The notes under the pieces: model-generated
The model's database searches: none
Told to the model about the DNA's origin: nothing
Seen by the model: the letters and a program-made list of their open reading frames with translations, nothing else
Source of the DNA: Ornithodoros turicata
Taxonomy: Eukaryota; Arthropoda; Arachnida; Ixodida; Argasidae
NCBI RefSeq assembly: GCF_037126465.1
Contig: NC_088201.1
Location: 225,934,016 to 225,998,015 of the forward strand
Direction: 5' to 3'
DNA: 64,000 bases
Made by a program: the position numbers and the translations under genes
In this document: piece after piece, positions 1-64,000 of the stretch
Numbering within the stretch: position 1 is the first letter of the stretch
How the letters are laid out: each line of letters begins with the position of its first letter

Positions 1-99
1 TACTGTCCAGGCGCGGCCCAGGCGGCAGCGGCCACGCTGCGGCTTTATCTCTGATGTTCAAACTTACCTTGTGGCGTGCGCCCACTTCATGCTGATTCT

Positions 100-510
100 A
101 AGCCTGCTGACTTCTAAGCCGGTCCGCGCTAAATCTGCTGAGCACTCTCCCAGCGCTCTGATTGGCCGCTACCAATTGGCCCCTCGTTCCACTGAGGGCG
201 CAACTCTTACTTACTGGCTCCAACCACTTCGCGGTGATTGGCCCATTCTAAGCCTACTGACTTTTAAGCTGAACCACGCTAAGCCGGCTGATTGGGTCTT
301 CACACCGATGGCTTGCCCCTGATTGGTCCGCGCAACTTACCTTGTGACACAACTCTTTACTGGCTCCACACACACACTTCGTGCTGATTGGTCCATTCTA
401 AGCCGAACCACGCTAAGCCTACTGATTGGCTCTTCATAGCGATGCCTACCGATGGCTGGCCCCGACTGGTCAACGCTAAGCCTACTGAACACAGTGGTTG
501 GCTAGCCTGA
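100..510 (-). repeat. CCAAT-motif array, left copy
   Basis: The stretch carries ATTGG words in spaced copies of a short unit (GATTGGCCCATTCTAAGCC and variants). It is the mirror of the array at 9830-10310. I see no credible gene; the 83-codon open frame here is simply the repeat read in one frame. Confidence 0.7.
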
Positions 511-1049
511 ATTTGTCGGCAGCTGCTTCAGACAAGACACACACGACAAGTGTTGATTTCAATCTTTATTTGGTACAACAGCCTGTGGGTTGGTTCAGTT
601 GCATCAGAGAGATCGTTAGTTGCTGCCATCTGAAGTCAGCCTCCTTCATGCTATCCATGCCCCCTCACAGCCACGGTTGCCTCGCGGTGCCAACGGTAAA
701 TGTTCGGGGTACGATGAACACTCTACACATCGCTCCACAGAACACGAGTAAAGTGGGCTTAACCACGTTTTATGCATGCGTAGGGGGAAGCCCACCTCTA
801 GGAGCAAGCTTTCGTTCTTGTGATAGTGTGCTTTGCACTTCAATATCAAAATATACTTCAGTGTTTATCAAGCGGAATGGAGAGGTAAAAAACATAAATA
901 ATGCTATAGACTAGTGAAGCGCGTTCATTCTTAAAAGCTGAAGAACGGATTTTGTCGCAGATAGTATGCTTCGACAACAACAAAAAAAGTTTTCAATGTT
1001 TAATAAACAGAGTGCAAAAAAGAAAAAAGAAAAAAAAGAAAACACTCAT

Positions 1050-2665
1050 CGTGATGCCAAGCAGTGAAACTCAGCACGCGTTCGGACTAAAGAGCTGAGC
1101 AGGAAGACGCACATGATAGAGAAACATGGATAGGTGATGCTTTGCAGAGATGCTCGTCTTAAGAAAAACTATTTCAATGTCGATTGAGCAGATCATCAAG
1201 AAACCCTGTAGAGCTGTACCTGCAAAGAAGCTTAGGGTCGTTTTGTTTCAGACAGTGTGCGTTGCACTTGAACACAAGAGACTAATTAAGTGTTCATCAA
1301 GCAGAATGGCGAAGCATAGTAATGGTGAAGCTCAAGATTGTTTCTCTCACTGACGCTCCAACGCTTATTAAACAAAGTGATCGGGTAGACTCATAGTGGT
1401 TGGTGCTATGCAGTGAAACTCTGCACGTACTCAAAAAGAAGACTCAACCCAAGCTGAGTAGCAAGAAACACAATTTCAGATTGCTTTCAGAGCTCTCACG
1501 GAGGCATTCTGTGGAAACGTATCCAGCGCACGCCTAGCACGCGTTTCTTCAAAACAGTACGCAATATCACTATTAGACAGTAAGAAGCATCATTAGAAAT
1601 ATAAGTTAAGGGTGATCACACAGATTCAAAATGATCATCACATTATAAGCAAGTTCATCTCTGAATAAATGTGTTCACTTTAAGAGTATCACAGTTACAA
1701 ATATGACAGGTTTTACGCCACATAGATTCACGAGCACCATACAGCGCGCGATATCTGAAACGCGTGGACAGCTCACGCGATTTTAGCCTGCCCATATCCG
1801 CGTATATTCACCTGGGAGGCATGCACACACCGTTATCACGTAGCTATGAATACACACACAATACAATTTTGAATACGTAATCTGCGCGACGCACGAGCTC
1901 AACATGCGCCGACACATCAAACTATCTCGCGCCTTCCAGGTTTACATCACGCCGCAAACGTAGCCAGCGTGTATTTCACGCGACACACCTCCGCGGTCGC
2001 ACGAGCACTACTGAAGAAATATAAATTTAGGATGATCGCACTCAATCTTAAAAGGCAGACTCAACCCAAGCTGAGTATGAAGAAACACATTGCTCCCCCA
2101 GAACATTACGTGCAAACATAGCCAGCGCACGCAGAGCATAACTGGAAGCACAATTAGAAATATTAGGATAGTCGCATTATGAACAGGTTCATCTCGGAAA
2201 AAATGCGCGCTCACCTTCGCAACGGCATGCAGCAATATCTGAAACATGCGGCGCGCGGGCAGCTCACGCGACTTTAGCCTGCCCATGCGGTTTCAGACTT
2301 CAACGTAAGAAATTAACTAAATCAAGCACAAAGCACAGTTATGCTATGTCGTGACTTACGCTTATTAAACAATGCTATGCAGTGAAGCTTCGCACGTACT
2401 CAATGTTAAAAACGGACACTCAACCCAAACTGAGTATGAAGAAACACGATTTCAGATTGCTCTCTCGCCGAACATCCCGTGCCTCCGCGTTCCTTCTCTA
2501 TACTGGAAGCACCAATATTAAGATCGTCGCACTATGAACAAGTTCATCCCATCAATAAAATTGGCTTGCCTCATCAGACCGGTATGACGTACGTAGATTC
2601 TTGTCGCGCGACGCGCTACAGCAGGGCACTAACTTCGGGCGCGTGGACAGCTCACACGATTTTAC
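1050..2665 (+). repeat. Diverged tandem modules in IR1 left arm
   Basis: Two word groups recur at intervals. One is CAGCTCACGCGATTTTAGCC, with close variants near 1770, 2264 and 2645. The other is CTCAACCCAAGCTGAGTA followed by GAAACAC, near 1440, 2060 and 2415. This marks at least three diverged modules of about 380-620 bp. The mirror modules lie at about 7170-8830. Open frames here (such as 67 codons at 1150-1353) are also present in the other arm, but nothing in them looks like a protein. Confidence 0.6.
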
Positions 2666-3545
2666 AAGCCCTGTGATACCGGTAATTTCCTAAATTTCGA
2701 ATCCTACCATCCGATTGAACACAAACGCAGTGTAGTGAGAACCCTGCTTCAACGCTGTGAAGATTTCGCCTCCTGCCCGGAACAACGTACGTCCGAGGAG
2801 ATGATAATCAAGGAATCACTCATGAAACGAGGATACCCGCTACGTTTCTTTGAGAACACACGAAAACGCATGCACGAACCCAGAACCCGAAGGAAAGACG
2901 ATTTCCGACATGGCATCGTCACCATCCCATACGTCAAAGGTGTGTCAGAATCCATTCGGCGAGCCCTCCTCCCGTTAAAAATCAAGACTGCATTCAAGCC
3001 CTGCCTGAAACTTCGTTCACTGATTTCCAAGTCAAAAGACCATATTCCCCCTGAGTCCCAGACGGGTGTTGTGTATAAAGTACAGTGTCTCGGTTGCGAG
3101 GTGTCCTACATTGGAGAGACGGGCCGCAAGCGCAGTACAAGACTAAAAGAGCACGAACGAGATGTCCGCAACTCAACAAACGCAACGCGATATAAGACAG
3201 AGCTCACCGAACATTGTTGGAACACAGATCACTCTTTTGACTACGCGAATGCTGTGACCTTAGCTAGGGAACAAAGGTGGGGCCCCAGGAAACTGCTTGA
3301 GTCATGACACCTGCGAGGAGAACCTTCAGTGTGTACTACCAATCGCGGCCCCCTCCCCGAAGTGTTCGCCGACCTGGTTAAGTAATCCGCTGGTTGCGGT
3401 CGCCTCTCATTTTGCTTTCACTGATGATGTCCCCGCATGGGAGACGAAACTTCTGCATTAAAATTGTTATTTGTTGCGTCAAGCCGGTGTGCAATTTCGT
3501 TGTTTTCTATCATGACTTCTCCTGGCTTCTGGAATATTTTTGCAT
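2665..3545 (+). mobile_element. 5'-truncated Penelope-like element
   Basis: The insertion occupies the place where IR1 left and right arms stop matching: identity is lost just after GATTTTA at about 2664 and resumes at GAGATGTGTTGG, about 3549. It encodes the end of a reverse transcriptase and a GIY-YIG endonuclease, then about 240 bp of 3' sequence. That tail includes GATGTCCCCGCATGGGAGACGAAAC, a type of short inverted motif usual near Penelope 3' ends. The right arm keeps 208 bp (6963-7170) instead, so insertion came with a local deletion, or the two arms were rearranged separately. Confidence 0.85.
2666..3307 (+). CDS. Penelope-like RT C-terminus plus GIY-YIG endonuclease (partial)
   Basis: The frame is open from the insertion boundary, so it has no own start. 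It begins with the end of the RT thumb region (TGNFLNFESYHP, then HKRSVVRTLLQR), runs through a basic linker, and ends with a GIY-YIG domain. In that domain GVVYKVQC carries the GIY-like half and VSYIGETGRK the YIG half, followed by RLKEHERDV with the expected Arg and a Glu. The pair nicks DNA and primes reverse transcription in this family. The frame ends in TGA at 3305-3307, close to the family's usual C-terminus. The catalytic RT domain is absent, so the fragment is not autonomous. Confidence 0.85.
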   Translation, partial: KPCDTGNFLNFESYHPIEHKRSVVRTLLQRCEDFASCPEQRTSEEMIIKESLMKRGYPLRFFENTRKRMHEPRTRRKDDFRHGIVTIPYVKGVSESIRRALLPLKIKTAFKPCLKLRSLISKSKDHIPPESQTGVVYKVQCLGCEVSYIGETGRKRSTRLKEHERDVRNSTNATRYKTELTEHCWNTDHSFDYANAVTLAREQRWGPRKLLES

Positions 3546-3783
3546 CGAGATGTGTTGGAGCCATCTGTTTTATATCAAAACGCGCTTTATGGCCAAACTC
3601 TGCGGCGGACCCTAGCGAAAAAAAAAAATGTTGCGTCAAGGTAATGTAAATAGGCCTTCTCCGAGAAACTGGGTCACCTCGTAAATCATGTTTTCCGAGG
3701 CCGCACGTATTAAAACCAGTGATCACACCACGCTATGCGGAGAAAAAAAAATATCCCTATGAGACCACCCTCCAAGGGCGCAT

Positions 3784-4206
3784 TTGAGTTCCGTCAACTC
3801 TGGGTCAAGCGCACAACGAGGAAACTTCTCATTTTCAGTTCATTCGGCAGTATTTCCTGTTTTTAGGGGGGGAAATTCTGTGTTGTGTGATGGAGAAGCT
3901 ATACAGATAGGTTATAAGGAGAAGGATTATATAGCAGCATACTCATCGACTAAGCGAGTATATAGGTTGTGGAGAGCGCCACGCTATTTTAAAGCCATGT
4001 TATATCATATCCCAAACATTCTGCGCGATCAAACAGCATTATGGAAAGAAGAAAACCGTGTCACGCATCACGGTGCTTGCGCGTACTCAAACAAGTTCTG
4101 GCTATTAGTAAAAGAAGTAGTTTTGGGTTCCCAGGCGGGTGCTTCCAGCGCATCAGGCGACAACGTAAACCGTTCTGCGCGATCAAACGCGCGTGCCATA
4201 TCATAA
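3784..4206 (+). pseudogene. Unrecognised protein, IR1 left-arm copy
   Basis: This is a 140-codon open stretch without an ATG at its upstream end. Its best part is a conserved block around WRAPRYFKAMLYHIPN and YSNKFWLL. The same block is conserved in the inverted copy at about 6170-6560, where small indels and a stop break it. Conservation of the reading frame over the block suggests a once-coding exon, but identity at DNA level between arms is too high to prove selection. I do not recognise the family. It lies just upstream of the C-terminal exon candidate at 4385-4726 and may belong to the same gene. Confidence 0.35.
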
Positions 4207-4384
4207 CTTGTTTCAGCGTGCTCAAACAAGTTCTGGCTTTTGTGGTCGTATGATGGTGTAGATTTGTAAGAAACACTGAAGAGATTCAAGGACACACACT
4301 ACGGAAATCGACAGCTGAATTAGAAAAGGTATTGCGATTTTATCCTCGCTGTCTAATCACTAAGCGCTATTTTCAGCAGGGCGA

Positions 4385-4726
4385 ACGGTCCTCGATGTTT
4401 TGACGGCGTTTTTCGGTGGGATTCCGGAAGATGCAGTACCGCTGGGTCTCTATGAAGCTTTCATCGGCAAACGATTCACCACCATCGACAGGGTAGACGA
4501 TGCTGTGGACGAGATCCTACGAGTATACCACGAAATTTAGCTAGAAAAAGGAGATGCGAACCTATTCATGATATCACGCGGAGTCCTAAAGAGATACGGC
4601 TACGGAGACATCGCGGGCATAGATATTCTTCAAGCTCTCCATCTACTGCACGTCTTAGTTTACCTCTGGAATGAAAGCTGTCGTGTCATGTACGAACCGG
4701 GTGGCTGCCCCCTAATGATCGAGTGA
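4385..4726 (+). pseudogene. C-terminal exon of unknown gene family, left-arm copy with one stop
   Basis: The frame reads TVLDVLTAFFGGIPED at its start and ends with GIDILQALHLLHVLVYLWNE, then YEPGGCPLMIE and TGA at 4724-4726. One in-frame TAG at 4538-4540 interrupts it. A candidate 3' splice site (CTATTTTCAG) lies just upstream, so it may be a last exon. AATAAA at 4751-4756 follows the stop by 25 bases, which fits a compact gene end. The same reading is found in the right arm and, as a diverged tail, in the centre at 5640-5513. I do not recognise the family. Confidence 0.5.
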
Positions 4727-4750
4727 AACTGCTGTGTAATCCTCACGTAA

Positions 4751-4756
4751 AATAAA
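4751..4756 (+). terminator. Poly(A) signal AATAAA, left-arm gene
   Basis: AATAAA lies 25 bases after the TGA of the unknown C-terminal exon and just inside the end of the IR1 arm. Its mirror lies at 5678-5673. Confidence 0.5.
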
Positions 4757-4873
4757 GCTCTTTCTTCCGCACAAAATATTTTTGAATGCATGAACAGACG
4801 GTTTCGAACGTCCAGCCTACCTCATTCGATGCATTTTTTTTTTTAAATTGCCGCGCGGGCGTTTGACATCGAC

Positions 4874-5254
4874 TTGACAACCGCAAAAGTGCGAAGGCCC
4901 AGTGTGTCGTGTGAGAGGGATCAGTTCGTATGCGAACGCATGCAGGCAGATTTACAACGTCTAAACAACTTTTTAAATGGAGACGGAGAAGAGAGTGATT
5001 TTAGCGACATTTTGAGAGCTATTCCCGTGCGGAGTAGTCATAAAATAAGACAGTTTGTGAGATACAAGTTGGAACTGTTGGAGCGATATAGAAACGGAGA
5101 ACCCATCAGCGAGACAATAATAAATGCCGGGTTTTCCATCCCCGTGGTGCGTGACTACTGGAAAAAGAACCACACGAGCTTGGACATTACCGTCGTCGAG
5201 GGAAAGGAACGTGTTGTCTCCACGTTAGAAGACGTCCTCGCTAAAGTGTTGTGA
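4874..5254 (+). CDS. Unknown protein in the single-copy centre of IR1
   Basis: This 126-codon frame is open from a TTG; the first in-frame ATG falls at residue 23. It is rich in charged residues and probably helical, with motifs KIRQFVRYKLELLERY and VVRDYWKKNH, and has no signal peptide or membrane segment. TGA at 5252-5254 is followed by AATAAA at 5320-5325. An in-frame TAA lies upstream, so an intact gene would need an upstream exon or a non-ATG start. It is the only complete-looking frame inside the inverted repeat and lies between the two converging arm genes. I do not recognise the family; composition and the poly(A) signal make coding likely but not certain. Confidence 0.45.
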   Translation: MTTAKVRRPSVSCERDQFVCERMQADLQRLNNFLNGDGEESDFSDILRAIPVRSSHKIRQFVRYKLELLERYRNGEPISETIINAGFSIPVVRDYWKKNHTSLDITVVEGKERVVSTLEDVLAKVL

Positions 5255-5319
5255 ATACCGTGTTTACTGTAAACAATTTCTTCATAATCTTTATTGTTTG
5301 TGACATAAAGTTCGCACGA

Positions 5320-5325
5320 AATAAA
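5320..5325 (+). terminator. Poly(A) signal for the IR1 centre frame
   Basis: AATAAA lies 66 bases after the stop codon of the frame at 4874-5254. No other hexamer lies between. Confidence 0.4.
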
Positions 5326-5512
5326 TGCGGGAATGAAGCAACCACTATATTCTTATGATGTAAAGCAAATCCAACTCGCGAACGCGGACTACGCGCCGTA
5401 TTGACCACATTGAGGAGATATGTAGTGACATCGCGAAATCTTCATTGTTTACGTAGATTGAGATCACCCATAGATTTTTTATGCAAATAAACGTTCATTT
5501 GCAGGTGCTGTT

Positions 5513-5640
5513 TCACTCAATCCTTGGAAATATAAACCGACCGCTCACTTGGTAAATCGTACAACAACAACAACATTGATTCCACTGATAGACCAGCATG
5601 CGTAGCAGAAGGAGAGCTTGAAGAAGCATGCGAAGCTATG
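5513..5640 (-). pseudogene. Diverged tail of the same unknown family in the IR1 centre
   Basis: Read on the minus strand, this gives MLLQALLLLRMLVYQWNQ, then a run of cysteines from a (TGT)n stretch, then FIFPRIE and stop. It lines up with ILQALHLLHVLVYLWNE ... PLMIE and stop of the arm copies at the same spacing from the stop codon. It is much more diverged than the arms are from each other, so it is an older paralogue rather than part of the inverted repeat. Its upstream part is cut off where the right arm begins. Confidence 0.5.
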
Positions 5641-5672
5641 CTAAGCTGCTCTTTTGTGCGGAAGAAAGAGCT

Positions 5673-5678
5673 TTATTT
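5673..5678 (-). terminator. Poly(A) signal AATAAA, right-arm gene
   Basis: This is the minus-strand AATAAA after the stop of the right-arm copy of the unknown exon, at the same spacing as in the left arm. Confidence 0.5.
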
Positions 5679-5701
5679 TACGTGAGGATTACACAGCAGT
5701 T

Positions 5702-6025
5702 TCACTCGATCATTAGGGGGCAGCCATCCGGTTCGTACATGACACGACAGCCTTCATTCCAGAGGTAAACTAAGACGTGCAGTAGATGGAGAGCTTGAAG
5801 AATATCTATGCCCGCGATGTCTCTGTAGCCGTATCTCTTTAGGACTTCGCGTGATATCATGAAAAGGTTCGCATCTCCTTCTCTAGCTCTTGTCCACAGC
5901 ACTGTCTACCCTGTCGATGGTGGTGAATCGTTTCCCGATGAAGGCTTCATAGCGACCCAGCGGTACTGCATCATCCGGAATCCCACCGAAAAACGCCGTC
6001 AAAACATCGGAGACCGTTCGCCCTG
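5702..6025 (-). pseudogene. C-terminal exon of unknown gene family, right-arm copy with deletion
   Basis: This is the inverted counterpart of 4385-4726. Relative to the left arm about 26 bases are missing near 5895, which shifts the frame and joins the conserved tail (GIDILQALHLLHVLVYLWNE ... PLMIE) to another reading. It keeps the stop and the downstream poly(A) signal (TTTATT at 5673-5678 on the plus strand). Neither arm therefore carries an intact version: the left has a nonsense codon and the right a frameshift. Confidence 0.5.
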
Positions 6026-6169
6026 CTGAAAATAGTGATTAGTGATTAGACAGCGAGGATAAAATCGCAATACCTTTTCTAATTCGGCTGTCGATTTCCG
6101 TAGTGTGTGCCCTTGAATCTCTTCAGTGTTTCTTACAAATCTGCACCATCATACGACCACAAAAGCCAG

Positions 6170-6560
6170 AACTTGTTTGAGCACGCTGAAACAAGTTATG
6201 ATATGGCACGCGCGGGGGAGCGTTTGATCGCGCAGAACGGTTCACGTTGTCGCCTGATGCGCTGGAAACACCCGCCTGGGAACCCAAAACAACTACTTTT
6301 ACTAATAGCCAGAACTTGTTTGAGTACGCGCACGCACCGTGATGCGCGAAACGGTTTTCTTCTTTCCATAATGCTGTTTGGTCGCGCAGAACGTTTGGGA
6401 TATGATATAACATGGCTTTAAAATAGCGTGGCGCTCTCCACAAACTATATACTCACTTAGACGATGAGTATGCTGCTATATAATCCTTCTCCTTATCACC
6501 TATCTGTATAGCTTCTTCACAACACAGAATTGTCCCCCCTAAAAACAGGAAATACTGCCG
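6170..6560 (-). pseudogene. Unrecognised protein, IR1 right-arm copy (broken)
   Basis: This is the inverted counterpart of 3784-4206. The block WRAPRYFKAMLYHIPN is readable on the minus strand, followed by a stretch with QTALWKEENRFAHHG. Upstream of it a short deletion changes the frame and a TGA-type stop follows the shared YIAAYSS region. It points toward the centre of IR1, as does the left copy. Confidence 0.35.
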
Positions 6561-7169
6561 AATGAACTGAAAATGAGAAGTTTCCTCGTTGTGCGCTTGA
6601 CCCAGAGTCGACCGACGGACGGAACTCAAATGCGCCCTTGGAGGGTGGCGCGATTTTGTTTACACAATCGCGCCCGTTAGCTGCGAAGGACATTTGGAAA
6701 CAAGCGAACCCTTTGTTCTCGGTGCTTGTTTCGGCAATGAGCAGGTGGGCTCATAGGGATTTTTTTTTTCTCCGCATAGCGTGGTGTGATCACTGGTTTT
6801 AATACGTGCGGCCTCGGAAAACATGATTTACGAGGTGACCCAGTTTCTCGGAGAAGGCCTATTTACATAACCTTGACGCAACTTTTTTTTTTTTCGCTAG
6901 GGTCCGCCGCAGAGTTTGGCCATGAAGTGCGTTTTGATATAAAACAGATGGCTCCAACACATCTTCAAGGTGACCCAATTTCTTGGGCTTGCAACCTTGC
7001 GGAAACAAGCGAGCCCTGATATAAAAGAGATGGTCCCAACCGGAGGGTTATATTGTGTGCCTGTGTTTTGGCTATCAAGTTTTCTGTGCGGCTGGCTTGG
7101 TAAGTGGTACCTGGAAGGTGCGCGCGGCATTTTGGTGTGTCGGCGCATGTTGAGCCTGTGTGCGCGGGC

Positions 7170-8830
7170 GGGCTAAAATCGTGTGAGCTGTCCACGCGCC
7201 CGAAGTTAGTGCCCTGCTGTAGCGCGTCGCGCGACAAGAATCTACGTACGTCATACCGGTCTGATGAGGTAAGCCAATTTTATTGATGAGATGAACTTGT
7301 TCATAGTGCGACGATCTTAATATTGGTGCTTCCAGTATAGAGAAGGAACGCGGAGGCACGGGATGTTCGGCGAGAGAGCAATCTGAAATCGTGTTTCTTC
7401 ATACTCAGTTTGGGTTGAGTGTCCGTTTTTAACATTGAGTACGTGCGAAGCTTCACTGCATAGCATTGTTTAATAAGCGTAAGTCACGACATAGCATAAC
7501 TGTGCTTTGTGCTTGATTTAGTTAATTTCTTATGTTGAAGTCTGAAACCGCATGGGCAGGCTAAAGTCGCGTGAGCTGCCCGCGCGCCGCATGTTTCAGA
7601 TATTGCTGCATGCCGTCTGCGAAGGTGAGCGCGCATTTTTTCCGAGATGAACCTGTTCATAATGTGACTATCCTAATATTTCTAATTGTGCTTCCAGTTA
7701 TGCTCTGCGTGCGCTGGCTATGTTTGCACGTAATGTTCTGGGGGAGCAATGAGTTTCATCATACTCAGCTTGGGTTGAGTCTGCCTTTTAAGATTGAGTG
7801 CGATCATCCTAAATTTATATTTCTTCAGTAGTGCTCGTGCGACCGCGGAGGTGTGTCGCGTGAAATACAGGCTGGCTACGTTTGCGGCGTGATATAAACC
7901 TGGAAGGCGCGAGATAGTTTGATGTGTCGGCGCATGTTGAGCTCGTGCGTCGCGCAGATTACGCATTCAAAATTGTATTGTGTGTGTATTCATAGCTACG
8001 TGATAACGGTGTGTGCGTGCCTCCCAGGTGAATATACGCGGATATGAGCAGGCTAAAATCGCGTGAGCTGTCCACGCGTTTCAGATATTGCGTGCTGTAT
8101 GGTGCTCGTGAATCTATGTGGCGTAAAACCTGTCATATTTGTAACTGTGATACTCTTAAAGTGAACAGATTTATTCAGAGATGAACTTGCTTATAATGTG
8201 ATTATCATTTTGAATCTGTGTGATCACCCTTAACTTATATTTCTAATGATGCTTCTTACTGTCTAATAGTGATATTGCGTACTGTTTTGAAGGAACGCGT
8301 GCTAGGCGTGCGCTGGATACGTTTCCACAGAATGCCTCCGTGAGAGCTCTGAAAGCAATCTGAAATTGTGTTTCTTGCTACTCAGCTTGGGTTGAGTCTT
8401 CTTTTTGAGTACGTGCAGAGTTTCACTGCATAGCACCAACCACTATAAGTCTACCCGATCACTTTGTTTAATAAGCGTTGGAGCTTCAGTGAGAGAAACA
8501 ATCTTGAGCTTCACCATTACTATGCTTCGCCATTCTGCTTGATGAACATTTAATTAGTCTATTGTGTTCAAGTGCAACGCACACTGTCTGAAACAAAACG
8601 ATCCTAAGCTTCCTTGCAGGTACAGCTCTACAGGGTTTCTTGATGATCTGCTCAATCGACATTGAAATAGTTTTTCTTAAGACAAGCATCTCTGCACAGC
8701 ATCAACTATCCATGTTTCTCTATCATGTGCGTCTTCCTGCTCAGCTCTTTAGTCCGAACGCGTGCTGAGTTTCACTGCTTGGCATCACGATGAGTGTTTT
8801 TTTGTTGTTTTTTTGCGCCCTGTTTATTAA
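7170..8830 (-). repeat. Diverged tandem modules in IR1 right arm
   Basis: This is the mirror of the modules at 1050-2665. A further internal echo is the word GTGTCGGCGCATGTTGAGC, near 7138 and 7925, each after an ACCTGGAAGG word. No coding region is supported. Confidence 0.55.
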
Positions 8831-9829
8831 ACATTGAAAACTTTTTTGTTGTTGTCGAAGCACACTATCTGCGACAAAATCCGTTCTTCAGCTTTTAAGA
8901 ATGAACGCGCTTCACTAGTCTATAGCATTATTTATGTTTTCTACCTCTCCTTTCTGCTTGATAAACACTGAAGTATATTTTGATATTGAAGTGCAAAGCA
9001 CACTATCACAAGAACGAAAGCTTGCTCCTAGAGGTGGGCTTCCCCCTACGCATGCATACAACGTGGTTAAGCCCACTTTACTCGTGTTCTGTGGAGCGAT
9101 GGGTAGAGTGTTCATCGTACCACGAACATTTACCGTTGGCACCGCGAGGCAACCGTGGCTGTGAGGGGGCATGGATAGCATGAAGGAGGCTGACTTCAGA
9201 TGGCAGCACCGAACATATTGATGTAAGCTGTTTTATTCATGTTTTGTAATGTTCAGCAGCAGATTTGGCTTCTAATGCCGGGTCTCTTGCTAGATGTATG
9301 AAGCAGTCGGATAGAAAGGAGTGACCACTGCAGTTAGAATGGACACGCGTCGCAGCTGTCCATCTTTGGAAAGACAAACGGCGCCATCTATTGTATGTGT
9401 AGGGCAGAGCATGTGAAAGAGTTTCATTGTGAACCAGTGAGCAGCCGCGGATGGAGGAATGGGCAGTTGGAGCCTGGCTAAACCTATCTTATGGCAAAAG
9501 TTCCAATATCCCACATTTAAACTGATATTATCTCATCTAGAGATTAGAGGGAGTAGCAGTCGCGTCTAGCGCGGAGTGGAAGTGACCAATTCGAGCCTGT
9601 TAGGGCGCTCTACACATAAGTGACCAATGAGAGGCCAGTGCCATATGGCATCTACTGAGAGGGCTGAGTGACCAATGAGCGCAAGGAACTAACGATCTCT
9701 CTGATGCAACTGAACCAACCCACAGGCTGTTGTACCAAATAAAGATTGAAATCAACACTTGTCGTGTGTGTCTTGTCTGAAGCAGCTGCCGACAAATTCA
9801 GGCTAGCCAACCACTGTGTTCAGTAGGCT

Positions 9830-10870
9830 TAGCGTGGACCAGTCGGGGCCAGCCATCGGTAGGCATCGCTATGAAGAGCCAATCAGTAGGCTTAGCGTGG
9901 TTCGGCTTAGAATGGATCAATCAGCACGAAGTGTGTGTGTGGAGCCAGTAAAGAGTTGTGTCACAAGGTAAGTTGCGCGGACCAATCAGGGGCAAGTCAT
10001 CGGTGTGAAGACCCAATCAGCAGGCTTAGCGTGGTTCAGCTTAAAAGTCAGTAGGCTTAGAATGGGCCAATCACCGCGAAGTGGTTGGAGCCAGTAAGTA
10101 AGAGTTGCGCCCTCAGTGGAACGAGGGGCCAATTGGTAGCGGCCAATCAGAGCGCTGGGAGAGTGCTCAGCAGGCTTAGGGCGGACCGGCTTAGAAGTCA
10201 GCAGGCTTAGAATCAGCATGAAGTGGGCGCACGCCACAAGGTAAGTTTGAACATCAGAGATAAAGCCGCAGCGTGGCCGCTGCCGCCTGGGCCGCGCCTG
10301 GACAGTAGGCCACCCGCTAGCCCGGGGCACGGGTAAGTTTGAACATCCGACATAGGGCCGCGACGGGGTCGCTGCCGTCTGGCGGGCGCCGGTGAAGGCT
10401 ATGTTCAGCGGGCCAGTCGGCGGCCAATCAGAGGGGGCTGGGAGAGTGATCAGTAGGCTTAGAATGGACCAATCAGCGGTCGCGGCGGCCAATCAGCGTG
10501 AAGCAGGGGGGCGGAGTCAAGTAATTAACATAAAAGGGGCAGAGCTATGGTGAACCAATCAACGCGATCAGTAGGTTTAGTGCGGTGGCCAATCAACGTG
10601 AAGTGGGGGGCGGAGCCAAGTAATTAGCATAAAGGGATGGAGCTACGGTAAACCAATCAATGCTCAGTAGGCTTAGCATGAGCCAATCAGCGTGAAGTGG
10701 GGGCGGAGCTGAGCCGACTAATTAGCGTGAAGGAGCTATGGTCAACGAATCAGTGGGGAGGCGCGGTGACCAATCAACGTGAAGTGGGCGGAGCTAATGG
10801 CGACCAATCAGATGGCTTGTGCGTGGATTACAAGTGGATTGTGTTGGCTTAGAATCGGCCATCTTGGATT
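9830..10870 (+). repeat. CCAATCA-motif array (irregular minisatellite)
   Basis: Over about 1 kb I count roughly fourteen exact CCAATCA words, for example near 9878, 9981, 10011, 10066, 10142, 10430, 10469, 10489, 10543, 10585, 10652, 10681, 10769 and 10802. They sit in irregular units that also contain GTAGGCTTAG and GTGAAGTGGGGGCGGAGC, so each unit joins a CCAAT box and a GC box. The part up to 10307 is mirrored at the left end of the window; 10308-10870 is seen once. CCAAT is the NF-Y site, but any regulatory role is inference. Confidence 0.75.
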
Positions 10871-11380
10871 AGAAAAAGGATGCCGTTGTACGTAACGTTT
10901 CTTATGCCGCTCGAATATTATGCAGTCTATCTCTATACTACTTACAGTTATAAATACCTTGAAAAAGTATCCGAGTACGGGTGGAGTTACTTTTTGCAAT
11001 TCTGTACGCAGACCATATCTTTCGTCTCTGGCTCATAATAGGTGTCACTCTAGAGCCACAGAGACGTCCCTTCTTCAGTATTCGTACGTAATTGCAGGCA
11101 AAACATTGAAAGGAACGCCTAAACTGGGGTGTAACCGAGAAAGGGACAGGTGGGACGCTTAGAAAAGTCGTCTTCGGCTCACAGCGGAGGCATTTCAGCT
11201 CAAGATTCCCGTTCTCCTTCGTTCTAACCCCTTACTTTTATTATATCGCTAAAGAGACCGCCACGTTTGCGCACCCTCATGGTCATAGTCACTTGGTGGT
11301 GGTAACAGGAAGCTACAAAATGCTAGCAGTCGGCAACGGCGTGACTAAAATAAAAGGTCTTTCGGCAAAGACCGAGCAGT
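10871..11380. other. Unassigned, AT-moderate stretch
   Basis: I see no supported gene here. A stretch near 10960-10990 (TTGAAAAAGTATCCGAGTACGGG) resembles simple diverged repeats common in tick DNA. Confidence 0.3.
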
Positions 11381-11386
11381 ACTTAC

Positions 11387-11462
11387 GCCTTTTTCTTCAC
11401 AGGGCTTGCCATCGAAAGCCATATTGTTATGAAATGAAACTTGCTTCTGGTTATCCGAAACA
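11387..11462 (-). CDS. Candidate internal host exon
   Basis: On the minus strand a 76-base segment is bounded by a 3' splice-like CTGCTGCAG and a consensus donor GTAAGT at 11386-11381. One frame reads VSDNQKQVSFHNNMAFDGKP and CEEKG. A second frame is also open, so coding is not proved. It is included because the donor is a perfect match and neighbouring DNA shows other host-like exons. Confidence 0.25.
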
Positions 11463-11597
11463 CTGCAGCAGTCGAAGATGCACGGTTCCTTTCTTGAATG
11501 GTTACATTTTTTAGCTCGGGACTCTCGTATACCCATTGCGTTGTTTCTCGCTATAACGGAATATATTGGAAAATAAAACATTTCACATGCCCATTTT

Positions 11598-11790
11598 TCC
11601 CAAGCAGCACAAAGGACCGGGGCGAAGCCGGTCCAGCATCGGGAAAGAATCCTACAAAGTCGGGGGCATGCCTCCAGCCGATACCAGTCCTTCCTCCAGT
11701 TTGCAACACCGGCATGATTAAGGACCGACATCGGCAGCAAGTATTCGGTCCCAGCAGGTCTCCGACGGATCACCGATAATGCTGGCAGGG
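11598..11790 (+). repeat. Dispersed repeat beginning CCCAAGCAGCACAAAGGACC
   Basis: The first 20 bases recur inverted at 15722-15741, and a later word, CATCGGGAAAGAATCCT, recurs near 15510-15530. Two copies of one repeat family therefore flank this part of the window in opposite orientation. No coding sequence or class is recognised. Confidence 0.5.
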
Positions 11791-11954
11791 GCTCCCCCAT
11801 GCATATTTTAGCATTAATATGCTTATTTTTAAGAATTACAATAATTTGGAGTGTAAACAGTGTGTGTAGAGCCCAACATTTTGTTTTCGAAGAGGAAATA
11901 GACTGACATAACACTTGTAGCACCTCAATAGACTAAACGACGAGTGGTGCATAC

Positions 11955-12560
11955 TAAGCAGTCTGCCTGCATCACCCAATGCATGCCAATTGTGTCTGAA
12001 ATGAAAAACAAAAAAGAGGGGTATACAGAAATATGCACCCTGTCCGCATAACTATACTGTCATTGGCAATGTAGCCTAAAAAGAAAAGGGTGGAAAGGGT
12101 CTACCGTAATATCCAGCCTGCCTGCATGACCACTGGCCCTTCAATGGTGTCTCAAATGGAGGGAAAACGTACACAGTAAGAGGTAGCCTCTCAAAGGAAA
12201 CAAAGGTATGCAGTAGTAGGCAGTCTGCCAAACCACTTGTACTTCGGTAGTGGCCCAGGAAGAAATGAACGGCTTGTAGCATTAATATTAGACGTAACAG
12301 TAAAATTGCTGCATGGGGGCAAATGGTATAAAGTAATGTGCAGCCAGCCTGCGTAACCACTGGCATGTCAACGGTGTCTCAAAAGAAAGAAAAAGTATAC
12401 AGCAAGAGGCGGTCTGCCTGCACAAGTGGTGGTGTCTCAAAGAAAACGAAGTTATGCAGTAATAGGCAGTCTGTCTATCTGCTCACGCTTAAGTACTGCC
12501 CAGACACAAAAAAGAATGGCATGTAACATTAGACGTAAGGGAACAATTGCTGCATGTCAG
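11955..12560. repeat. Diverged tandem repeat, unit about 230 bp
   Basis: The words CAGCCTGCCTGCATGACCACTGG and CAGCCAGCCTGCGTAACCACTGGC (12116 and 12341), TATGCAGTAGTAGGCAGTCTG and TATGCAGTAATAGGCAGTCTG (12209 and 12454), and TTGCTGCATG (12307 and 12547) recur at the same offset. A more decayed unit precedes them at 11955-12060. I see no coding sequence. Confidence 0.65.
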
Positions 12561-12925
12561 CACAAAATAGTCTGTGCATAGTATGTGGAATGAGCTTTAT
12601 CAAAAATGGTAAAATGCACAGCGCAGGGATTATGAAACTCAAGAGTTACCAAGAGAAATTTTAAATTATGAAAAAAATGACAAAGCCAACGACTGGGAGA
12701 AATGCAAGTCCAGGAAAGAGAAAATAGTTCACATCCAGCGCCTTTGGTGCAAATGACTAGCAATTACTACAACGAAAACTGTAAAAAATGACAGCTGACT
12801 GGGACTAGAGCTGACAGTCAATGGTGTGCACATATTCAGCGTTCCTTCACAAAAACGTCAATAAGCAAAAAAAAAACATCGTCCAGGAGAAGCATCCCTA
12901 TTGAAAAAAAAAAAGCGATATCAGG

Positions 12926-13150
12926 TCTGATGTGATTTGGGACACTGTCTTGGTGCTAACACCAGCTGATGTTAACATCAGAGCTGCTCTGATGCTGATG
13001 TTAGCATCAAGAGAGTGTCCCAAATCACATCAGATCTGATGTTAACATCACAGCTGCCCTGATGATGATGTTAACATCAGAGCTGCCCTGGCTGATGCTA
13101 ACATCAGAGCTGTCTTGATGCTGATGTTGACATGAGAGCTGCATTGATGC
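12926..13150. repeat. Palindromic ATGTTAACAT tandem repeat with foldback head
   Basis: The stretch has repeated units of about 45 bp built on GATGTTAACATC followed by AGAGCTGCCCTGATG. The left part also folds: TCTGATGTGATTTGGGACACT near 12926 pairs with the reverse complement ending near 13033. Each unit is itself palindromic, so the array can form nested hairpins. Confidence 0.65.
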
Positions 13151-13472
13151 TGGTTATGGCAATCTTGAAAATGCTGCAGTCTTGGTTTACTGAAATGCTC
13201 TGCAAAGAAAGCCCCTTATGCCTGCGGTATATGAGTACCGACAAGAACCCTCACGAAACAGGAGATAGCAGCAACAAATCACTTCACCACAACAATTCAC
13301 CACTCCAGAGTACGTACCTTTTAACGCATATCCATTTATCATCAACATACCTGAGCGTTGAACTCACGGGGGCGCAAAAATTGGTAATGATCGAACGGTG
13401 AACAACAACGCAAAAGAGCACACCTAGGTCCTCATTTCCGGTCCAACTTGTCCTTCTTCCGAAAAAGCACTT

Positions 13473-13707
13473 CTAAGCGTTGTCATGTCGAGCAAGAGAC
13501 TCCACCGCATTTGAACACGGTGCTTGAATTTCTCTTGCTGGAGGCCGCTGCATCATACACGCTGAACCTGCAAGAAATATCGTTCCAGAAAATACGATGG
13601 CAGGACACGTATATGTAGAGCAGTGTAGAGACATATGACATACCGTCTGCACAAAGCATACAGTCGACTTCACTTGGCGTTCTATCTCCCTGTCGTTGTG
13701 CAGATAC
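13473..13707 (-). CDS. Candidate two-exon 3' end of a host gene
   Basis: On the minus strand, exon 13707-13644 follows a good acceptor (CTATTTGCAG) and ends at a GTATGT donor. The next exon starts at 13567 after TTTCTTGCAG. The 76-base intron keeps one frame open across both exons, reading SAQRQGDRTPSEVDCMLCADG and later QRPPAREIQAPCSNAVE, to TAG at 13475-13473. I do not recognise the product. The splice signals are good but the total is only about 50 residues. Confidence 0.35.
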
Positions 13708-13740
13708 CTGCAAATAGAGTAAAACGGACAATGAGAATGC

Positions 13741-13958
13741 ATGGCGCAGTTGAACATATTACTTCACAGTTATATTAATTACACACCTGAAACGGCAAGA
13801 ATCCTGAAGGCGAAGAACGATTTGGCTTCACATGCAAGGCAGCGTCTTCACTCTTTGACATCTCAAACGAGACCGACTGGTCTACTCGCGGTTAGAAGAA
13901 ATGCTCCCACTTACAGACAGTTGCAATATCAGACGGGTTGCAAGAACGACAGCATCAG
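13741..13958 (+). CDS. Candidate first coding exon of a host gene
   Basis: An ATG opens a frame that reads MAQLNILLHSYINYTPETAR and on to a consensus donor (ATCAG followed by GTGAGA at 13959). The composition is protein-like, with no signal peptide. It lies 33 bases from the minus-strand candidate exons, so at most one of the two predictions may be right, unless two genes start back to back. No downstream exon could be assigned; a GC-rich stretch follows. Confidence 0.3.
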
Positions 13959-14619
13959 GTGAGAACAACAACACAAAGCGTCTAAAATGCTTTAGACTTG
14001 CTGGAACGCTCGCAATTACGCGAACTACACGCGGCGACGAGAAACGACCGTTACAGCAGCCAAAGCGAACCCAACAAGAACAGCGCATGCGCGACAGGCA
14101 GCGCTGGCTGGTGGCATGGAAGACCAGCGACGACGCGCGGGCGAGTGCGGGGTGCGGGGTGCGGGTGAGCCTGAATTGAAATGGGCATGGAGCCAACATC
14201 TCCGCGCAATGGCTTGGCGGACGAAATATGACGACGGGTAGAATCATACTACCTCTTGAGATTGTGGCCGTTCCAGGATCTTTCGAGAAATGCTGCTGTT
14301 TTCGTAAGAATCACTGAATGTTGTGTTTGAAGCAAAATTGCAACATGAGATTGGCCAAAGCTAAGGTATCAGTTAGTTATGATTGTGAATAGATCGGCAG
14401 TGCAATCTGACAGCGAGAGATCCATAGAATCAAAAACAACAATAACAAAACACTCACTGTTTTGCCGACCCTTTCTCTAGTGTTCTTTCTTTCTTTCTTT
14501 TTTTTTTGTGATAATGAAGGAAAGCAAGTTTAAATGCTACATTTTTCTTGACTCTGTGCGATGGTGTACATCACAGGTTCCTTATGTGCCATGAATCTAC
14601 TTAAAAGCTGCTGATGGTG

Positions 14620-14893
14620 TCAGCGCATCACACTTATAACAGTGACCAGAATGCGCCAGGGGTACATTTGAGGCACTCTGGCCACGTTGACCACAAAACG
14701 GCGTTCCATACTCCCTCTGAACCAAACTTTGCAAAATTTGTATCTCAGAAACATTAACAACATACACGCCGGCCATTTGCACCCAGCAATGACAACCAAA
14801 ACAAAGATGATGGCGATGGCAGTCGCGGTAGCCCAAATACAGAGAGCTCCAGCGTAGTCTTTGCGGGTTTCGGTGCAGCGGTTTTCGTACGAT
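14620..14893 (-). CDS. Candidate exon with a transmembrane segment
   Basis: One minus-strand frame is open for about 90 codons and contains a cysteine-bearing lead (ENRCTETRKDYAG), then a strongly hydrophobic helix (ATAIAIIFVLVVIAG) and a basic tail with MLLMFLRYKF. That is the layout of a type I membrane protein. A second frame is also open here, and a TGA closes the lead without a clear acceptor, so support is weak. Confidence 0.2.
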
Positions 14894-15198
14894 CAGTTCG
14901 ACTTGCTAAAGCTCTCTTCGTTTCGTTTCACGTGAGTTTTTTGTTTCGGGGGATTCGGTCGTTTCGTTCGGGCGTGGCCGACTCTTCCCGAGTATCTTGT
15001 ACTTGCCTGCTTTGCAGTGAGGCTCCATTAATACTTCTATTCAGGGTGCTGCGTGTACGTGTTTTCTGTCATACAGCACATACAACACACAAAACACAAC
15101 ACAACACAACACATGAAGTGAACTGCAGCCCAATGTTTGAAAGAGTTACCTCATACCAGACAGCCAAATTCCTTCCTGAAGGGATGCTTCACTGTGTC

Positions 15199-15407
15199 GT
15201 ACAGCTTGGGACAAAAGTATCTGAAACACGGGTGTTTTGTATTTCACTTCTCCACGCCTCCCCTGCGGCCGAAGGGGAACACTTGTTGAACAGAATCCTT
15301 GAGCAGATTTTTCCCAAGGATTCTGTTCAACAAGCATTCCCCAAAGGTGGCTGGGAGAAGTCCAATACAGAATACCCGTGTTTCAGAAACTTTGTCTCAA
15401 GCTGTAC
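15199..15407. mobile_element. Foldback MITE, about 100-bp inverted arms
   Basis: Two arms of about 100 bp, starting GTACAGCTTGGGACAAA, face each other around a short loop near 15305. Mismatches and small indels show decay. TA dinucleotides at both ends (TA then CAGCTT; AAGCTG then TA) fit a mariner-type target site. Confidence 0.65.
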
Positions 15408-15481
15408 CATCCGATCACGTGTTACCGAATCTGCATAAACATCGGGAGACGAGCGGGAAGAAATACTTAGCCAGTACACCA

Positions 15482-15602
15482 CAGCAGATCGGGACGTTAA
15501 CGGGGATCCATCGGGAAAGAATCCTGGTCGGGACGCAAACGGGAATCTATCGGGAAATAATTCTGACCGGGACACGAACGGGGATCTATCGGGAAATAAT
15601 TT
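15482..15602 (+). repeat. Short tandem repeat, unit about 45-55 bp
   Basis: Three units share GGGACG or GGGACA, then AACGGG, ATCTATCGGGAAA and ATAATT. It forms part of the repeat family whose other end (TTTGTGCTGCTTGGG) lies at about 15727. Confidence 0.6.
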
Positions 15603-15745
15603 TATGTAGTTTCCCTCTCCCTCAATTCTTCCCCCTCACATAGTCGGAAGCAGTCGGGCTCGTGACGGCGATATCGGCCACCTCGAACCCATCATCCCCG
15701 TTACGTTCCCAGCCGAATCCTAGTCCTTTGTGCTGCTTGGGTTTT
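15603..15745 (-). repeat. Inverted copy of the CCCAAGCAGCACAAAGGA repeat
   Basis: The end at 15722-15741 is the reverse complement of the start of the repeat at 11598. Together with the tandem units at 15482-15602 it forms one diverged copy. Confidence 0.45.
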
Positions 15746-15764
15746 TTCTAAAATTTAACACAGT

Positions 15765-16655
15765 TCGAGGTAACTGGTTACTGTAATTAAGTTCCTTTTC
15801 TTTTTGGTAACTTGTAATTTAACTCGGTACTTTTGCGCCGTGGTAACTTTCAGAGGGACTCGTTCTTTTTTTTTTGTAACTTTGCCCAAGTAAATTAAGT
15901 TAAGTTCCCAGTTACTTTTAACTCGCTTTTCACTCACGTCCAAACATTTTCTTGCTTTCTCTCCGGTTCCTTCATGGGATATTTCTCTATCAAACGTGAT
16001 ATTCAATCAGTGACAGTATTTTATTTAGGAAGTAAGAACCGCTGCCGTTGAAATGAAGCTGAACCATTGTGCGCCCACAGAGGGGTAAGATGAAAAGCGT
16101 TCGAATAGACCTATACTAGAGAAGCGTCATCATGACATTGGTAGATAGACTGAAAGCGAAACAAAGCGGAAGGACGGCTGGGTTCCACGAACGGACACTT
16201 GTTCGCTGTCTCCCATTGAAAGAAAAGTAGGACCGAGGGTCGCGTCCATTCAAGGGATCATGTTGTAATCCCCTCCAGACCGTGGCTTTCGGGCGCGACC
16301 TTGTTCACCTCTAACTTCGAGCGTAGTTCAGTTCTACCAAATTTTGGCGCTGTCGAACACTATGACGTTATGTATTTACAAACAGGGAGAGGTCTATTGT
16401 TGGGCATAAAGGAAAACAATCTAAGCGTCTTGCACTCCTGCGCGCGCAACTCAAGGTCTAACTCAACTCCTCACGCGCGCTGCACCTGCGTAATGCTATT
16501 TTGTGTCCGAAGTAACTTGGAATAACTCGTTCTTTTTTTAAGTAACTCAGTAACTGCGTGTTATATTTCATGCTGAAGAACTTCGTTATTAACTTCGTTA
16601 CATTTTGCACGCGGTAACTTAACTTGTAACGAGTTCTTTTTGACGGGTAACTTCT
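15765..16655. repeat. GTAAC/GTTAC-rich element
   Basis: Dense GTAAC, TAACTT and AACTCG words occur at 15765-15930 and again at 16505-16650, around about 550 bp of unrelated DNA. This resembles the complete hAT-type element at 63087-63884, whose subterminal parts are also made of GTAAC words, but clear termini and target duplications are not visible here. Confidence 0.45.
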
Positions 16656-16659
16656 CAAT

Positions 16660-17960
16660 TTATGCAATTTAACAATGCAGAATGACACCACACGGCAAAC
16701 AAACACACTCCACGTTTTTGTTTCTCTCTGAAATCTTATCTCCAAGAAGCAGAGATTCTAAAAATTGGCTCTCGCACTACTGAACTATTACGCCTTACGA
16801 ATCACACGGTTGAACGCATTCTCTCGCGGAGAGACTGACAAGAGAACATGCTGATGTTCTCGGCTTCCAACCCGTTCGTCCAATGAGGCTGGTCAACTTC
16901 AATTCGGGAACGAATATTTTGCTACGTCTAATACATCATACGTACACACTACAATACGTATAAAAGGACACAGACAAAAGTCCGAAGAAGATCTAAAGAT
17001 CGTAACTAAACAAACATATGTTACACCGTCGTATGTTAAAGGGCTTGTCAATCCATTAGACGAAGTACTACGAAAACAAATCCTAAAGCACGGTCAAAAC
17101 CAGTGCAAACTTAGGACGCCTAACTATAAGATCCTGAGGATGGAGCACGTTTAAATTATGAGCAAGATATGTTCTTCCGTCTTTTCTTTTCTTTCTTTTT
17201 CCTGTCCAAACCTAACCCAACCACGCAAAATTTAATGACGTGTACGCGGAAAGGTTGGGTGGCATCCCTGCATGATAGGCAAGCCGGAGCGACTGGCAAG
17301 ACACATAAACAACACAAGACGCAGGCTCAAATAGCCTCCGTGTTGAGTTGTCATTTGCATGTTGTTTTTGTTGTTGTTTTGTTTGCGTGTTTTGCCAAAT
17401 GTTCAGGCTTTCCCATCATGAGGTTTACCCACCATCTGGCCCGCATCTACGTATACGCAAGGGAATCCCTCATGCTCTCACGTCGTCCGTCGAGAAACAG
17501 CTGCCCATATTTTTATTGTGGCTCCCCTCTCGGTGTCGCTTATTATACTTTTCAAGTCCGTATAGTGTAAGAATATCGAGGAAAGATGCTTGTTTTTCTC
17601 AAGTGTCTTAACTGATAATATAGCCATCACTGAAGAAACTTCCGTCTCAAGCTCGGACGTAAGAGGGACGAAAGCCCACGCCACTCCCATTTGTTTTCTC
17701 AAACCATGTGATCACTTCCACTGTCTCCTCAGTGGTGGAGAGGCCTGATGTGACGTCACCTCGTGATGGGTTTCAGTAGTCGCGCTCGATGCGTTAATTG
17801 AGTGCCCTGCGTTAATTCTTCAAATACACGATCACGGCACTGGAAGTCATCGTCTGTCACCCTTATGACGTATTATTGGAAAGAAGTGGAATGACGCTAT
17901 ATGAACCTATACAGCGTTTCTTCCTCGTGTACGTTACTATAAAACGTCATTATTCCATAA
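16660..17960. other. No supported gene
   Basis: The stretch includes a TATA-like TATAAAAGG at about 16960 and a 133-codon open frame at 17169-17570 with low-complexity hydrophobic runs that I do not believe. I see nothing else. Confidence 0.3.
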
Positions 17961-17979
17961 GGATTCATCTGTGTAATGG

Positions 17980-18218
17980 TTAACCCACACTGCAGAGACC
18001 CCTGTCTCGTGGTTCCTTCCTCAAATCTCCAACTTTCTTGCAGTACTCCTCTTCCTTTGCAATCTCGCCTGGCAGGACGCAGTAGAAGTTCGATGAGACT
18101 AAGCTGTTGTACTTTTTGCGCAAAACATTCTCTTGCCTGGCTACTATTCTTTCGTTTGAGCCCTCTTCAGTTGCCGAAAAAGTCGACACATATTTTAGGC
18201 TTCAGAACACAAAGTTTA
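17980..18218 (-). CDS. Candidate last coding exon of a host gene
   Basis: The minus-strand frame reads TFSATEEGSNERIVARQENV, then KKYNSLVSSNFYCVLPGEI and a charged tail ending GLCSVG and TAA. It is preceded by a pyrimidine-rich tract and AG (TTGTGTTCTGAAG), so a 3' splice site near 18205 is possible. Composition is protein-like and richer in charged residues than chance frames nearby. I do not recognise it. Confidence 0.35.
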
Positions 18219-18237
18219 AATACAATAAAAACACTAA

Positions 18238-18515
18238 CTGTGCTGAATGTTCGAAGTCCCTGAAGAGGTGAGTTCGAGCCCTACAGCTGGCTAAGCTCTG
18301 CAGTGACTTCCTTCGTGCATCATTAATTTCTTTGGCATTTGAGGCTTTGAACGTATTTGGATTTTCTAGATGTGTTCCAGCCTCAGAACACCAATTGTCT
18401 CAAGTAATTGTGCGTTGTAAGTGTCGACAATTTCACTGGAAAGTGGTGAAGGGTTCTGAATTCATCGTTGTGTTGCGAGCATTACACGAGCAGATTCATA
18501 CGGGGCCAAGCTGTC
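18238..18515 (+). pseudogene. Possible C2H2 zinc-finger remains
   Basis: One segment reads NCAECSKSLKR directly before a GTGAGT donor at 18269. About 200 bases on, another reads ALHEQIHTGPS. Together these resemble the Cys half and the His half with the HTG linker of a C2H2 finger. The phases do not join across the obvious donor and any AG nearby, so this is at best a decayed copy. Confidence 0.2.
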
Positions 18516-19299
18516 TGCCTGAACGAAAGGGGCATTTGCCATAGAGTGGCAACCTTTCATGGCCCAAGTTTGCAGTACCGACTACCTTTCCACGAATAGT
18601 CGCTCTTAACCTATAACTAAAATATTTCGCAAAAGCGGTGAACAGGAACAAAAACTCTACCTCCATGATATGATACAGAGGTTTTCAAGTATTACGAATA
18701 TGAACTGATTATATTTTTCGAGGTATGCCCCATTTGTACGAAAAAAAGAAGTGATATGACCACGCAGGTGATAGCGAATCCGAGCTGAGGGAACGATATC
18801 AACCACGTGAGAGTAACAAACAGTTTGGGAGCTGGTAGTTGCCACCTAAGGGATGACGATGAAGCGATACCAGTGGTAGCGCGCGAAGGCTACATGATTT
18901 ACGCCTGTGTGACGTTTTGTTTCGGCAACATCAACTGATCAAGGCCGTGCATTACGTGTCCACCTCCACTCATAGCTGCTGTTATCATAAACATGGTAAC
19001 TACAGCTATCTGTGAAGTATATTCCGCAGTACAAAGAACACGCGCAACACTCACCTGAGAAAGTTTCTAATGCTATTCATAGCGCAGTTCGAGGGATAGA
19101 ACGGGTGACTCCGACCTCCCAGTCCTGAAAAATATGGTGTACACGATGTCGGTGCACCCAGCCTGAGATTAAGGGGAGAAAAATATTAATTTAAATACAG
19201 CTTTACATCGTAAATGCTCAAAAATAAATGGGCTGAGAAAAGCTCAACATTGGTAGTTTTGAAACGTTTACGTATATGCTACCACTTTCGAGCCATGCA

Positions 19300-19445
19300 G
19301 ATACTACCAGTGTGTCGGACCGAACCCGAAACGAAAATCGTACCCGAACCGTTAACTTTGCCGGAATCTAACCGGAAACCGAACCGCAATTTTTATGACA
19401 CTGTTGAATCCGAACCGGAACAGAACCGGAAAAAAATAATAGCGG
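19300..19445 (+). repeat. CCGAACCGG-type simple repeat
   Basis: Repeated CCGAACC, CCGGAACC and ACCGGAAA words are typical of subterminal repeats of some DNA transposons. No terminal inverted repeat or target duplication was found. Confidence 0.45.
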
Positions 19446-20110
19446 CAACGGGTTCGCAACAAAACGGTCCGGACGTAAAACAAGTAAGAACAAGAGTTCA
19501 AGTGCCTCACGATCCCCGAACGAGGACACATTGGTCTCCACATCGTGCATTTCGCAAATTTTCATCTAGCCGTTAAATGAGGACGTGAAGTAAGTATGCT
19601 TTCAGCGTCTTTTTTAACACGTTGAAGCGCAATTGTCCTCGCGAGGGCCTTGTGATTGTCCTTGAGTCCCTGTGAGTGCGGCTAGCGCCCCACGCACGCG
19701 CTGCGGCGTCTGCTCTTCAGAGAGGAGGTGCTAGGCGACGGACGAATGAAGCAAGAATGGTGTATAGGCCAGTTGTGTAGCCCTATAGGACGGATATGTG
19801 ACTGAGCAAGCGCCCAACATTTCCCTTTACACATGAGCAGTAAAAATTGAACGAGTCAGAAACATCAGAAGTGGAGCGAAGGAGCGTACGCAGAACGGTG
19901 CCTGCTTGATTGGTGAGGGTTTAAAAAGCAACTGTAGTTCCGCTTACTGATACTGCAATACAATAGTGCAATAGCCCAGAGCTACAGAAACGCCGATGGT
20001 CATAGACGAAGCTCATGTAATACAAATTGAACTACTGAGGACGAGGGTGACTGTACGTCAATATTTACGCGTTATAGCTCATCACCGCCGTCACCCATAG
20101 GTAGCAAAAC

Positions 20111-20116
20111 TTTATT
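20111..20116 (-). terminator. Poly(A) signal AATAAA
   Basis: The minus-strand hexamer lies 20 bases past the TAA of the candidate terminal exon. Confidence 0.45.
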
Positions 20117-20135
20117 AGCGCAAGCGGAGCAACCT

Positions 20136-20253
20136 TTACAAGATCATTGCAGAAGCAAAGCCTAAATTTTCCTCGTTTGGAGTAAAGCCAACAGTGTCTT
20201 CGTCTCCCCCGTGATCTCTCTCGCTTCCCTCAACCTCGCCCGCCTTTCCGGGA
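20136..20253 (-). CDS. Candidate terminal exon with close poly(A) signal
   Basis: After a pyrimidine-rich tract and AG (CTTTTTTTAACGTTGAG) the minus strand reads PGKAGEVEGSERDHGGDED, then TVGFTPNEENLGFASAMIL and TAA at 20138-20136. AATAAA (TTTATT at 20111-20116 on the plus strand) lies 20 bases after the stop. Acidic composition, acceptor and poly(A) signal agree. It lies about 730 bases downstream of the two-exon gene at 21425-20978 on the same strand and could be another gene or an alternative end. Confidence 0.45.
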
Positions 20254-20977
20254 CTCAACGTTAAAAAAAGCAAGTTCCACCGTCAGTACTTCGCCAGATG
20301 TCATTGGATATGATGTTAAGCATATACGCTGAGCGCACTGCCGTCTAAACCGACGTGTCCTCTACACCTGTATGTTCGTCGGACGCCTTCGTTATTCCAT
20401 CGATCCAGGTGTCTCACGGGTTATACACACAACATATACCCACATACATACATATACCGAAGGCCAGCTCGATAAGCATGAAATAAAAAATACTTCCATC
20501 CTTACTGCCCAGGCAAGCTTGAAGAATAAGACGCACAGTCACAGTTACTGTTCACCACACTGAATCACGTTTGATAGCATTGCTTTCACCAGACGGCGAA
20601 GACAACTCGCGCAAGATGATGTCATTGAAATTTCGGCTCTCGATAGACAGAAATCGGTGGAACGAATATGGCACATCAAGAAAGACGTGTCTCGTTCTTG
20701 GTCCTGATTAGATAAAAGTTGCTCGCCGTTTCTACGCTTGGCAGCGCCCTCCCGAGCGCCGCCAGGTGTATCACCTGTGCACGTCTGTTGAAATTTCCTC
20801 AAAAAAGAAAAAAAAAAGGAAAGCCTCGCGTGCCGAAGCTAAAATTTGAGTTCTAGGCTCAGAAAATGTATTCCTTTAAATGAAAACAATAAAAAATCAT
20901 TTCATAGATCCTTTAACCTTGATCTGTCTTCAGTGGTACAAGGGAATTAGGTATTCATATGTCATTGGTCATCTACT

Positions 20978-21425
20978 CTAGCGAAAGAAAGTAGAACGAA
21001 ACCAGCGGATGGCAGCCAAGGCAATGTTCCCATCCCGGGCCACGAGGTCGTTCTTCAGAATGCAGTCCTGAAACAAGAACAGCAGGTGTGTCAAAGCTGC
21101 GACCCTTTAGTAGAGTACCACACATAAAGAACATCGAGCGGATATTAAAAAAAAATCACATGACAAACCACGCGGGCGTGTTTGCAAGCGTCGCTGACTA
21201 GGAAACATCCCAGCAAACCAAAATCCATACCTGCGATGAACCCCGAACCACGCATTGGGGCGGTGCGTTCGTTCCCGGGATGAATGCCAATCCCCGAAAA
21301 AACTCCGAAAAACGCACAACTTGGCCACTTGAGTAACGTTCCTGCAAGCTCCCGCGGATCACCCGAGCGATCAAGCTAGGATGATACTGCGTGCGTCTTT
21401 TGAGGTATTGCAGTGAAGCATGCAT
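20978..21425 (-). CDS. Two-exon gene for a 94-residue unknown protein
   Basis: Exon 1 (21425-21231) starts with ATG and reads MHASLQYLKRRTQYHP, then RFSEFFRGLAFIPGTNAPPQ. It ends TCATCGCAG before a GTATGG donor. Exon 2 (21067-20978) follows TTCTTGTTTCAG and reads DCILKNDLVARDGNIALAAI, then RWFRSTFFR and TAG. The intron is 163 bp, GT-AG, phase 0, and the frame is continuous. Upstream, 21440-21480 is GC-rich with a GGGCGGG box on the coding strand. I see no signal peptide and recognise no family. This is the best host gene candidate in the left third of the window. Confidence 0.5.
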
Positions 21426-21741
21426 GCGGGCCAGAGATCGCGGTAGCTCCTCCTCCCGCTACCCGCCCACTGCCGGGACTCAGAATGGCGAAGAGCACTG
21501 AAAGTACTGCTTTCGAATATCTGTAAAACATTTATTTCCTAAACACAAATGACCTTGTGCACAACACATACTACAAACGAGAGTACATAAACACATTGTT
21601 GGAAAAACCTCTGAGGCACAGTGGAGATGCAAGGTTCTACCTATTCTCACTTCACAAACACATTCACAAACTTCTCTCATCTCTCGCGGAAGAGAAAATA
21701 GTAAATGGGTGGGTTGAACAGCAAACTGAGAAATGTTTGTA

Positions 21742-21870
21742 TACAGGGTGTCCCAGCTAATGTGAACCACGGTTTTAAAACAGGGGAAGCTTCTACGCGA
21801 ACTGCAGCTGCTAAACCTTTTTAACAGAGTGATCTGCCTACCCGTTTTCTCCCTCAATGCTGCTAATAAC
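21742..21870 (+). repeat. Transposon-type end ACAGGGTGTCCCAGCTAA
   Basis: The word CAGGGTGTCCCAGCTAATGTGAACC is of a kind widely seen at the ends of dispersed arthropod elements. Only one end is visible, so extent and class are not determined. Confidence 0.3.
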
Positions 21871-22825
21871 TAACTTAGGGATAACAAACTAACTAACTAA
21901 CTTATTATATATGTCGATGTGTCAACCAGAAGGTTTAGACTGCGTTGAGAAACACGTACACCCGTGTCTCAGTCAAAGTACAGCTTTTCTGTTAAAAAAA
22001 ATGCAACTTGTTACAACCTGGAAATCCACAGCAAAGGTGGACATTTTTTCACATACACGTGGACGCTATTCTGTCGAAAAGCACTAAGCTCGCTGAAACA
22101 GGTTATCACTTCTGATATTATTTCGTATTGTGGTAATTACGCGATCTTTTTGCTGCGAACATCGTCTACGCAAGGCACGCATTGCGGCAAACACATGGGA
22201 TGTGTATTATTCGAGATAGTACAAATTACTCACACTTAATTTGTCTCAAGGAAAAGAACGACTGTGAACAAAGCATACGACTTTTCGAACATTCAACAAC
22301 TGTTTTTGATACACAACACTTATTGCCTTTTCTTGTTACATTCCTCGTTCCATCATATGGAGCTGAGACATACTGTACATTACAAAATGTTTCGATTTTT
22401 CTCTCGCATAATAGAGTTTCAAAGAACAACGTTCCAAGTCAGATCACAAGGAAATATTGCGTACAGTACTTCAATTGGATAAACTATGCTCCAGAAAATA
22501 TCACAGTATAACTCCCCTCTGCACTTTTGGCAAGCAGATCTACTCGGCGGCGAAAAAGTATCGCATTGCGACTCGCCTGCATAAATGTTCTTTTCAATAG
22601 AGATCTATAGCAAACAAAAAAATCGTGCTCCAGTAGATGTAGTACTCAAGAACAAGAACTTTATTACCTGCAATTACTTTGCACTGTATTAATAACTACT
22701 TTATTATTACAAATTTATTATTACTGTAGTCCTCAAGGAAGTCTTACATACCACTGCGGATATTAAACCCCACGAGAGAAAACTGGATTACAGGAGGCAA
22801 ATAATCCGTCCACAAACTTATACAC
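21871..22825. other. No supported gene
   Basis: AT-rich DNA with several short overlapping open frames on both strands, none with protein-like composition or splice signals that I trust. Confidence 0.3.
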
Positions 22826-23188
22826 TGTGTGGCGAATGTCACAACGTGTAACAACGTAATGGAGAATGTTGTTGACGATGCCAGTCGAACTGTGTTTTTT
22901 TTTTACTGTTCATGTGAGCCACGGGGGCTTGTCAACCAGTTCAGGTTATTTATGGGGCGCTGCACCTGCACCCCTCGCTGGAACGTCCCCGAATGGGTCA
23001 GTGTAACCCGATACCCAAAGCAACGTCTTCCGAGAGGCGCATCTGGTCACTGTTTCTTGTGCCTCTGTCTCTCCCTTCTTTTTGTAAATAAAATAGTCGT
23101 CCCTTTTCGAAGCTACGAAGTGGTCGTCTGTTTTCTGGCCTCTGCGAAGTTCGGGCGCCCTCCGACGTTTGAGTTCGACGGACTTACA
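22826..23188 (+). repeat. 5' LTR of a Ty3-like retroelement
   Basis: The proposed LTR runs from TGTGTGGCGAATG to GGACTTACA, with the usual TG...CA ends and a length of 363 bp. It holds a TATA-like TTATTTATGG near 22946 and AATAAA at 23087-23092. It is followed directly by a primer-binding site and by gag, which fixes its role. The 3' LTR is not in the window, so the ends cannot be confirmed by comparison. Confidence 0.6.
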
Positions 23189-23192
23189 TTTT

Positions 23193-23207
23193 TATCAGAA
23201 GTGGGAT
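23193..23207 (+). other. Primer-binding site, tRNA-Leu type
   Basis: TCAGAAGTGGGAT matches the complement of the 3' end of a metazoan tRNA-Leu up to the last few bases, five bases after the LTR. This is the usual primer for many arthropod Ty3 elements. Confidence 0.6.
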
Positions 23208-23294
23208 AAGGACTGACTGGACTGATGAGCAGGTGAACATTTTCATCAATTTTGACTCATCTGGACTTTAGCCCGTAAGCACCGAAGGTAGACA

Positions 23295-23707
23295 ATGCCG
23301 AGATTGCAACGAAGACGCCCTCAGGGATCGAAAACTAACAGCACCGAAGATAACGTTACGACCAGCGACGAACACCAGCAGCAATCTGGTTTAAGTGACG
23401 AAGACGGCTCGTCAACGATTATCGAAGCTCACTTCGGCAACGACGTTTCAGCAAAAACGATGACTGAGCTGGAAAAACTTATCAAGTATATGCAAGAACG
23501 TGACGAAGTTCGTGACAAGATGTTCTACGACTTAATCTCATCGAAGAGGACCGATGGTCAAGCCCCTTCTGCACGCATCATGCCGGATATCTCCAAGGAG
23601 GTCCATGTGTTCGACGGCGCCGGTGACGAGAAGCAAGCAGAAGAGTGGCTAGAGACATTTAAGCAGCTGTCCATCCAGTGCCAATGGACTGAGCCTATGA
23701 GGCTAAC
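23295..23707 (+). pseudogene. Ty3-like gag, N-terminal part (split by foldback insert)
   Basis: From ATG, an acidic low-complexity head is followed by a helix rich in Glu and Lys (MTELEKLIKYMQERDEVRD) and by the capsid-type motif AEEWLETFKQLSIQCQW. The gag frame stops being gag at 23707, where foldback DNA begins; the six bases GCTAAC at 23702-23707 recur at 50264-50269. The same frame continues across the insert into KLKGPAATWY, so the split gag was once one frame. This protein would form the particle of the retroelement. Confidence 0.8.
23702..23707 (+). other. Target-site duplication GCTAAC, left
   Basis: The hexamer belongs to gag and recurs directly after the far end of foldback DNA (50264). 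Removing one copy and the insert gives a continuous gag reading. Confidence 0.85.
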
Positions 23708-23717
23708 AGTAGTAGTG

Positions 23718-23893
23718 TATCAGCTCAAGTAGCCGGCAAGTCACATCTTCGCCTGGACGCCATTAATTAGCAATTAGAGCTAATTGGGACCCCCCACATT
23801 AATCAGGACCCACCAGAGAGTCATTACACTAATTGGGGATCATCTAAGACACGTCCAGACGAAGATGTGAGTTTCCGGCTACTTGAGCTGATA
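23718..23893. repeat. Terminal hairpin, element A left end
   Basis: TATCAGCTCAAGTAGCCGG and about 25 further bases pair with an inverted copy ending at 23893, around about 90 bp of loop that includes GGGACCCCCCACATTAATC. The same hairpin occurs at all four ends of A and B. Confidence 0.85.
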
Positions 23894-24799
23894 AAAATAA
23901 AAAAAACAGGTAGAAAATAAAATAAAAAGATAGAGATAGAGTGGAGAGAAGGAGTTTAGTTGAAGATCAACGACATCGTCTTGAAGAAAGCGGCCCGGAA
24001 AGGCCGCTGGGCGACGGAGCACTGAGGCAGGTTGCAAAGCATCGCAGCACCAGTTCCGCACATCCTGTGACGTCAGCTGTGACGTCATCATGGCATGTCT
24101 GGGCAGGTTAGGACAGCTCTGGACATGCAAGGAGAAAAACACTCGTAATACAGAGGCTGGGAAAGCAAGAGTATGCAAACCATCAATAGCTAACAAGAAA
24201 AAACAATTAGTTACACAACAAATGATCCCACCACAACAGGAGCGCAGAACGATGCGACTGCTCCATCCGAGAGGCAGGCAGAGAACTGACTCGTAATGGT
24301 TTTTCTGCTGTATAAAGCCCCGCAGCTGCATCCCCTAGCGGTTACTTTCTCAACTAATCTCACAACAAAATTATTAAGAATCACGCCAGCGCTACTCCCG
24401 TTCCCAAGGCAGAAGATGATAGAAAATGGCGGGAATGCCCGGACAACAGCAACCAGCACTGGCACGAAAAATCGCAAACAAAGCGGGAACAAAGTTGGCG
24501 AAAGCATTAGTTACACAACAAATCACCTCACCACAGTAGGAGCACAGACCGATGCGACTGCTCTCGTCGACAGCCAGGGATCAAGTGACGACGGAGCGAA
24601 CGACCACACGTCTTCTCCCAACGAGAGCCAGAGGTGGACTGACGTAAGCGCCACTCTACGGGTGCTACGCATGCGCGCGCTCGTAGCGCCCTCTGCGCGC
24701 TCCTACCGCCACCTGCGAGAGGCTAAGAGAGAAGAGCATTCCTGCGCCCTCTTCTCTCGTTGCTCATTGGTCGTGAGGCTAAGTGAGAAGAGCATTCCT

Positions 24800-24869
24800 G
24801 CGCCCCCTGCTGGCAGTTCTCATTGGTCGTGAGGCTAAGTGAGAAGAGCATTCCTGCGCCCCCTGCTGG
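24800..24869 (-). promoter_or_regulatory. Two CTCF-core motifs, element A left arm
   Basis: CCAGCAGGGGGCGC on the minus strand at 24813-24800 and 24869-24856, in two copies of a 56-bp tandem unit that also has a CCAATGAG word. Both match the CTCF core consensus at every defined position. A third lies at 25655-25642. Confidence 0.65.
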
Positions 24870-25641
24870 CAGTTCTCATTGGTCCAGACATCATCCTATT
24901 GTCTCAGGGCTACACTGTTTTTTTTCCACTAATGCTCCTTTGGTCAATCTGCAGTGAAGCCATGGTATGACGTCATCATGCACCTGCGTGGCTCAAGGAC
25001 GCGTGCGCTCTAGGCAGGGGACCTATTATTTATTGAATCACTATCCCAAGATTATTTCCTTTATTCTTCTATAACGATTGCATAGGAAACTATTGCAGAA
25101 GAGCACCATGCATGAAAGCTGATCGAAGGAATTCCAAAGTCTTACTAAATGAGACTTGCAAAAGAACAAAACATCCTAACATGTAACTCCAACAACGGCT
25201 AATAAGAGGACTAGGCACTCAACAAATCAACGCGCGCAGAACTCAGGGCAGCACTATCGTCAAGACAACAATGTTCCTTGTCAAAAGGGAAAAAAAATAC
25301 TAAGCGTCAACAAAGGAAAGCATGCATATCGGGGCATGTCAGGACACGTCAGGACAAATCGTACGACTGCTGGGCAACAGAGGAAAACAAACACTTGAAC
25401 AGAGTGAAAAAGGCACTCACCATCATTTTTCCCATTCACAGCATTCCCTCATTGTAAATCCGCTCGTCACAAAATCCACCTGCATCGTCGAACACCATTC
25501 ACCAGTGACGAACCACACATCCGCACCCCATCAGAGGCAGACAGAACCCCACCGAAGCTACGCTCTTCCACTGACGGCCAACGCCAGGAGCAGAATTTGC
25601 GTGTCGAGACCCGTCAGTGTCCAAGAGAGAAGTGAATCCTT

Positions 25642-25655
25642 GCGCCCCCTGCTGG
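25642..25655 (-). promoter_or_regulatory. CTCF-core motif, element A left arm
   Basis: An exact CCAGCAGGGGGCGC on the minus strand, in the next module, again beside a CCAAT word and a CRE octamer (25672). Confidence 0.65.
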
Positions 25656-27179
25656 CCGTTCTCATTGGTCGTGACGTCATCCTATTGTCTCAGGGCTACC
25701 CTGTTTTTTTCCACTAATGCTCCTTTGGTCAATCTACAATGAAGCCACAGTATGACGTCATCACGCACCTGCGTGGCTCAAGGACGCGTACGCTCTAGAC
25801 AGGGCACCTGTTATTTATTGAATCACTATCCCTAGATTATTTCCTTTATTCTACTATAATGATTGCGTAGGGAACTATTGCAGAAAAACACCATAGACAA
25901 GAGGAGATTGTAGCATTTCATTCCCAAAGTCTTACTGTACAGGGAAAAAAAAAAAAAAGGTTCAGCAAGACATAAAGTCACACACCTGCCCCCCTCGCGG
26001 TTACTCTCTGAACTAAATGAATCGCAAAATTATTAAGATTAGCTCTACTCCCATTCAAGGCAGCACTATCGTCAAGAATATGCCTTGTACAAAAAGAAAA
26101 AAACTACATGTAGAAGGAAAGCATGTCAGAACAAGCCCAGGCATGTCAGCACATGTTTGTCAGACAAGGGGGGAAAAAGCGAAAAGAAACAAAGAAGGAA
26201 ACCAGCATCAAACTATTTCTAAGCACACGCACTCCTCTTATTCAAAAACAGTGCTCATCATAAATCTGCCCAGGACAATACACACTATTTTTCTATTGCC
26301 ACACTTTTTTCCAGTAACGGTCAATGCATTGCTACAGACTGTGTGACGTCATCACATCCTGTCTGAAGAAGAAGAAGACACCGGCAAAGACTCCTATTAT
26401 TTATTGAATCGCAAGATTATTTCCTTTGTCCTACTCTTAATGACATTCATTCTCTCATTAAAATTCAACAAAAAAGCACCCTACATATTAACGATTTTCA
26501 CCCCAAAGGCTCATCATGGTCATTAGAATTACAGTAAACTACCACTGCTCTTTTAAAATAATAATAAGTGAAACCACTCAACATCACCTCCAGGCTTATG
26601 TAATACATGACCCTTTCTATGCTCACACATTCGTTGTCTGAGGCTACACCTGCGAGCAAAAAAGGCGCGGAAGCCGAGTGGGCAAAGTTCCATTCGCGCA
26701 TTGCGAGCATAAAAACGGGAAAAGCCTGGGAGCAAAGTTCTATTCGCGCATTCCAAAGCACAAGACAGAACGCCTTTACGGGAACACGATAGCATTCCTA
26801 TACTATATTAATGATTATTGCATTGCAGTTTAGAAAAACTACAACTAAACTATAATTTTAGGAGCCCAACTTTCTATGGAAACTATAATTGCCCTATTAC
26901 TTGGATCGCTACTAATGAAGCGCTCCAATTTTTTCTCTCTTCCCATTTCAGCCTTGTCATGCAGGGAAGCAGACTCATATCCAAAATAATTAATTTACAC
27001 TGAGGGTGCCGTGCTTCAGGAATTCCTATCCTGCGCTCAGATGCAAGCATTTCTTTACGGATACAGCTGACTTCCTCAACATATCGAACACCCAACAAAA
27101 TCAAACAAACAACCCCACTTCCACTGGTAGAACACTATTTAGCTTTTACGCAGGAGGCTTTCTTCTACATAAAAAGTAG

Positions 27180-27765
27180 AGAAAATAAGAAAAGAGCAGC
27201 AAAAAATTGCGTGCACTTTTGCTTGACTTAAAAGACCTGAAGCATATGCCAATAAACCAAGAAAAGACACTCATGTCTGGTATCTGATAGTGCCACATAC
27301 ACAGACGCATTGCCCTTGCGTAAAGAAAGCACAGGACAGGGATACACAAATATCCTTAGGTGAGCAGGGAAAAGGCTTAAGACCTCAGGTCACCACACAT
27401 CGCCACGCGGCTAGCACAACATGACACCAACAACATACTAGCGGCGGGAAGAACTGCAACACTGCTAAAAATAAGAAAAGAGCAGCAAAAAATTGCGTGC
27501 ACTTTTGCTTGACTTAAAAAACCTGAAGCATATGCCAATAAACCAAGAAAAAGACACTCATGTCTGGTATCTGATAGTGCCACATACACAGACGCATTGC
27601 CCTTGCGTAAAGAAAGCACAGGACAGGGATACACAAATATCCTTAGGTGAGCAGGGAAAAGGCTTAAGACCTCAGGTCACCACACATCGCCACGCGGCTA
27701 GCACAACATGACACCAACAACATACTAGCGGCGGGAAGAACTGCAACACTGCTAAACAAGTCAGA
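27180..27765. repeat. Near-identical 295-bp tandem duplication, A left arm
   Basis: Two adjacent copies share the stretch from AAAATAAGAAAAGAGCAGC to the GCGGGAAGAACTGCAACACTGCTAAA end. Element B has one copy (about 41410-41705). The mirror pair in A lies at about 33590-34180. Confidence 0.8.
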
Positions 27766-29160
27766 CATGCCACGATGACGTCACAAATCAGGGGGAAAAA
27801 AAGCACACGCATGCACGCACAGAGGACAACGCATTAAACACACGGAGCGCTCAGGAATAATCGTAGCGTTACCGCACATTGCTACGAAGCTCAACGTCTA
27901 ACACAAGACGGCAGCAACAAGATATTAAAGGATAAAAATTGCAACACTACTGAACAAGTCCAGACATGCGACATCGCATACAAAACACTGCTCATCGGAG
28001 AAAAGGCCTAAGCCCGCGGCGGATCATCATAGAGCATACACAACTTCATTTTTCTATTTCGCGTAAACTAAACGCGGTCTGCTAGGAAAACGACGTACAA
28101 ATTTTCTTAAGGAGCAGAGAAATATATCTACTCCGTGCTCAGATACCAGCATTTCTGCTCAAAAATCTGCAAAATTAAGCACTGCTTACTTCGTCAAGAT
28201 ATCGAACAAAATCAAACAAACAACCCCACTTCCACTGGTACAACACTATTCAGCTTTTACGCAGGAGGCTTTGTTCTACATAAAAAGTAGAGAAAATAAG
28301 AAAAGAGCAGCGAAAAATTACACGCATTTGCGCTCCAATAGCTGTAACTGCAAGAAACCGTAGCGCACGCCAATAAACTGAGAAAAAGACACTCATGTCT
28401 GGTATCTGATAGTGCCACATACACAACCGCATTACCCTTGCGTAAAGAAAGCACAGGACAGGGATACACAAATTTCCTTAGGTGAGCAGGGAAAAGGCTT
28501 AAGACCTCAGGTCACCTCACATCGCCACGCGGCTAGCACAACATGACACCAACAACATACTAGCGGCGGGAAGAACTGCAACACTGCTAAACAAGTCCAG
28601 ACATGCCACGATGACGTCACAAATCAGGGGAAAAAAAGCACACGCACACACGCACAGAGTACAACGCATTAAACACACGATGCGCTCAGGAATAATCGTA
28701 GCGTTACCGCACATCGCTACGAAGCTCAACGTCTAACACAAGACGGCAGCAACAAGATATTAAAGGATAAAAATTGCAACACTACTGAACAAGTCCAGAC
28801 ATGCGACATCGCATACAAAACACTGCTCATCGGAGAAAAGGCCTAAGCCCGCGGCGGATCATCATCATAGAGCATACACAACCTCATTTTTCTATTTCGC
28901 GTAAACTAAACGCGGTCTGCTTGGAAAACGACGTACAAATTTTCTTCAGGAGCAGAGAAATATATCTACTCCGTGCTCAGATACCAGCATTTCTGCTCAA
29001 AAACCTGCAAAATTAAGCACTGCTTACTTCGTCAAGATATCGAACACCCAACAAAATCAAACAAACAACCCCACTTCCACTGGTAGAACACTATTCAGCT
29101 TTTACGCAGGAGGCTTTCTTCTACATAAAAAGTAGAGAAAATAAGAAAAGAGCAGCGAAA
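27763..29160. repeat. 836-bp tandem duplication, A left arm
   Basis: The unit beginning CAGACATGCCACGATGACGTC at 27763 starts again at about 28598 and runs with few changes to about 29160. Element B has one copy, which explains much of its shorter length. The right arm of A holds the mirror of the pair (about 32200-33600). Confidence 0.8.
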
Positions 29161-30620
29161 TATTACACGCACTTTTGCTCGCATAGCTATAAGAGAAAAA
29201 AAAATAAATAAAAGAACGACGCACACGCTAATAAACTGTGACAAAGACACCCATTTCTGCTATCAGATAATTATTGCATAATGCTAAATACTCATTTGCA
29301 TTGGCCCTGCGTGAAGAAAGCACAGGACAGGGATACACAATCTATCTTAAGCGAGCACGGAAAGTCACTTCTACTCGAACAGCTTAATACCATAAAGTCT
29401 GAATTTTTGCAAAGAAAATAAAGCTTGAACAACGTTACGAAGGTGACAGACACATACTAACAAAAAACAAACGAATTCCATTCTCATGAACTCTCCTCTG
29501 CCGAGCGGCTTTCTCCTGCTCTACCTGGATGCTGACTTTTTCCCCCCTCACCTACATTCTGAGTAAAAGCAGTGACAGAAGAAAAGAACCGCGAAAAATT
29601 ACACGCATTTGTGTCACAGGACAGGGATACACAAATTTCCTTAAGTGAGCAGGGAAAAGGCTTAAGTCGTACCGCTCAGGAATAATCGGAGAATCACCGC
29701 TTATGGCTAGGCGGATAGCGCCTGAACAGCGCTACGAACGTGACAGATACATACTAACAAACAAACAAACAAACAACAGCAGGACCGGCGTCGAGCACTC
29801 ATAAAATACCCTGCCCAAAACAAAGACTTCACCAGGTTCGCGAGGCAATTCCATTAAAAACGCTCGTCCTATCCTACAGATAGCAATGCAAACGCGACTG
29901 CCCTTATTTTTTAAAACCACTATTCCACGCAATAGTACATAAATGTATCACTCGTGTCACACGAAAAGGCAAACACTTACCTGTCAAGTGGGGTCCCAGC
30001 GCGTGCGCGCGCGCACACACACTAACATTTTCACATTCACAAACACAAAGTCTATTTTCACAACCACATAAATCCATATTATTTATCAGGTCAATAATTA
30101 TCCTACCATCGCCAAAAGACGGTACAGACATGTATGCTTGAGGAATGAGGACAATCGGTCCTCGTTCCGGATGTAATAGGATATCGCCACTCGGCCGGCG
30201 CGAACCAATAAAGAAAGAAAGGAATGCATGTTCGCTACGAAGAAAACGGTGCCGTGCTTCTACGCAGCGATCATTATACAGACGCGTAAATGTGAACATC
30301 ATTCGCTACACACTGTAGCTCTCATCATTTTTAAACCAAACCAAACCGTGTTCATAGGTCTTCACTAAATAGGTGAACCGATAATGACTCCAAATAAAAT
30401 CAAATAAAATAATCATTCCAGCATCGCTGGCTGCAAGCTTGGGTACCCAACAGAGCAGCGCGCTCCCATCAACACGCCTTGGGCTGACCTTACACACCCG
30501 AAGCCTTTTCTGAATACATTCTGCCGGCGCTGGAATAAAAGATTTATCGCGAGGGTACTACGATGTCAGCTCTGTTGCTGTTTAAGTGATAAAACAGTGC
30601 GCCCGAACCGCGAAGCGCGC

Positions 30621-30745
30621 GGGCCCGGTCTCGCGGTTTGGACTCGCGACGCGCGCGCGCGGACCCGGTCTCGCGGTTTGGACTCGCGACGCGCGCGATT
30701 CCCCGCGGCGCGAGCGCAACGCGGACCCGTTCTCGCGGTTTGGAC
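30621..30745. repeat. GC-rich loop at the centre of element A
   Basis: Between the arms lie three copies of a unit of about 38 bp containing TCTCGCGGTTTGGAC and GCGACGCGCGCG. The arm ends read GTGATAAAACAGTGCGCCC and its inverse. CpG content is extreme against the AT-rich arms. Confidence 0.8.
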
Positions 30746-32743
30746 GCGCGCTTCGCGGTTCGGGCGCACTGTTTTATCACTTAAACAGCAACAGAGCTGA
30801 CATCGTAGTACCCTCGCGATAAATCTTTTATTCCAGCGCCGGCAGAATGTATTCAGAAAGGCTTCGGGTGTGTAAGGTCAGCCCAAGGCGTGTTGATGGG
30901 AGCGCGCTGCTCTGTTGGGTACCCAAGCTTGCAGCCAGCGATGCTGGAATGATTATTTTATTTGATTTTATTTGGAGTCATTATCGGTTCACCTATTTAG
31001 TGAAGACCTATGAACACGGTTTGGTTTGGTTTAAAAATGATGAGAGCTACAGTGTGTAGCGAATGATGTTCACATTTACGCGTCTGTATAATGATCGCTG
31101 CGTAGAAGCACGGCACCGTTTTCTTCGTAGCGAACATGCATTCCTTTCTTTCTTTATTGGTTCGCGCCGGCCGAGTGGCGATATCCTATTACATCCGGAA
31201 CGAGGACCGATTGTCCTCATTCCTCAAGCATACATGTCTGTACCGTCTTTTGGCGATGGTAGGATAATTATTGACCTGATAAATAATATGGATTTATGTG
31301 GTTGTGAAAATAGACTTTGTGTTTGTGAATGTGAAAATGTTAGTGTGTGTGCGCGCGCGCACGCGCTGGGACCCCACTTGACAGGTAAGTGTTTGCCTTT
31401 TCGTGTGACACGAGTGATACATTTATGTACTATTGCGTGGAATAGTGGTTTTAAAAAATAAGGGCAGTCGCGTTTGCATTGCTATCTGTAGGATAGGACG
31501 AGCGTTTTTAATGGAATTGCCTCGCGAACCTGGTGAAGTCTTTGTTTTGGGCAGGGTATTTTATGAGTGCTCGACGCCGGTCCTGCTGTTGTTTGTTTGT
31601 TTGTTTGTTAGTATGTATCTGTCACGTTCGTAGCGCTGTTCAGGCGCTATCCGCCTAGCCATAAGCGGTGATTCTCCGATTATTCCTGAGCGGTACGACT
31701 TAAGCCTTTTCCTGCTCACTTAAGGAAATTTGTGTATCCCTGTCCTGTGACACAAATGCGTGTAATTTTTCGCGGTTCTTTTCTTCTGTCACTGCTTTTA
31801 CTCAGAATGTAGGTGAGGGGGGAAAAAGTCAGCATCCAGGTAGAGCAGGAGAAAGCCGCTCGGCAGAGGAGAGTTCATGAGAATGGAATTCGTTTGTTTT
31901 TTGTTAGTATGTGTCTGTCACCTTCGTAACGTTGTTCAAGCTTTATTTTCTTTGCAAAAATTCAGACTTTATGGTATTAAGCTGTTCGAGTAGAAGTGAC
32001 TTTCCGTGCTCGCTTAAGATAGATTGTGTATCCCTGTCCTGTGCTTTCTTCACGCAGGGCCAATGCAAATGAGTATTTAGCATTATGCAATAATTATCTG
32101 ATAGCAGAAATGGGTGTCTTTGTCACAGTTTATTAGCGTGTGCGTCGTTCTTTTATTTATTTTTTTTCTCTTATAGCTATGCGAGCAAAAGTGCGTGTAA
32201 TATTTCGCTGCTCTTTTCTTATTTTCTCTACTTTTTATGTAGAAGAAAGCCTCCTGCGTAAAAGCTGAATAGTGTTCTACCAGTGGAAGTGGGGTTGTTT
32301 GTTTGATTTTGTTGGGTGTTCGATATCTTGACGAAGTAAGCAGTGCTTAATTTTGCAGGTTTTTGAGCAGAAATGCTGGTATCTGAGCACGGAGTAGATA
32401 TATTTCTCTGCTCCTGAAGAAAATTTGTACGTCGTTTTCCAAGCAGACCGCGTTTAGTTTACGCGAAATAGAAAAATGAGGTTGTGTATGCTCTATGATG
32501 ATGATCCGCCGCGGGCTTAGGCCTTTTCTCCGATGAGCAGTGTTTTGTATGCGATGTCGCATGTCTGGACTTGTTCAGTAGTGTTGCAATTTTTATCCTT
32601 TAATATCTTGTTGCTGCCGTCTTGTGTTAGACGTTGAGCTTCGTAGCGATGTGCGGTAACGCTACGATTATTCCTGAGCGCATCGTGTGTTTAATGCGTT
32701 GTACTCTGTGCGTGTGTGCGTGTGCTTTTTTTCCCCTGATTTG

Positions 32744-35700
32744 TGACGTCATCGTGGCATGTCTGGACTTGTTTAGCAGTGTTGCAGTTCTTCCCGCCGC
32801 TAGTATGTTGTTGGTGTCATGTTGTGCTAGCCGCGTGGCGATGTGAGGTGACCTGAGGTCTTAAGCCTTTTCCCTGCTCACCTAAGGAAATTTGTGTATC
32901 CCTGTCCTGTGCTTTCTTTACGCAAGGGTAATGCGGTTGTGTATGTGGCACTATCAGATACCAGACATGAGTGTCTTTTTCTCAGTTTATTGGCGTGCGC
33001 TACGGTTTCTTGCAGTTACAGCTATTGGAGCGCAAATGCGTGTAATTTTTCGCTGCTCTTTTCTTATTTTCTCTACTTTTTATGTAGAACAAAGCCTCCT
33101 GCGTAAAAGCTGAATAGTGTTGTACCAGTGGAAGTGGGGTTGTTTGTTTGATTTTGTTCGATATCTTGACGAAGTAAGCAGTGCTTAATTTTGCAGATTT
33201 TTGAGCAGAAATGCTGGTATCTGAGCACGGAGTAGATATATTTCTCTGCTCCTTAAGAAAATTTGTACGTCGTTTTCCTAGCAGACCGCGTTTAGTTTAC
33301 GCGAAATAGAAAAATGAAGTTGTGTATGCTCTATGATGATCCGCCGCGGGCTTAGGCCTTTTCTCCGATGAGCAGTGTTTTGTATGCGATGTCGCATGTC
33401 TGGACTTGTTCAGTAGTGTTGCAATTTTTATCCTTTAATATCTTGTTGCTGCCGTCTTGTGTTAGACGTTGAGCTTCGTAGCAATGTGCGGTAACGCTAC
33501 GATTATTCCTGAGCGCTCCGTGTGTTTAATGCGTTGTCCTCTGTGCGTGCATGCGTGTGCTTTTTTTCCCCCTGATTTGTGACGTCATCGTGGCATGTCT
33601 GGACTTGTTTAGCAGTGTTGCAGTTCTTCCCGCCGCTAGTATGTTGTTGGTGTCATGTTGTGCTAGCCGCGTGGCGATGTGTGGTGACCTGAGGTCTTAA
33701 GCCTTTTCCCTGCTCACCTAAGGATATTTGTGTATCCCTGTCCTGTGCTTTCTTTACGCAAGGGCAATGCGTCTGTGTATGTGGCACTATCAGATACCAG
33801 ACATGAGTGTCTTTTTCTTGGTTTATTGGCATATGCTTCAGGTTTTTTAAGTCAAGCAAAAGTGCACGCAATTTTTTGCTGCTCTTTTCTTATTTTTAGC
33901 AGTGTTGCAGTTCTTCCCGCCGCTAGTATGTTGTTGGTGTCATGTTGTGCTAGCCGCGTGGCGATGTGTGGTGACCTGAGGTCTTAAGCCTTTTCCCTGC
34001 TCACCTAAGGATATTTGTGTATCCCTGTCCTGTGCTTTCTTTACGCAAGGGCAATGCGTCTGTGTATGTGGCACTATCAGATACCAGACATGAGTGTCTT
34101 TTCTTGGTTTATTGGCATATGCTTCAGGTCTTTTAAGTCAAGCAAAAGTGCACGCAATTTTTTGCTGCTCTTTTCTTATTTTCTCTACTTTTTATGTAGA
34201 AGAAAGCCTCCTGCGTAAAAGCTAAATAGTGTTCTACCAGTGGAAGTGGGGTTGTTTGTTTGATTTTGTTGGGTGTTCGATATGTTGAGGAAGTCAGCTG
34301 TATCCGTAAAGAAATGCTTGCATCTGAGCGCAGGATAGGAATTCCTGAAGCACGGCACCCTCAGTGTAAATTAATTATTTTGGATATGAGTCTGCTTCCC
34401 TGCATGACAAGGCTGAAATGGGAAGAGAGAAAAAATTGGAGCGCTTCATTAGTAGCGATCCAAGTAATAGGGCAATTATAGTTTCCATAGAAAGTTGGGC
34501 TCCTAAAATTATAGTTTAGTTGTAGTTTTTCTAAACTGCAATGCAATAATCATTAATATAGTATAGGAATGCTATCGTGTTCCCGTAAAGGCGTTCTGTC
34601 TTGTGCTTTGGAATGCGCGAATAGAACTTTGCTCCCAGGCTTTTCCCGTTTTTATGCTCGCAATGCGCGAATGGAACTTTGCCCACTCGGCTTCCGCGCC
34701 TTTTTTGCTCGCAGGTGTAGCCTCAGACAACGAATGTGTGAGCATAGAAAGGGTCATGTATTACATAAGCCTGGAGGTGATGTTGAGTGGTTTCACTTAT
34801 TATTATTTTAAAAGAGCAGTGGTAGTTTACTGTAATTCTAATGACCATGATGAGCCTTTGGGGTGAAAATCGTTAATATGTAGGGTGCTTTTTTGTTGAA
34901 TTTTAATGAGAGAATGAATGTCATTAAGAGTAGGACAAAGGAAATAATCTTGCGATTCAATAAATAATAGGAGTCTTTGCCGGTGTCTTCTTCTTCTTCA
35001 GACAGGATGTGATGACGTCACACAGTCTGTAGCAATGCATTGACCGTTACTGGAAAAAAGTGTGGCAATAGAAAAATAGTGTGTATTGTCCTGGGCAGAT
35101 TTATGATGAGCACTGTTTTTGAATAAGAGGAGTGCGTGTGCTTAGAAATAGTTTGATGCTGGTTTCCTTCTTTGTTTCTTTTCGCTTTTTCCCCCCTTGT
35201 CTGACAAACATGTGCTGACATGCCTGGGCTTGTTCTGACATGCTTTCCTTCTACATGTAGTTTTTTTCTTTTTGTACAAGGCATATTCTTGACGATAGTG
35301 CTGCCTTGAATGGGAGTAGAGCTAATCTTAATAATTTTGCGATTCATTTAGTTCAGAGAGTAACCGCGAGGGGGGGCAGGTGTGTGACTTTATGTCTTGC
35401 TGAACCTTTTTTTTTTTTTCCCCTGTACAGTAAGACTTTGGGAATGAAATGCTACAATCTCCTCTTGTCTATGGTGTTTTTCTGCAATAGTTCCCTACGC
35501 AATCATTATAGTAGAATAAAGGAAATAATCTAGGGATAGTGATTCAATAAATAACAGGTGCCCTGTCTAGAGCGTACGCGTCCTTGAGCCACGCAGGTGC
35601 GTGATGACGTCATACTGTGGCTTCATTGTAGATTGACCAAAGGAGCATTAGTGAAAAAAAACAGGGTAGCCCTGAGACAATAGGATGACGTCACGACCAA

Positions 35701-37302
35701 TGAGAACGGCCAGCAGGGGGCGCAAGGATTCACTTCTCTCTTGGACACTGACGGGTCTCGACACGCAAATTCTGCTCCTGGCGTTGGCCGTCAGTGGAAG
35801 AGCGTAGCTTCGGTGGGGTTCTGTCTGCCTCTGATGGGGTGCGGATGTGTGGTTCGTCACTGGTGAATGGTGTTCGACGATGCAGGTGGATTTTGTGACG
35901 AGCGGATTTACAATGAGGGAATGCTGTGAATGGGAAAAATGATGGTGAGTGCCTTTTTCACTCTGTTCAAGTGTTTGTTTTCCTCTGTTGCCCAGCAGTC
36001 GTACGATTTGTCCTGACGTGTCCTGACATGCCCCGATATGCATGCTTTCCTTTGTTGGCGCTTAGTATTTTTTTTCCCTTTTGACAAGGAACATTGTTGT
36101 CTTGACGATAGTGCTGCCCTGAGTTCTGCGCGCGTTGATTTGTTGAGTGCCTAGTCCTCTTATTAGCCGTTGTTGGAGTTACATGTTAGGATGTTTTGTT
36201 CTTTTGCAAGTCTCATTTAGTAAGACTTTGGAATTCCTTCGATCAGCTTTCATGCATGGTGCTCTTCTGCAATAGTTTCCTATGCAATCGTTATAGAAGA
36301 ATAAAGGAAATAATCTTGGGATAGTGATTCAATAAATAATAGGTCCCCTGTCTAGAGCGCACGCGTCCTTGAGCCACGCAGGTGCATGATGACGTCATAC
36401 CGTGGCTTCACTGCAGATTGACCAAAGGAGCATTAGTGGAAAAAAACAGTGTAGCCCTGAGACAATAGGATGATGTCTGGACCAATGAGAACTGCAAGCA
36501 GGGGGCGCAGGAATGCTCTTCTCACTTAGCCTCACGACCAATGAGAACTGCCAGCAGGGGGCGCAGGAATGCTCTTCTCACTTAGCCTCACGACCAATGA
36601 GCAACGAGAGAAGAGGGCGCAGGAATGCTCTTCTCTCTTAGCCTCTCGCAGGTGGCGGTAGGAGCGCGCAGAGGGCGCTACGAGCGCGCGCATGCGTAGC
36701 ACCCGTAGAGTGGCGCTTACGTCAGTCCACCTCTGGCTCTCGTTGGGAGAAGACGTGCGGTCGTTCGCTCCGTCGTCACTTGATCCCTGGCTGTCGACGA
36801 GAGCAGTCACATCGGTCTGCGCTCCTACTGTGGTGAGGAGATTTGTTGTGTAACTAATGCTTTCGTCAACTTTGTTCCCGCTTTGTTTGCGATTTTCGTG
36901 CCCGTGCACGTCGGGTGCTGGTTGCTGTTGTCCGGGCATTCCCGCCATTTTCTATCATCTTCTGCCTTGGGACCGGGAGTAGCGCTGGCGTGATTCTTAA
37001 TAATTTTGTTGTGAGATTAGTTGAGAAAGTAACCGCTAGGGGGTGCAGCTGCGGGGTTTATACAGGACAAAAACCATTACGAGTCAGTTTCTGCCTGCCT
37101 CTCGGATGGAGCAGTCGCATGGTTCTGCGCTCCTGTTCTGGTGGGCTCATTTGTTGTGTAACTAATTTTTTTGTTGTTAGCTATTGATGGTTTGCATACT
37201 CTTGCTTTCCCAGCCTCTGTATTACGCGTGTTTTTCTCCTTGCATGTCCAGAGCTGTCCTAACTTGCCCAGACATGCCATGATGACGTCACAGCTGACGT
37301 CA
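32744..37302 (-). promoter_or_regulatory. CRE octamer array, element A right arm
   Basis: Exact TGACGTCA begin at 32744, 33580, 35013, 35605, 35686, 36390, 37283 and 37295, the mirror of the left-arm set. Confidence 0.7.
35710..36564 (+). promoter_or_regulatory. CTCF-core motifs, element A right arm
   Basis: Exact CCAGCAGGGGGCGC at 35710-35723 and 36551-36564, and a one-base variant (GCAAGCAGGGGGCGC) near 36494. They are in the opposite orientation to those in the left arm, so the two sets point away from the centre. Confidence 0.65.
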
Positions 37303-37471
37303 CAGGATGTCCGGAACTGGTGCTGCGATGCTTTGCAACCTGCCTCCGTGCTCCGTCGCCCAGCGACAGTCAGCGGCCGTTCCGGACCGCTTTCTTCAAG
37401 AAGACGTCGCTGATCTTCAACGATACTCCTTCTCTCCACTCTATCTCTATCTATTTTTTTTTTTTTTTTTT

Positions 37472-37647
37472 TATCAGCTCAAGTAGCCGGAAACTCACAT
37501 CTTCGCCTGGACGTGTCTTAGATGATCCCCAATTAGTGTAATGACTCCCTGGTGGGTCCTGATTAATGTGGGGGGTCCCAATTAGCTCTAATTGCTAATT
37601 AATGGCGTCCAGGCGAAGATGTGAGTTTCCGGATACTTGAGCTGATA
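37472..37647. repeat. Terminal hairpin, element A right end
   Basis: This is the counterpart of 23718-23893, here with GAAACTCACATC on both sides of the loop. It is followed by TACATTACTACT, the end of the element. Confidence 0.85.
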
Positions 37648-37666
37648 CATTACTACTCCCAGGTAG

Positions 37667-37766
37667 NNNNNNNNNNNNNNNNNNNNNNNNNNNNNNNNNN
37701 NNNNNNNNNNNNNNNNNNNNNNNNNNNNNNNNNNNNNNNNNNNNNNNNNNNNNNNNNNNNNNNNNN
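37667..37766. other. Assembly gap of exactly 100 N
   Basis: A run of exactly 100 N is the usual placeholder for a gap of unknown size, so the true distance between elements A and B is not known. Confidence 0.95.
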
Positions 37767-37948
37767 ATTATTTTCAAACTGTAGGCAATTCTTTTTATTT
37801 TCGTGTGTAGACTATACACGCGTGTATGCAGTATTTGCGACAAGAGTGTATCCCTGATCAACTTTGCACAATTACACTTTCTATCGTTGAATTATTTTCA
37901 AACTGTAGGCAATTCTTTTTATTTTCGTGTGTAGACTATACACGCGTG
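37767..37948 (+). repeat. Spacer between A and B with a 60-bp direct repeat
   Basis: ATTATTTTCAAACTGTAGGC through ACTATACACGCGTG occurs at 37767-37828 and again at 37889-37948, a tandem duplication with a unit of about 121 bp. It has no relation to gag. Both open frames that cross the N run are meaningless. Confidence 0.75.
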
Positions 37949-37958
37949 AGTAGTAATG

Positions 37959-38132
37959 TATCAGCTCAAGAAGCCGGCAAGTCACATCTTCGCTGGACGC
38001 CATTAATTAGCAATTAGAGCTAATTGGGACCCCCCACATTAATCAGGACCCACCAGAAGTCATTACACTAATTGGGGATCATCTAAGACACGTCCAGACG
38101 AAGATGTGAGTTTCCGGCTACTTGAGCTGATA
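37959..38132. repeat. Terminal hairpin, element B left end
   Basis: The same hairpin as at 23718-23893, with one substitution in the stem (CAAGAAGCC for CAAGTAGCC). Confidence 0.85.
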
Positions 38133-39045
38133 AAAAAATAAAAAAAGGTAGAAAAAAAAAAAAAGATAGAGATAGAGTGGAGAGAAGGAGTTTAGTTGAA
38201 GATCAACGACATCATCTTGAAGAAAGCGGCCCGGAAAGGCCGCTGGGCGACGGAGCACTGAGGCAGGTTGCAAAGCATCGCAGCACCAGTTCCGCACATC
38301 CTGTGACGTCAGCTGTGACGTCATCATGGCATGTCTGGGCAGGTTAGGACAGCTCTGGACATGCAAGGAGAAAAACACTCGTAATACAGAGGCTGGGAAA
38401 GCAAGAGTATGCAAACCATCAATAGCTAACAAGAAAAAACAATTAGTTACACAACAAATGATCCCACCACAACAGGAGCGCAGAACGATGCGACTGCTCC
38501 ATCCGAGAGGCAGGCAGAGAACTGACTCGTAATGGTTTTTCTGCTGTATAAAGCCCCGCAGCTGCATCCCCTAGCGGTTACTTTCTCAACTAATCTCACA
38601 ACAAAATTATTAAGAATCACGCCAGCGCTACTCCCGTTCCCAAGGCAGAAGATGATAGAAAATGGCGGGAATGCCCGGACAACAGCAACCAGCACCCGAC
38701 GTGCACGGGCACGAAAATCGCAAACAAAGCGGGAACAAAGTTGGCGAAAGCATTAGTTACACAACAAATCACCTCACCACAGTAGGAGCGCAGACCGATG
38801 CGACTGCTCTCGTCGACAGCCAGGGATCAAGTGACGACGGAGCGAACGACCACACGTCTTCTCCCAACGAGAGCCAGAGGTGGACTGACGTAAGCGCCAC
38901 TCTACGGGTGCTACGCATGCGCGCGCTCGTAGCGCCCTCTGCGCGCTCCTACCGCCACCTGCGAGAGGCTAAGAGAGAAGAGCATTCCTGCGCCCTCTTC
39001 TCTCGTTGCTCATTGGTCGTGAGGCTAAGTGAGAAGAGCATTCCT

Positions 39046-39900
39046 GCGCCCCCTGCTGGCAGTTCTCATTGGTCGTGAGGCTAAGTGAGAAGAGCATTCC
39101 TGCGCCCCCTGCTGGCAGTTCTCATTGGTCCAGACATCATCCTATTGTCTCAGGGCTACACTGTTTTTTTCCACTAATGCTCCTTTGGTCAATCTGCAGT
39201 GAAGCCACGGTATGACGTCATCATGCACCTGCGTGGCTCAAGGACGCGTGCGCTCTAGACAGGGGACCTATTATTTATTGAATCACTATCCCAAGATTAT
39301 TTCCTTTATTCTTCTATAACGATTGCATAGGAAACTATTGCAGAAGAGCACCATGCATGAAAGCTGATCGAAGGAATTCCAAAGTCTTACTAAATGAGAC
39401 TTGCAAAAGAACAAAACATCCTAACATGTAACTCCAACAACGGCTAATAAGAGGACTAGGCACTCAACAAATCAACGCGCGCAGAACTCAGGGCAGCACT
39501 ATCGTCAAGACAACAATGTTCCTTGTCAAAAGAGAAAAAAATACTAAGCGTCAACAAAGGAAAGCATGCATATCGGGGCATGTCAGGACACGTCAGGACA
39601 AATCGTACGACTGCTGGGCAACAGAGGAAAACAAACACTTGAACAGAGTGAAAAAGGCACTCACCATCATTTTTCCCGTTCACAGCATTCCCTCATTGTA
39701 AATCCGCTCGTCACAAAATCCACCTGCATCGTCGAACACCATTCACCAGTGACGAACCACACATCCGCACCCCATCAGAGGCAGACAGAACCCCACCGAA
39801 GCTACGCTCTTCCACTGACGGCCAACGCCAGGAGCAGAATTTGCGTGTCGAGACCCGTCAGTGTCCAAGAGAGTAGTGGAATCCTTGCGCCCCCTGCTGG
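39046..39900 (-). promoter_or_regulatory. CTCF-core motifs, element B left arm
   Basis: Exact CCAGCAGGGGGCGC on the minus strand at 39059-39046, 39115-39102 and 39900-39887, at the same places as in element A. Confidence 0.65.
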
Positions 39901-42584
39901 CCGTTCTCATTGGTCGTGACGTCATCCTATTGTCTCAGGGCTACCCTGTTTTTTTTTCCACTAATGCTCCTTTGGTCAATCTACAATGAAGCCATGGTAT
40001 GACGTCATCATGCACCTGCGTGCTCAAGGACGCGTGCGCTCTAGGCAGGGACCTATTATTATTGAATCACTATCCCTAGATTATTTCTTTATTCTTCTAT
40101 AACGATTGCATAGGAAACTATGCAGAAGAGCACCATAGACATGAGGTAGATTGTAGCATTTCATTCAAAGTCTACTGTACAGGAAAAAAAAAAAAGGTTC
40201 AGCAAGACTTAAAGTCACACACCTGTCCTCCTCGCGGTTACTCTCTGAACTAAATGAATCGCAAAATTATTAAGAATAGCTCTACTCCCATTCAAGGCAG
40301 CACTATCGTCAAGAATATGCCTTGTTCAAAAAGAAAAAAACTACATGTAGAAGGAAAGCATGTCAGAACAAGCCCAGGCATGTCAGCACATGTTTGTCAG
40401 ACAAGGGGGGAAAAAGCGAAAAGAAACAAAGAAGGAAACCAGCATCAAACTATTTCTAAGCACACGCACTCCTCTTATTCAAAAACAGTGCTCATCATAA
40501 ATCTGCCCAGGACATACACACTATTTTTCTATTGCCCACACTTTTTCCAGTAACGGTCAATGCATTGCTACAGACTGTGTGACGTCATCACATCCTGTCT
40601 GAAGAAGAACAGCGGCAAAGACTCCTATTATTTATTGAATCGCAAGATTATTTCCTTTGTCCTACTCTTAATGACATTCATTCTCTCATTAAAATTCAAC
40701 AAAAAAGGCACCCTACATATTAACGATTTTCACCCCAAAGGCTCATCATGGTCATTAGAATTACAGTAAACTACCACTGCTCTTTTAAAATAATAAGTGA
40801 GACCACTCAACATCACCTCCAGGCTTATGTAATACATGACCCTTTCTATGCTCACACATTCGTTGTCTGAGGCTACACCTGCGAGCAAAAAAGGCGCGGA
40901 AGCCGGGTGGGCAAAGTTCCATTCGCGCATTGCGAGCATAAAGGCGGGAAAAGCCTGGGAGCAAAGTTCTTATTCGGCGCATTCCAAAGCACAAGACAGA
41001 ACGCCTTTACGGGAACACGATAGCATTCCTATACTATATTAATGATTTTGCATTGCAGTTTAGAAAAAACTACGACTAAACTATAATTTTAGGACCCAAC
41101 TTTCTATGGAAACTATAATTGCCCATTACTTGGATCGCTACTAATGAAGCGCTCCAATTTTTCTCTCTTCCCATTTCAGCCTTGTCATGCAGGGAAGCAG
41201 ACTCATATCCAAAATAATTAATTTACACTGAGGGTGCCGTGCTTCAGGAATTCCTATCCTGCGCTCAGATGCAAGCATTTCTTCACGGATACCTTTAACA
41301 GCTGACTTCCTCAACATATCGAACACCCAACAAAATCAAACAAACAACCCCACTTCCACTGGTAGAACACTATTTAGCTTTTCGCAGGAGGCTTTCTTCT
41401 ACATAAAAAGTAGAGAAAATAAGAAAAGAGCAGCAAAAAATTGCGTGCACTTTTGCTTGACTTGAAAAACCTGAAGCATATGCCAATAACCAAGAAAAAG
41501 ACACTCATGTCTGGTATCTGATAGTGCCACATACACAGACGCATTGCCCTTGCGTAAAGAAAGCACAGGACAGGGATACACAAATATCCTTAGGTGAGCA
41601 GGGAAAAGGCTTAAGACCTCAGGTCACCACACATCGCCACGCGGCTAACACAACATGACACCAACAACATACTAGCGGCGGGAAGAACTGCAACACTGCT
41701 AAACAAGTCCAGACATGCCACGATGACGTCACAAATCAGGGAAAAAAAAGCACACGCACGCACGCACAGAGTACAACGCATTAAACACACGGTGCGCTCA
41801 GGAATAATCGTAGCGTTACCGGCACGTCGCTACGAAGCTCAACGTCTAACACAAGAACGACAGCAACAAGATATTAAAGGGTAAATAAATTGCAAACACT
41901 ACTGAACAAGTCCAGACATGCGACATCGCATACAAAACACTGCTCATCGGGGAAAAGGGCTAAGCCCTGCGGCGGATCATCATAGAGCATACACAATTTC
42001 ATTTTTCTATTTCGGCGTAAACTAAACGCGGTCTGCTTGGAAAACGACGTACAAATTTTCTTAAGGAGCAGAGAAATATATCTACTCCGTGCTCAGATAC
42101 CAGCATTTCTGCTCAAAAACCAGCAAAATTAAGCACTGCTTACTTCGGTCAAGATATCGAACACCCAACAAAATCAAACAAACAACCCCACTTCCACTGA
42201 TAGAACACTATTCAGCTTTTACGCAGGAGGCTTTCTTCTACATAAAAGAAGAGAAAATAAGAAAAGGAGCAGAAAAAAATTTATATTACCCGCTCGCATA
42301 GCTATAAGAGAAAAAAATAAATAAAAGAACGACGCACACGCTAATAAACTGTGAGAAAGACCCCCATTTCTGCTATCAGATAATTATGGCATAATGCAAA
42401 ATACTCATTTGCATTGTCCCTTCGTGAAGAAAAGCACAGGACAGGGATACACAATTTATCTTAAGCGAGCAGGAAAGTCACTTCTACTCAACAGCTTAAT
42501 ACCATAAAGTCTGATTTTTGCAAAGCAAATAAAGCTGAACAGCGCTAGCGAACGTGACAGGGCACATACTAACAAACAAACAAA

Positions 42585-43015
42585 CACTTCTTCGAGTCTG
42601 TATTATCTTAAAAAATAACGAAAGCACTCAAAAAAAATCAAATCGGCTAGGTAGCCTACCAGACGTTGTGCCTTAAAGTTGGCTGCATGCAATGCGCGGA
42701 AGCATGCTGTGAAGCCAACTTGCGGTTTTGCTGGATGCACATGAAGTCAGATTCCCAATTGGAAATCGCGCCTAAGGACGTGCCAAAACGTGGAATTTTC
42801 GCAAAATTAATCTCAATACCTGGAATTTCTGTTCATTTTAGCGGGAATGCTGGCGCTTGTGCTCTATTATTCGAAATTTTCGAATATTCGAATTTCTCGA
42901 TTATCAAATTTTCGAATACGAATAGGGTTCGAATATCACAATATTCCAACGGATATCCGAAATTTCGAATATTCGTACACCTCTAGTGAATACTGACACT
43001 CATCAACATATAACA
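42585..43015 (-). mobile_element. Insert with hAT-like ATTCGAATATTCG end, B left arm
   Basis: Absent from element A. It ends in dense ATTCGAATATTCG words and CGTACACCTCTA, which read outward is TAGAGGTGTACGAATATTC, a hAT-like terminus. The other side (near ACACTTCTTCGAGTCTG) shows no matching inverted repeat, so it is partial or joined to other DNA. Confidence 0.55.
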
Positions 43016-44164
43016 AAAAAAACAAACAAAACAAATCCCTTTCTGATGAACTCTCCTCTGCCGAGTGGGCTTTCTCCTGCTCTACCTGGATGCTGACTTT
43101 TCCTCCCCTCACCAACATTATGAGTAAAAGCAGTGAAAGAAGAAAAGAACCGCGAAAAATTACACGCATTTGTGTCACAGGACAGGGATACACAAATTTC
43201 CTTAAGTGAGCAGGGAAAAGGCTTAAGTCGTACCGCTCAGGAATAATCGGAGAATCGCCGCTTATCGCTAGGCGGATAGCGCTTGAAACAGCGCTACGAA
43301 CGTGACAGATACATACTAACAAACAAACAAACAAACAACAGCAGGACCGGCGTCGGGCACTCATAAAATACCCTGCCCAAAACAAAGACTTCACCAGGTT
43401 CGCGAGGCAATTCCATTAAAACGCTCGTCCTATCCTACAGATAGCAATGCAAACGCGACTGCCCTTATTTTTTAAAACCACTATTTCACGCAATAGTACA
43501 TAAATGTATCACTCGTGTCACACGAAAAGGCAAACACTTACCTGTCAAGTGGGGTCCCAGCGCGTGCGCACGCGCACACACACACACACACACACTAACA
43601 TTTTCACACTCACAAACACAAAGTCTATTTTCACAACCACATAAATCCATATTATTCCTCAGGTCAATAATTATCCTGCCATCGCCAAAAGACGGCACAG
43701 ACATATATGCTTACGCAAGACAATCGGTCCTCGTTCCGGATGTAATAGGATATATCGCCACTCCGGCCGGCGCGAACCAATAAAGAAAGAAAGGAATGCA
43801 TGTTCGCTACGAAGAAAACGGTGCCGTGCTTCTACGCAGCGATCATTATAGAGACGCGTAAATGTGTACATCATTCGCTACACACTGTAGCTCTAATCAT
43901 TTTTAAACCAAACCAAACCGTGTTCATAGGTCTTCACTAAATAGGTGAGCCGATAATGACTCAAAATAAAATAAAATAAAATAATCATTCATCCATCGCT
44001 GGCCGCAAGCTTGGGTACCCCAACAGAGGCAGCGCGCTCCTATCAACACGCCTTGGGGCTGACCTTACACACCGAAGCCTTTCTGAATACAATCTTGCCG
44101 GCGCTGGAATAAAAGATTTATCGCCGAGGGTACACGATGTCAGCTCTGTTGCTGTTTAAGTGAT

Positions 44165-44304
44165 AAAACAGTGCGCCCGAACCGCGAAGCGCACGCGCGG
44201 GCCCGGTCTCGCGGTTTGGACTCGCGACGCGCGCGATTCCCCGCGGCGCGAGCGCAACGCGGACCCGTTCTCGCGGTTTGGACGCGCGCGATTGCCCGAA
44301 GTAA
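44165..44304. repeat. GC-rich centre of element B
   Basis: Two copies of the TCTCGCGGTTTGGAC unit remain. The right side is cut: arm sequence resumes with CCTATGAACACGGTTTGG, so about 230 bp next to the centre is missing from the right arm. Confidence 0.75.
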
Positions 44305-45199
44305 AGCCTATGAACACGGTTTGGTTTGGTTTAAAAAATGATAGAGCTACAGTGTGTTAGCGAATGTGTTCACATTACGCGTCTCTATAATGATCGCTGC
44401 GTAGAAGCACGGCACCGTTTTCTTCGTAGCGAACATGCATTCCTTTCTTTCTTTATTGGTTCGGCGCCGGCCGAGTGGCGATATCCTATTACATCCGGAA
44501 CGAGGACCGATTGTCTTGCGTAAGCATATATGTCTGTGCCGTCTTTTGGCGATGGCAGGCTAATTATTGACCTGAGGAATAATATGGATTTATGTGGTTG
44601 TGAAAATAGACTTTGTGTTTGTGAGTGTGAAAATGTTAGTGTGTCGTGCGCGTGCGCACGCGCTGGGACCCCACTTGACAGGTAAGTGTTTGCCTTTTCG
44701 TGTGACCACGGAGTGATACATTTATGTACTATTGCGTGAAATAGTGGTTTTAAAAAATAAGGGCAGTCGCGTTTGCATTGCTATCTGGAGGATAGGACGA
44801 GCGTTTTTAATGGAATTGCCTCGCGAACCTGGTGAAGTCTTGTTTTGGGCAGGGTATTTTATGAGTGCCCGACGCCGGTCCTGCTGTTGTTTGTTTGTTT
44901 GTTTGTTAGTATGTATCTGTCCACGTTCGTAGCGCTGTTCAAGCGCCTATCCGCCTAGCGATAAGCGGCGATTCTCCGATTATTCCTGAGCGGTACGACT
45001 TAAGCCTTTTCCCTGCTCACTTAAGGAAATTTGTGTATCCCTGTCCTGTGACACAAATGCGTGTAATTTTTCGCGGTTCTTTCTTCTTTCACTGCTTTTA
45101 CTCATAATGTTGGTGAGGGGGGGAAAAGTCAGCATCCAGGTAGAGCAGGAGAAAGCCGCTCGACAGAGGAGAGGTTCATCAGAAAGGGATTTGTTTGTT

Positions 45200-45645
45200 T
45201 GTTATTTTGTTATATGTTGATGAGTGTCAGTATTCACTAGAGGTGTACGAATATTCGAAATTTCGGATATCGTTGGAATATTGTTGATATTCGAACCCTA
45301 TTCGTATTCGAAAATTTGATAATCGAGAAATTCGAATATTCGAAAATTTCGAATAATAGAGCACAAGCGCCAGCATTCCCGCTAAAATGAACAGAATTCC
45401 AGGTATTGAGATTAATTTTGCGAAAAATTCACGTTTGGCACGTCCTTAGCGCGATTTCCAATTGGAATCTGACTTCATGTGCATCCAGCAAAACCGCAAG
45501 TTGGCTTCACAGCATGCTTCCGCGCATTGCATGCAGCCAACTTTAAGGCACAACGTCTGGTAGGCTACCTAGCCGATTTGATTTTTTTTGTGTGCTTTCG
45601 TTATTTTTTAAAGATAATACAGACTCGAAGAAGTGTTTGTTTGTT
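45200..45645 (+). mobile_element. Insert with hAT-like end, B right arm
   Basis: Inverted counterpart of 42585-43015 at the mirrored place in the other arm, beginning CTAGAGGTGTACGAATATTCG, with a few differences. Confidence 0.55.
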
Positions 45646-48316
45646 TGTTAGTATGTGCCTGTCACGTTCGTAGCGCTGTTCAAGCTTTATTTGCTTTGCA
45701 AAAATTCAGACTTTATGGTATTAAGCTGCTGGAGTAGAAGTGACTTTCCCTGCTCGCTTAAGATAAATTGTGTATCCCTGTCCTGTGCTTTCTTCACGAA
45801 GGGACAATGCAAATGAGTATTTAGCATTATGCAATAATTATCTGATAGCAGAAATGGGTGTCTTTCTCACAGTTTATTAGCGTGTGCGTCGTTCTTTTAT
45901 TTATTTTTTCTCTTATAGCTATGCGAGCAAAAGTGCGTGTAATTTTTTCTGCTCTTTTCTTATTTTCTCTACTTTTATGTAGAAGAAAGCCTCCTGCGTA
46001 AAAGCTGAATAGTGTACTATCAGTGGAAGTGGGGTTGTTTGTTTGATTTTGTTGGGTGTTCGATATCTTGACGAAGTAAGCAGTGCTTAATTTTGCAGGT
46101 TTTTGAGCAGAAATGCTGGTATCGGAGCACGGAGTAGATATATTTCTCTGCTCCTTAAGAAAATTTGTACGTCGTTTTCCAAGCAGACCGCGTTTTAGTT
46201 ACGCGAAATAGAAAAATTAAGTTGTGTATGCTCTATGATGATCCGCCGCGGGCTAAGGCCTTTTCCCCGATGAGCAGTGTTTTGTATGCGATGTCGCATG
46301 TCTGGACTTGTTCAGTAGTGTTGCAATTTTTATCCTTTATATCTTGTTGCTGCCGTCTTGTGTTAGACGTTGAGCTTCGTAGCAATGTGCGGTAACGCTA
46401 CGATTATTCCTCAGCGCTCCGTGTGTTTAATGCGTTGTCCTCTGTGCGTGCATGCGTGTGCTTTTTTTCCCCCTGATTTGTGACGTCATCGTGGCATGTC
46501 TGGACTTGTTTAGCAGTGTTGCAGTTCTTCCCGCCGCTAGTATGTTGTTGGTGTCATGTTGTGTTAGCCGCGTGGCGATGTGTGGTGACCTGAGGTCTTA
46601 AGCCTTTTCCCTGCTCACCTAAGGATATTTGTGTATCCCTGTCCTGTGCTTTCTTTACGCAAGGGCAATGCGTCTGTGTATGTGGCACTATCAGATACCA
46701 GACATGAGTGTCTTTTTCTTGGTTTATTGGCATATGCTTCAGGTTTTTCAAGTCAAGCAAAAGTGCACGCAATTTTTTGCTGCTCTTTTCTTATTTTCTC
46801 TACTTTTTATGTAGAAGAAAGCCTCCTGCGTAAAAGCTAAATAGTGTTCTACCAGTGGAAGTGGGGTTGTTTGTTTGATTTTGTTGGGTGTTCGATATGT
46901 TGAGGAAGTCAGCTGTTAAAGGTATCCGTGAAGAAATGCTTGCATCTGAGCGCAGGATAGGAATTCCTGAAGCACGGCACCCTCAGTGTAAATTAATTAT
47001 TTTGGATATGAGTCTGCTTCCCTGCATGACAAGGCTGAAATGGGAAGAGAGAAAAAATTGGAGCGCTTCATTAGTAGCGATCCAAGTAATAGGGCAATTA
47101 TAGTTTCCATAGAAAGTTGGGTTCCTAAAATTATAGTTTAGTCGTAGTTTTTCTAAACTGCAATGCAATAATCATTAATATAGTATAGGAATGCTATCGT
47201 GTTCCCGTAAAGGCGTTCTGTCTTGTGCTTTGGAATGCGCGAATAGAACTTTGCTCCAGGCTTTTCCCGCCTTTATGCTCGCAATGCGCGAATGGAACTT
47301 TGCCCACCCGGCTTCCGCGCCTTTTTTGCTCGCAGGTGTAGCCTCAGACAACGAATGTGTGAGCATAGAAAGGGTCATGTATTACATAAGCCTGGAGGTG
47401 ATGTTGAGTGGTCTCACTTATTATTTTAAAAGAGCAGTGGTAGTTTACTGTAATTCTAATGACCATGATGAGCCTTTGGGGTGAAAATCGTTAATATGTA
47501 GGGTGCTTTTTTGTTGAATTTTAATGAGAGAATGAATGTCATTAAGAGTAGGACAAAGGAAATAATCTTGCGATTCAATAAATAATAGGAGTCTTTGCCG
47601 CTGTCTTCTTCAGACAGGATGTGATGACGTCACACAGTCTGTAGCAATGCATTGACCGTTACTGGAAAAAAGTGTGGCAATAGAAAAATAGTGTGTATTG
47701 TCCTGGGCAGATTTATGATGAGCACTGTTTTTGAATAAGAGGAGTGCGTGTGCTTAGAAATAGTTTGATGCTGGTTTCCTTCTTTGTTTCTTTTCGCTTT
47801 TTCCCCCCTTGTCTGACAAACATGTGCTGACATGCCTGGGCTTGTTCTCACATGCTTTCCTTCTACATGTAGTTTTTTTCTTTTTGAACAAGGCATATTC
47901 TTGACGATAGTGCTGCCTTGAATGGGAGTAGAGCTATTCTTAATAATTTTGCGATTCATTTAGTTCAGAGAGTAACCGCGAGGAGGACAGGTGTGTGACT
48001 TTATGTCTTGCTGAACCTTTTTTTTTTTCCTGTACAGTAAGACTTTGGGAATGAAATGCTACAATCTCCTCTTGTCTATGGTGCTCTTCTGCAATAGTTT
48101 CCTATGCAATCGTTATAGAAGAATAAAGGAAATAATCTAGGGATAGTGATTCAATAAATAATAGGTCCCCTGCCTAGAGCGCACGCGTCCTTGAGCCACG
48201 CAGGTGCATGATGACGTCATACCATGGCTTCATTGTAGATTGACCAAAGGAGCATTAGTGGAAAAAAACAGGGTAGCCCTGAGACAATAGGATGACGTCA
48301 CGACCAATGAGAACGG

Positions 48317-49172
48317 CCAGCAGGGGGCGCAAGGATTCACTACTCTCTTGGACACTGACGGGTCTCGACACGCAAATTCTGCTCCTGGCGTTGGCCGTCA
48401 GTGGAAGAGCGTAGCTTCGGTGGGGTTCTGTCTGCCTCTGATGGGGTGCGGATGTGTGGTTCGTCACTGGTGAATGGTGTTCGACGATGCAGGTGGATTT
48501 TGTGAAGAGCGGATTTACAATGAGGGAATGCTGTGAACGGGAAAAATGATGGTGAGTGTCTTTTTCACTCTGTTCAAGTGTTTGTTTTCCTCTGTTGCCC
48601 AGCAGTCGTACGATTTGTCCTGACGTGTCCTGACATGCCCCGATATGCATGCTTTCCTTTGTTGACGCTTAGTATTTTTTCTCTTTTGACAAGGAACATT
48701 GTTGTCTTGACGATAGTGCTGCCCTGAGTTCTGCGCGCGTTGATTTGTTGAGTGCCTAGTCCTCTTATTAGCCGTTGTTGGAGTTACATGTTAGGATGTT
48801 TTGTTCTTTTGCAAGTCTCATTTAGTAAGACTTTGGAATTCCTTCGATCAGCTTTCATGCATGGTGCTCTTCTGCAATAGTTTCCTATGCAATCGTTATA
48901 GAAGAATAAAGGAAATAATCTTGGGATAGTGATTCAATAAATAATAGGTCCCCTGCCTAGAGCGCACGCGTCCTTGAGCCACGCAGGTGCATGATGACGT
49001 CATACCATGGCTTCACTGCAGATTGACCAAAGGAGCATTAGTGGAAAAAAAAAACAGTGTAGCCCTGAGACAATAGGATGATGTCTGGACCAATGAGAAC
49101 TGCCAGCAGGGGGCGCAGGAATGCTCTTCTCACTTAGCCTCACGACCAATGAGAACTGCCAGCAGGGGGCGC
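48317..49172 (+). promoter_or_regulatory. CTCF-core motifs, element B right arm
   Basis: Exact CCAGCAGGGGGCGC at 48317-48330, 49103-49116 and 49159-49172, each beside CCAATGAGAAC. Confidence 0.65.
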
Positions 49173-50077
49173 AGGAATGCTCTTCTCACTTAGCCTCACG
49201 ACCAATGAGCAACGAGAGAAGAGGGCGCAGGAATGCTCTTCTCTCTTAGCCTCTCGCAGGTGGCGGTAGGAGCGCGCAGAGGGCGCTACGAGCGCGCGCA
49301 TGCGTAGCACCCGTAGAGTGGCGCTTACGTCAGTCCACCTCTGGCTCTCGTTGGGAGAAGACGTGTGGTCGTTCGCTCCGTCGTCACTTGATCCCTGGCT
49401 GTCGACGAGAGCAGTCGCATCGGTCTGCGCTCCTACTGTGGTGAGGTGATTTGCTGTGTAACTAATGCTTTCGCCAACTTTGTTCCCGCTTTGTTTGCGA
49501 TTTTCGTGCCAGTGCTGGTTGCTGTTGTCCGGGCATTCCCGCCATTTTCTATCATCTTCTGCCTTGGGAACGGGAGTAGCGCTGGCGTGATTCTTAATAA
49601 TTTTGTTGTGAGATTAGTTGAGAAAGTAACCGCTAGGGGATGCAGCTGCGGGGCTTTATACAGCAGAAAAACCATTACGAGTCAGTTCTCTGCCTGCCTC
49701 TCGGATGGAGCAGTCGCATCGTTCTGCGCTCCTGTTGTGGTGGGATCATTTGTTGTGTAACTAATTGTTTTTTCTTGTTAGCTATTGATGGTTTGCATAC
49801 TCTTGCTTTCCCAGCCTCTGTATTACGAGTGTTTTTCTCCTTGCATGTCCAGAGCTGTCCTAACCTGCCCAGACATGCCATGATGACGTCACAGCTGACG
49901 TCACAGGATGTGCGGAACTGGTGCTGCGATGCTTTGCAACCTGCCTCAGTGCTCCGTCGCCCAGCGGCCTTTCCGGGCCGCTTTCTTCAAGACGATGTCG
50001 TTGATCTTCAACTAAACTCCTTCTCTCCACTCTATCTCTATCTTTTTATTTTATTTTCTACCTGTTTTTTTATTTTT

Positions 50078-50253
50078 TATCAGCTCAAGTAGCCGGAAAC
50101 TCACATCTTCGTCTGGACGTGTCTTAGATGATCCCCAATTAGTGTAATGACTCTCTGGTGGGTCCTGATTAATGTGGGGGGTCCCAATTAGCTCTAATTG
50201 CTAATTAATGGCGTCCAGGCGAAGATGTGACTTGCCGGCTACTTGAGCTGATA
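50078..50253. repeat. Terminal hairpin, element B right end
   Basis: Same structure as at the other three ends. It is followed by TACACTACTACT and the target duplication. Confidence 0.85.
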
Positions 50254-50263
50254 CACTACTACT

Positions 50264-50269
50264 GCTAAC
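50264..50269 (+). other. Target-site duplication GCTAAC, right
   Basis: Matches 23702-23707. It restores the gag frame at this side of the insert. Confidence 0.85.
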
Positions 50270-50849
50270 CGTGGTACAGACGAAGTTAAAGGGACCTGCA
50301 GCAACATGGTATCGCAGTAAGTCAAAGGAATGTGATACGTGGGAACATTTTGAGTACCATTTTAGGAATATGTTTGTGCCTGTTACTAATCCTGTAACTA
50401 AGTACGAAGAAATGCGCAACAGAGTTCAAGTTAAGGGCGAATCAGTGCTTGATTATTTTATGGATAAGATGCATCTCTGTAAACGCTGTAAGCTAAAGGA
50501 CGACGAAACGAAGGAAATGATCCTTCTAGGTATTGCCGACAGGTCAGCGTACCAAATGCTTATGCCTAAACATCACAACTCATTAGAACAGCTACTGCAC
50601 GATCTAAAGCGTCACGTCCGATTCGAAAAAGAAAGAAACGACATGTTTGGCACAGGAACTCAAAAATCAACCCCCGAAAACAAGAAAAAAGTCTGTATCA
50701 GTGCAACTGAAAACTCAATCCAGACTCGTAAAGGAGGAATGTGGGCCCCTGCAAAGGACTCGCAGGGCAACCAAAAATGTTTCAATTGCAACGAATACGC
50801 CAATCACATCGCTAAAGATTGCCCCAAAGAGAAGAGAGTAAAATTTTGA
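50264..50849 (+). pseudogene. Ty3-like gag, C-terminal part with CCHC knuckle
   Basis: This continues the frame broken at 23707. It holds the typical capsid tail (LKGPAATWYRSK; RVQVKGESVLDYFMDK) and a nucleocapsid knuckle CFNCNEYANHIAKDC, where the spacing is C-x2-C-x5-H-x4-C, one residue longer than the standard. TGA at 50847-50849 ends the frame, and it falls at the first Cys of a second knuckle whose remaining residues (SCNKYGHGKREC) follow in the same frame. So gag and protease were one frame, now cut by a nonsense change. Confidence 0.8.
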
Positions 50850-51702
50850 ACGTCATGCAACAAGTATGGTCACGGAAAGCGAGAGTGCAAGTCGGGAAGT
50901 GACAAAGCGACGAAAGAATCCCTCTGCGTCGGCGACAATGGCCCCAGCAAATACGTAAAACAAGCCGTCATCAACGACGAAATATTGGTGACTTCATTTA
51001 TTGATCAAGGTAGTGCCGTAAGCATGATTACAGTTTCCGCAGCAGCGAAATGTGGACTGACAATTTTCGATGTCGCCGAGAAGGATGCGCTGTACGGACT
51101 CGCGCAAAAGAAAACTATGCCAGTTGGAAGGACTGTCATTAAGATATCTATCGATGACATCACAGCTGAAGTCCCAGCTTATGTTGTGAGCGATGATGTG
51201 ATTTGTTACGATGTACTCGTGGGACGAACTCTGCTCGATCTTGACAATGTTGTTATGATTAAGGCGAAGAACTGCATGAAACTAATCGACAGTCGAAAGG
51301 ACGGCCCGTTTAAGGATTTCACACTGGACGATGGTGACATTAAATATACTCTGAGGAACGAAGGCCCTATTAAAGTACCGCCAAACTCCATGCAGTTGAT
51401 AGACGTTAAGGCCGAAAACAGCGATGATTCAGGAACTGTTATGCTTAACTTCTACGAGCAAGACATCGGATGCCTACTTGAGCTACAAGATGGAAGGACG
51501 CGAATTCCGATTGTAAACAGAAGCTCCGATGAAATAACAATAAAAAAGAACTTTTCATTCGGTGGAGCGGTGAAAGTAGACCCAGTTTCGACACATGTTT
51601 GCGAGCTCAACGACGTTGACGAGAGCACGGCACAGGAGATAGAACAAGTCCATGATGTTTCTCCAGTGCTCACAGTCGAGGATGCCGTAGGTGCGCGATG
51701 CA
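50850..51702 (+). pseudogene. Ty3-like aspartic protease region (retroelement truncated after it)
   Basis: In the same frame after the TGA, second-knuckle residues are followed by a pepsin-like protease. LVTSFIDQGSAVSMI carries the active-site Asp in DQGS, where DTGS/DTGA is usual, and VLVGRTLLDLDN is the second conserved strand. A C-terminal domain of about 130 residues follows. Reverse transcriptase, RNase H and integrase should come next but are missing: the frame ends in TAG at 51705-51707, just past AGTAGTAC, the apparent end of the Polinton fragment. Confidence 0.75.
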
Positions 51703-52035
51703 AGTAGTACTCGGTGCAGGATTAAATCGACCAAGGATAGATTCGACCATCGCTAAGGTCTGATATCGGAGGATATTTGGAGCAGGATACTTTCCGCCCA
51801 AGGAGGAGCGCGAGCCAAGACCGCCCCCGCGCGTTTCGCGGCCGCGCGTAGAGAGGGGCTTCCTTCTCGCGTTTGAACATGCGTGAACATGCAAAATACA
51901 TCTTATTCCCTTTCCACATCTTTTAATACATCCCCGAGCGGGGAGTTTTCCTACCGCACTTAACATAGCATACTTTCCTCCTGAAGACATGCAAGCAATA
52001 GACATACACATTTGTACAAGTGAAAAATATTTTAT
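51703..52035 (-). mobile_element. Putative Polinton terminal region
   Basis: AGTAGTACTCGGTGCAGG begins where retroelement homology stops. 5'-AG starts and a nearby PolB tail are expected of a Polinton end. If this is the terminus, the preceding GATGCA (51697-51702) would be one side of a 6-bp target duplication. No second end is found in the window, so it is not proved. Confidence 0.5.
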
Positions 52036-52036
52036 T
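52031..52036 (-). terminator. Poly(A) signal after PolB
   Basis: AATAAA on the minus strand, about 180 bases past the PolB stop and inside the putative terminal region. Confidence 0.45.
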
Positions 52037-52216
52037 AATGCCAATTAAAGCCAATGATGCTGGGGGGGGATTGCTAATTATGTTGCCAATTGTGTTGCCA
52101 ATCTGTGTGAAGGAGAAAACCCCAGCGGAAAAACCTTCACACCTGAAACAGAAGAAACATACAAGACAACAAAGATGCTACAGGATGGCAATTAAAAACA
52201 TGAGAATGAAACATAC

Positions 52217-54887
52217 TCACACATTTTCTTCCTTGATTTGACAACTTCCATAAGGGTATGAATCGATGGCATTGAATTGATAGCGTTTATCATCATAGGG
52301 CATGAGAGCAAGCTTGGTATTCTCCAAGGTATACATGCACTGACGTTTGCTACATATTGATCTTTGCACATGAGGTACCTTTTCACTATTGAACAACACA
52401 TTTTTGTACACATCATGAAGCAAATGCTTGCGAAGTATATCCTTCTTCACTCCTTTTGCTCTAGCTATTTGATCATCACCAACCAACTTTATCGAATACA
52501 TTTTAGCCTTTAGAGCAACTACCTCCTCAATTATACGACCACCAGTCTCACACTTGAATCTAAACAACTTACCCTTATTTTTGTCACTGTACAATGCATG
52601 ATCTCCAGGATATGATGACAAGTCCAGATGTTCATCTGCAATTTTCTTCAGTTCACCTTCATAATCGTCAGTCATCAACTCTAGGATAAAACTATCAGTG
52701 TCCGTGTACATGGGAATGACTGTACAGGAGAGCTTGCTCTGTAGAGTACAATAGAGGAACTCATACATAACATACTTCGAGTGCTCAAGCACGCAGAATC
52801 CAATCTGCAATGGGAAGTTACATTTGATAGTTCTTTTTTTTTTCAATTCGTACAGCACACAATTCTCAGAGAGAATTTCGAAGTGAACACAGTCATTTGA
52901 ACTGCTGTACCGCTCAGCTTCCTCTAGACTAAAGGCTACCTTAATGTTCCTGAAACGAGAAGGATTAAGAAGACTTCTTCCAAAGATACTATTTATAGAG
53001 AGCTTCATCAAGCTCTCCTCAAACTCTGTTTTGTGCTGCTCTACGACGCTCAATGTTCATCATGATATATGGTTCAAATATCTTGCTCTGCTTGAATTGT
53101 AGTATTTTATGGATCTTGCTCACTTTCATACCCAGTCTATAGTACAACCCCAGCAAGCGATAGTGCACAACATACCTTGTTTTGTCCATACATGTGAGAA
53201 GCAACTTCTCTTGAGCGGATGTCCTGTAATTAAGCTGCTCAATTAGTTGATGTTGATACGTTGACAGCCAACTTGAGTCCACCTTCTGCTTGAGCGGCGC
53301 CAGCGGGAAATACCGTGTCTTCTCATGCAACTCTGGAGGGTATACTAGATCGCATACATATATATAACCGATAGCTGCATCCTCTGGGTGATTAACAAAA
53401 TCGATACTCGAGAACTTTTCTTCAGGCACCCATTCGAACCCTCCAACTGGAAGGCACTTTGTGAGACAACCACCATACAGAGAATTGGCATCATAGTAGG
53501 CCAAATAGCTCGATGGTCTTTCTTCATCGTAATCAGGGCAATCCTTATTGTTAGCTCGAGCATAGCGTTCCGATTGTTGGCAAATACCTCCACGAATGGA
53601 GCCCTCAATCGTACGGTACATTTCTTCATCAGTGAAGAGCTCTATTTCCGCCGAAGTGTGCTTCAGAGCAGCTTGCCAGCTGAAACCTGGGAAACTCACA
53701 AAGCGAAGCACTTCCAACCCATACGTCTTCATGGATAGAAACCTAAAATGCTGCATTACATCCAACAATAACAGTGTGTCACATAACAAATAAAGGTTGT
53801 TGTAATCGGTGAGGGTCCTGCAAGAAAAGTGATTAAATATATCCTGTGCATAGGCATAGTCATCGTCGCTCACAGGTGTCCTAGTTAGATCATTAAAAAA
53901 AGCTTCCTTGGGTGGAAGACTTTCTTCTTTGTACACATCAAAGCTCTTAATGTAGGAATATGGAAAGACGCCTTTCCGAGTCAGACGAAGAAAATCTTCG
54001 CCATATACCTGCTTCAGACACTTGAATGCTTGAACACCCTCAGAAACCATTAAACTGTCAACAAGACAGGACAGTGATTGATTCAAATATTGAGTAGTGT
54101 CACGGAAAATGAAATTACCATACTCAAAGTTCCGTATTTTTTCACTACTTGTTGCAATAAGTTTGGGTGGTGTTTTCCATTTCATGTCGTGGAAACCACG
54201 AAGCAGAGAACTGATGTCATAGGCCAAATTGTGTACCAACACTGGTATCTTACCTTTATTTGCACAACCAACGTTGCATTGGTTGCACAAAGAGGCCAAA
54301 AAGTTTGGGCCATCATACCTACTATGGTCATGATGACATGTTTTAGGGTGAGCTTGATCAAAGAGAACACCGCAGTACTCGCACTGAATGGCTGCATTGT
54401 GTTTACTCTCTTGCTCAGCTGACAAAATTATAGGTGCTGGTTCGCTGTTATACATTGATGCGATGTCGTGTAGAAGCATGAGATATTCTACACACTTGGA
54501 ACTAGCATCAGGTCCCAAATATACATCTTTTGCAATGATCTGCGAGTCGTAAGTTCGTACTAGAACTGCACAAAATGAACTCATTACGTGGCGTTGTACG
54601 GCATTTTTGACTGCTGTATTAGGGTCCAGAATGGACTCAGTGTTAAGTCCTATCACATAAGGATAGGCGAACATATTGAAATATTGATTACATTTTATTA
54701 TATTTTTGCCCGGTGGTGGGAACTGTAAGCTGACTTCCTTCAAGTTCCTACACACACGACGATGCCTGATTAGCGAATCATTTGTACAAAATCCACGAGT
54801 ACATTTCTCGCAGAATACCCGACCGTTACGACTCATCAGAGCATTGAAATTTCTGATACCAAAAAAGTGATCATTCACTTCCAACAA
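52217..54887 (-). pseudogene. Protein-primed family B DNA polymerase of a Polinton/Maverick (frameshifted)
   Basis: Two overlapping minus-strand frames, 54887-53019 (622 codons) and 53053-52217 (278 codons), together give nearly all of a PolB. In order: a C2HC zinc finger (C26, C29, H42, C46), an exonuclease region with HNLAYD and a CxxC...CHHDH insert, YDANSLYG (polymerase motif A), then in the second frame KLSINSIFGRS (motif B) and MYTDTDSF (motif C). A one-base change in an A run near 53030 separates them. The exonuclease I motif reads NTES where D-x-E is expected. There is no ATG at the left edge of the first frame and in-frame stops lie upstream, so the N-terminus is missing. Polinton PolB replicates the element from a protein primer; capsid, ATPase, protease and integrase genes are not in the window. 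Confidence 0.85.
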
Positions 54888-54899
54888 CTTAACACTATC

Positions 54900-55750
54900 A
54901 CAGAATTCCGTTTTTGGTATGCGAGAGGGGTTCAGATGTTGCTGTCATGACATCTAAGAACAATCATTGCGACCTATGACTAAAGAGTGCACTATTTTCA
55001 CAAGCTACCTTAGAGTTCCGAGAGGGGGGGGCACAGCCCACCCTTGTTGAATTCTCGGTATGCCCATGTTCGTAGCTACTCTGATATTTTGCGTGCGTTG
55101 TTATATCTAGGATGGCTTAGGCATAGAAATAGCATGCGTGTGAATGGGGAGCGAGACGATAGTGAGCGCCCACACTCGGAACAATCATAGCACAGCATGC
55201 GCCCCTCCATACAATACTGATGTAGTCAAGTCATGCAATGATACAATCATGACCTCCCATCTGATGATGGAGGGGCGTAAGCTTTTTGAATGCGCTTTGT
55301 GTGTCGATCGTTACATACCCTGATCGACACAAAAGACATACCCTCTGCTCGTATGCTGTAGCATTTCTGCACGCACACTTGACAACGAATGTCTCTATTC
55401 TGCGTATAAGGAGTGGAACTCAACCTATTTGACCTATGGTCAGACGGCTGACTGTTCTGTTGCAAGACGTCGGATACTGTCTTGACTCCCTGTTGAAACC
55501 CCTTTCTCGCATAACCCGCCCTTGCGCCATGCGAAGCGTGCCTCTCCGTGCACCTGCGTAGAGCATTGCAGTGCGTCATGAAATTCTCTTCCTGAATGAC
55601 AATGCTGAATCAGCTTCTGCTGCCTGCATTAGACACACAGTGCTGATATTTTGTGAACGTGTGTGATGCAAAAGATGAAAAACTTCTCAGGGTTGTCGCT
55701 AATAAGCACAAAGAAAGAAGGTAGTCAAGCACACGTATGGCTAAGTGAAA
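54900..55750. other. No supported gene
   Basis: Possible decayed Polinton interior upstream of PolB. A 110-codon minus-strand frame at 55579-55247 has basic composition but no motif that I recognise. Confidence 0.3.
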
Positions 55751-55764
55751 AAATGCGAAGTAGT

Positions 55765-55905
55765 TGTAGCCCGCTGTAATCTAACTACTGTAGTTAATTA
55801 CAAAAAAAATGTTTAACTAGTAGTTGTAACTACCATTTTTGAAAGTAGTTTCTTAATAATTTTTAGCTACCATGCAGTAGTACAACTGGTAGATAACTAC
55901 TGTAT
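55765..55905. repeat. GTAGTTA/TAACTAC-rich repeat
   Basis: Dense AACTACTGTAGTTA and GTAGTTGTAACTAC words on both strands, of the type that forms subterminal repeats of hAT-like elements. No ends were found. Confidence 0.5.
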
Positions 55906-55909
55906 ATCC

Positions 55910-56570
55910 CTGAAGGAATGTCTTGTTCAGTTTCACCTGTGCATGTAGTGTCAAGTTCTGTGTGGAACAGACCTGGTATCGATATGGGATTCGTTGGGAA
56001 CCTACCACCTCACCAGAACTTTTTGAATATTGAGCTAATCCCCAAATCCACGTACTTCCTGCCCTGCCAGATAAGGACTTTTGTTGCGTTTGACTGTTGT
56101 ATAATGTAAAGTAGTGCCTGTGTGGCCGTTTTAAGAGTGGATTTCTTGGTTTTTCTAATAATTTTTATCTTAAAAAATACACCAGGTGGCTTTTCTGTGC
56201 ATTTTAAATTGATGCGTTACGAAGAGGGTGCACCACATCTGCTAACGAATTCAAATATTGCCTGTGTGGCCATTTCAAGAGTTGTTTTGAGTATTACCTG
56301 CGCGGCTGGTTTAAGTGTTAACTCGAGTATCAAGCACGAGGTATCAAGAGTATCAAGCATCAGCGCAGCACTTGTATGTGCATTCGTTCTTCGATATTGT
56401 TTGGGATGATAGCCTGTGCATTCAGTGTAGCACTGTATCCACAGAGTAAGGCATTTTGTTTAAAAGAAGTAATTTCTTGTATAACTCAATTGTCTATCTA
56501 CCCTCCTCCGACAACGTGGCATGTCTAACCACTATGCATCTTGGGTTCAGCGAATCTATGCAATCTGTTT
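55910..56570. other. No supported gene
   Basis: A duplicated word (GCCTGTGTGGCC, near 56118 and 56261) hints at a decayed local repeat. Nothing else is seen. Confidence 0.3.
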
Positions 56571-56573
56571 CTT

Positions 56574-56800
56574 TTTTTATTCCATGTCAGCACCGCGAAG
56601 CAACTGTAGTTATGAGCAGCGTACAGATGGGGAGAGGACAGCAGGAAGGCATAGGGAGTGGGGGTTAGTATGCACCCTGGGCTGACTTCAGGGGAACCTG
56701 TGCAGACACTAATCTGGAAAGCGCTTGGGAAACCGCCTGACAGCACAGGTGGTGGAAGGATTAGAACCCACCACTTTGCAGTCTCGAGCACGATTTGCAA
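56574..56800 (-). mobile_element. Ruka-like tRNA-derived SINE
   Basis: The minus strand carries a B box (GGTTCTAATCC at 56768-56758), the stem GTGGTGGG...CCACCACC, a body with TCCCCATCTGTACGCTGCTC and GTTGCTTCGCGGTGCTGACA, and an A-rich tail (AATAAAAAAAG) near 56574. This layout is that of the serine-tRNA-derived SINEs of hard ticks. The A box is not seen, so the 5' end is missing or diverged. Confidence 0.65.
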
Positions 56801-57059
56801 ATGCAAATGCAGAACACAAAACTAAAGCTGAAGAATCACACACTCTGGCGGGATCCTGTGATGTATGCAGAACTGGTATAGAAATAAGAGGAAGGAAGAA
56901 CTGAAAAAATGGAAAAAAACAGAGAGAACGTAAACAGTGGCCATGTGCACAACTCAAGGCATTACGCCTGTGAAAACTGAGTGCAAAAAGAGCAAAATGT
57001 ATTGAATCATCGGTGTTTGAGCCGAAATGCGCGCAACATAATGAATATGGTCAATGAAA

Positions 57060-57135
57060 TGGAGCAGCGGGAGTTGAACCCGCTCCCAACGAATATGCGT
57101 TCCGAAGACCCTACCGTTACATCTCACTGGCAGCT
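57060..57135 (-). repeat. tRNA-like sequence, probably a SINE head or tRNA pseudogene
   Basis: The minus strand has a good T arm and B box (GCGGGTTCAACTCCCGC) after a plausible A box (GAGATGTAACGG). The acceptor 5' strand that should pair with TGCTCCA is absent and the anticodon stem does not pair well, so it is not a working tRNA gene. Confidence 0.45.
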
Positions 57136-57399
57136 GCTGGTACCTTTTCGACTGCTTCGTTTCATTGATCTGATTGCTTTGGGCGAAATTCGGGCTATGT
57201 GTTGTGTCATCCTCTGTGTTTCTTCGCCTCACCTTCTACTGTGAGAATGAGTGTGGTGGGCGGATACATATTTTAGAAATTGCAAGATGCATTTTTGATT
57301 TGGTGCCTCTTCGCTCTTTTGACCCGGGCGTGCCGAGCCCCAAAGGTTGGTGTCAGTCTCTTAGCGGGACTTCCCGGGGCGGCGCCAACCCTAGCTCAT

Positions 57400-57458
57400 G
57401 TTTCGGGGGTGGGGGGGGGCAAGGGCCCCCGCGCCCCCCCCCCCCCCCCCCCCCCGCA
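57400..57458 (+). repeat. Poly-G/poly-C tract
   Basis: A G run, then GGGCCCCCGCG and a run of more than 20 C. It precedes GTCGGCGCC and is likely part of a transposon end. Assembly of such runs is often wrong. Confidence 0.6.
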
Positions 57459-57539
57459 GTCGGCGCCTATGTCACCACCAGTAATGGGGTGGAGTGTAGA
57501 CCCTGGCGATGAAACTCCCCATTCCTCATCTTAAAATAA

Positions 57540-58225
57540 CGTTATTGTCACGAGTCCTTTGCAGTTGTTGAGCTGTCAGCGTATTTCATTACAGAAATTC
57601 GAAGCTCTGTGCATGACGAGCATGCACATGCATGACTTTATCACACACGCTGTAGGAGCGACTGCACATATTAGGTTAACATAGCAGTTTATTTACTTCC
57701 ACCGGACTTCACAGATTAAACGAACAGTGGAACAAATTGGCATATTGGTGTAGGTTCTGCATCCGGTTCTTCGGCACAGCTGAGCGACTGTGAGTGGTAC
57801 CTGCAAGCACAAGCGCATTGTTTATATAAAATACATGGTCTTGAGATTTGTTAGAGCAGCCAGACATACTTTCTTAGTACGCAATGGCACCAGCGACGTA
57901 GCAATGCAAACAAGTCCGACTTGTCAGATGCATGCGATACGAATAAACAGATTTTTCCTCAAAATAAAGAGCTTACCTGTGAAAAATTATCCCTCTTTCT
58001 CTGTCCGTGTGAAGTGTACTCAAAGCTGCAACAAACTGGCATCGCATGCCCTTTAGTTTAAAGTAAGTCTTAGAAAATACGGGCGGCCCCGCTTGAACTA
58101 AATTCAGACGACAGAATGCGTTGGGCCCACCAATATGGCGGCCGGTGACCACGCTGTGGAGCACCCTATGCGCGATCCAGCGTATACTGTGGAGATCAGT
58201 GGGCCAGACGCAACCGTTAGTTCGG
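57540..58225. other. No supported gene
   Basis: Only short open frames without motifs. Confidence 0.3.
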
Positions 58226-58229
58226 CACA

Positions 58230-58540
58230 AAACGTCATCCTATTTTTCGTTCTCTTCCTCTTTCTCGCTGTTCCTTCAAAAATTACGAAAAGAAATATTT
58301 CCGCAACAGGCACAAAGGCGGGTGACGGCCTAGGTGGGCGGTAACAAACGCCGAGAACAACTGTGACATAACCGAACAGTAACCGGATAAAGAGTATCTC
58401 GTGATCATCGCATTTAAGCAGAAATGAAGACGGAATGGAGTTATTCGCAGCTATTAACAAACAACTTCCTCTTCCGCTCGTTCTGTCACGTCTGAACACG
58501 CTCGTATCTCGTTCCAATTGGAATTGCTCATGATCCTCTA
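58230..58540 (-). pseudogene. LINE endonuclease fragment (APE type)
   Basis: The minus-strand frame reads VFRRDRTSGRGSCLLIAANN, then SIPSSFLLKCDDHEILFIRL and VLGVCYRPP. These are the central strands of the apurinic-type endonuclease of non-LTR retrotransposons (the GRGGGVLI and GVCYRPP motifs). The catalytic start and the end are missing, and the frame runs on into unrelated residues after VAEIF. This is a short dead fragment. Confidence 0.7.
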
Positions 58541-58554
58541 CATCTTAATAATCA

Positions 58555-58685
58555 TTGGGTGTTTACGTCGCGAGACAACTGAGATCATGAGCGACGCCAC
58601 AGCGGTCGGTCTGTGGATTGCTTTTGCCCACCTGAGGGTTCTTTAATCCTCTACATCGGGCGTCAACCGAGTTCCCGTTAAAATA
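58555..58685 (+). repeat. Dispersed arthropod repeat (ACGTCGCGAGACAAC type)
   Basis: TTTACGTCGCGAGACAACTGAGATCATGAGCG, then CACCTGAGGGTTCTTTAA, are words of a very widespread arthropod repeat, possibly a LINE or SINE tail. The copy is degenerate. Confidence 0.5.
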
Positions 58686-58689
58686 ATAA

Positions 58690-59390
58690 TGCTGGAGTTA
58701 CTTCAAGTGAAACATTCAGTCAAGTCATCTCGCTTCGGGACAAAACTGGCTAATTCCAGCGAATTTCGAACAAGCGAAGAACCTGACCATCTCCATTTTT
58801 TTTGAAAAAAATATATTCTTCAGGGGACGGAAAATGATGAAAAATGTGCCTATATTTAAGCCTCAACCTTCAGCCATTTTCGAGGGAGAGGGCGAGAAAG
58901 AAACTGGTCGAAATGTGACGAAGTCGTTTGGAGCTACTTTGAGGGCTTCTCAATTGAGAAGTATGCGGTTCTAAAAGCCACAATATTTTTCACCTCCTCA
59001 CCGATATATGGACAACGCGCTGTCATCTTTTTAGCCATTTGTAACTGAAACATTTTTTCTTAAAAAAATGGCAAAGTCGCGAGAAAACGTGGAAACCTGC
59101 GTTTTTCGGAGCCTTTTGGTACTGACGCCGGCTATTGGAGAATAATGAAACCTACACCATTCGTTTTGTCATTGCATGCCCTATCTGGTGATATCATTTT
59201 AATTGTTCTAGAGTTAATCTGCTAGAAGCAGATTGCAACAATCCCACAGGCGGTATCGCGATTTAGCAGTAATTCGGCAGGCGCTAGCAAAATATGGCCA
59301 CCAAAAAGTTGGCACGATTTTTTTATATGTTGTGCAGAAACCGTTTCTTAACAAACCGAAAAAAAAATTGAGATTCGTATTTGATTTTCG
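58690..59390. other. No supported gene
   Basis: AT-rich, with poly-T and poly-A runs; no feature recognised. Confidence 0.3.
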
Positions 59391-59399
59391 GTGACGCTA

Positions 59400-60188
59400 C
59401 GATTTTTTAAAGTGACAGTGTGCACGCGCGCTGCGCACTGCTCCTGGGTGGTACTCTCCGGCAGCTGGTCGGCGTTACGGTCGCCAACGGCGGACGCGAT
59501 TCAGAGAAACCACGTTAAACATGCGATTATGGCTCATGAACGAGTCACAGACACCATCGATACAACCCGGTACATGATTAAGAAGTCACATAAGTTGGTC
59601 GCGGAAAAAGATGTGTGGGCATTGCCTGATCCGTACCAGCGCAGTGCTCTGAAGGAAGATGATTTGGCGGCAGCAACGAGCTTTTATACGGCGGATGAGC
59701 TGGACTGCACGTTCAGAGCCCAGGATCAAGAGACGACGTCGTGCACTTTAAAGAAGGAGGCCAGCAACTCACAAAAGCTAAGAGGTACATGACTTGTTCA
59801 ATCCGCTAAACCTACAGAAAATTTAGGAACAAGTATCCTGACATAACGCTTAGCTTGAGCAAGTTTTACTCCGCCCGCCCCAAGTGGGTTAGTGTTAACC
59901 CATGCAGAGAGGAATGCATATCCACGTACTGTGCAAGCTTCGAGCTCAACGCAAAGGATCATGAGCATGTGCATGTGTGCAAACTGTGCAAACTGCGAAG
60001 AATGTCTTTCTGGGGATTGCGAACAGTGTCCAGGTACAGAAGCACTTATTGAAGAAAGTCTGCGCATCCAAGATGACCAAGAAATTAATTTCGCAATATG
60101 GGAGGAAAGAGGCCTGCTGAGGAGGACATTACCTGCGCGCAACTTCATTGAAGTAATTAGAACGTGGGTGCTCCTATATCAGCCATGA
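59400..60188 (+). pseudogene. Decayed copy of a dispersed cysteine-rich protein family
   Basis: Three pieces in different frames follow the order of a dispersed metazoan family of unknown function. The first has TTRYMIKKSHKLVAEKDV and SFYTADELDC (59520-59790). The second has LSKFYSARPKWVSVNPC (59855-59930). The third has CANCANCEECLSGDCEQCPG followed by QEINFAIWEERGLLRRTLPA (59965-60180). At least two frameshifts separate them. The family is recalled from repeated occurrence in arthropod and cnidarian genomes and is probably transposon-borne. Confidence 0.6.
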
Positions 60189-60203
60189 CCACATCAGAAA
60201 GAT

Positions 60204-60319
60204 CCCTTGCCTCCCATCAGAGGTTTTCGAGAATACTATAGGTGTGTGGTGTACGGATAAACCTATCCGTACACCACACACCTACAGTATCCTCGAAAAC
60301 CTCTGATGGGAGGCAAGGG
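60204..60319. repeat. Near-perfect 116-bp hairpin
   Basis: Arms 60204-60259 and 60264-60319 (56 bases each) are inverted copies with two mismatches, around a 4-base loop (AACC). The stem includes CATCAGAGGTTTTCGAG and GGTGTGTGGTGTACGGATA. It lies between the decayed cysteine-rich copy and the end of the P2X7-like gene. Confidence 0.9.
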
Positions 60320-60455
60320 GGATGACCAAGGGCTGACTTACACGAAGTGTGCCTATGTCAGCAAAATTTTCGTCTTGCCACTACATGTCTCCAGTTCCAG
60401 CCATCAGTATGCACCAGCTTGTCTCTCTTGCCAAGACACGCTTGTTTCGATGGTC

Positions 60456-61894
60456 CTAACGCTGATAGCCTTGATAAGGCGTAGACTGGAACTCCCTCCT
60501 GATTGCTCGGACAACGCATCCAGGAACCTGTCGTCTGTTCCTTGGGCCAAGGTATCCCCAGACCCATCTTGTGAATGACGAGTATGCCGTGAACCTCAGG
60601 CAGATGGAAAAGACAACACCACATGCCATTTCTTTTTGTTTAGCGTCATATCTTGTGGGCATTTGCATACCTGCCCAATCTCCAGCAGTGTTGGGAAGAC
60701 AATGGCAGGAACAGAAGAACAGACACTATCCCAACCTTGGAGTTCAAAGCCTGTGCATTCATTCCTTAGTTCCAGGGTCTCCCGCATTTTGAATGTGGAA
60801 GGTTGGCAGGTGTGCAACATAGTACAACAGAAAAATATCCGCCTCTTTCAGGATGAGCCCGAATCCAACTGTTAACTCCCTCCCAAACCAGCTTCCCTCC
60901 AATTTTGGCAAAATCCAATTTCTCCCAAAATATGTTACTCTTACATTCTTCAGTAACATGCTTCCCCCCTTCATTGGCACCTCAAATGCTTCTGTTTTCA
61001 GACTTGTAAGACCTTCCTTCAGAATTTAAAATTCCCACTGGATTCAATCAAAGTTTTGTGTTGCCAATCAGGGCATGGCTAACTGGCATAACTGAGAGCA
61101 TGGCGAGACTAGCTGAGGCGGCTGTGTGGCTTCATTTTTCCTAATGGTATTGTTGGACCAGGATTCTTTGGATCGTTCCACGGCTGTCGTCCACGCTTAT
61201 GATTTATGGGGGACAAACTTGTGTAGGCCAAAAGCTGCTGAGAATAGTCGCCCTTTTGTATACAGCCCTTGTCCACCTTAGGTGCGACAATTTGCATAAC
61301 CAACAACACCCGACTAGCACACGAGTTTACCCTTCCGAATCTTGATGGGGGGGGGGGTCATTTAAACCGAAAAAATCATTACGGTCGTAATCATATAGCA
61401 AACGAGAGAGCACTGCAGCAGGCTTACCTGTGGTCCTGGGGATTGAATCGCCTAAAATGTTGATCGTAGCGGCAAAATTGAAGCGCGTACACCACTAGAA
61501 GTTCTCTACGGAGGCAGATGTCCCTGAGTAATGGGTGTTGTGTTATGCACTGCACGGCAGCTCTGTTGCACATTTCTACCACGCTGGCAACAGAATGTCA
61601 ACACAGGCGCTCGTCGGGCTCCTGTGGGCCGCAGACTCCACACAGACACCTGCCGATTTCAACATTCAAAAGTGTTTCGCACATCCGACGGCAACCATTC
61701 AAAGAGATACGTCACCTAAAAATGTCCTCCCGCGGGTTAGCCGCAGCCACATCTCGTGAATGGTCGGCGGGTTCCAGAGGCATTGGGTCCGTAGAGTATG
61801 GGTCATCATCCAGCATTAACTCGTCGCCGCTACCGCTAACATGTTCGTCAGAATCTCCAGACAGAGAAACATCACTCCCGTTTTCCAACTCCAT
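60456..61894 (-). CDS. P2X7-like small Cys-rich gene, three exons, one in-frame UGA
   Basis: Exon 1 (61894-61716) starts MELENG-like after ATG and codes an acidic head (SGDSDEHVSGSGDELMLDDD). A 66-bp intron (GTGACG...CGGCAG) leads to exon 2 (61649-61428), with CLCGVCGPQEPDERLC, TGA, then VQCITQHPLLRDICLRRELL. An intron of 833 bp (GTAAGC...CCTGAG) leads to exon 3 (60594-60456), with FTAYSSFTRWVWGYLGPRNR and VPGCVVRAIRREFQ, ending in TAG. Both junctions keep phase, giving 180 codons. The pattern of Cys pairs, the CITxHP block and the RWVWxxLG block are those of the P2X7 cytoplasmic-domain-like family, often found as short stand-alone proteins. The UGA at 61600-61598 replaces the second Cys of the usual CC pair, so this copy is probably dead unless read through. 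Confidence 0.65.
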
Positions 61895-61899
61895 GACCG

Positions 61900-61960
61900 C
61901 CAAACAGGCGCGCGGCTCGCATTTGCCCAGGGCGCGCGCTGATTGGCCTTATCCGTGTGA
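61900..61960 (-). promoter_or_regulatory. GC-rich upstream region with CCAAT box
   Basis: Directly upstream of the P2X7-like ATG, the minus strand has GGCCAATCAG (61946-61937) in GC-rich DNA. It is a plausible TATA-less promoter. Confidence 0.35.
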
Positions 61961-63078
61961 CGTTTGCTTCCACTTTTAGAGAGCGAGGGCGCAAGGATTC
62001 CGTTTTGTTTTTCATCGGATTGCGCGAAAAGTACGCCGCGGATCGAAATGGTATTTTCGGGCCCACTACAGTGGTCGGCAAGGAATTAGAATTCGCATTA
62101 GTTTCGAAATTGACCTCGGAGAATGCGACTGTCCCTTTAAGTGAACTTTTCTAACTTCTGTGTGGTAATCACGACGCCCTTCCGTTTGGAGTTGTCAAAG
62201 TCTGTGATAACTGTATGTATTTCGAAATCATATGTTTCATTAAAGTTGATGTGATTTATTTTTCTGTGATCTCGTCTGATATTGTTGCCAGGGTGAGGAA
62301 AATGGAATACAACGCAAACGAAGCATGCGGATGTAAACGTGCCATAGCTGATTATGCACTACTTATTATTCATACTGCTGACGTCGTCTCTGACGTCATT
62401 TATTTACAATCGTAGTAGTCCGCGCAACGGATAGTTGGCGCTGACCATCTCTGTCATGGCGTCATTCTGAAGACACAGGGGCCTATGGGAGTTGCGCTAC
62501 CTGTTTAGATATACCTTGAACAATGCAGCAAGCGGCATCCTTGTACAACATCTTCCTTTTTTTATGTATAATTCAAGGACACGTTACAGGAAACAACCTG
62601 TATATCTCGGGACGACAACGAAATGAAAAAGGTGGGTTCTTTAGGTATGCGAAGCGAACAGCAAATGTTATTATTTTCGGTAACCAACCCTGGATACAGG
62701 GACTACAGGTGAGATGCCGGCAGATGAAATTATATAAAGAAACACCGTCAATGTAACCAGTTTGAGTTTTTCTTCATCAGCAAGCTCTTCTCGTTCTTTC
62801 CCAACCCGATGCTTCATGTCCTACACGGAATTCAGTGCGACATATAGGACGGTATACAACCTTAGTATAGCGACACATAAGAACTGGACTTATCCCGTTT
62901 TACTCCCTTGACATTGTACGAGTACGTTTCCACATGTCGAACCGGGCGTTGAGTTCCTGCAACGAATATATAAACCATGGTTGTCTCAGTATGTGTTATC
63001 TCTGATCAGTAAATGAAGTTTATCATGTGTAATCACGACTCAAATACGCTATGTGTGTGTGGCGGCTCGTGGACGAAG
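61961..63078. other. No supported gene
   Basis: Short open frames on both strands, none with motifs or convincing splice sites. Confidence 0.3.
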
Positions 63079-63086
63079 GCGGCGCG

Positions 63087-63884
63087 CAGACTTGTGCCCG
63101 TTACCAAAAAATAGCAACTAAATACCGCTACCCGTTACTTCAGAAAAAAGTAACTAAATACGTTACTCGTTACCAACATACAAAAGTAACGAGTTCTCGT
63201 TACTCACAGGTAACGAGTTACTTTTACGTTACCGCCGCATAGTTAACGGAGCCAACAAACATGCCGTCACTTGCCTTCAACTCATTATTAATGAGAAATT
63301 GCACTTCACAAGAAGCTGGTACTCGAAATTTACATCAGTGATCTTCGTTGTGAAGACATCTGCTGCAGAAGTGGGGGTGATAGGAGGTTATGAAAACACA
63401 AGAACAGACACCGATTTTCGTGCCACCGATCACCAACGGTTCCCAAAAACAGACGAGGGGCTGCGTCATAATTTAGGGCGCTCAGAAGCTTAGCAAAGAC
63501 AAGAAAAGGCTAGAAGTCGAAAGGCATTTTTTGTAGCCATATCACAACTGGTGCTGGTTCTTGGGAAGGAGTGATGGTCGGAGATTACGGAAACAAGACG
63601 CAGCACCTCAACAACACATCCAGCGAGGGACTGCAATAATACTTTGAGTCACACGTGGTCGTGGGTCACGTAAGTCCACGCATTGCGCCACGTCGAGTGC
63701 CGAAATGTGCTCCCCCGCGCTGAAGAAAAGGAACGAGTAACGTGAGTAACGAATTACCAATTTTTGTAACTGATTCCGTTACTATTACCATTTTTTAAAA
63801 AGTAACGGAATCGTTACTTCGTTACCACAAAAAGTAACCGTTACCAAGTAACGAGTTACTTGTAACGAGTTAGGCACAACTCTG
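63087..63884. mobile_element. Non-autonomous hAT-type element, complete
   Basis: Ends CAGACTTGTGCC and, read inward, CAGAGTTGTGCC, flanked by 8-bp duplications GCGGCGCG (63079-63086) and CCGGCGCG (63885-63892), 7 of 8 matching. Subterminal 150 bp on each side are dense in GTAACGAGTTAC words. The 500-bp interior has no transposase. CAG-type ends with an 8-bp duplication define hAT. Confidence 0.75.
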
Positions 63885-64000
63885 CCGGCGCGCATCTGCT
63901 GCCGCGCGCCACTGTGGCAGCCAGCCAGACCTACCGGCCCTGTCGAAGCGTCGAAGGTACATTTCATCGTCGCCGGTTGGTCTCGTATAGAGGAATACCA

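Follow-up and report, generated by a model that had tools for sequence, protein, structure and literature searches.

Giant palindromes in a retroelement gag

The window analysed here, a stretch of 64,000 nt of the Ornithodoros turicata genome (contig NC_088201.1, hereafter C1), raises the question of what kind of element placed two giant palindromes in a retroelement gag, and how its arms are kept alike. The initial annotation had described palindromes of about 14 and 12.3 kb; they measure 13,950 bp (P1, 23708..37657) and 12,315 bp (P2, 37949..50263), and both are near-perfect. A comparison of the window with itself gave an identity of the inverted arms of 98.3% over 14.0 kb for P1 and of 97.2% over 6.0 kb for P2, and the arms of P1 show no mismatch at all from ~2.4 to 7.2 kb inward. 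A GC-rich centre is common to both; it is unpaired in P1 (30509..30856), as is the centre of P2 (43862..44374), which is GC-rich in part.

The arms had also been described as devoid of recognisable genes, and this was borne out. Within P1 and P2, 19 stop-to-stop ORFs of at least 120 aa were found, of which 18 were compared with Pfam, the 19th (31060-31461) being a repeat of the scanned ORF at 29904-30305. None of the 18 gave a match below 0.001, with a single match at 0.007. At this threshold pPolB, integrase, protease, ATPase and capsid genes are absent from the scanned ORFs, and no transposase was matched among them. Neither Rfam at gathering thresholds nor a tRNA scan returned a match anywhere in the window. 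Of 11 reading frames of at least 80 aa in the outermost 4.2 kb of an arm, compared between six copies, none was open and in frame in all six; the best conserved one (arm positions 2310-2636) is open in five. The arms do contain three tandem 56-bp units (24719..24884) with CTCF-like motifs, and similar arrays are present at 36480, 38965 and 49088.

Ends and insertion site

All four tips carry AGTAGTA (23708 on the + strand, 37657 on the - strand, 37949 on the + strand and 50263 on the - strand), as the initial annotation had pointed out. As the window contains eight matches to this motif with 5.1 expected by chance, the motif by itself is no evidence. The terminal hairpin, likewise described before, was confirmed: at the left end of P1 (23708..23893, + strand), next to the (AGT)2 tip, a hairpin is formed whose 42-bp stem starts at base 11, with a predicted DNA folding energy of -51.2 kcal/mol (z -11.6) that none of 200 shuffles equalled. 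The stem recurs in other ends, with 93.6% of the stem cells paired in 40 ends, 19 of them distinct, a set that includes Polinton ends and excludes the left end of P2, which is two bases shorter. Sliding the stem partner out of register lowers the pairing to 28-40%. Four stem pairs have changed on both sides, compared to 2.2 in shuffled alignments, and 16 of 500 shuffles reach four.

The insertion lies between a 5' part (23292..23707, + strand) and a 3' part (50270..50849, + strand; Retrotrans_gag 4.5e-8) of the gag. The hexamer GCTAAC is found immediately outside both outer tips, at 23702..23707 and 50264..50269, and is absent at the inner tips. Joining the flanks via a single GCTAAC restores a continuous gag frame (...EPMRLTVVQTK...), in agreement with the direct 6-bp repeat of gag sequence proposed earlier. 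P1 and P2 are separated by 9 bases, an assembly gap of 100 N (37667..37766) and short tandem-repeat DNA, recognised by eye, that adjoins the gap (37767..37948). Their inner flanks differ in sequence (CCCAGG and CGCGTG), and neither palindrome has a duplication of its own.

The ends of the two palindromes are also discordant. The right end of P2 (50078..50263, - strand) is of the same subtype as the left end of P1, while the right end of P1 (37472..37657, - strand), flanked by CCCAGG, is of a different subtype. Over the outer 1.2 kb, the left arm of P1 differs from the right arm of P2 at 4 mismatches and 1 gap base, and from its own right arm at 35 mismatches and 41 gap bases. The agreement of the outer arms, the disagreement within P1 and the lack of a duplication at the inner flanks, which contrasts with every other end pair read in the genome, suggest that the gag locus is probably one palindrome that has been mis-assembled as two, with inner ends taken from other copies by assembly switching. 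Against this stand the similarity of the left arms of P1 and P2 (8 mismatches, 17 gap bases), the joining of the two P1 arms in the arm tree described below, and two other foldbacks that have a target-site duplication and nevertheless discordant ends. The palindromic structure described in the initial annotation stands, while the separateness of two palindromes at this locus, which the annotation had not questioned, is doubtful: with the N gap, the discordant ends and the missing duplications, a chimera of one gag insertion with other copies is likelier.

A family of foldbacks throughout the genome

A genome pattern search with an exact 21-base end sequence returned 352 occurrences (169 on the + and 183 on the - strand) and none for the reversed control. 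The first 100 of these can be grouped into 43 inverted pairs, with 14 left single; the median size of the pairs is 13.6 kb and 35 of the 43 are within 10-16 kb. A second end variant occurs 263 times; on C1, the 68 listed occurrences give 24 pairs with a median of 14.0 kb. For a 21-base sequence of the centre stem 688 exact matches were obtained. Among the 100 listed there are 34 inverted pairs and 32 singles, and 27 of the 34 pairs are spaced by 148 or 152 bp. Extrapolated from part of C1, the family has roughly 450 centres in the genome.

An exact 6-bp target-site duplication was found in 22 of 22 other end pairs: 14 whose two ends both ranked within the 40 best-scored hits, and a further eight from the list of 43. 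Among the 20 with a read interior, 16 are foldbacks and four are Polintons. The duplication length named in the initial annotation is therefore exact in all of these pairs in addition to the outer pair of the window, and no other length was seen among the 22. In two of the 16 foldbacks the two ends of the same copy are not identical, with 8 and 14 differing positions out of 186, respectively. One foldback (159306687-159320229), recognised by its ends and centre stems, is nested in an interval with the size of a Polinton plus one foldback, and this interval also contains an integrase hit.

Shared ends with a resident Polinton subfamily

Three Polintons on C1 (103428080, 184560453 and 195152335), the candidate helpers, share both ends with P1, with an identity of 90-94% over ~266 bp. 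A fourth has one end with 91% identity; among the other foldback copies, the best match to one of the Polintons is 96% over 270 bp. On the question of whether the ends might belong to a non-Polinton transposon, the match is thus to elements of the Polinton type. The ORFs of these elements agree with this classification. In the copy at 195152335 we found a pPolB ORF (DNA_pol_B_2, 3e-19) and an integrase (rve, 8e-10) with a chromodomain match of 2e-4, which is under the curated cut-off, as is a Pox_A32-like ATPase at 0.004. At 103428080 an integrase (rve, 2e-9) is accompanied by a protease of the adenain type (Peptidase_C5, 2e-4, at the cut-off), and the ORFs of 184560453 were read by eye. Two Polinton ORFs of capsid-like size gave no capsid match; one matched nothing and the other weakly matched YukD. 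The six identified Polintons measure 12.4, 12.9, 15.4, 15.4, 16.9 and 22.8 kb.

Beyond the shared end of ~266 bp there is almost no similarity between Polinton and foldback: one stretch of 110-148 bp at 77% identity is present in two of eight copies, besides a few hits of 27-67 bp. Apart from their ends, the arms are thus not Polinton sequence, which we count against the foldbacks being Polinton satellites.

The shared ends are also limited to part of the Polintons. At three integrase copies outside the listed elements, the sequence at the expected end has an AGTAGTA tip and is 84-86% like the helper end in two, and has no match in the third; where these ends could be aligned, at two of the three loci, they are 79-89% similar to those of P1 or the helper. 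This suggests that the tie of the foldbacks is to one Polinton subfamily. Within the listed span of C1, only four of 24 integrase hits fall inside intervals with these ends, which indicates that most Polintons of Ornithodoros turicata have other ends. The pPolB fragment in the window itself (52217-54944) was considered as a helper and rejected, as its identity to the helper-type pPolB of 46% places it in another lineage.

The initial annotation had proposed a non-autonomous foldback family tied to Polintons, and the shared ends and the 6-bp scars support this proposal. From these two features we infer that the foldbacks may be mobilised by Polinton machinery.

Concerted arms and symmetric shortening

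The two arms of a copy evolve together. In nine copies, the identity of the arms within a copy is 98.9-99.97%, compared to 94.5-99.8% between copies; over the outer 3.7 kb, there are 1-40 differing sites between the two arms of a copy and 8-198 between copies. In a tree of the arms, each of the nine copies, among them P1 and P2 with their possible chimerism, has its left arm as sister to its right arm (supports 0.87-1.0). Of the variable columns, 312 show agreement of both arms in all seven copies compared and 44 do not. Arm-specific columns are expected after insertion.

For 23 of the 43 listed pairs, namely the first 20 and the final three, 2 kb of sequence around the centre was read. These comprise 18 foldbacks, four Polintons and one pair that has an N gap and is Polinton at its termini only. 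Eleven of the foldback centres have a standard loop, which measures 127 bp in seven and 83-207 in the others and occurs in either orientation, four are short and mirror-symmetric, and three lack a close palindromic centre. The arrangement expected from snap-back, a palindrome built by duplication of one end, is seen at 15 of the 18.

The symmetric short copies of 3,648, 8,388, 8,769 and 10,118 bp have spacers of 0, 1, 19 (47 with longer seed words) and 66, respectively. A spacer of 66 or less is thus present in four of the seven foldbacks with non-standard centres, compared to 2% of deletions under independent breakpoints, with the threshold chosen post hoc on data already seen. The 3,648-bp copy is a perfect, spacerless palindrome over the 2 kb read, with CAGTTC as its target-site duplication. 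Its turn-point, GTGTC/GAGAC, pairs at four of five positions, a grade that is reached at 125 of 6,760 arm positions. The turn-point of the 8,388-bp copy is, judged by eye, a 13-base quasi-palindrome of the longer arm (TAAGCA-C-TGCTTA), which is equalled by the inverted repeats at five of 6,760 arm positions. For two of the four short palindromes the turn-point could not be traced in the arm sequences compared. The three foldbacks without a close palindromic centre have unpaired stretches of 1,282, 1,138 and 925 bp, the last weakly placed; this pattern is as expected from plain deletion and speaks against snap-back. At the centre of a 5,532-bp pair (193608774), the 401 bases compared match neither family nor themselves, so that this pair is left unclassified.

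A second giant foldback in the window

While the initial annotation recognised P1 and P2, it missed another AGTAGTA-ended foldback in the same window. This element occupies 1..10942 and starts 645 bp to the left of the window, at C1:225933371, with ends that read AGTAGTATAGAG... and a target-site duplication TACAGT. Both ends carry AGTAGTATAGAGATAGACTG, with TACAGT duplicated outside; the right copy is at 10943..10948. At 1e-6 the element does not match the family of P1 and P2 within the window, and a comparison of the ends gave nothing longer than 14 bases. Its unpaired centre (4777-5651) contains an ORF (4847..5251, + strand) that shares 52.5% identity with a resident Polinton ORF across 118 aa (E 8e-28). 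For this ORF, a protein search yielded no relative at 0.001 among 31 candidates, and PHROGs none at 0.1. As judged from these sequences, giant foldbacks with ends of the Polinton type have arisen, or have diverged past recognition, at least twice.

Proposed copying mechanism and alternatives

Taken together, we consider it probable that the foldbacks constitute a large non-autonomous family of Ornithodoros turicata with the ends of a resident Polinton subfamily, copied by snap-back as Polinton satellites. In protein-primed replication whole single strands are displaced, and restart involves a jump back on short terminal repeats, to which the (AGT)2 ends would be suited. A linear copy would be replicated from these ends by the protein-primed polymerase of the Polinton, and the displaced strand, being self-complementary, would snap back. 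Repair of the snapped-back duplex would make the arms alike, while self-priming where the strand folds at a short inverted repeat would generate shorter palindromes de novo, each with two good ends. The retroviral-type integrase of the Polinton would then insert the product in trans and leave the 6-bp scar. Snap-back of the displaced strand may thus account for arm identity, symmetric shortening, the turn at an inverted repeat and the loops in both orientations. On this model the element would behave much as a self-complementary defective genome or satellite of an endogenous virus does. With rather more doubt than confidence, we put forward that the foldbacks could be true satellites of an endogenous virus, replicated by pPolB with a snap-back in each cycle, possibly packaged into capsids at ~12-15 kb, and arisen at least twice; for packaging, the size range of the end pairs is the sole hint.

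It seems rather unlikely that the foldbacks are cut-and-paste elements, with the integrase only moving existing palindromes and chromosomal gene conversion keeping the arms alike. Long inverted arms are known to undergo gene conversion, as in Y-chromosome palindromes, and both the agreement of arms within copies and the asymmetry of some centres would fit. Taken alone, however, this model does not produce a palindrome such as the 3,648-bp copy, which has no spacer, both tips and a target-site duplication, and one turn-point falls on a rare quasi-palindrome.

We regard it as very improbable that the palindromes are assembly artefacts produced by chimeric reads or collapsed arms. The discordant ends, N gap and missing duplications of P1 and P2 and the mismatch-free stretch in the P1 arms are what such an artefact would leave, but inverted ends with exact target-site duplications at 16 foldback loci are unexpected from read chimeras, and the recurrent centre-stem pairs of uniform spacing also argue against it. 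An artefact is likely confined to the doubling of P1 and P2.

FB and Galileo, foldback transposons of another kind, have other transposases, of the P or MuDR type, and target-site duplications of 9 and 7 bp, and differ from the tick elements in both respects. A foldback of such a superfamily with its own transposase and convergent 6-bp duplications is the least probable origin of all: the very long, internally repetitive inverted arms resemble those of FB and Galileo (PMC3573991), but the ends are common to resident Polintons over ~266 bp and the scanned ORFs of P1 and P2 gave no transposase match.

Relation to known systems

The replication of Polintons has mostly been inferred from their gene content. 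Palindromes in which one end has been duplicated during protein-primed replication are known from incomplete adenovirus particles and the yeast pGKL plasmids; those are transient products, whereas the tick foldbacks form a repeat family of several hundred copies. AAV replicates with Rep and hairpin ends. Subgenomic double-stranded snapback genomes accompany this virus (PMC8235507), likewise self-complementary defective forms beside a virus; the tick helper differs in being an integrating element with a polymerase of the protein-primed type, and the copies sit in the host genome. In vertebrate Mavericks, (AGT)2//(ACT)2 ends with a 6-bp target-site duplication are the commonest end motif, and Polinton/Maverick elements (Adintoviridae-like) have the same ends, together with inverted terminal repeats and the 6-bp duplication (PMC8097293). 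P1 and P2 differ from these in being entirely palindromic, with no Polinton gene found in the scanned ORFs. Hard ticks are known to carry integrated adintoviruses (PMC10675110). No palindromic or non-autonomous Polinton/Maverick family was met in the literature searched, a body of accessible text distinct from Repbase, Dfam and most subscription papers, nor was a palindromic Polinton family found in the accessible part of a review of giant transposons (PMC6431247).

If its shape does record snap-back synthesis, this repeat family would preserve Polinton replication in an animal as a kind of fossil, and would mean that a satellite and its helper live together within one animal genome. With several hundred copies, the model can be tested by sequencing alone. 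For the tick, the foldbacks bring long self-complementary DNA, and perhaps RNA, into the genome.

CTCF-like motifs and a second foldback

The arms of P1 (23708-37657) and P2 (37949-50263), the two giant foldback palindromes that are probably one element mis-assembled, carry 11 copies of GCCAGCAGGGGGCGCA, a CTCF-like motif. The copies, at 24801, 24857, 25643, 35710, 36551, 39047, 39103, 39888, 48317, 49103 and 49159, share one direction relative to the arm. None was found in the window flanks or in seven Polinton pieces, and each of the eight foldback pieces counted contained one to three.

On the left, a second giant foldback of 11.6 kb (window 1-10942, starting at C1:225933371) has AGTAGTA ends and the target-site duplication TACAGT; its sequence is unrelated to P1/P2-type foldbacks, and its loop holds a Polinton-like ORF. 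CCAAT-rich repeats lie close to its ends. By eye, the ORF at 2633-3307 resembles the GIY-YIG end of a Penelope-like element; a Pfam scan of this ORF gave no match.

Polinton genes and unusual loci

Right of the palindromes, a pPolB gene fragment (52217-54944, minus strand), split over two frames, is 46% identical to the helper-type pPolB and adjoins gag/protease ORFs; no further Polinton ORF was matched in the window to its right. The genome-wide integrase search scored 119 out of 6,664 candidates. None of the 119 contains a stop, and identity is 96-98% for nearly all of them. Of the 24 on the part of C1 covered by the listing, just 4 fall within intervals bounded by the studied ends.

Elsewhere on C1, a pair of foldback/Polinton-type ends lies 5.5 kb apart (C1:193608774-193614305), the central 401 bases matching neither foldback nor Polinton pieces. 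An element of 2.3 kb (C1:140034549-140036811) consists of Polinton termini only and contains an N gap. Judged from the positions of end, centre-stem and integrase matches, C1:159306515-159335411 is apparently a Polinton with a foldback inserted 172 bp into its end.
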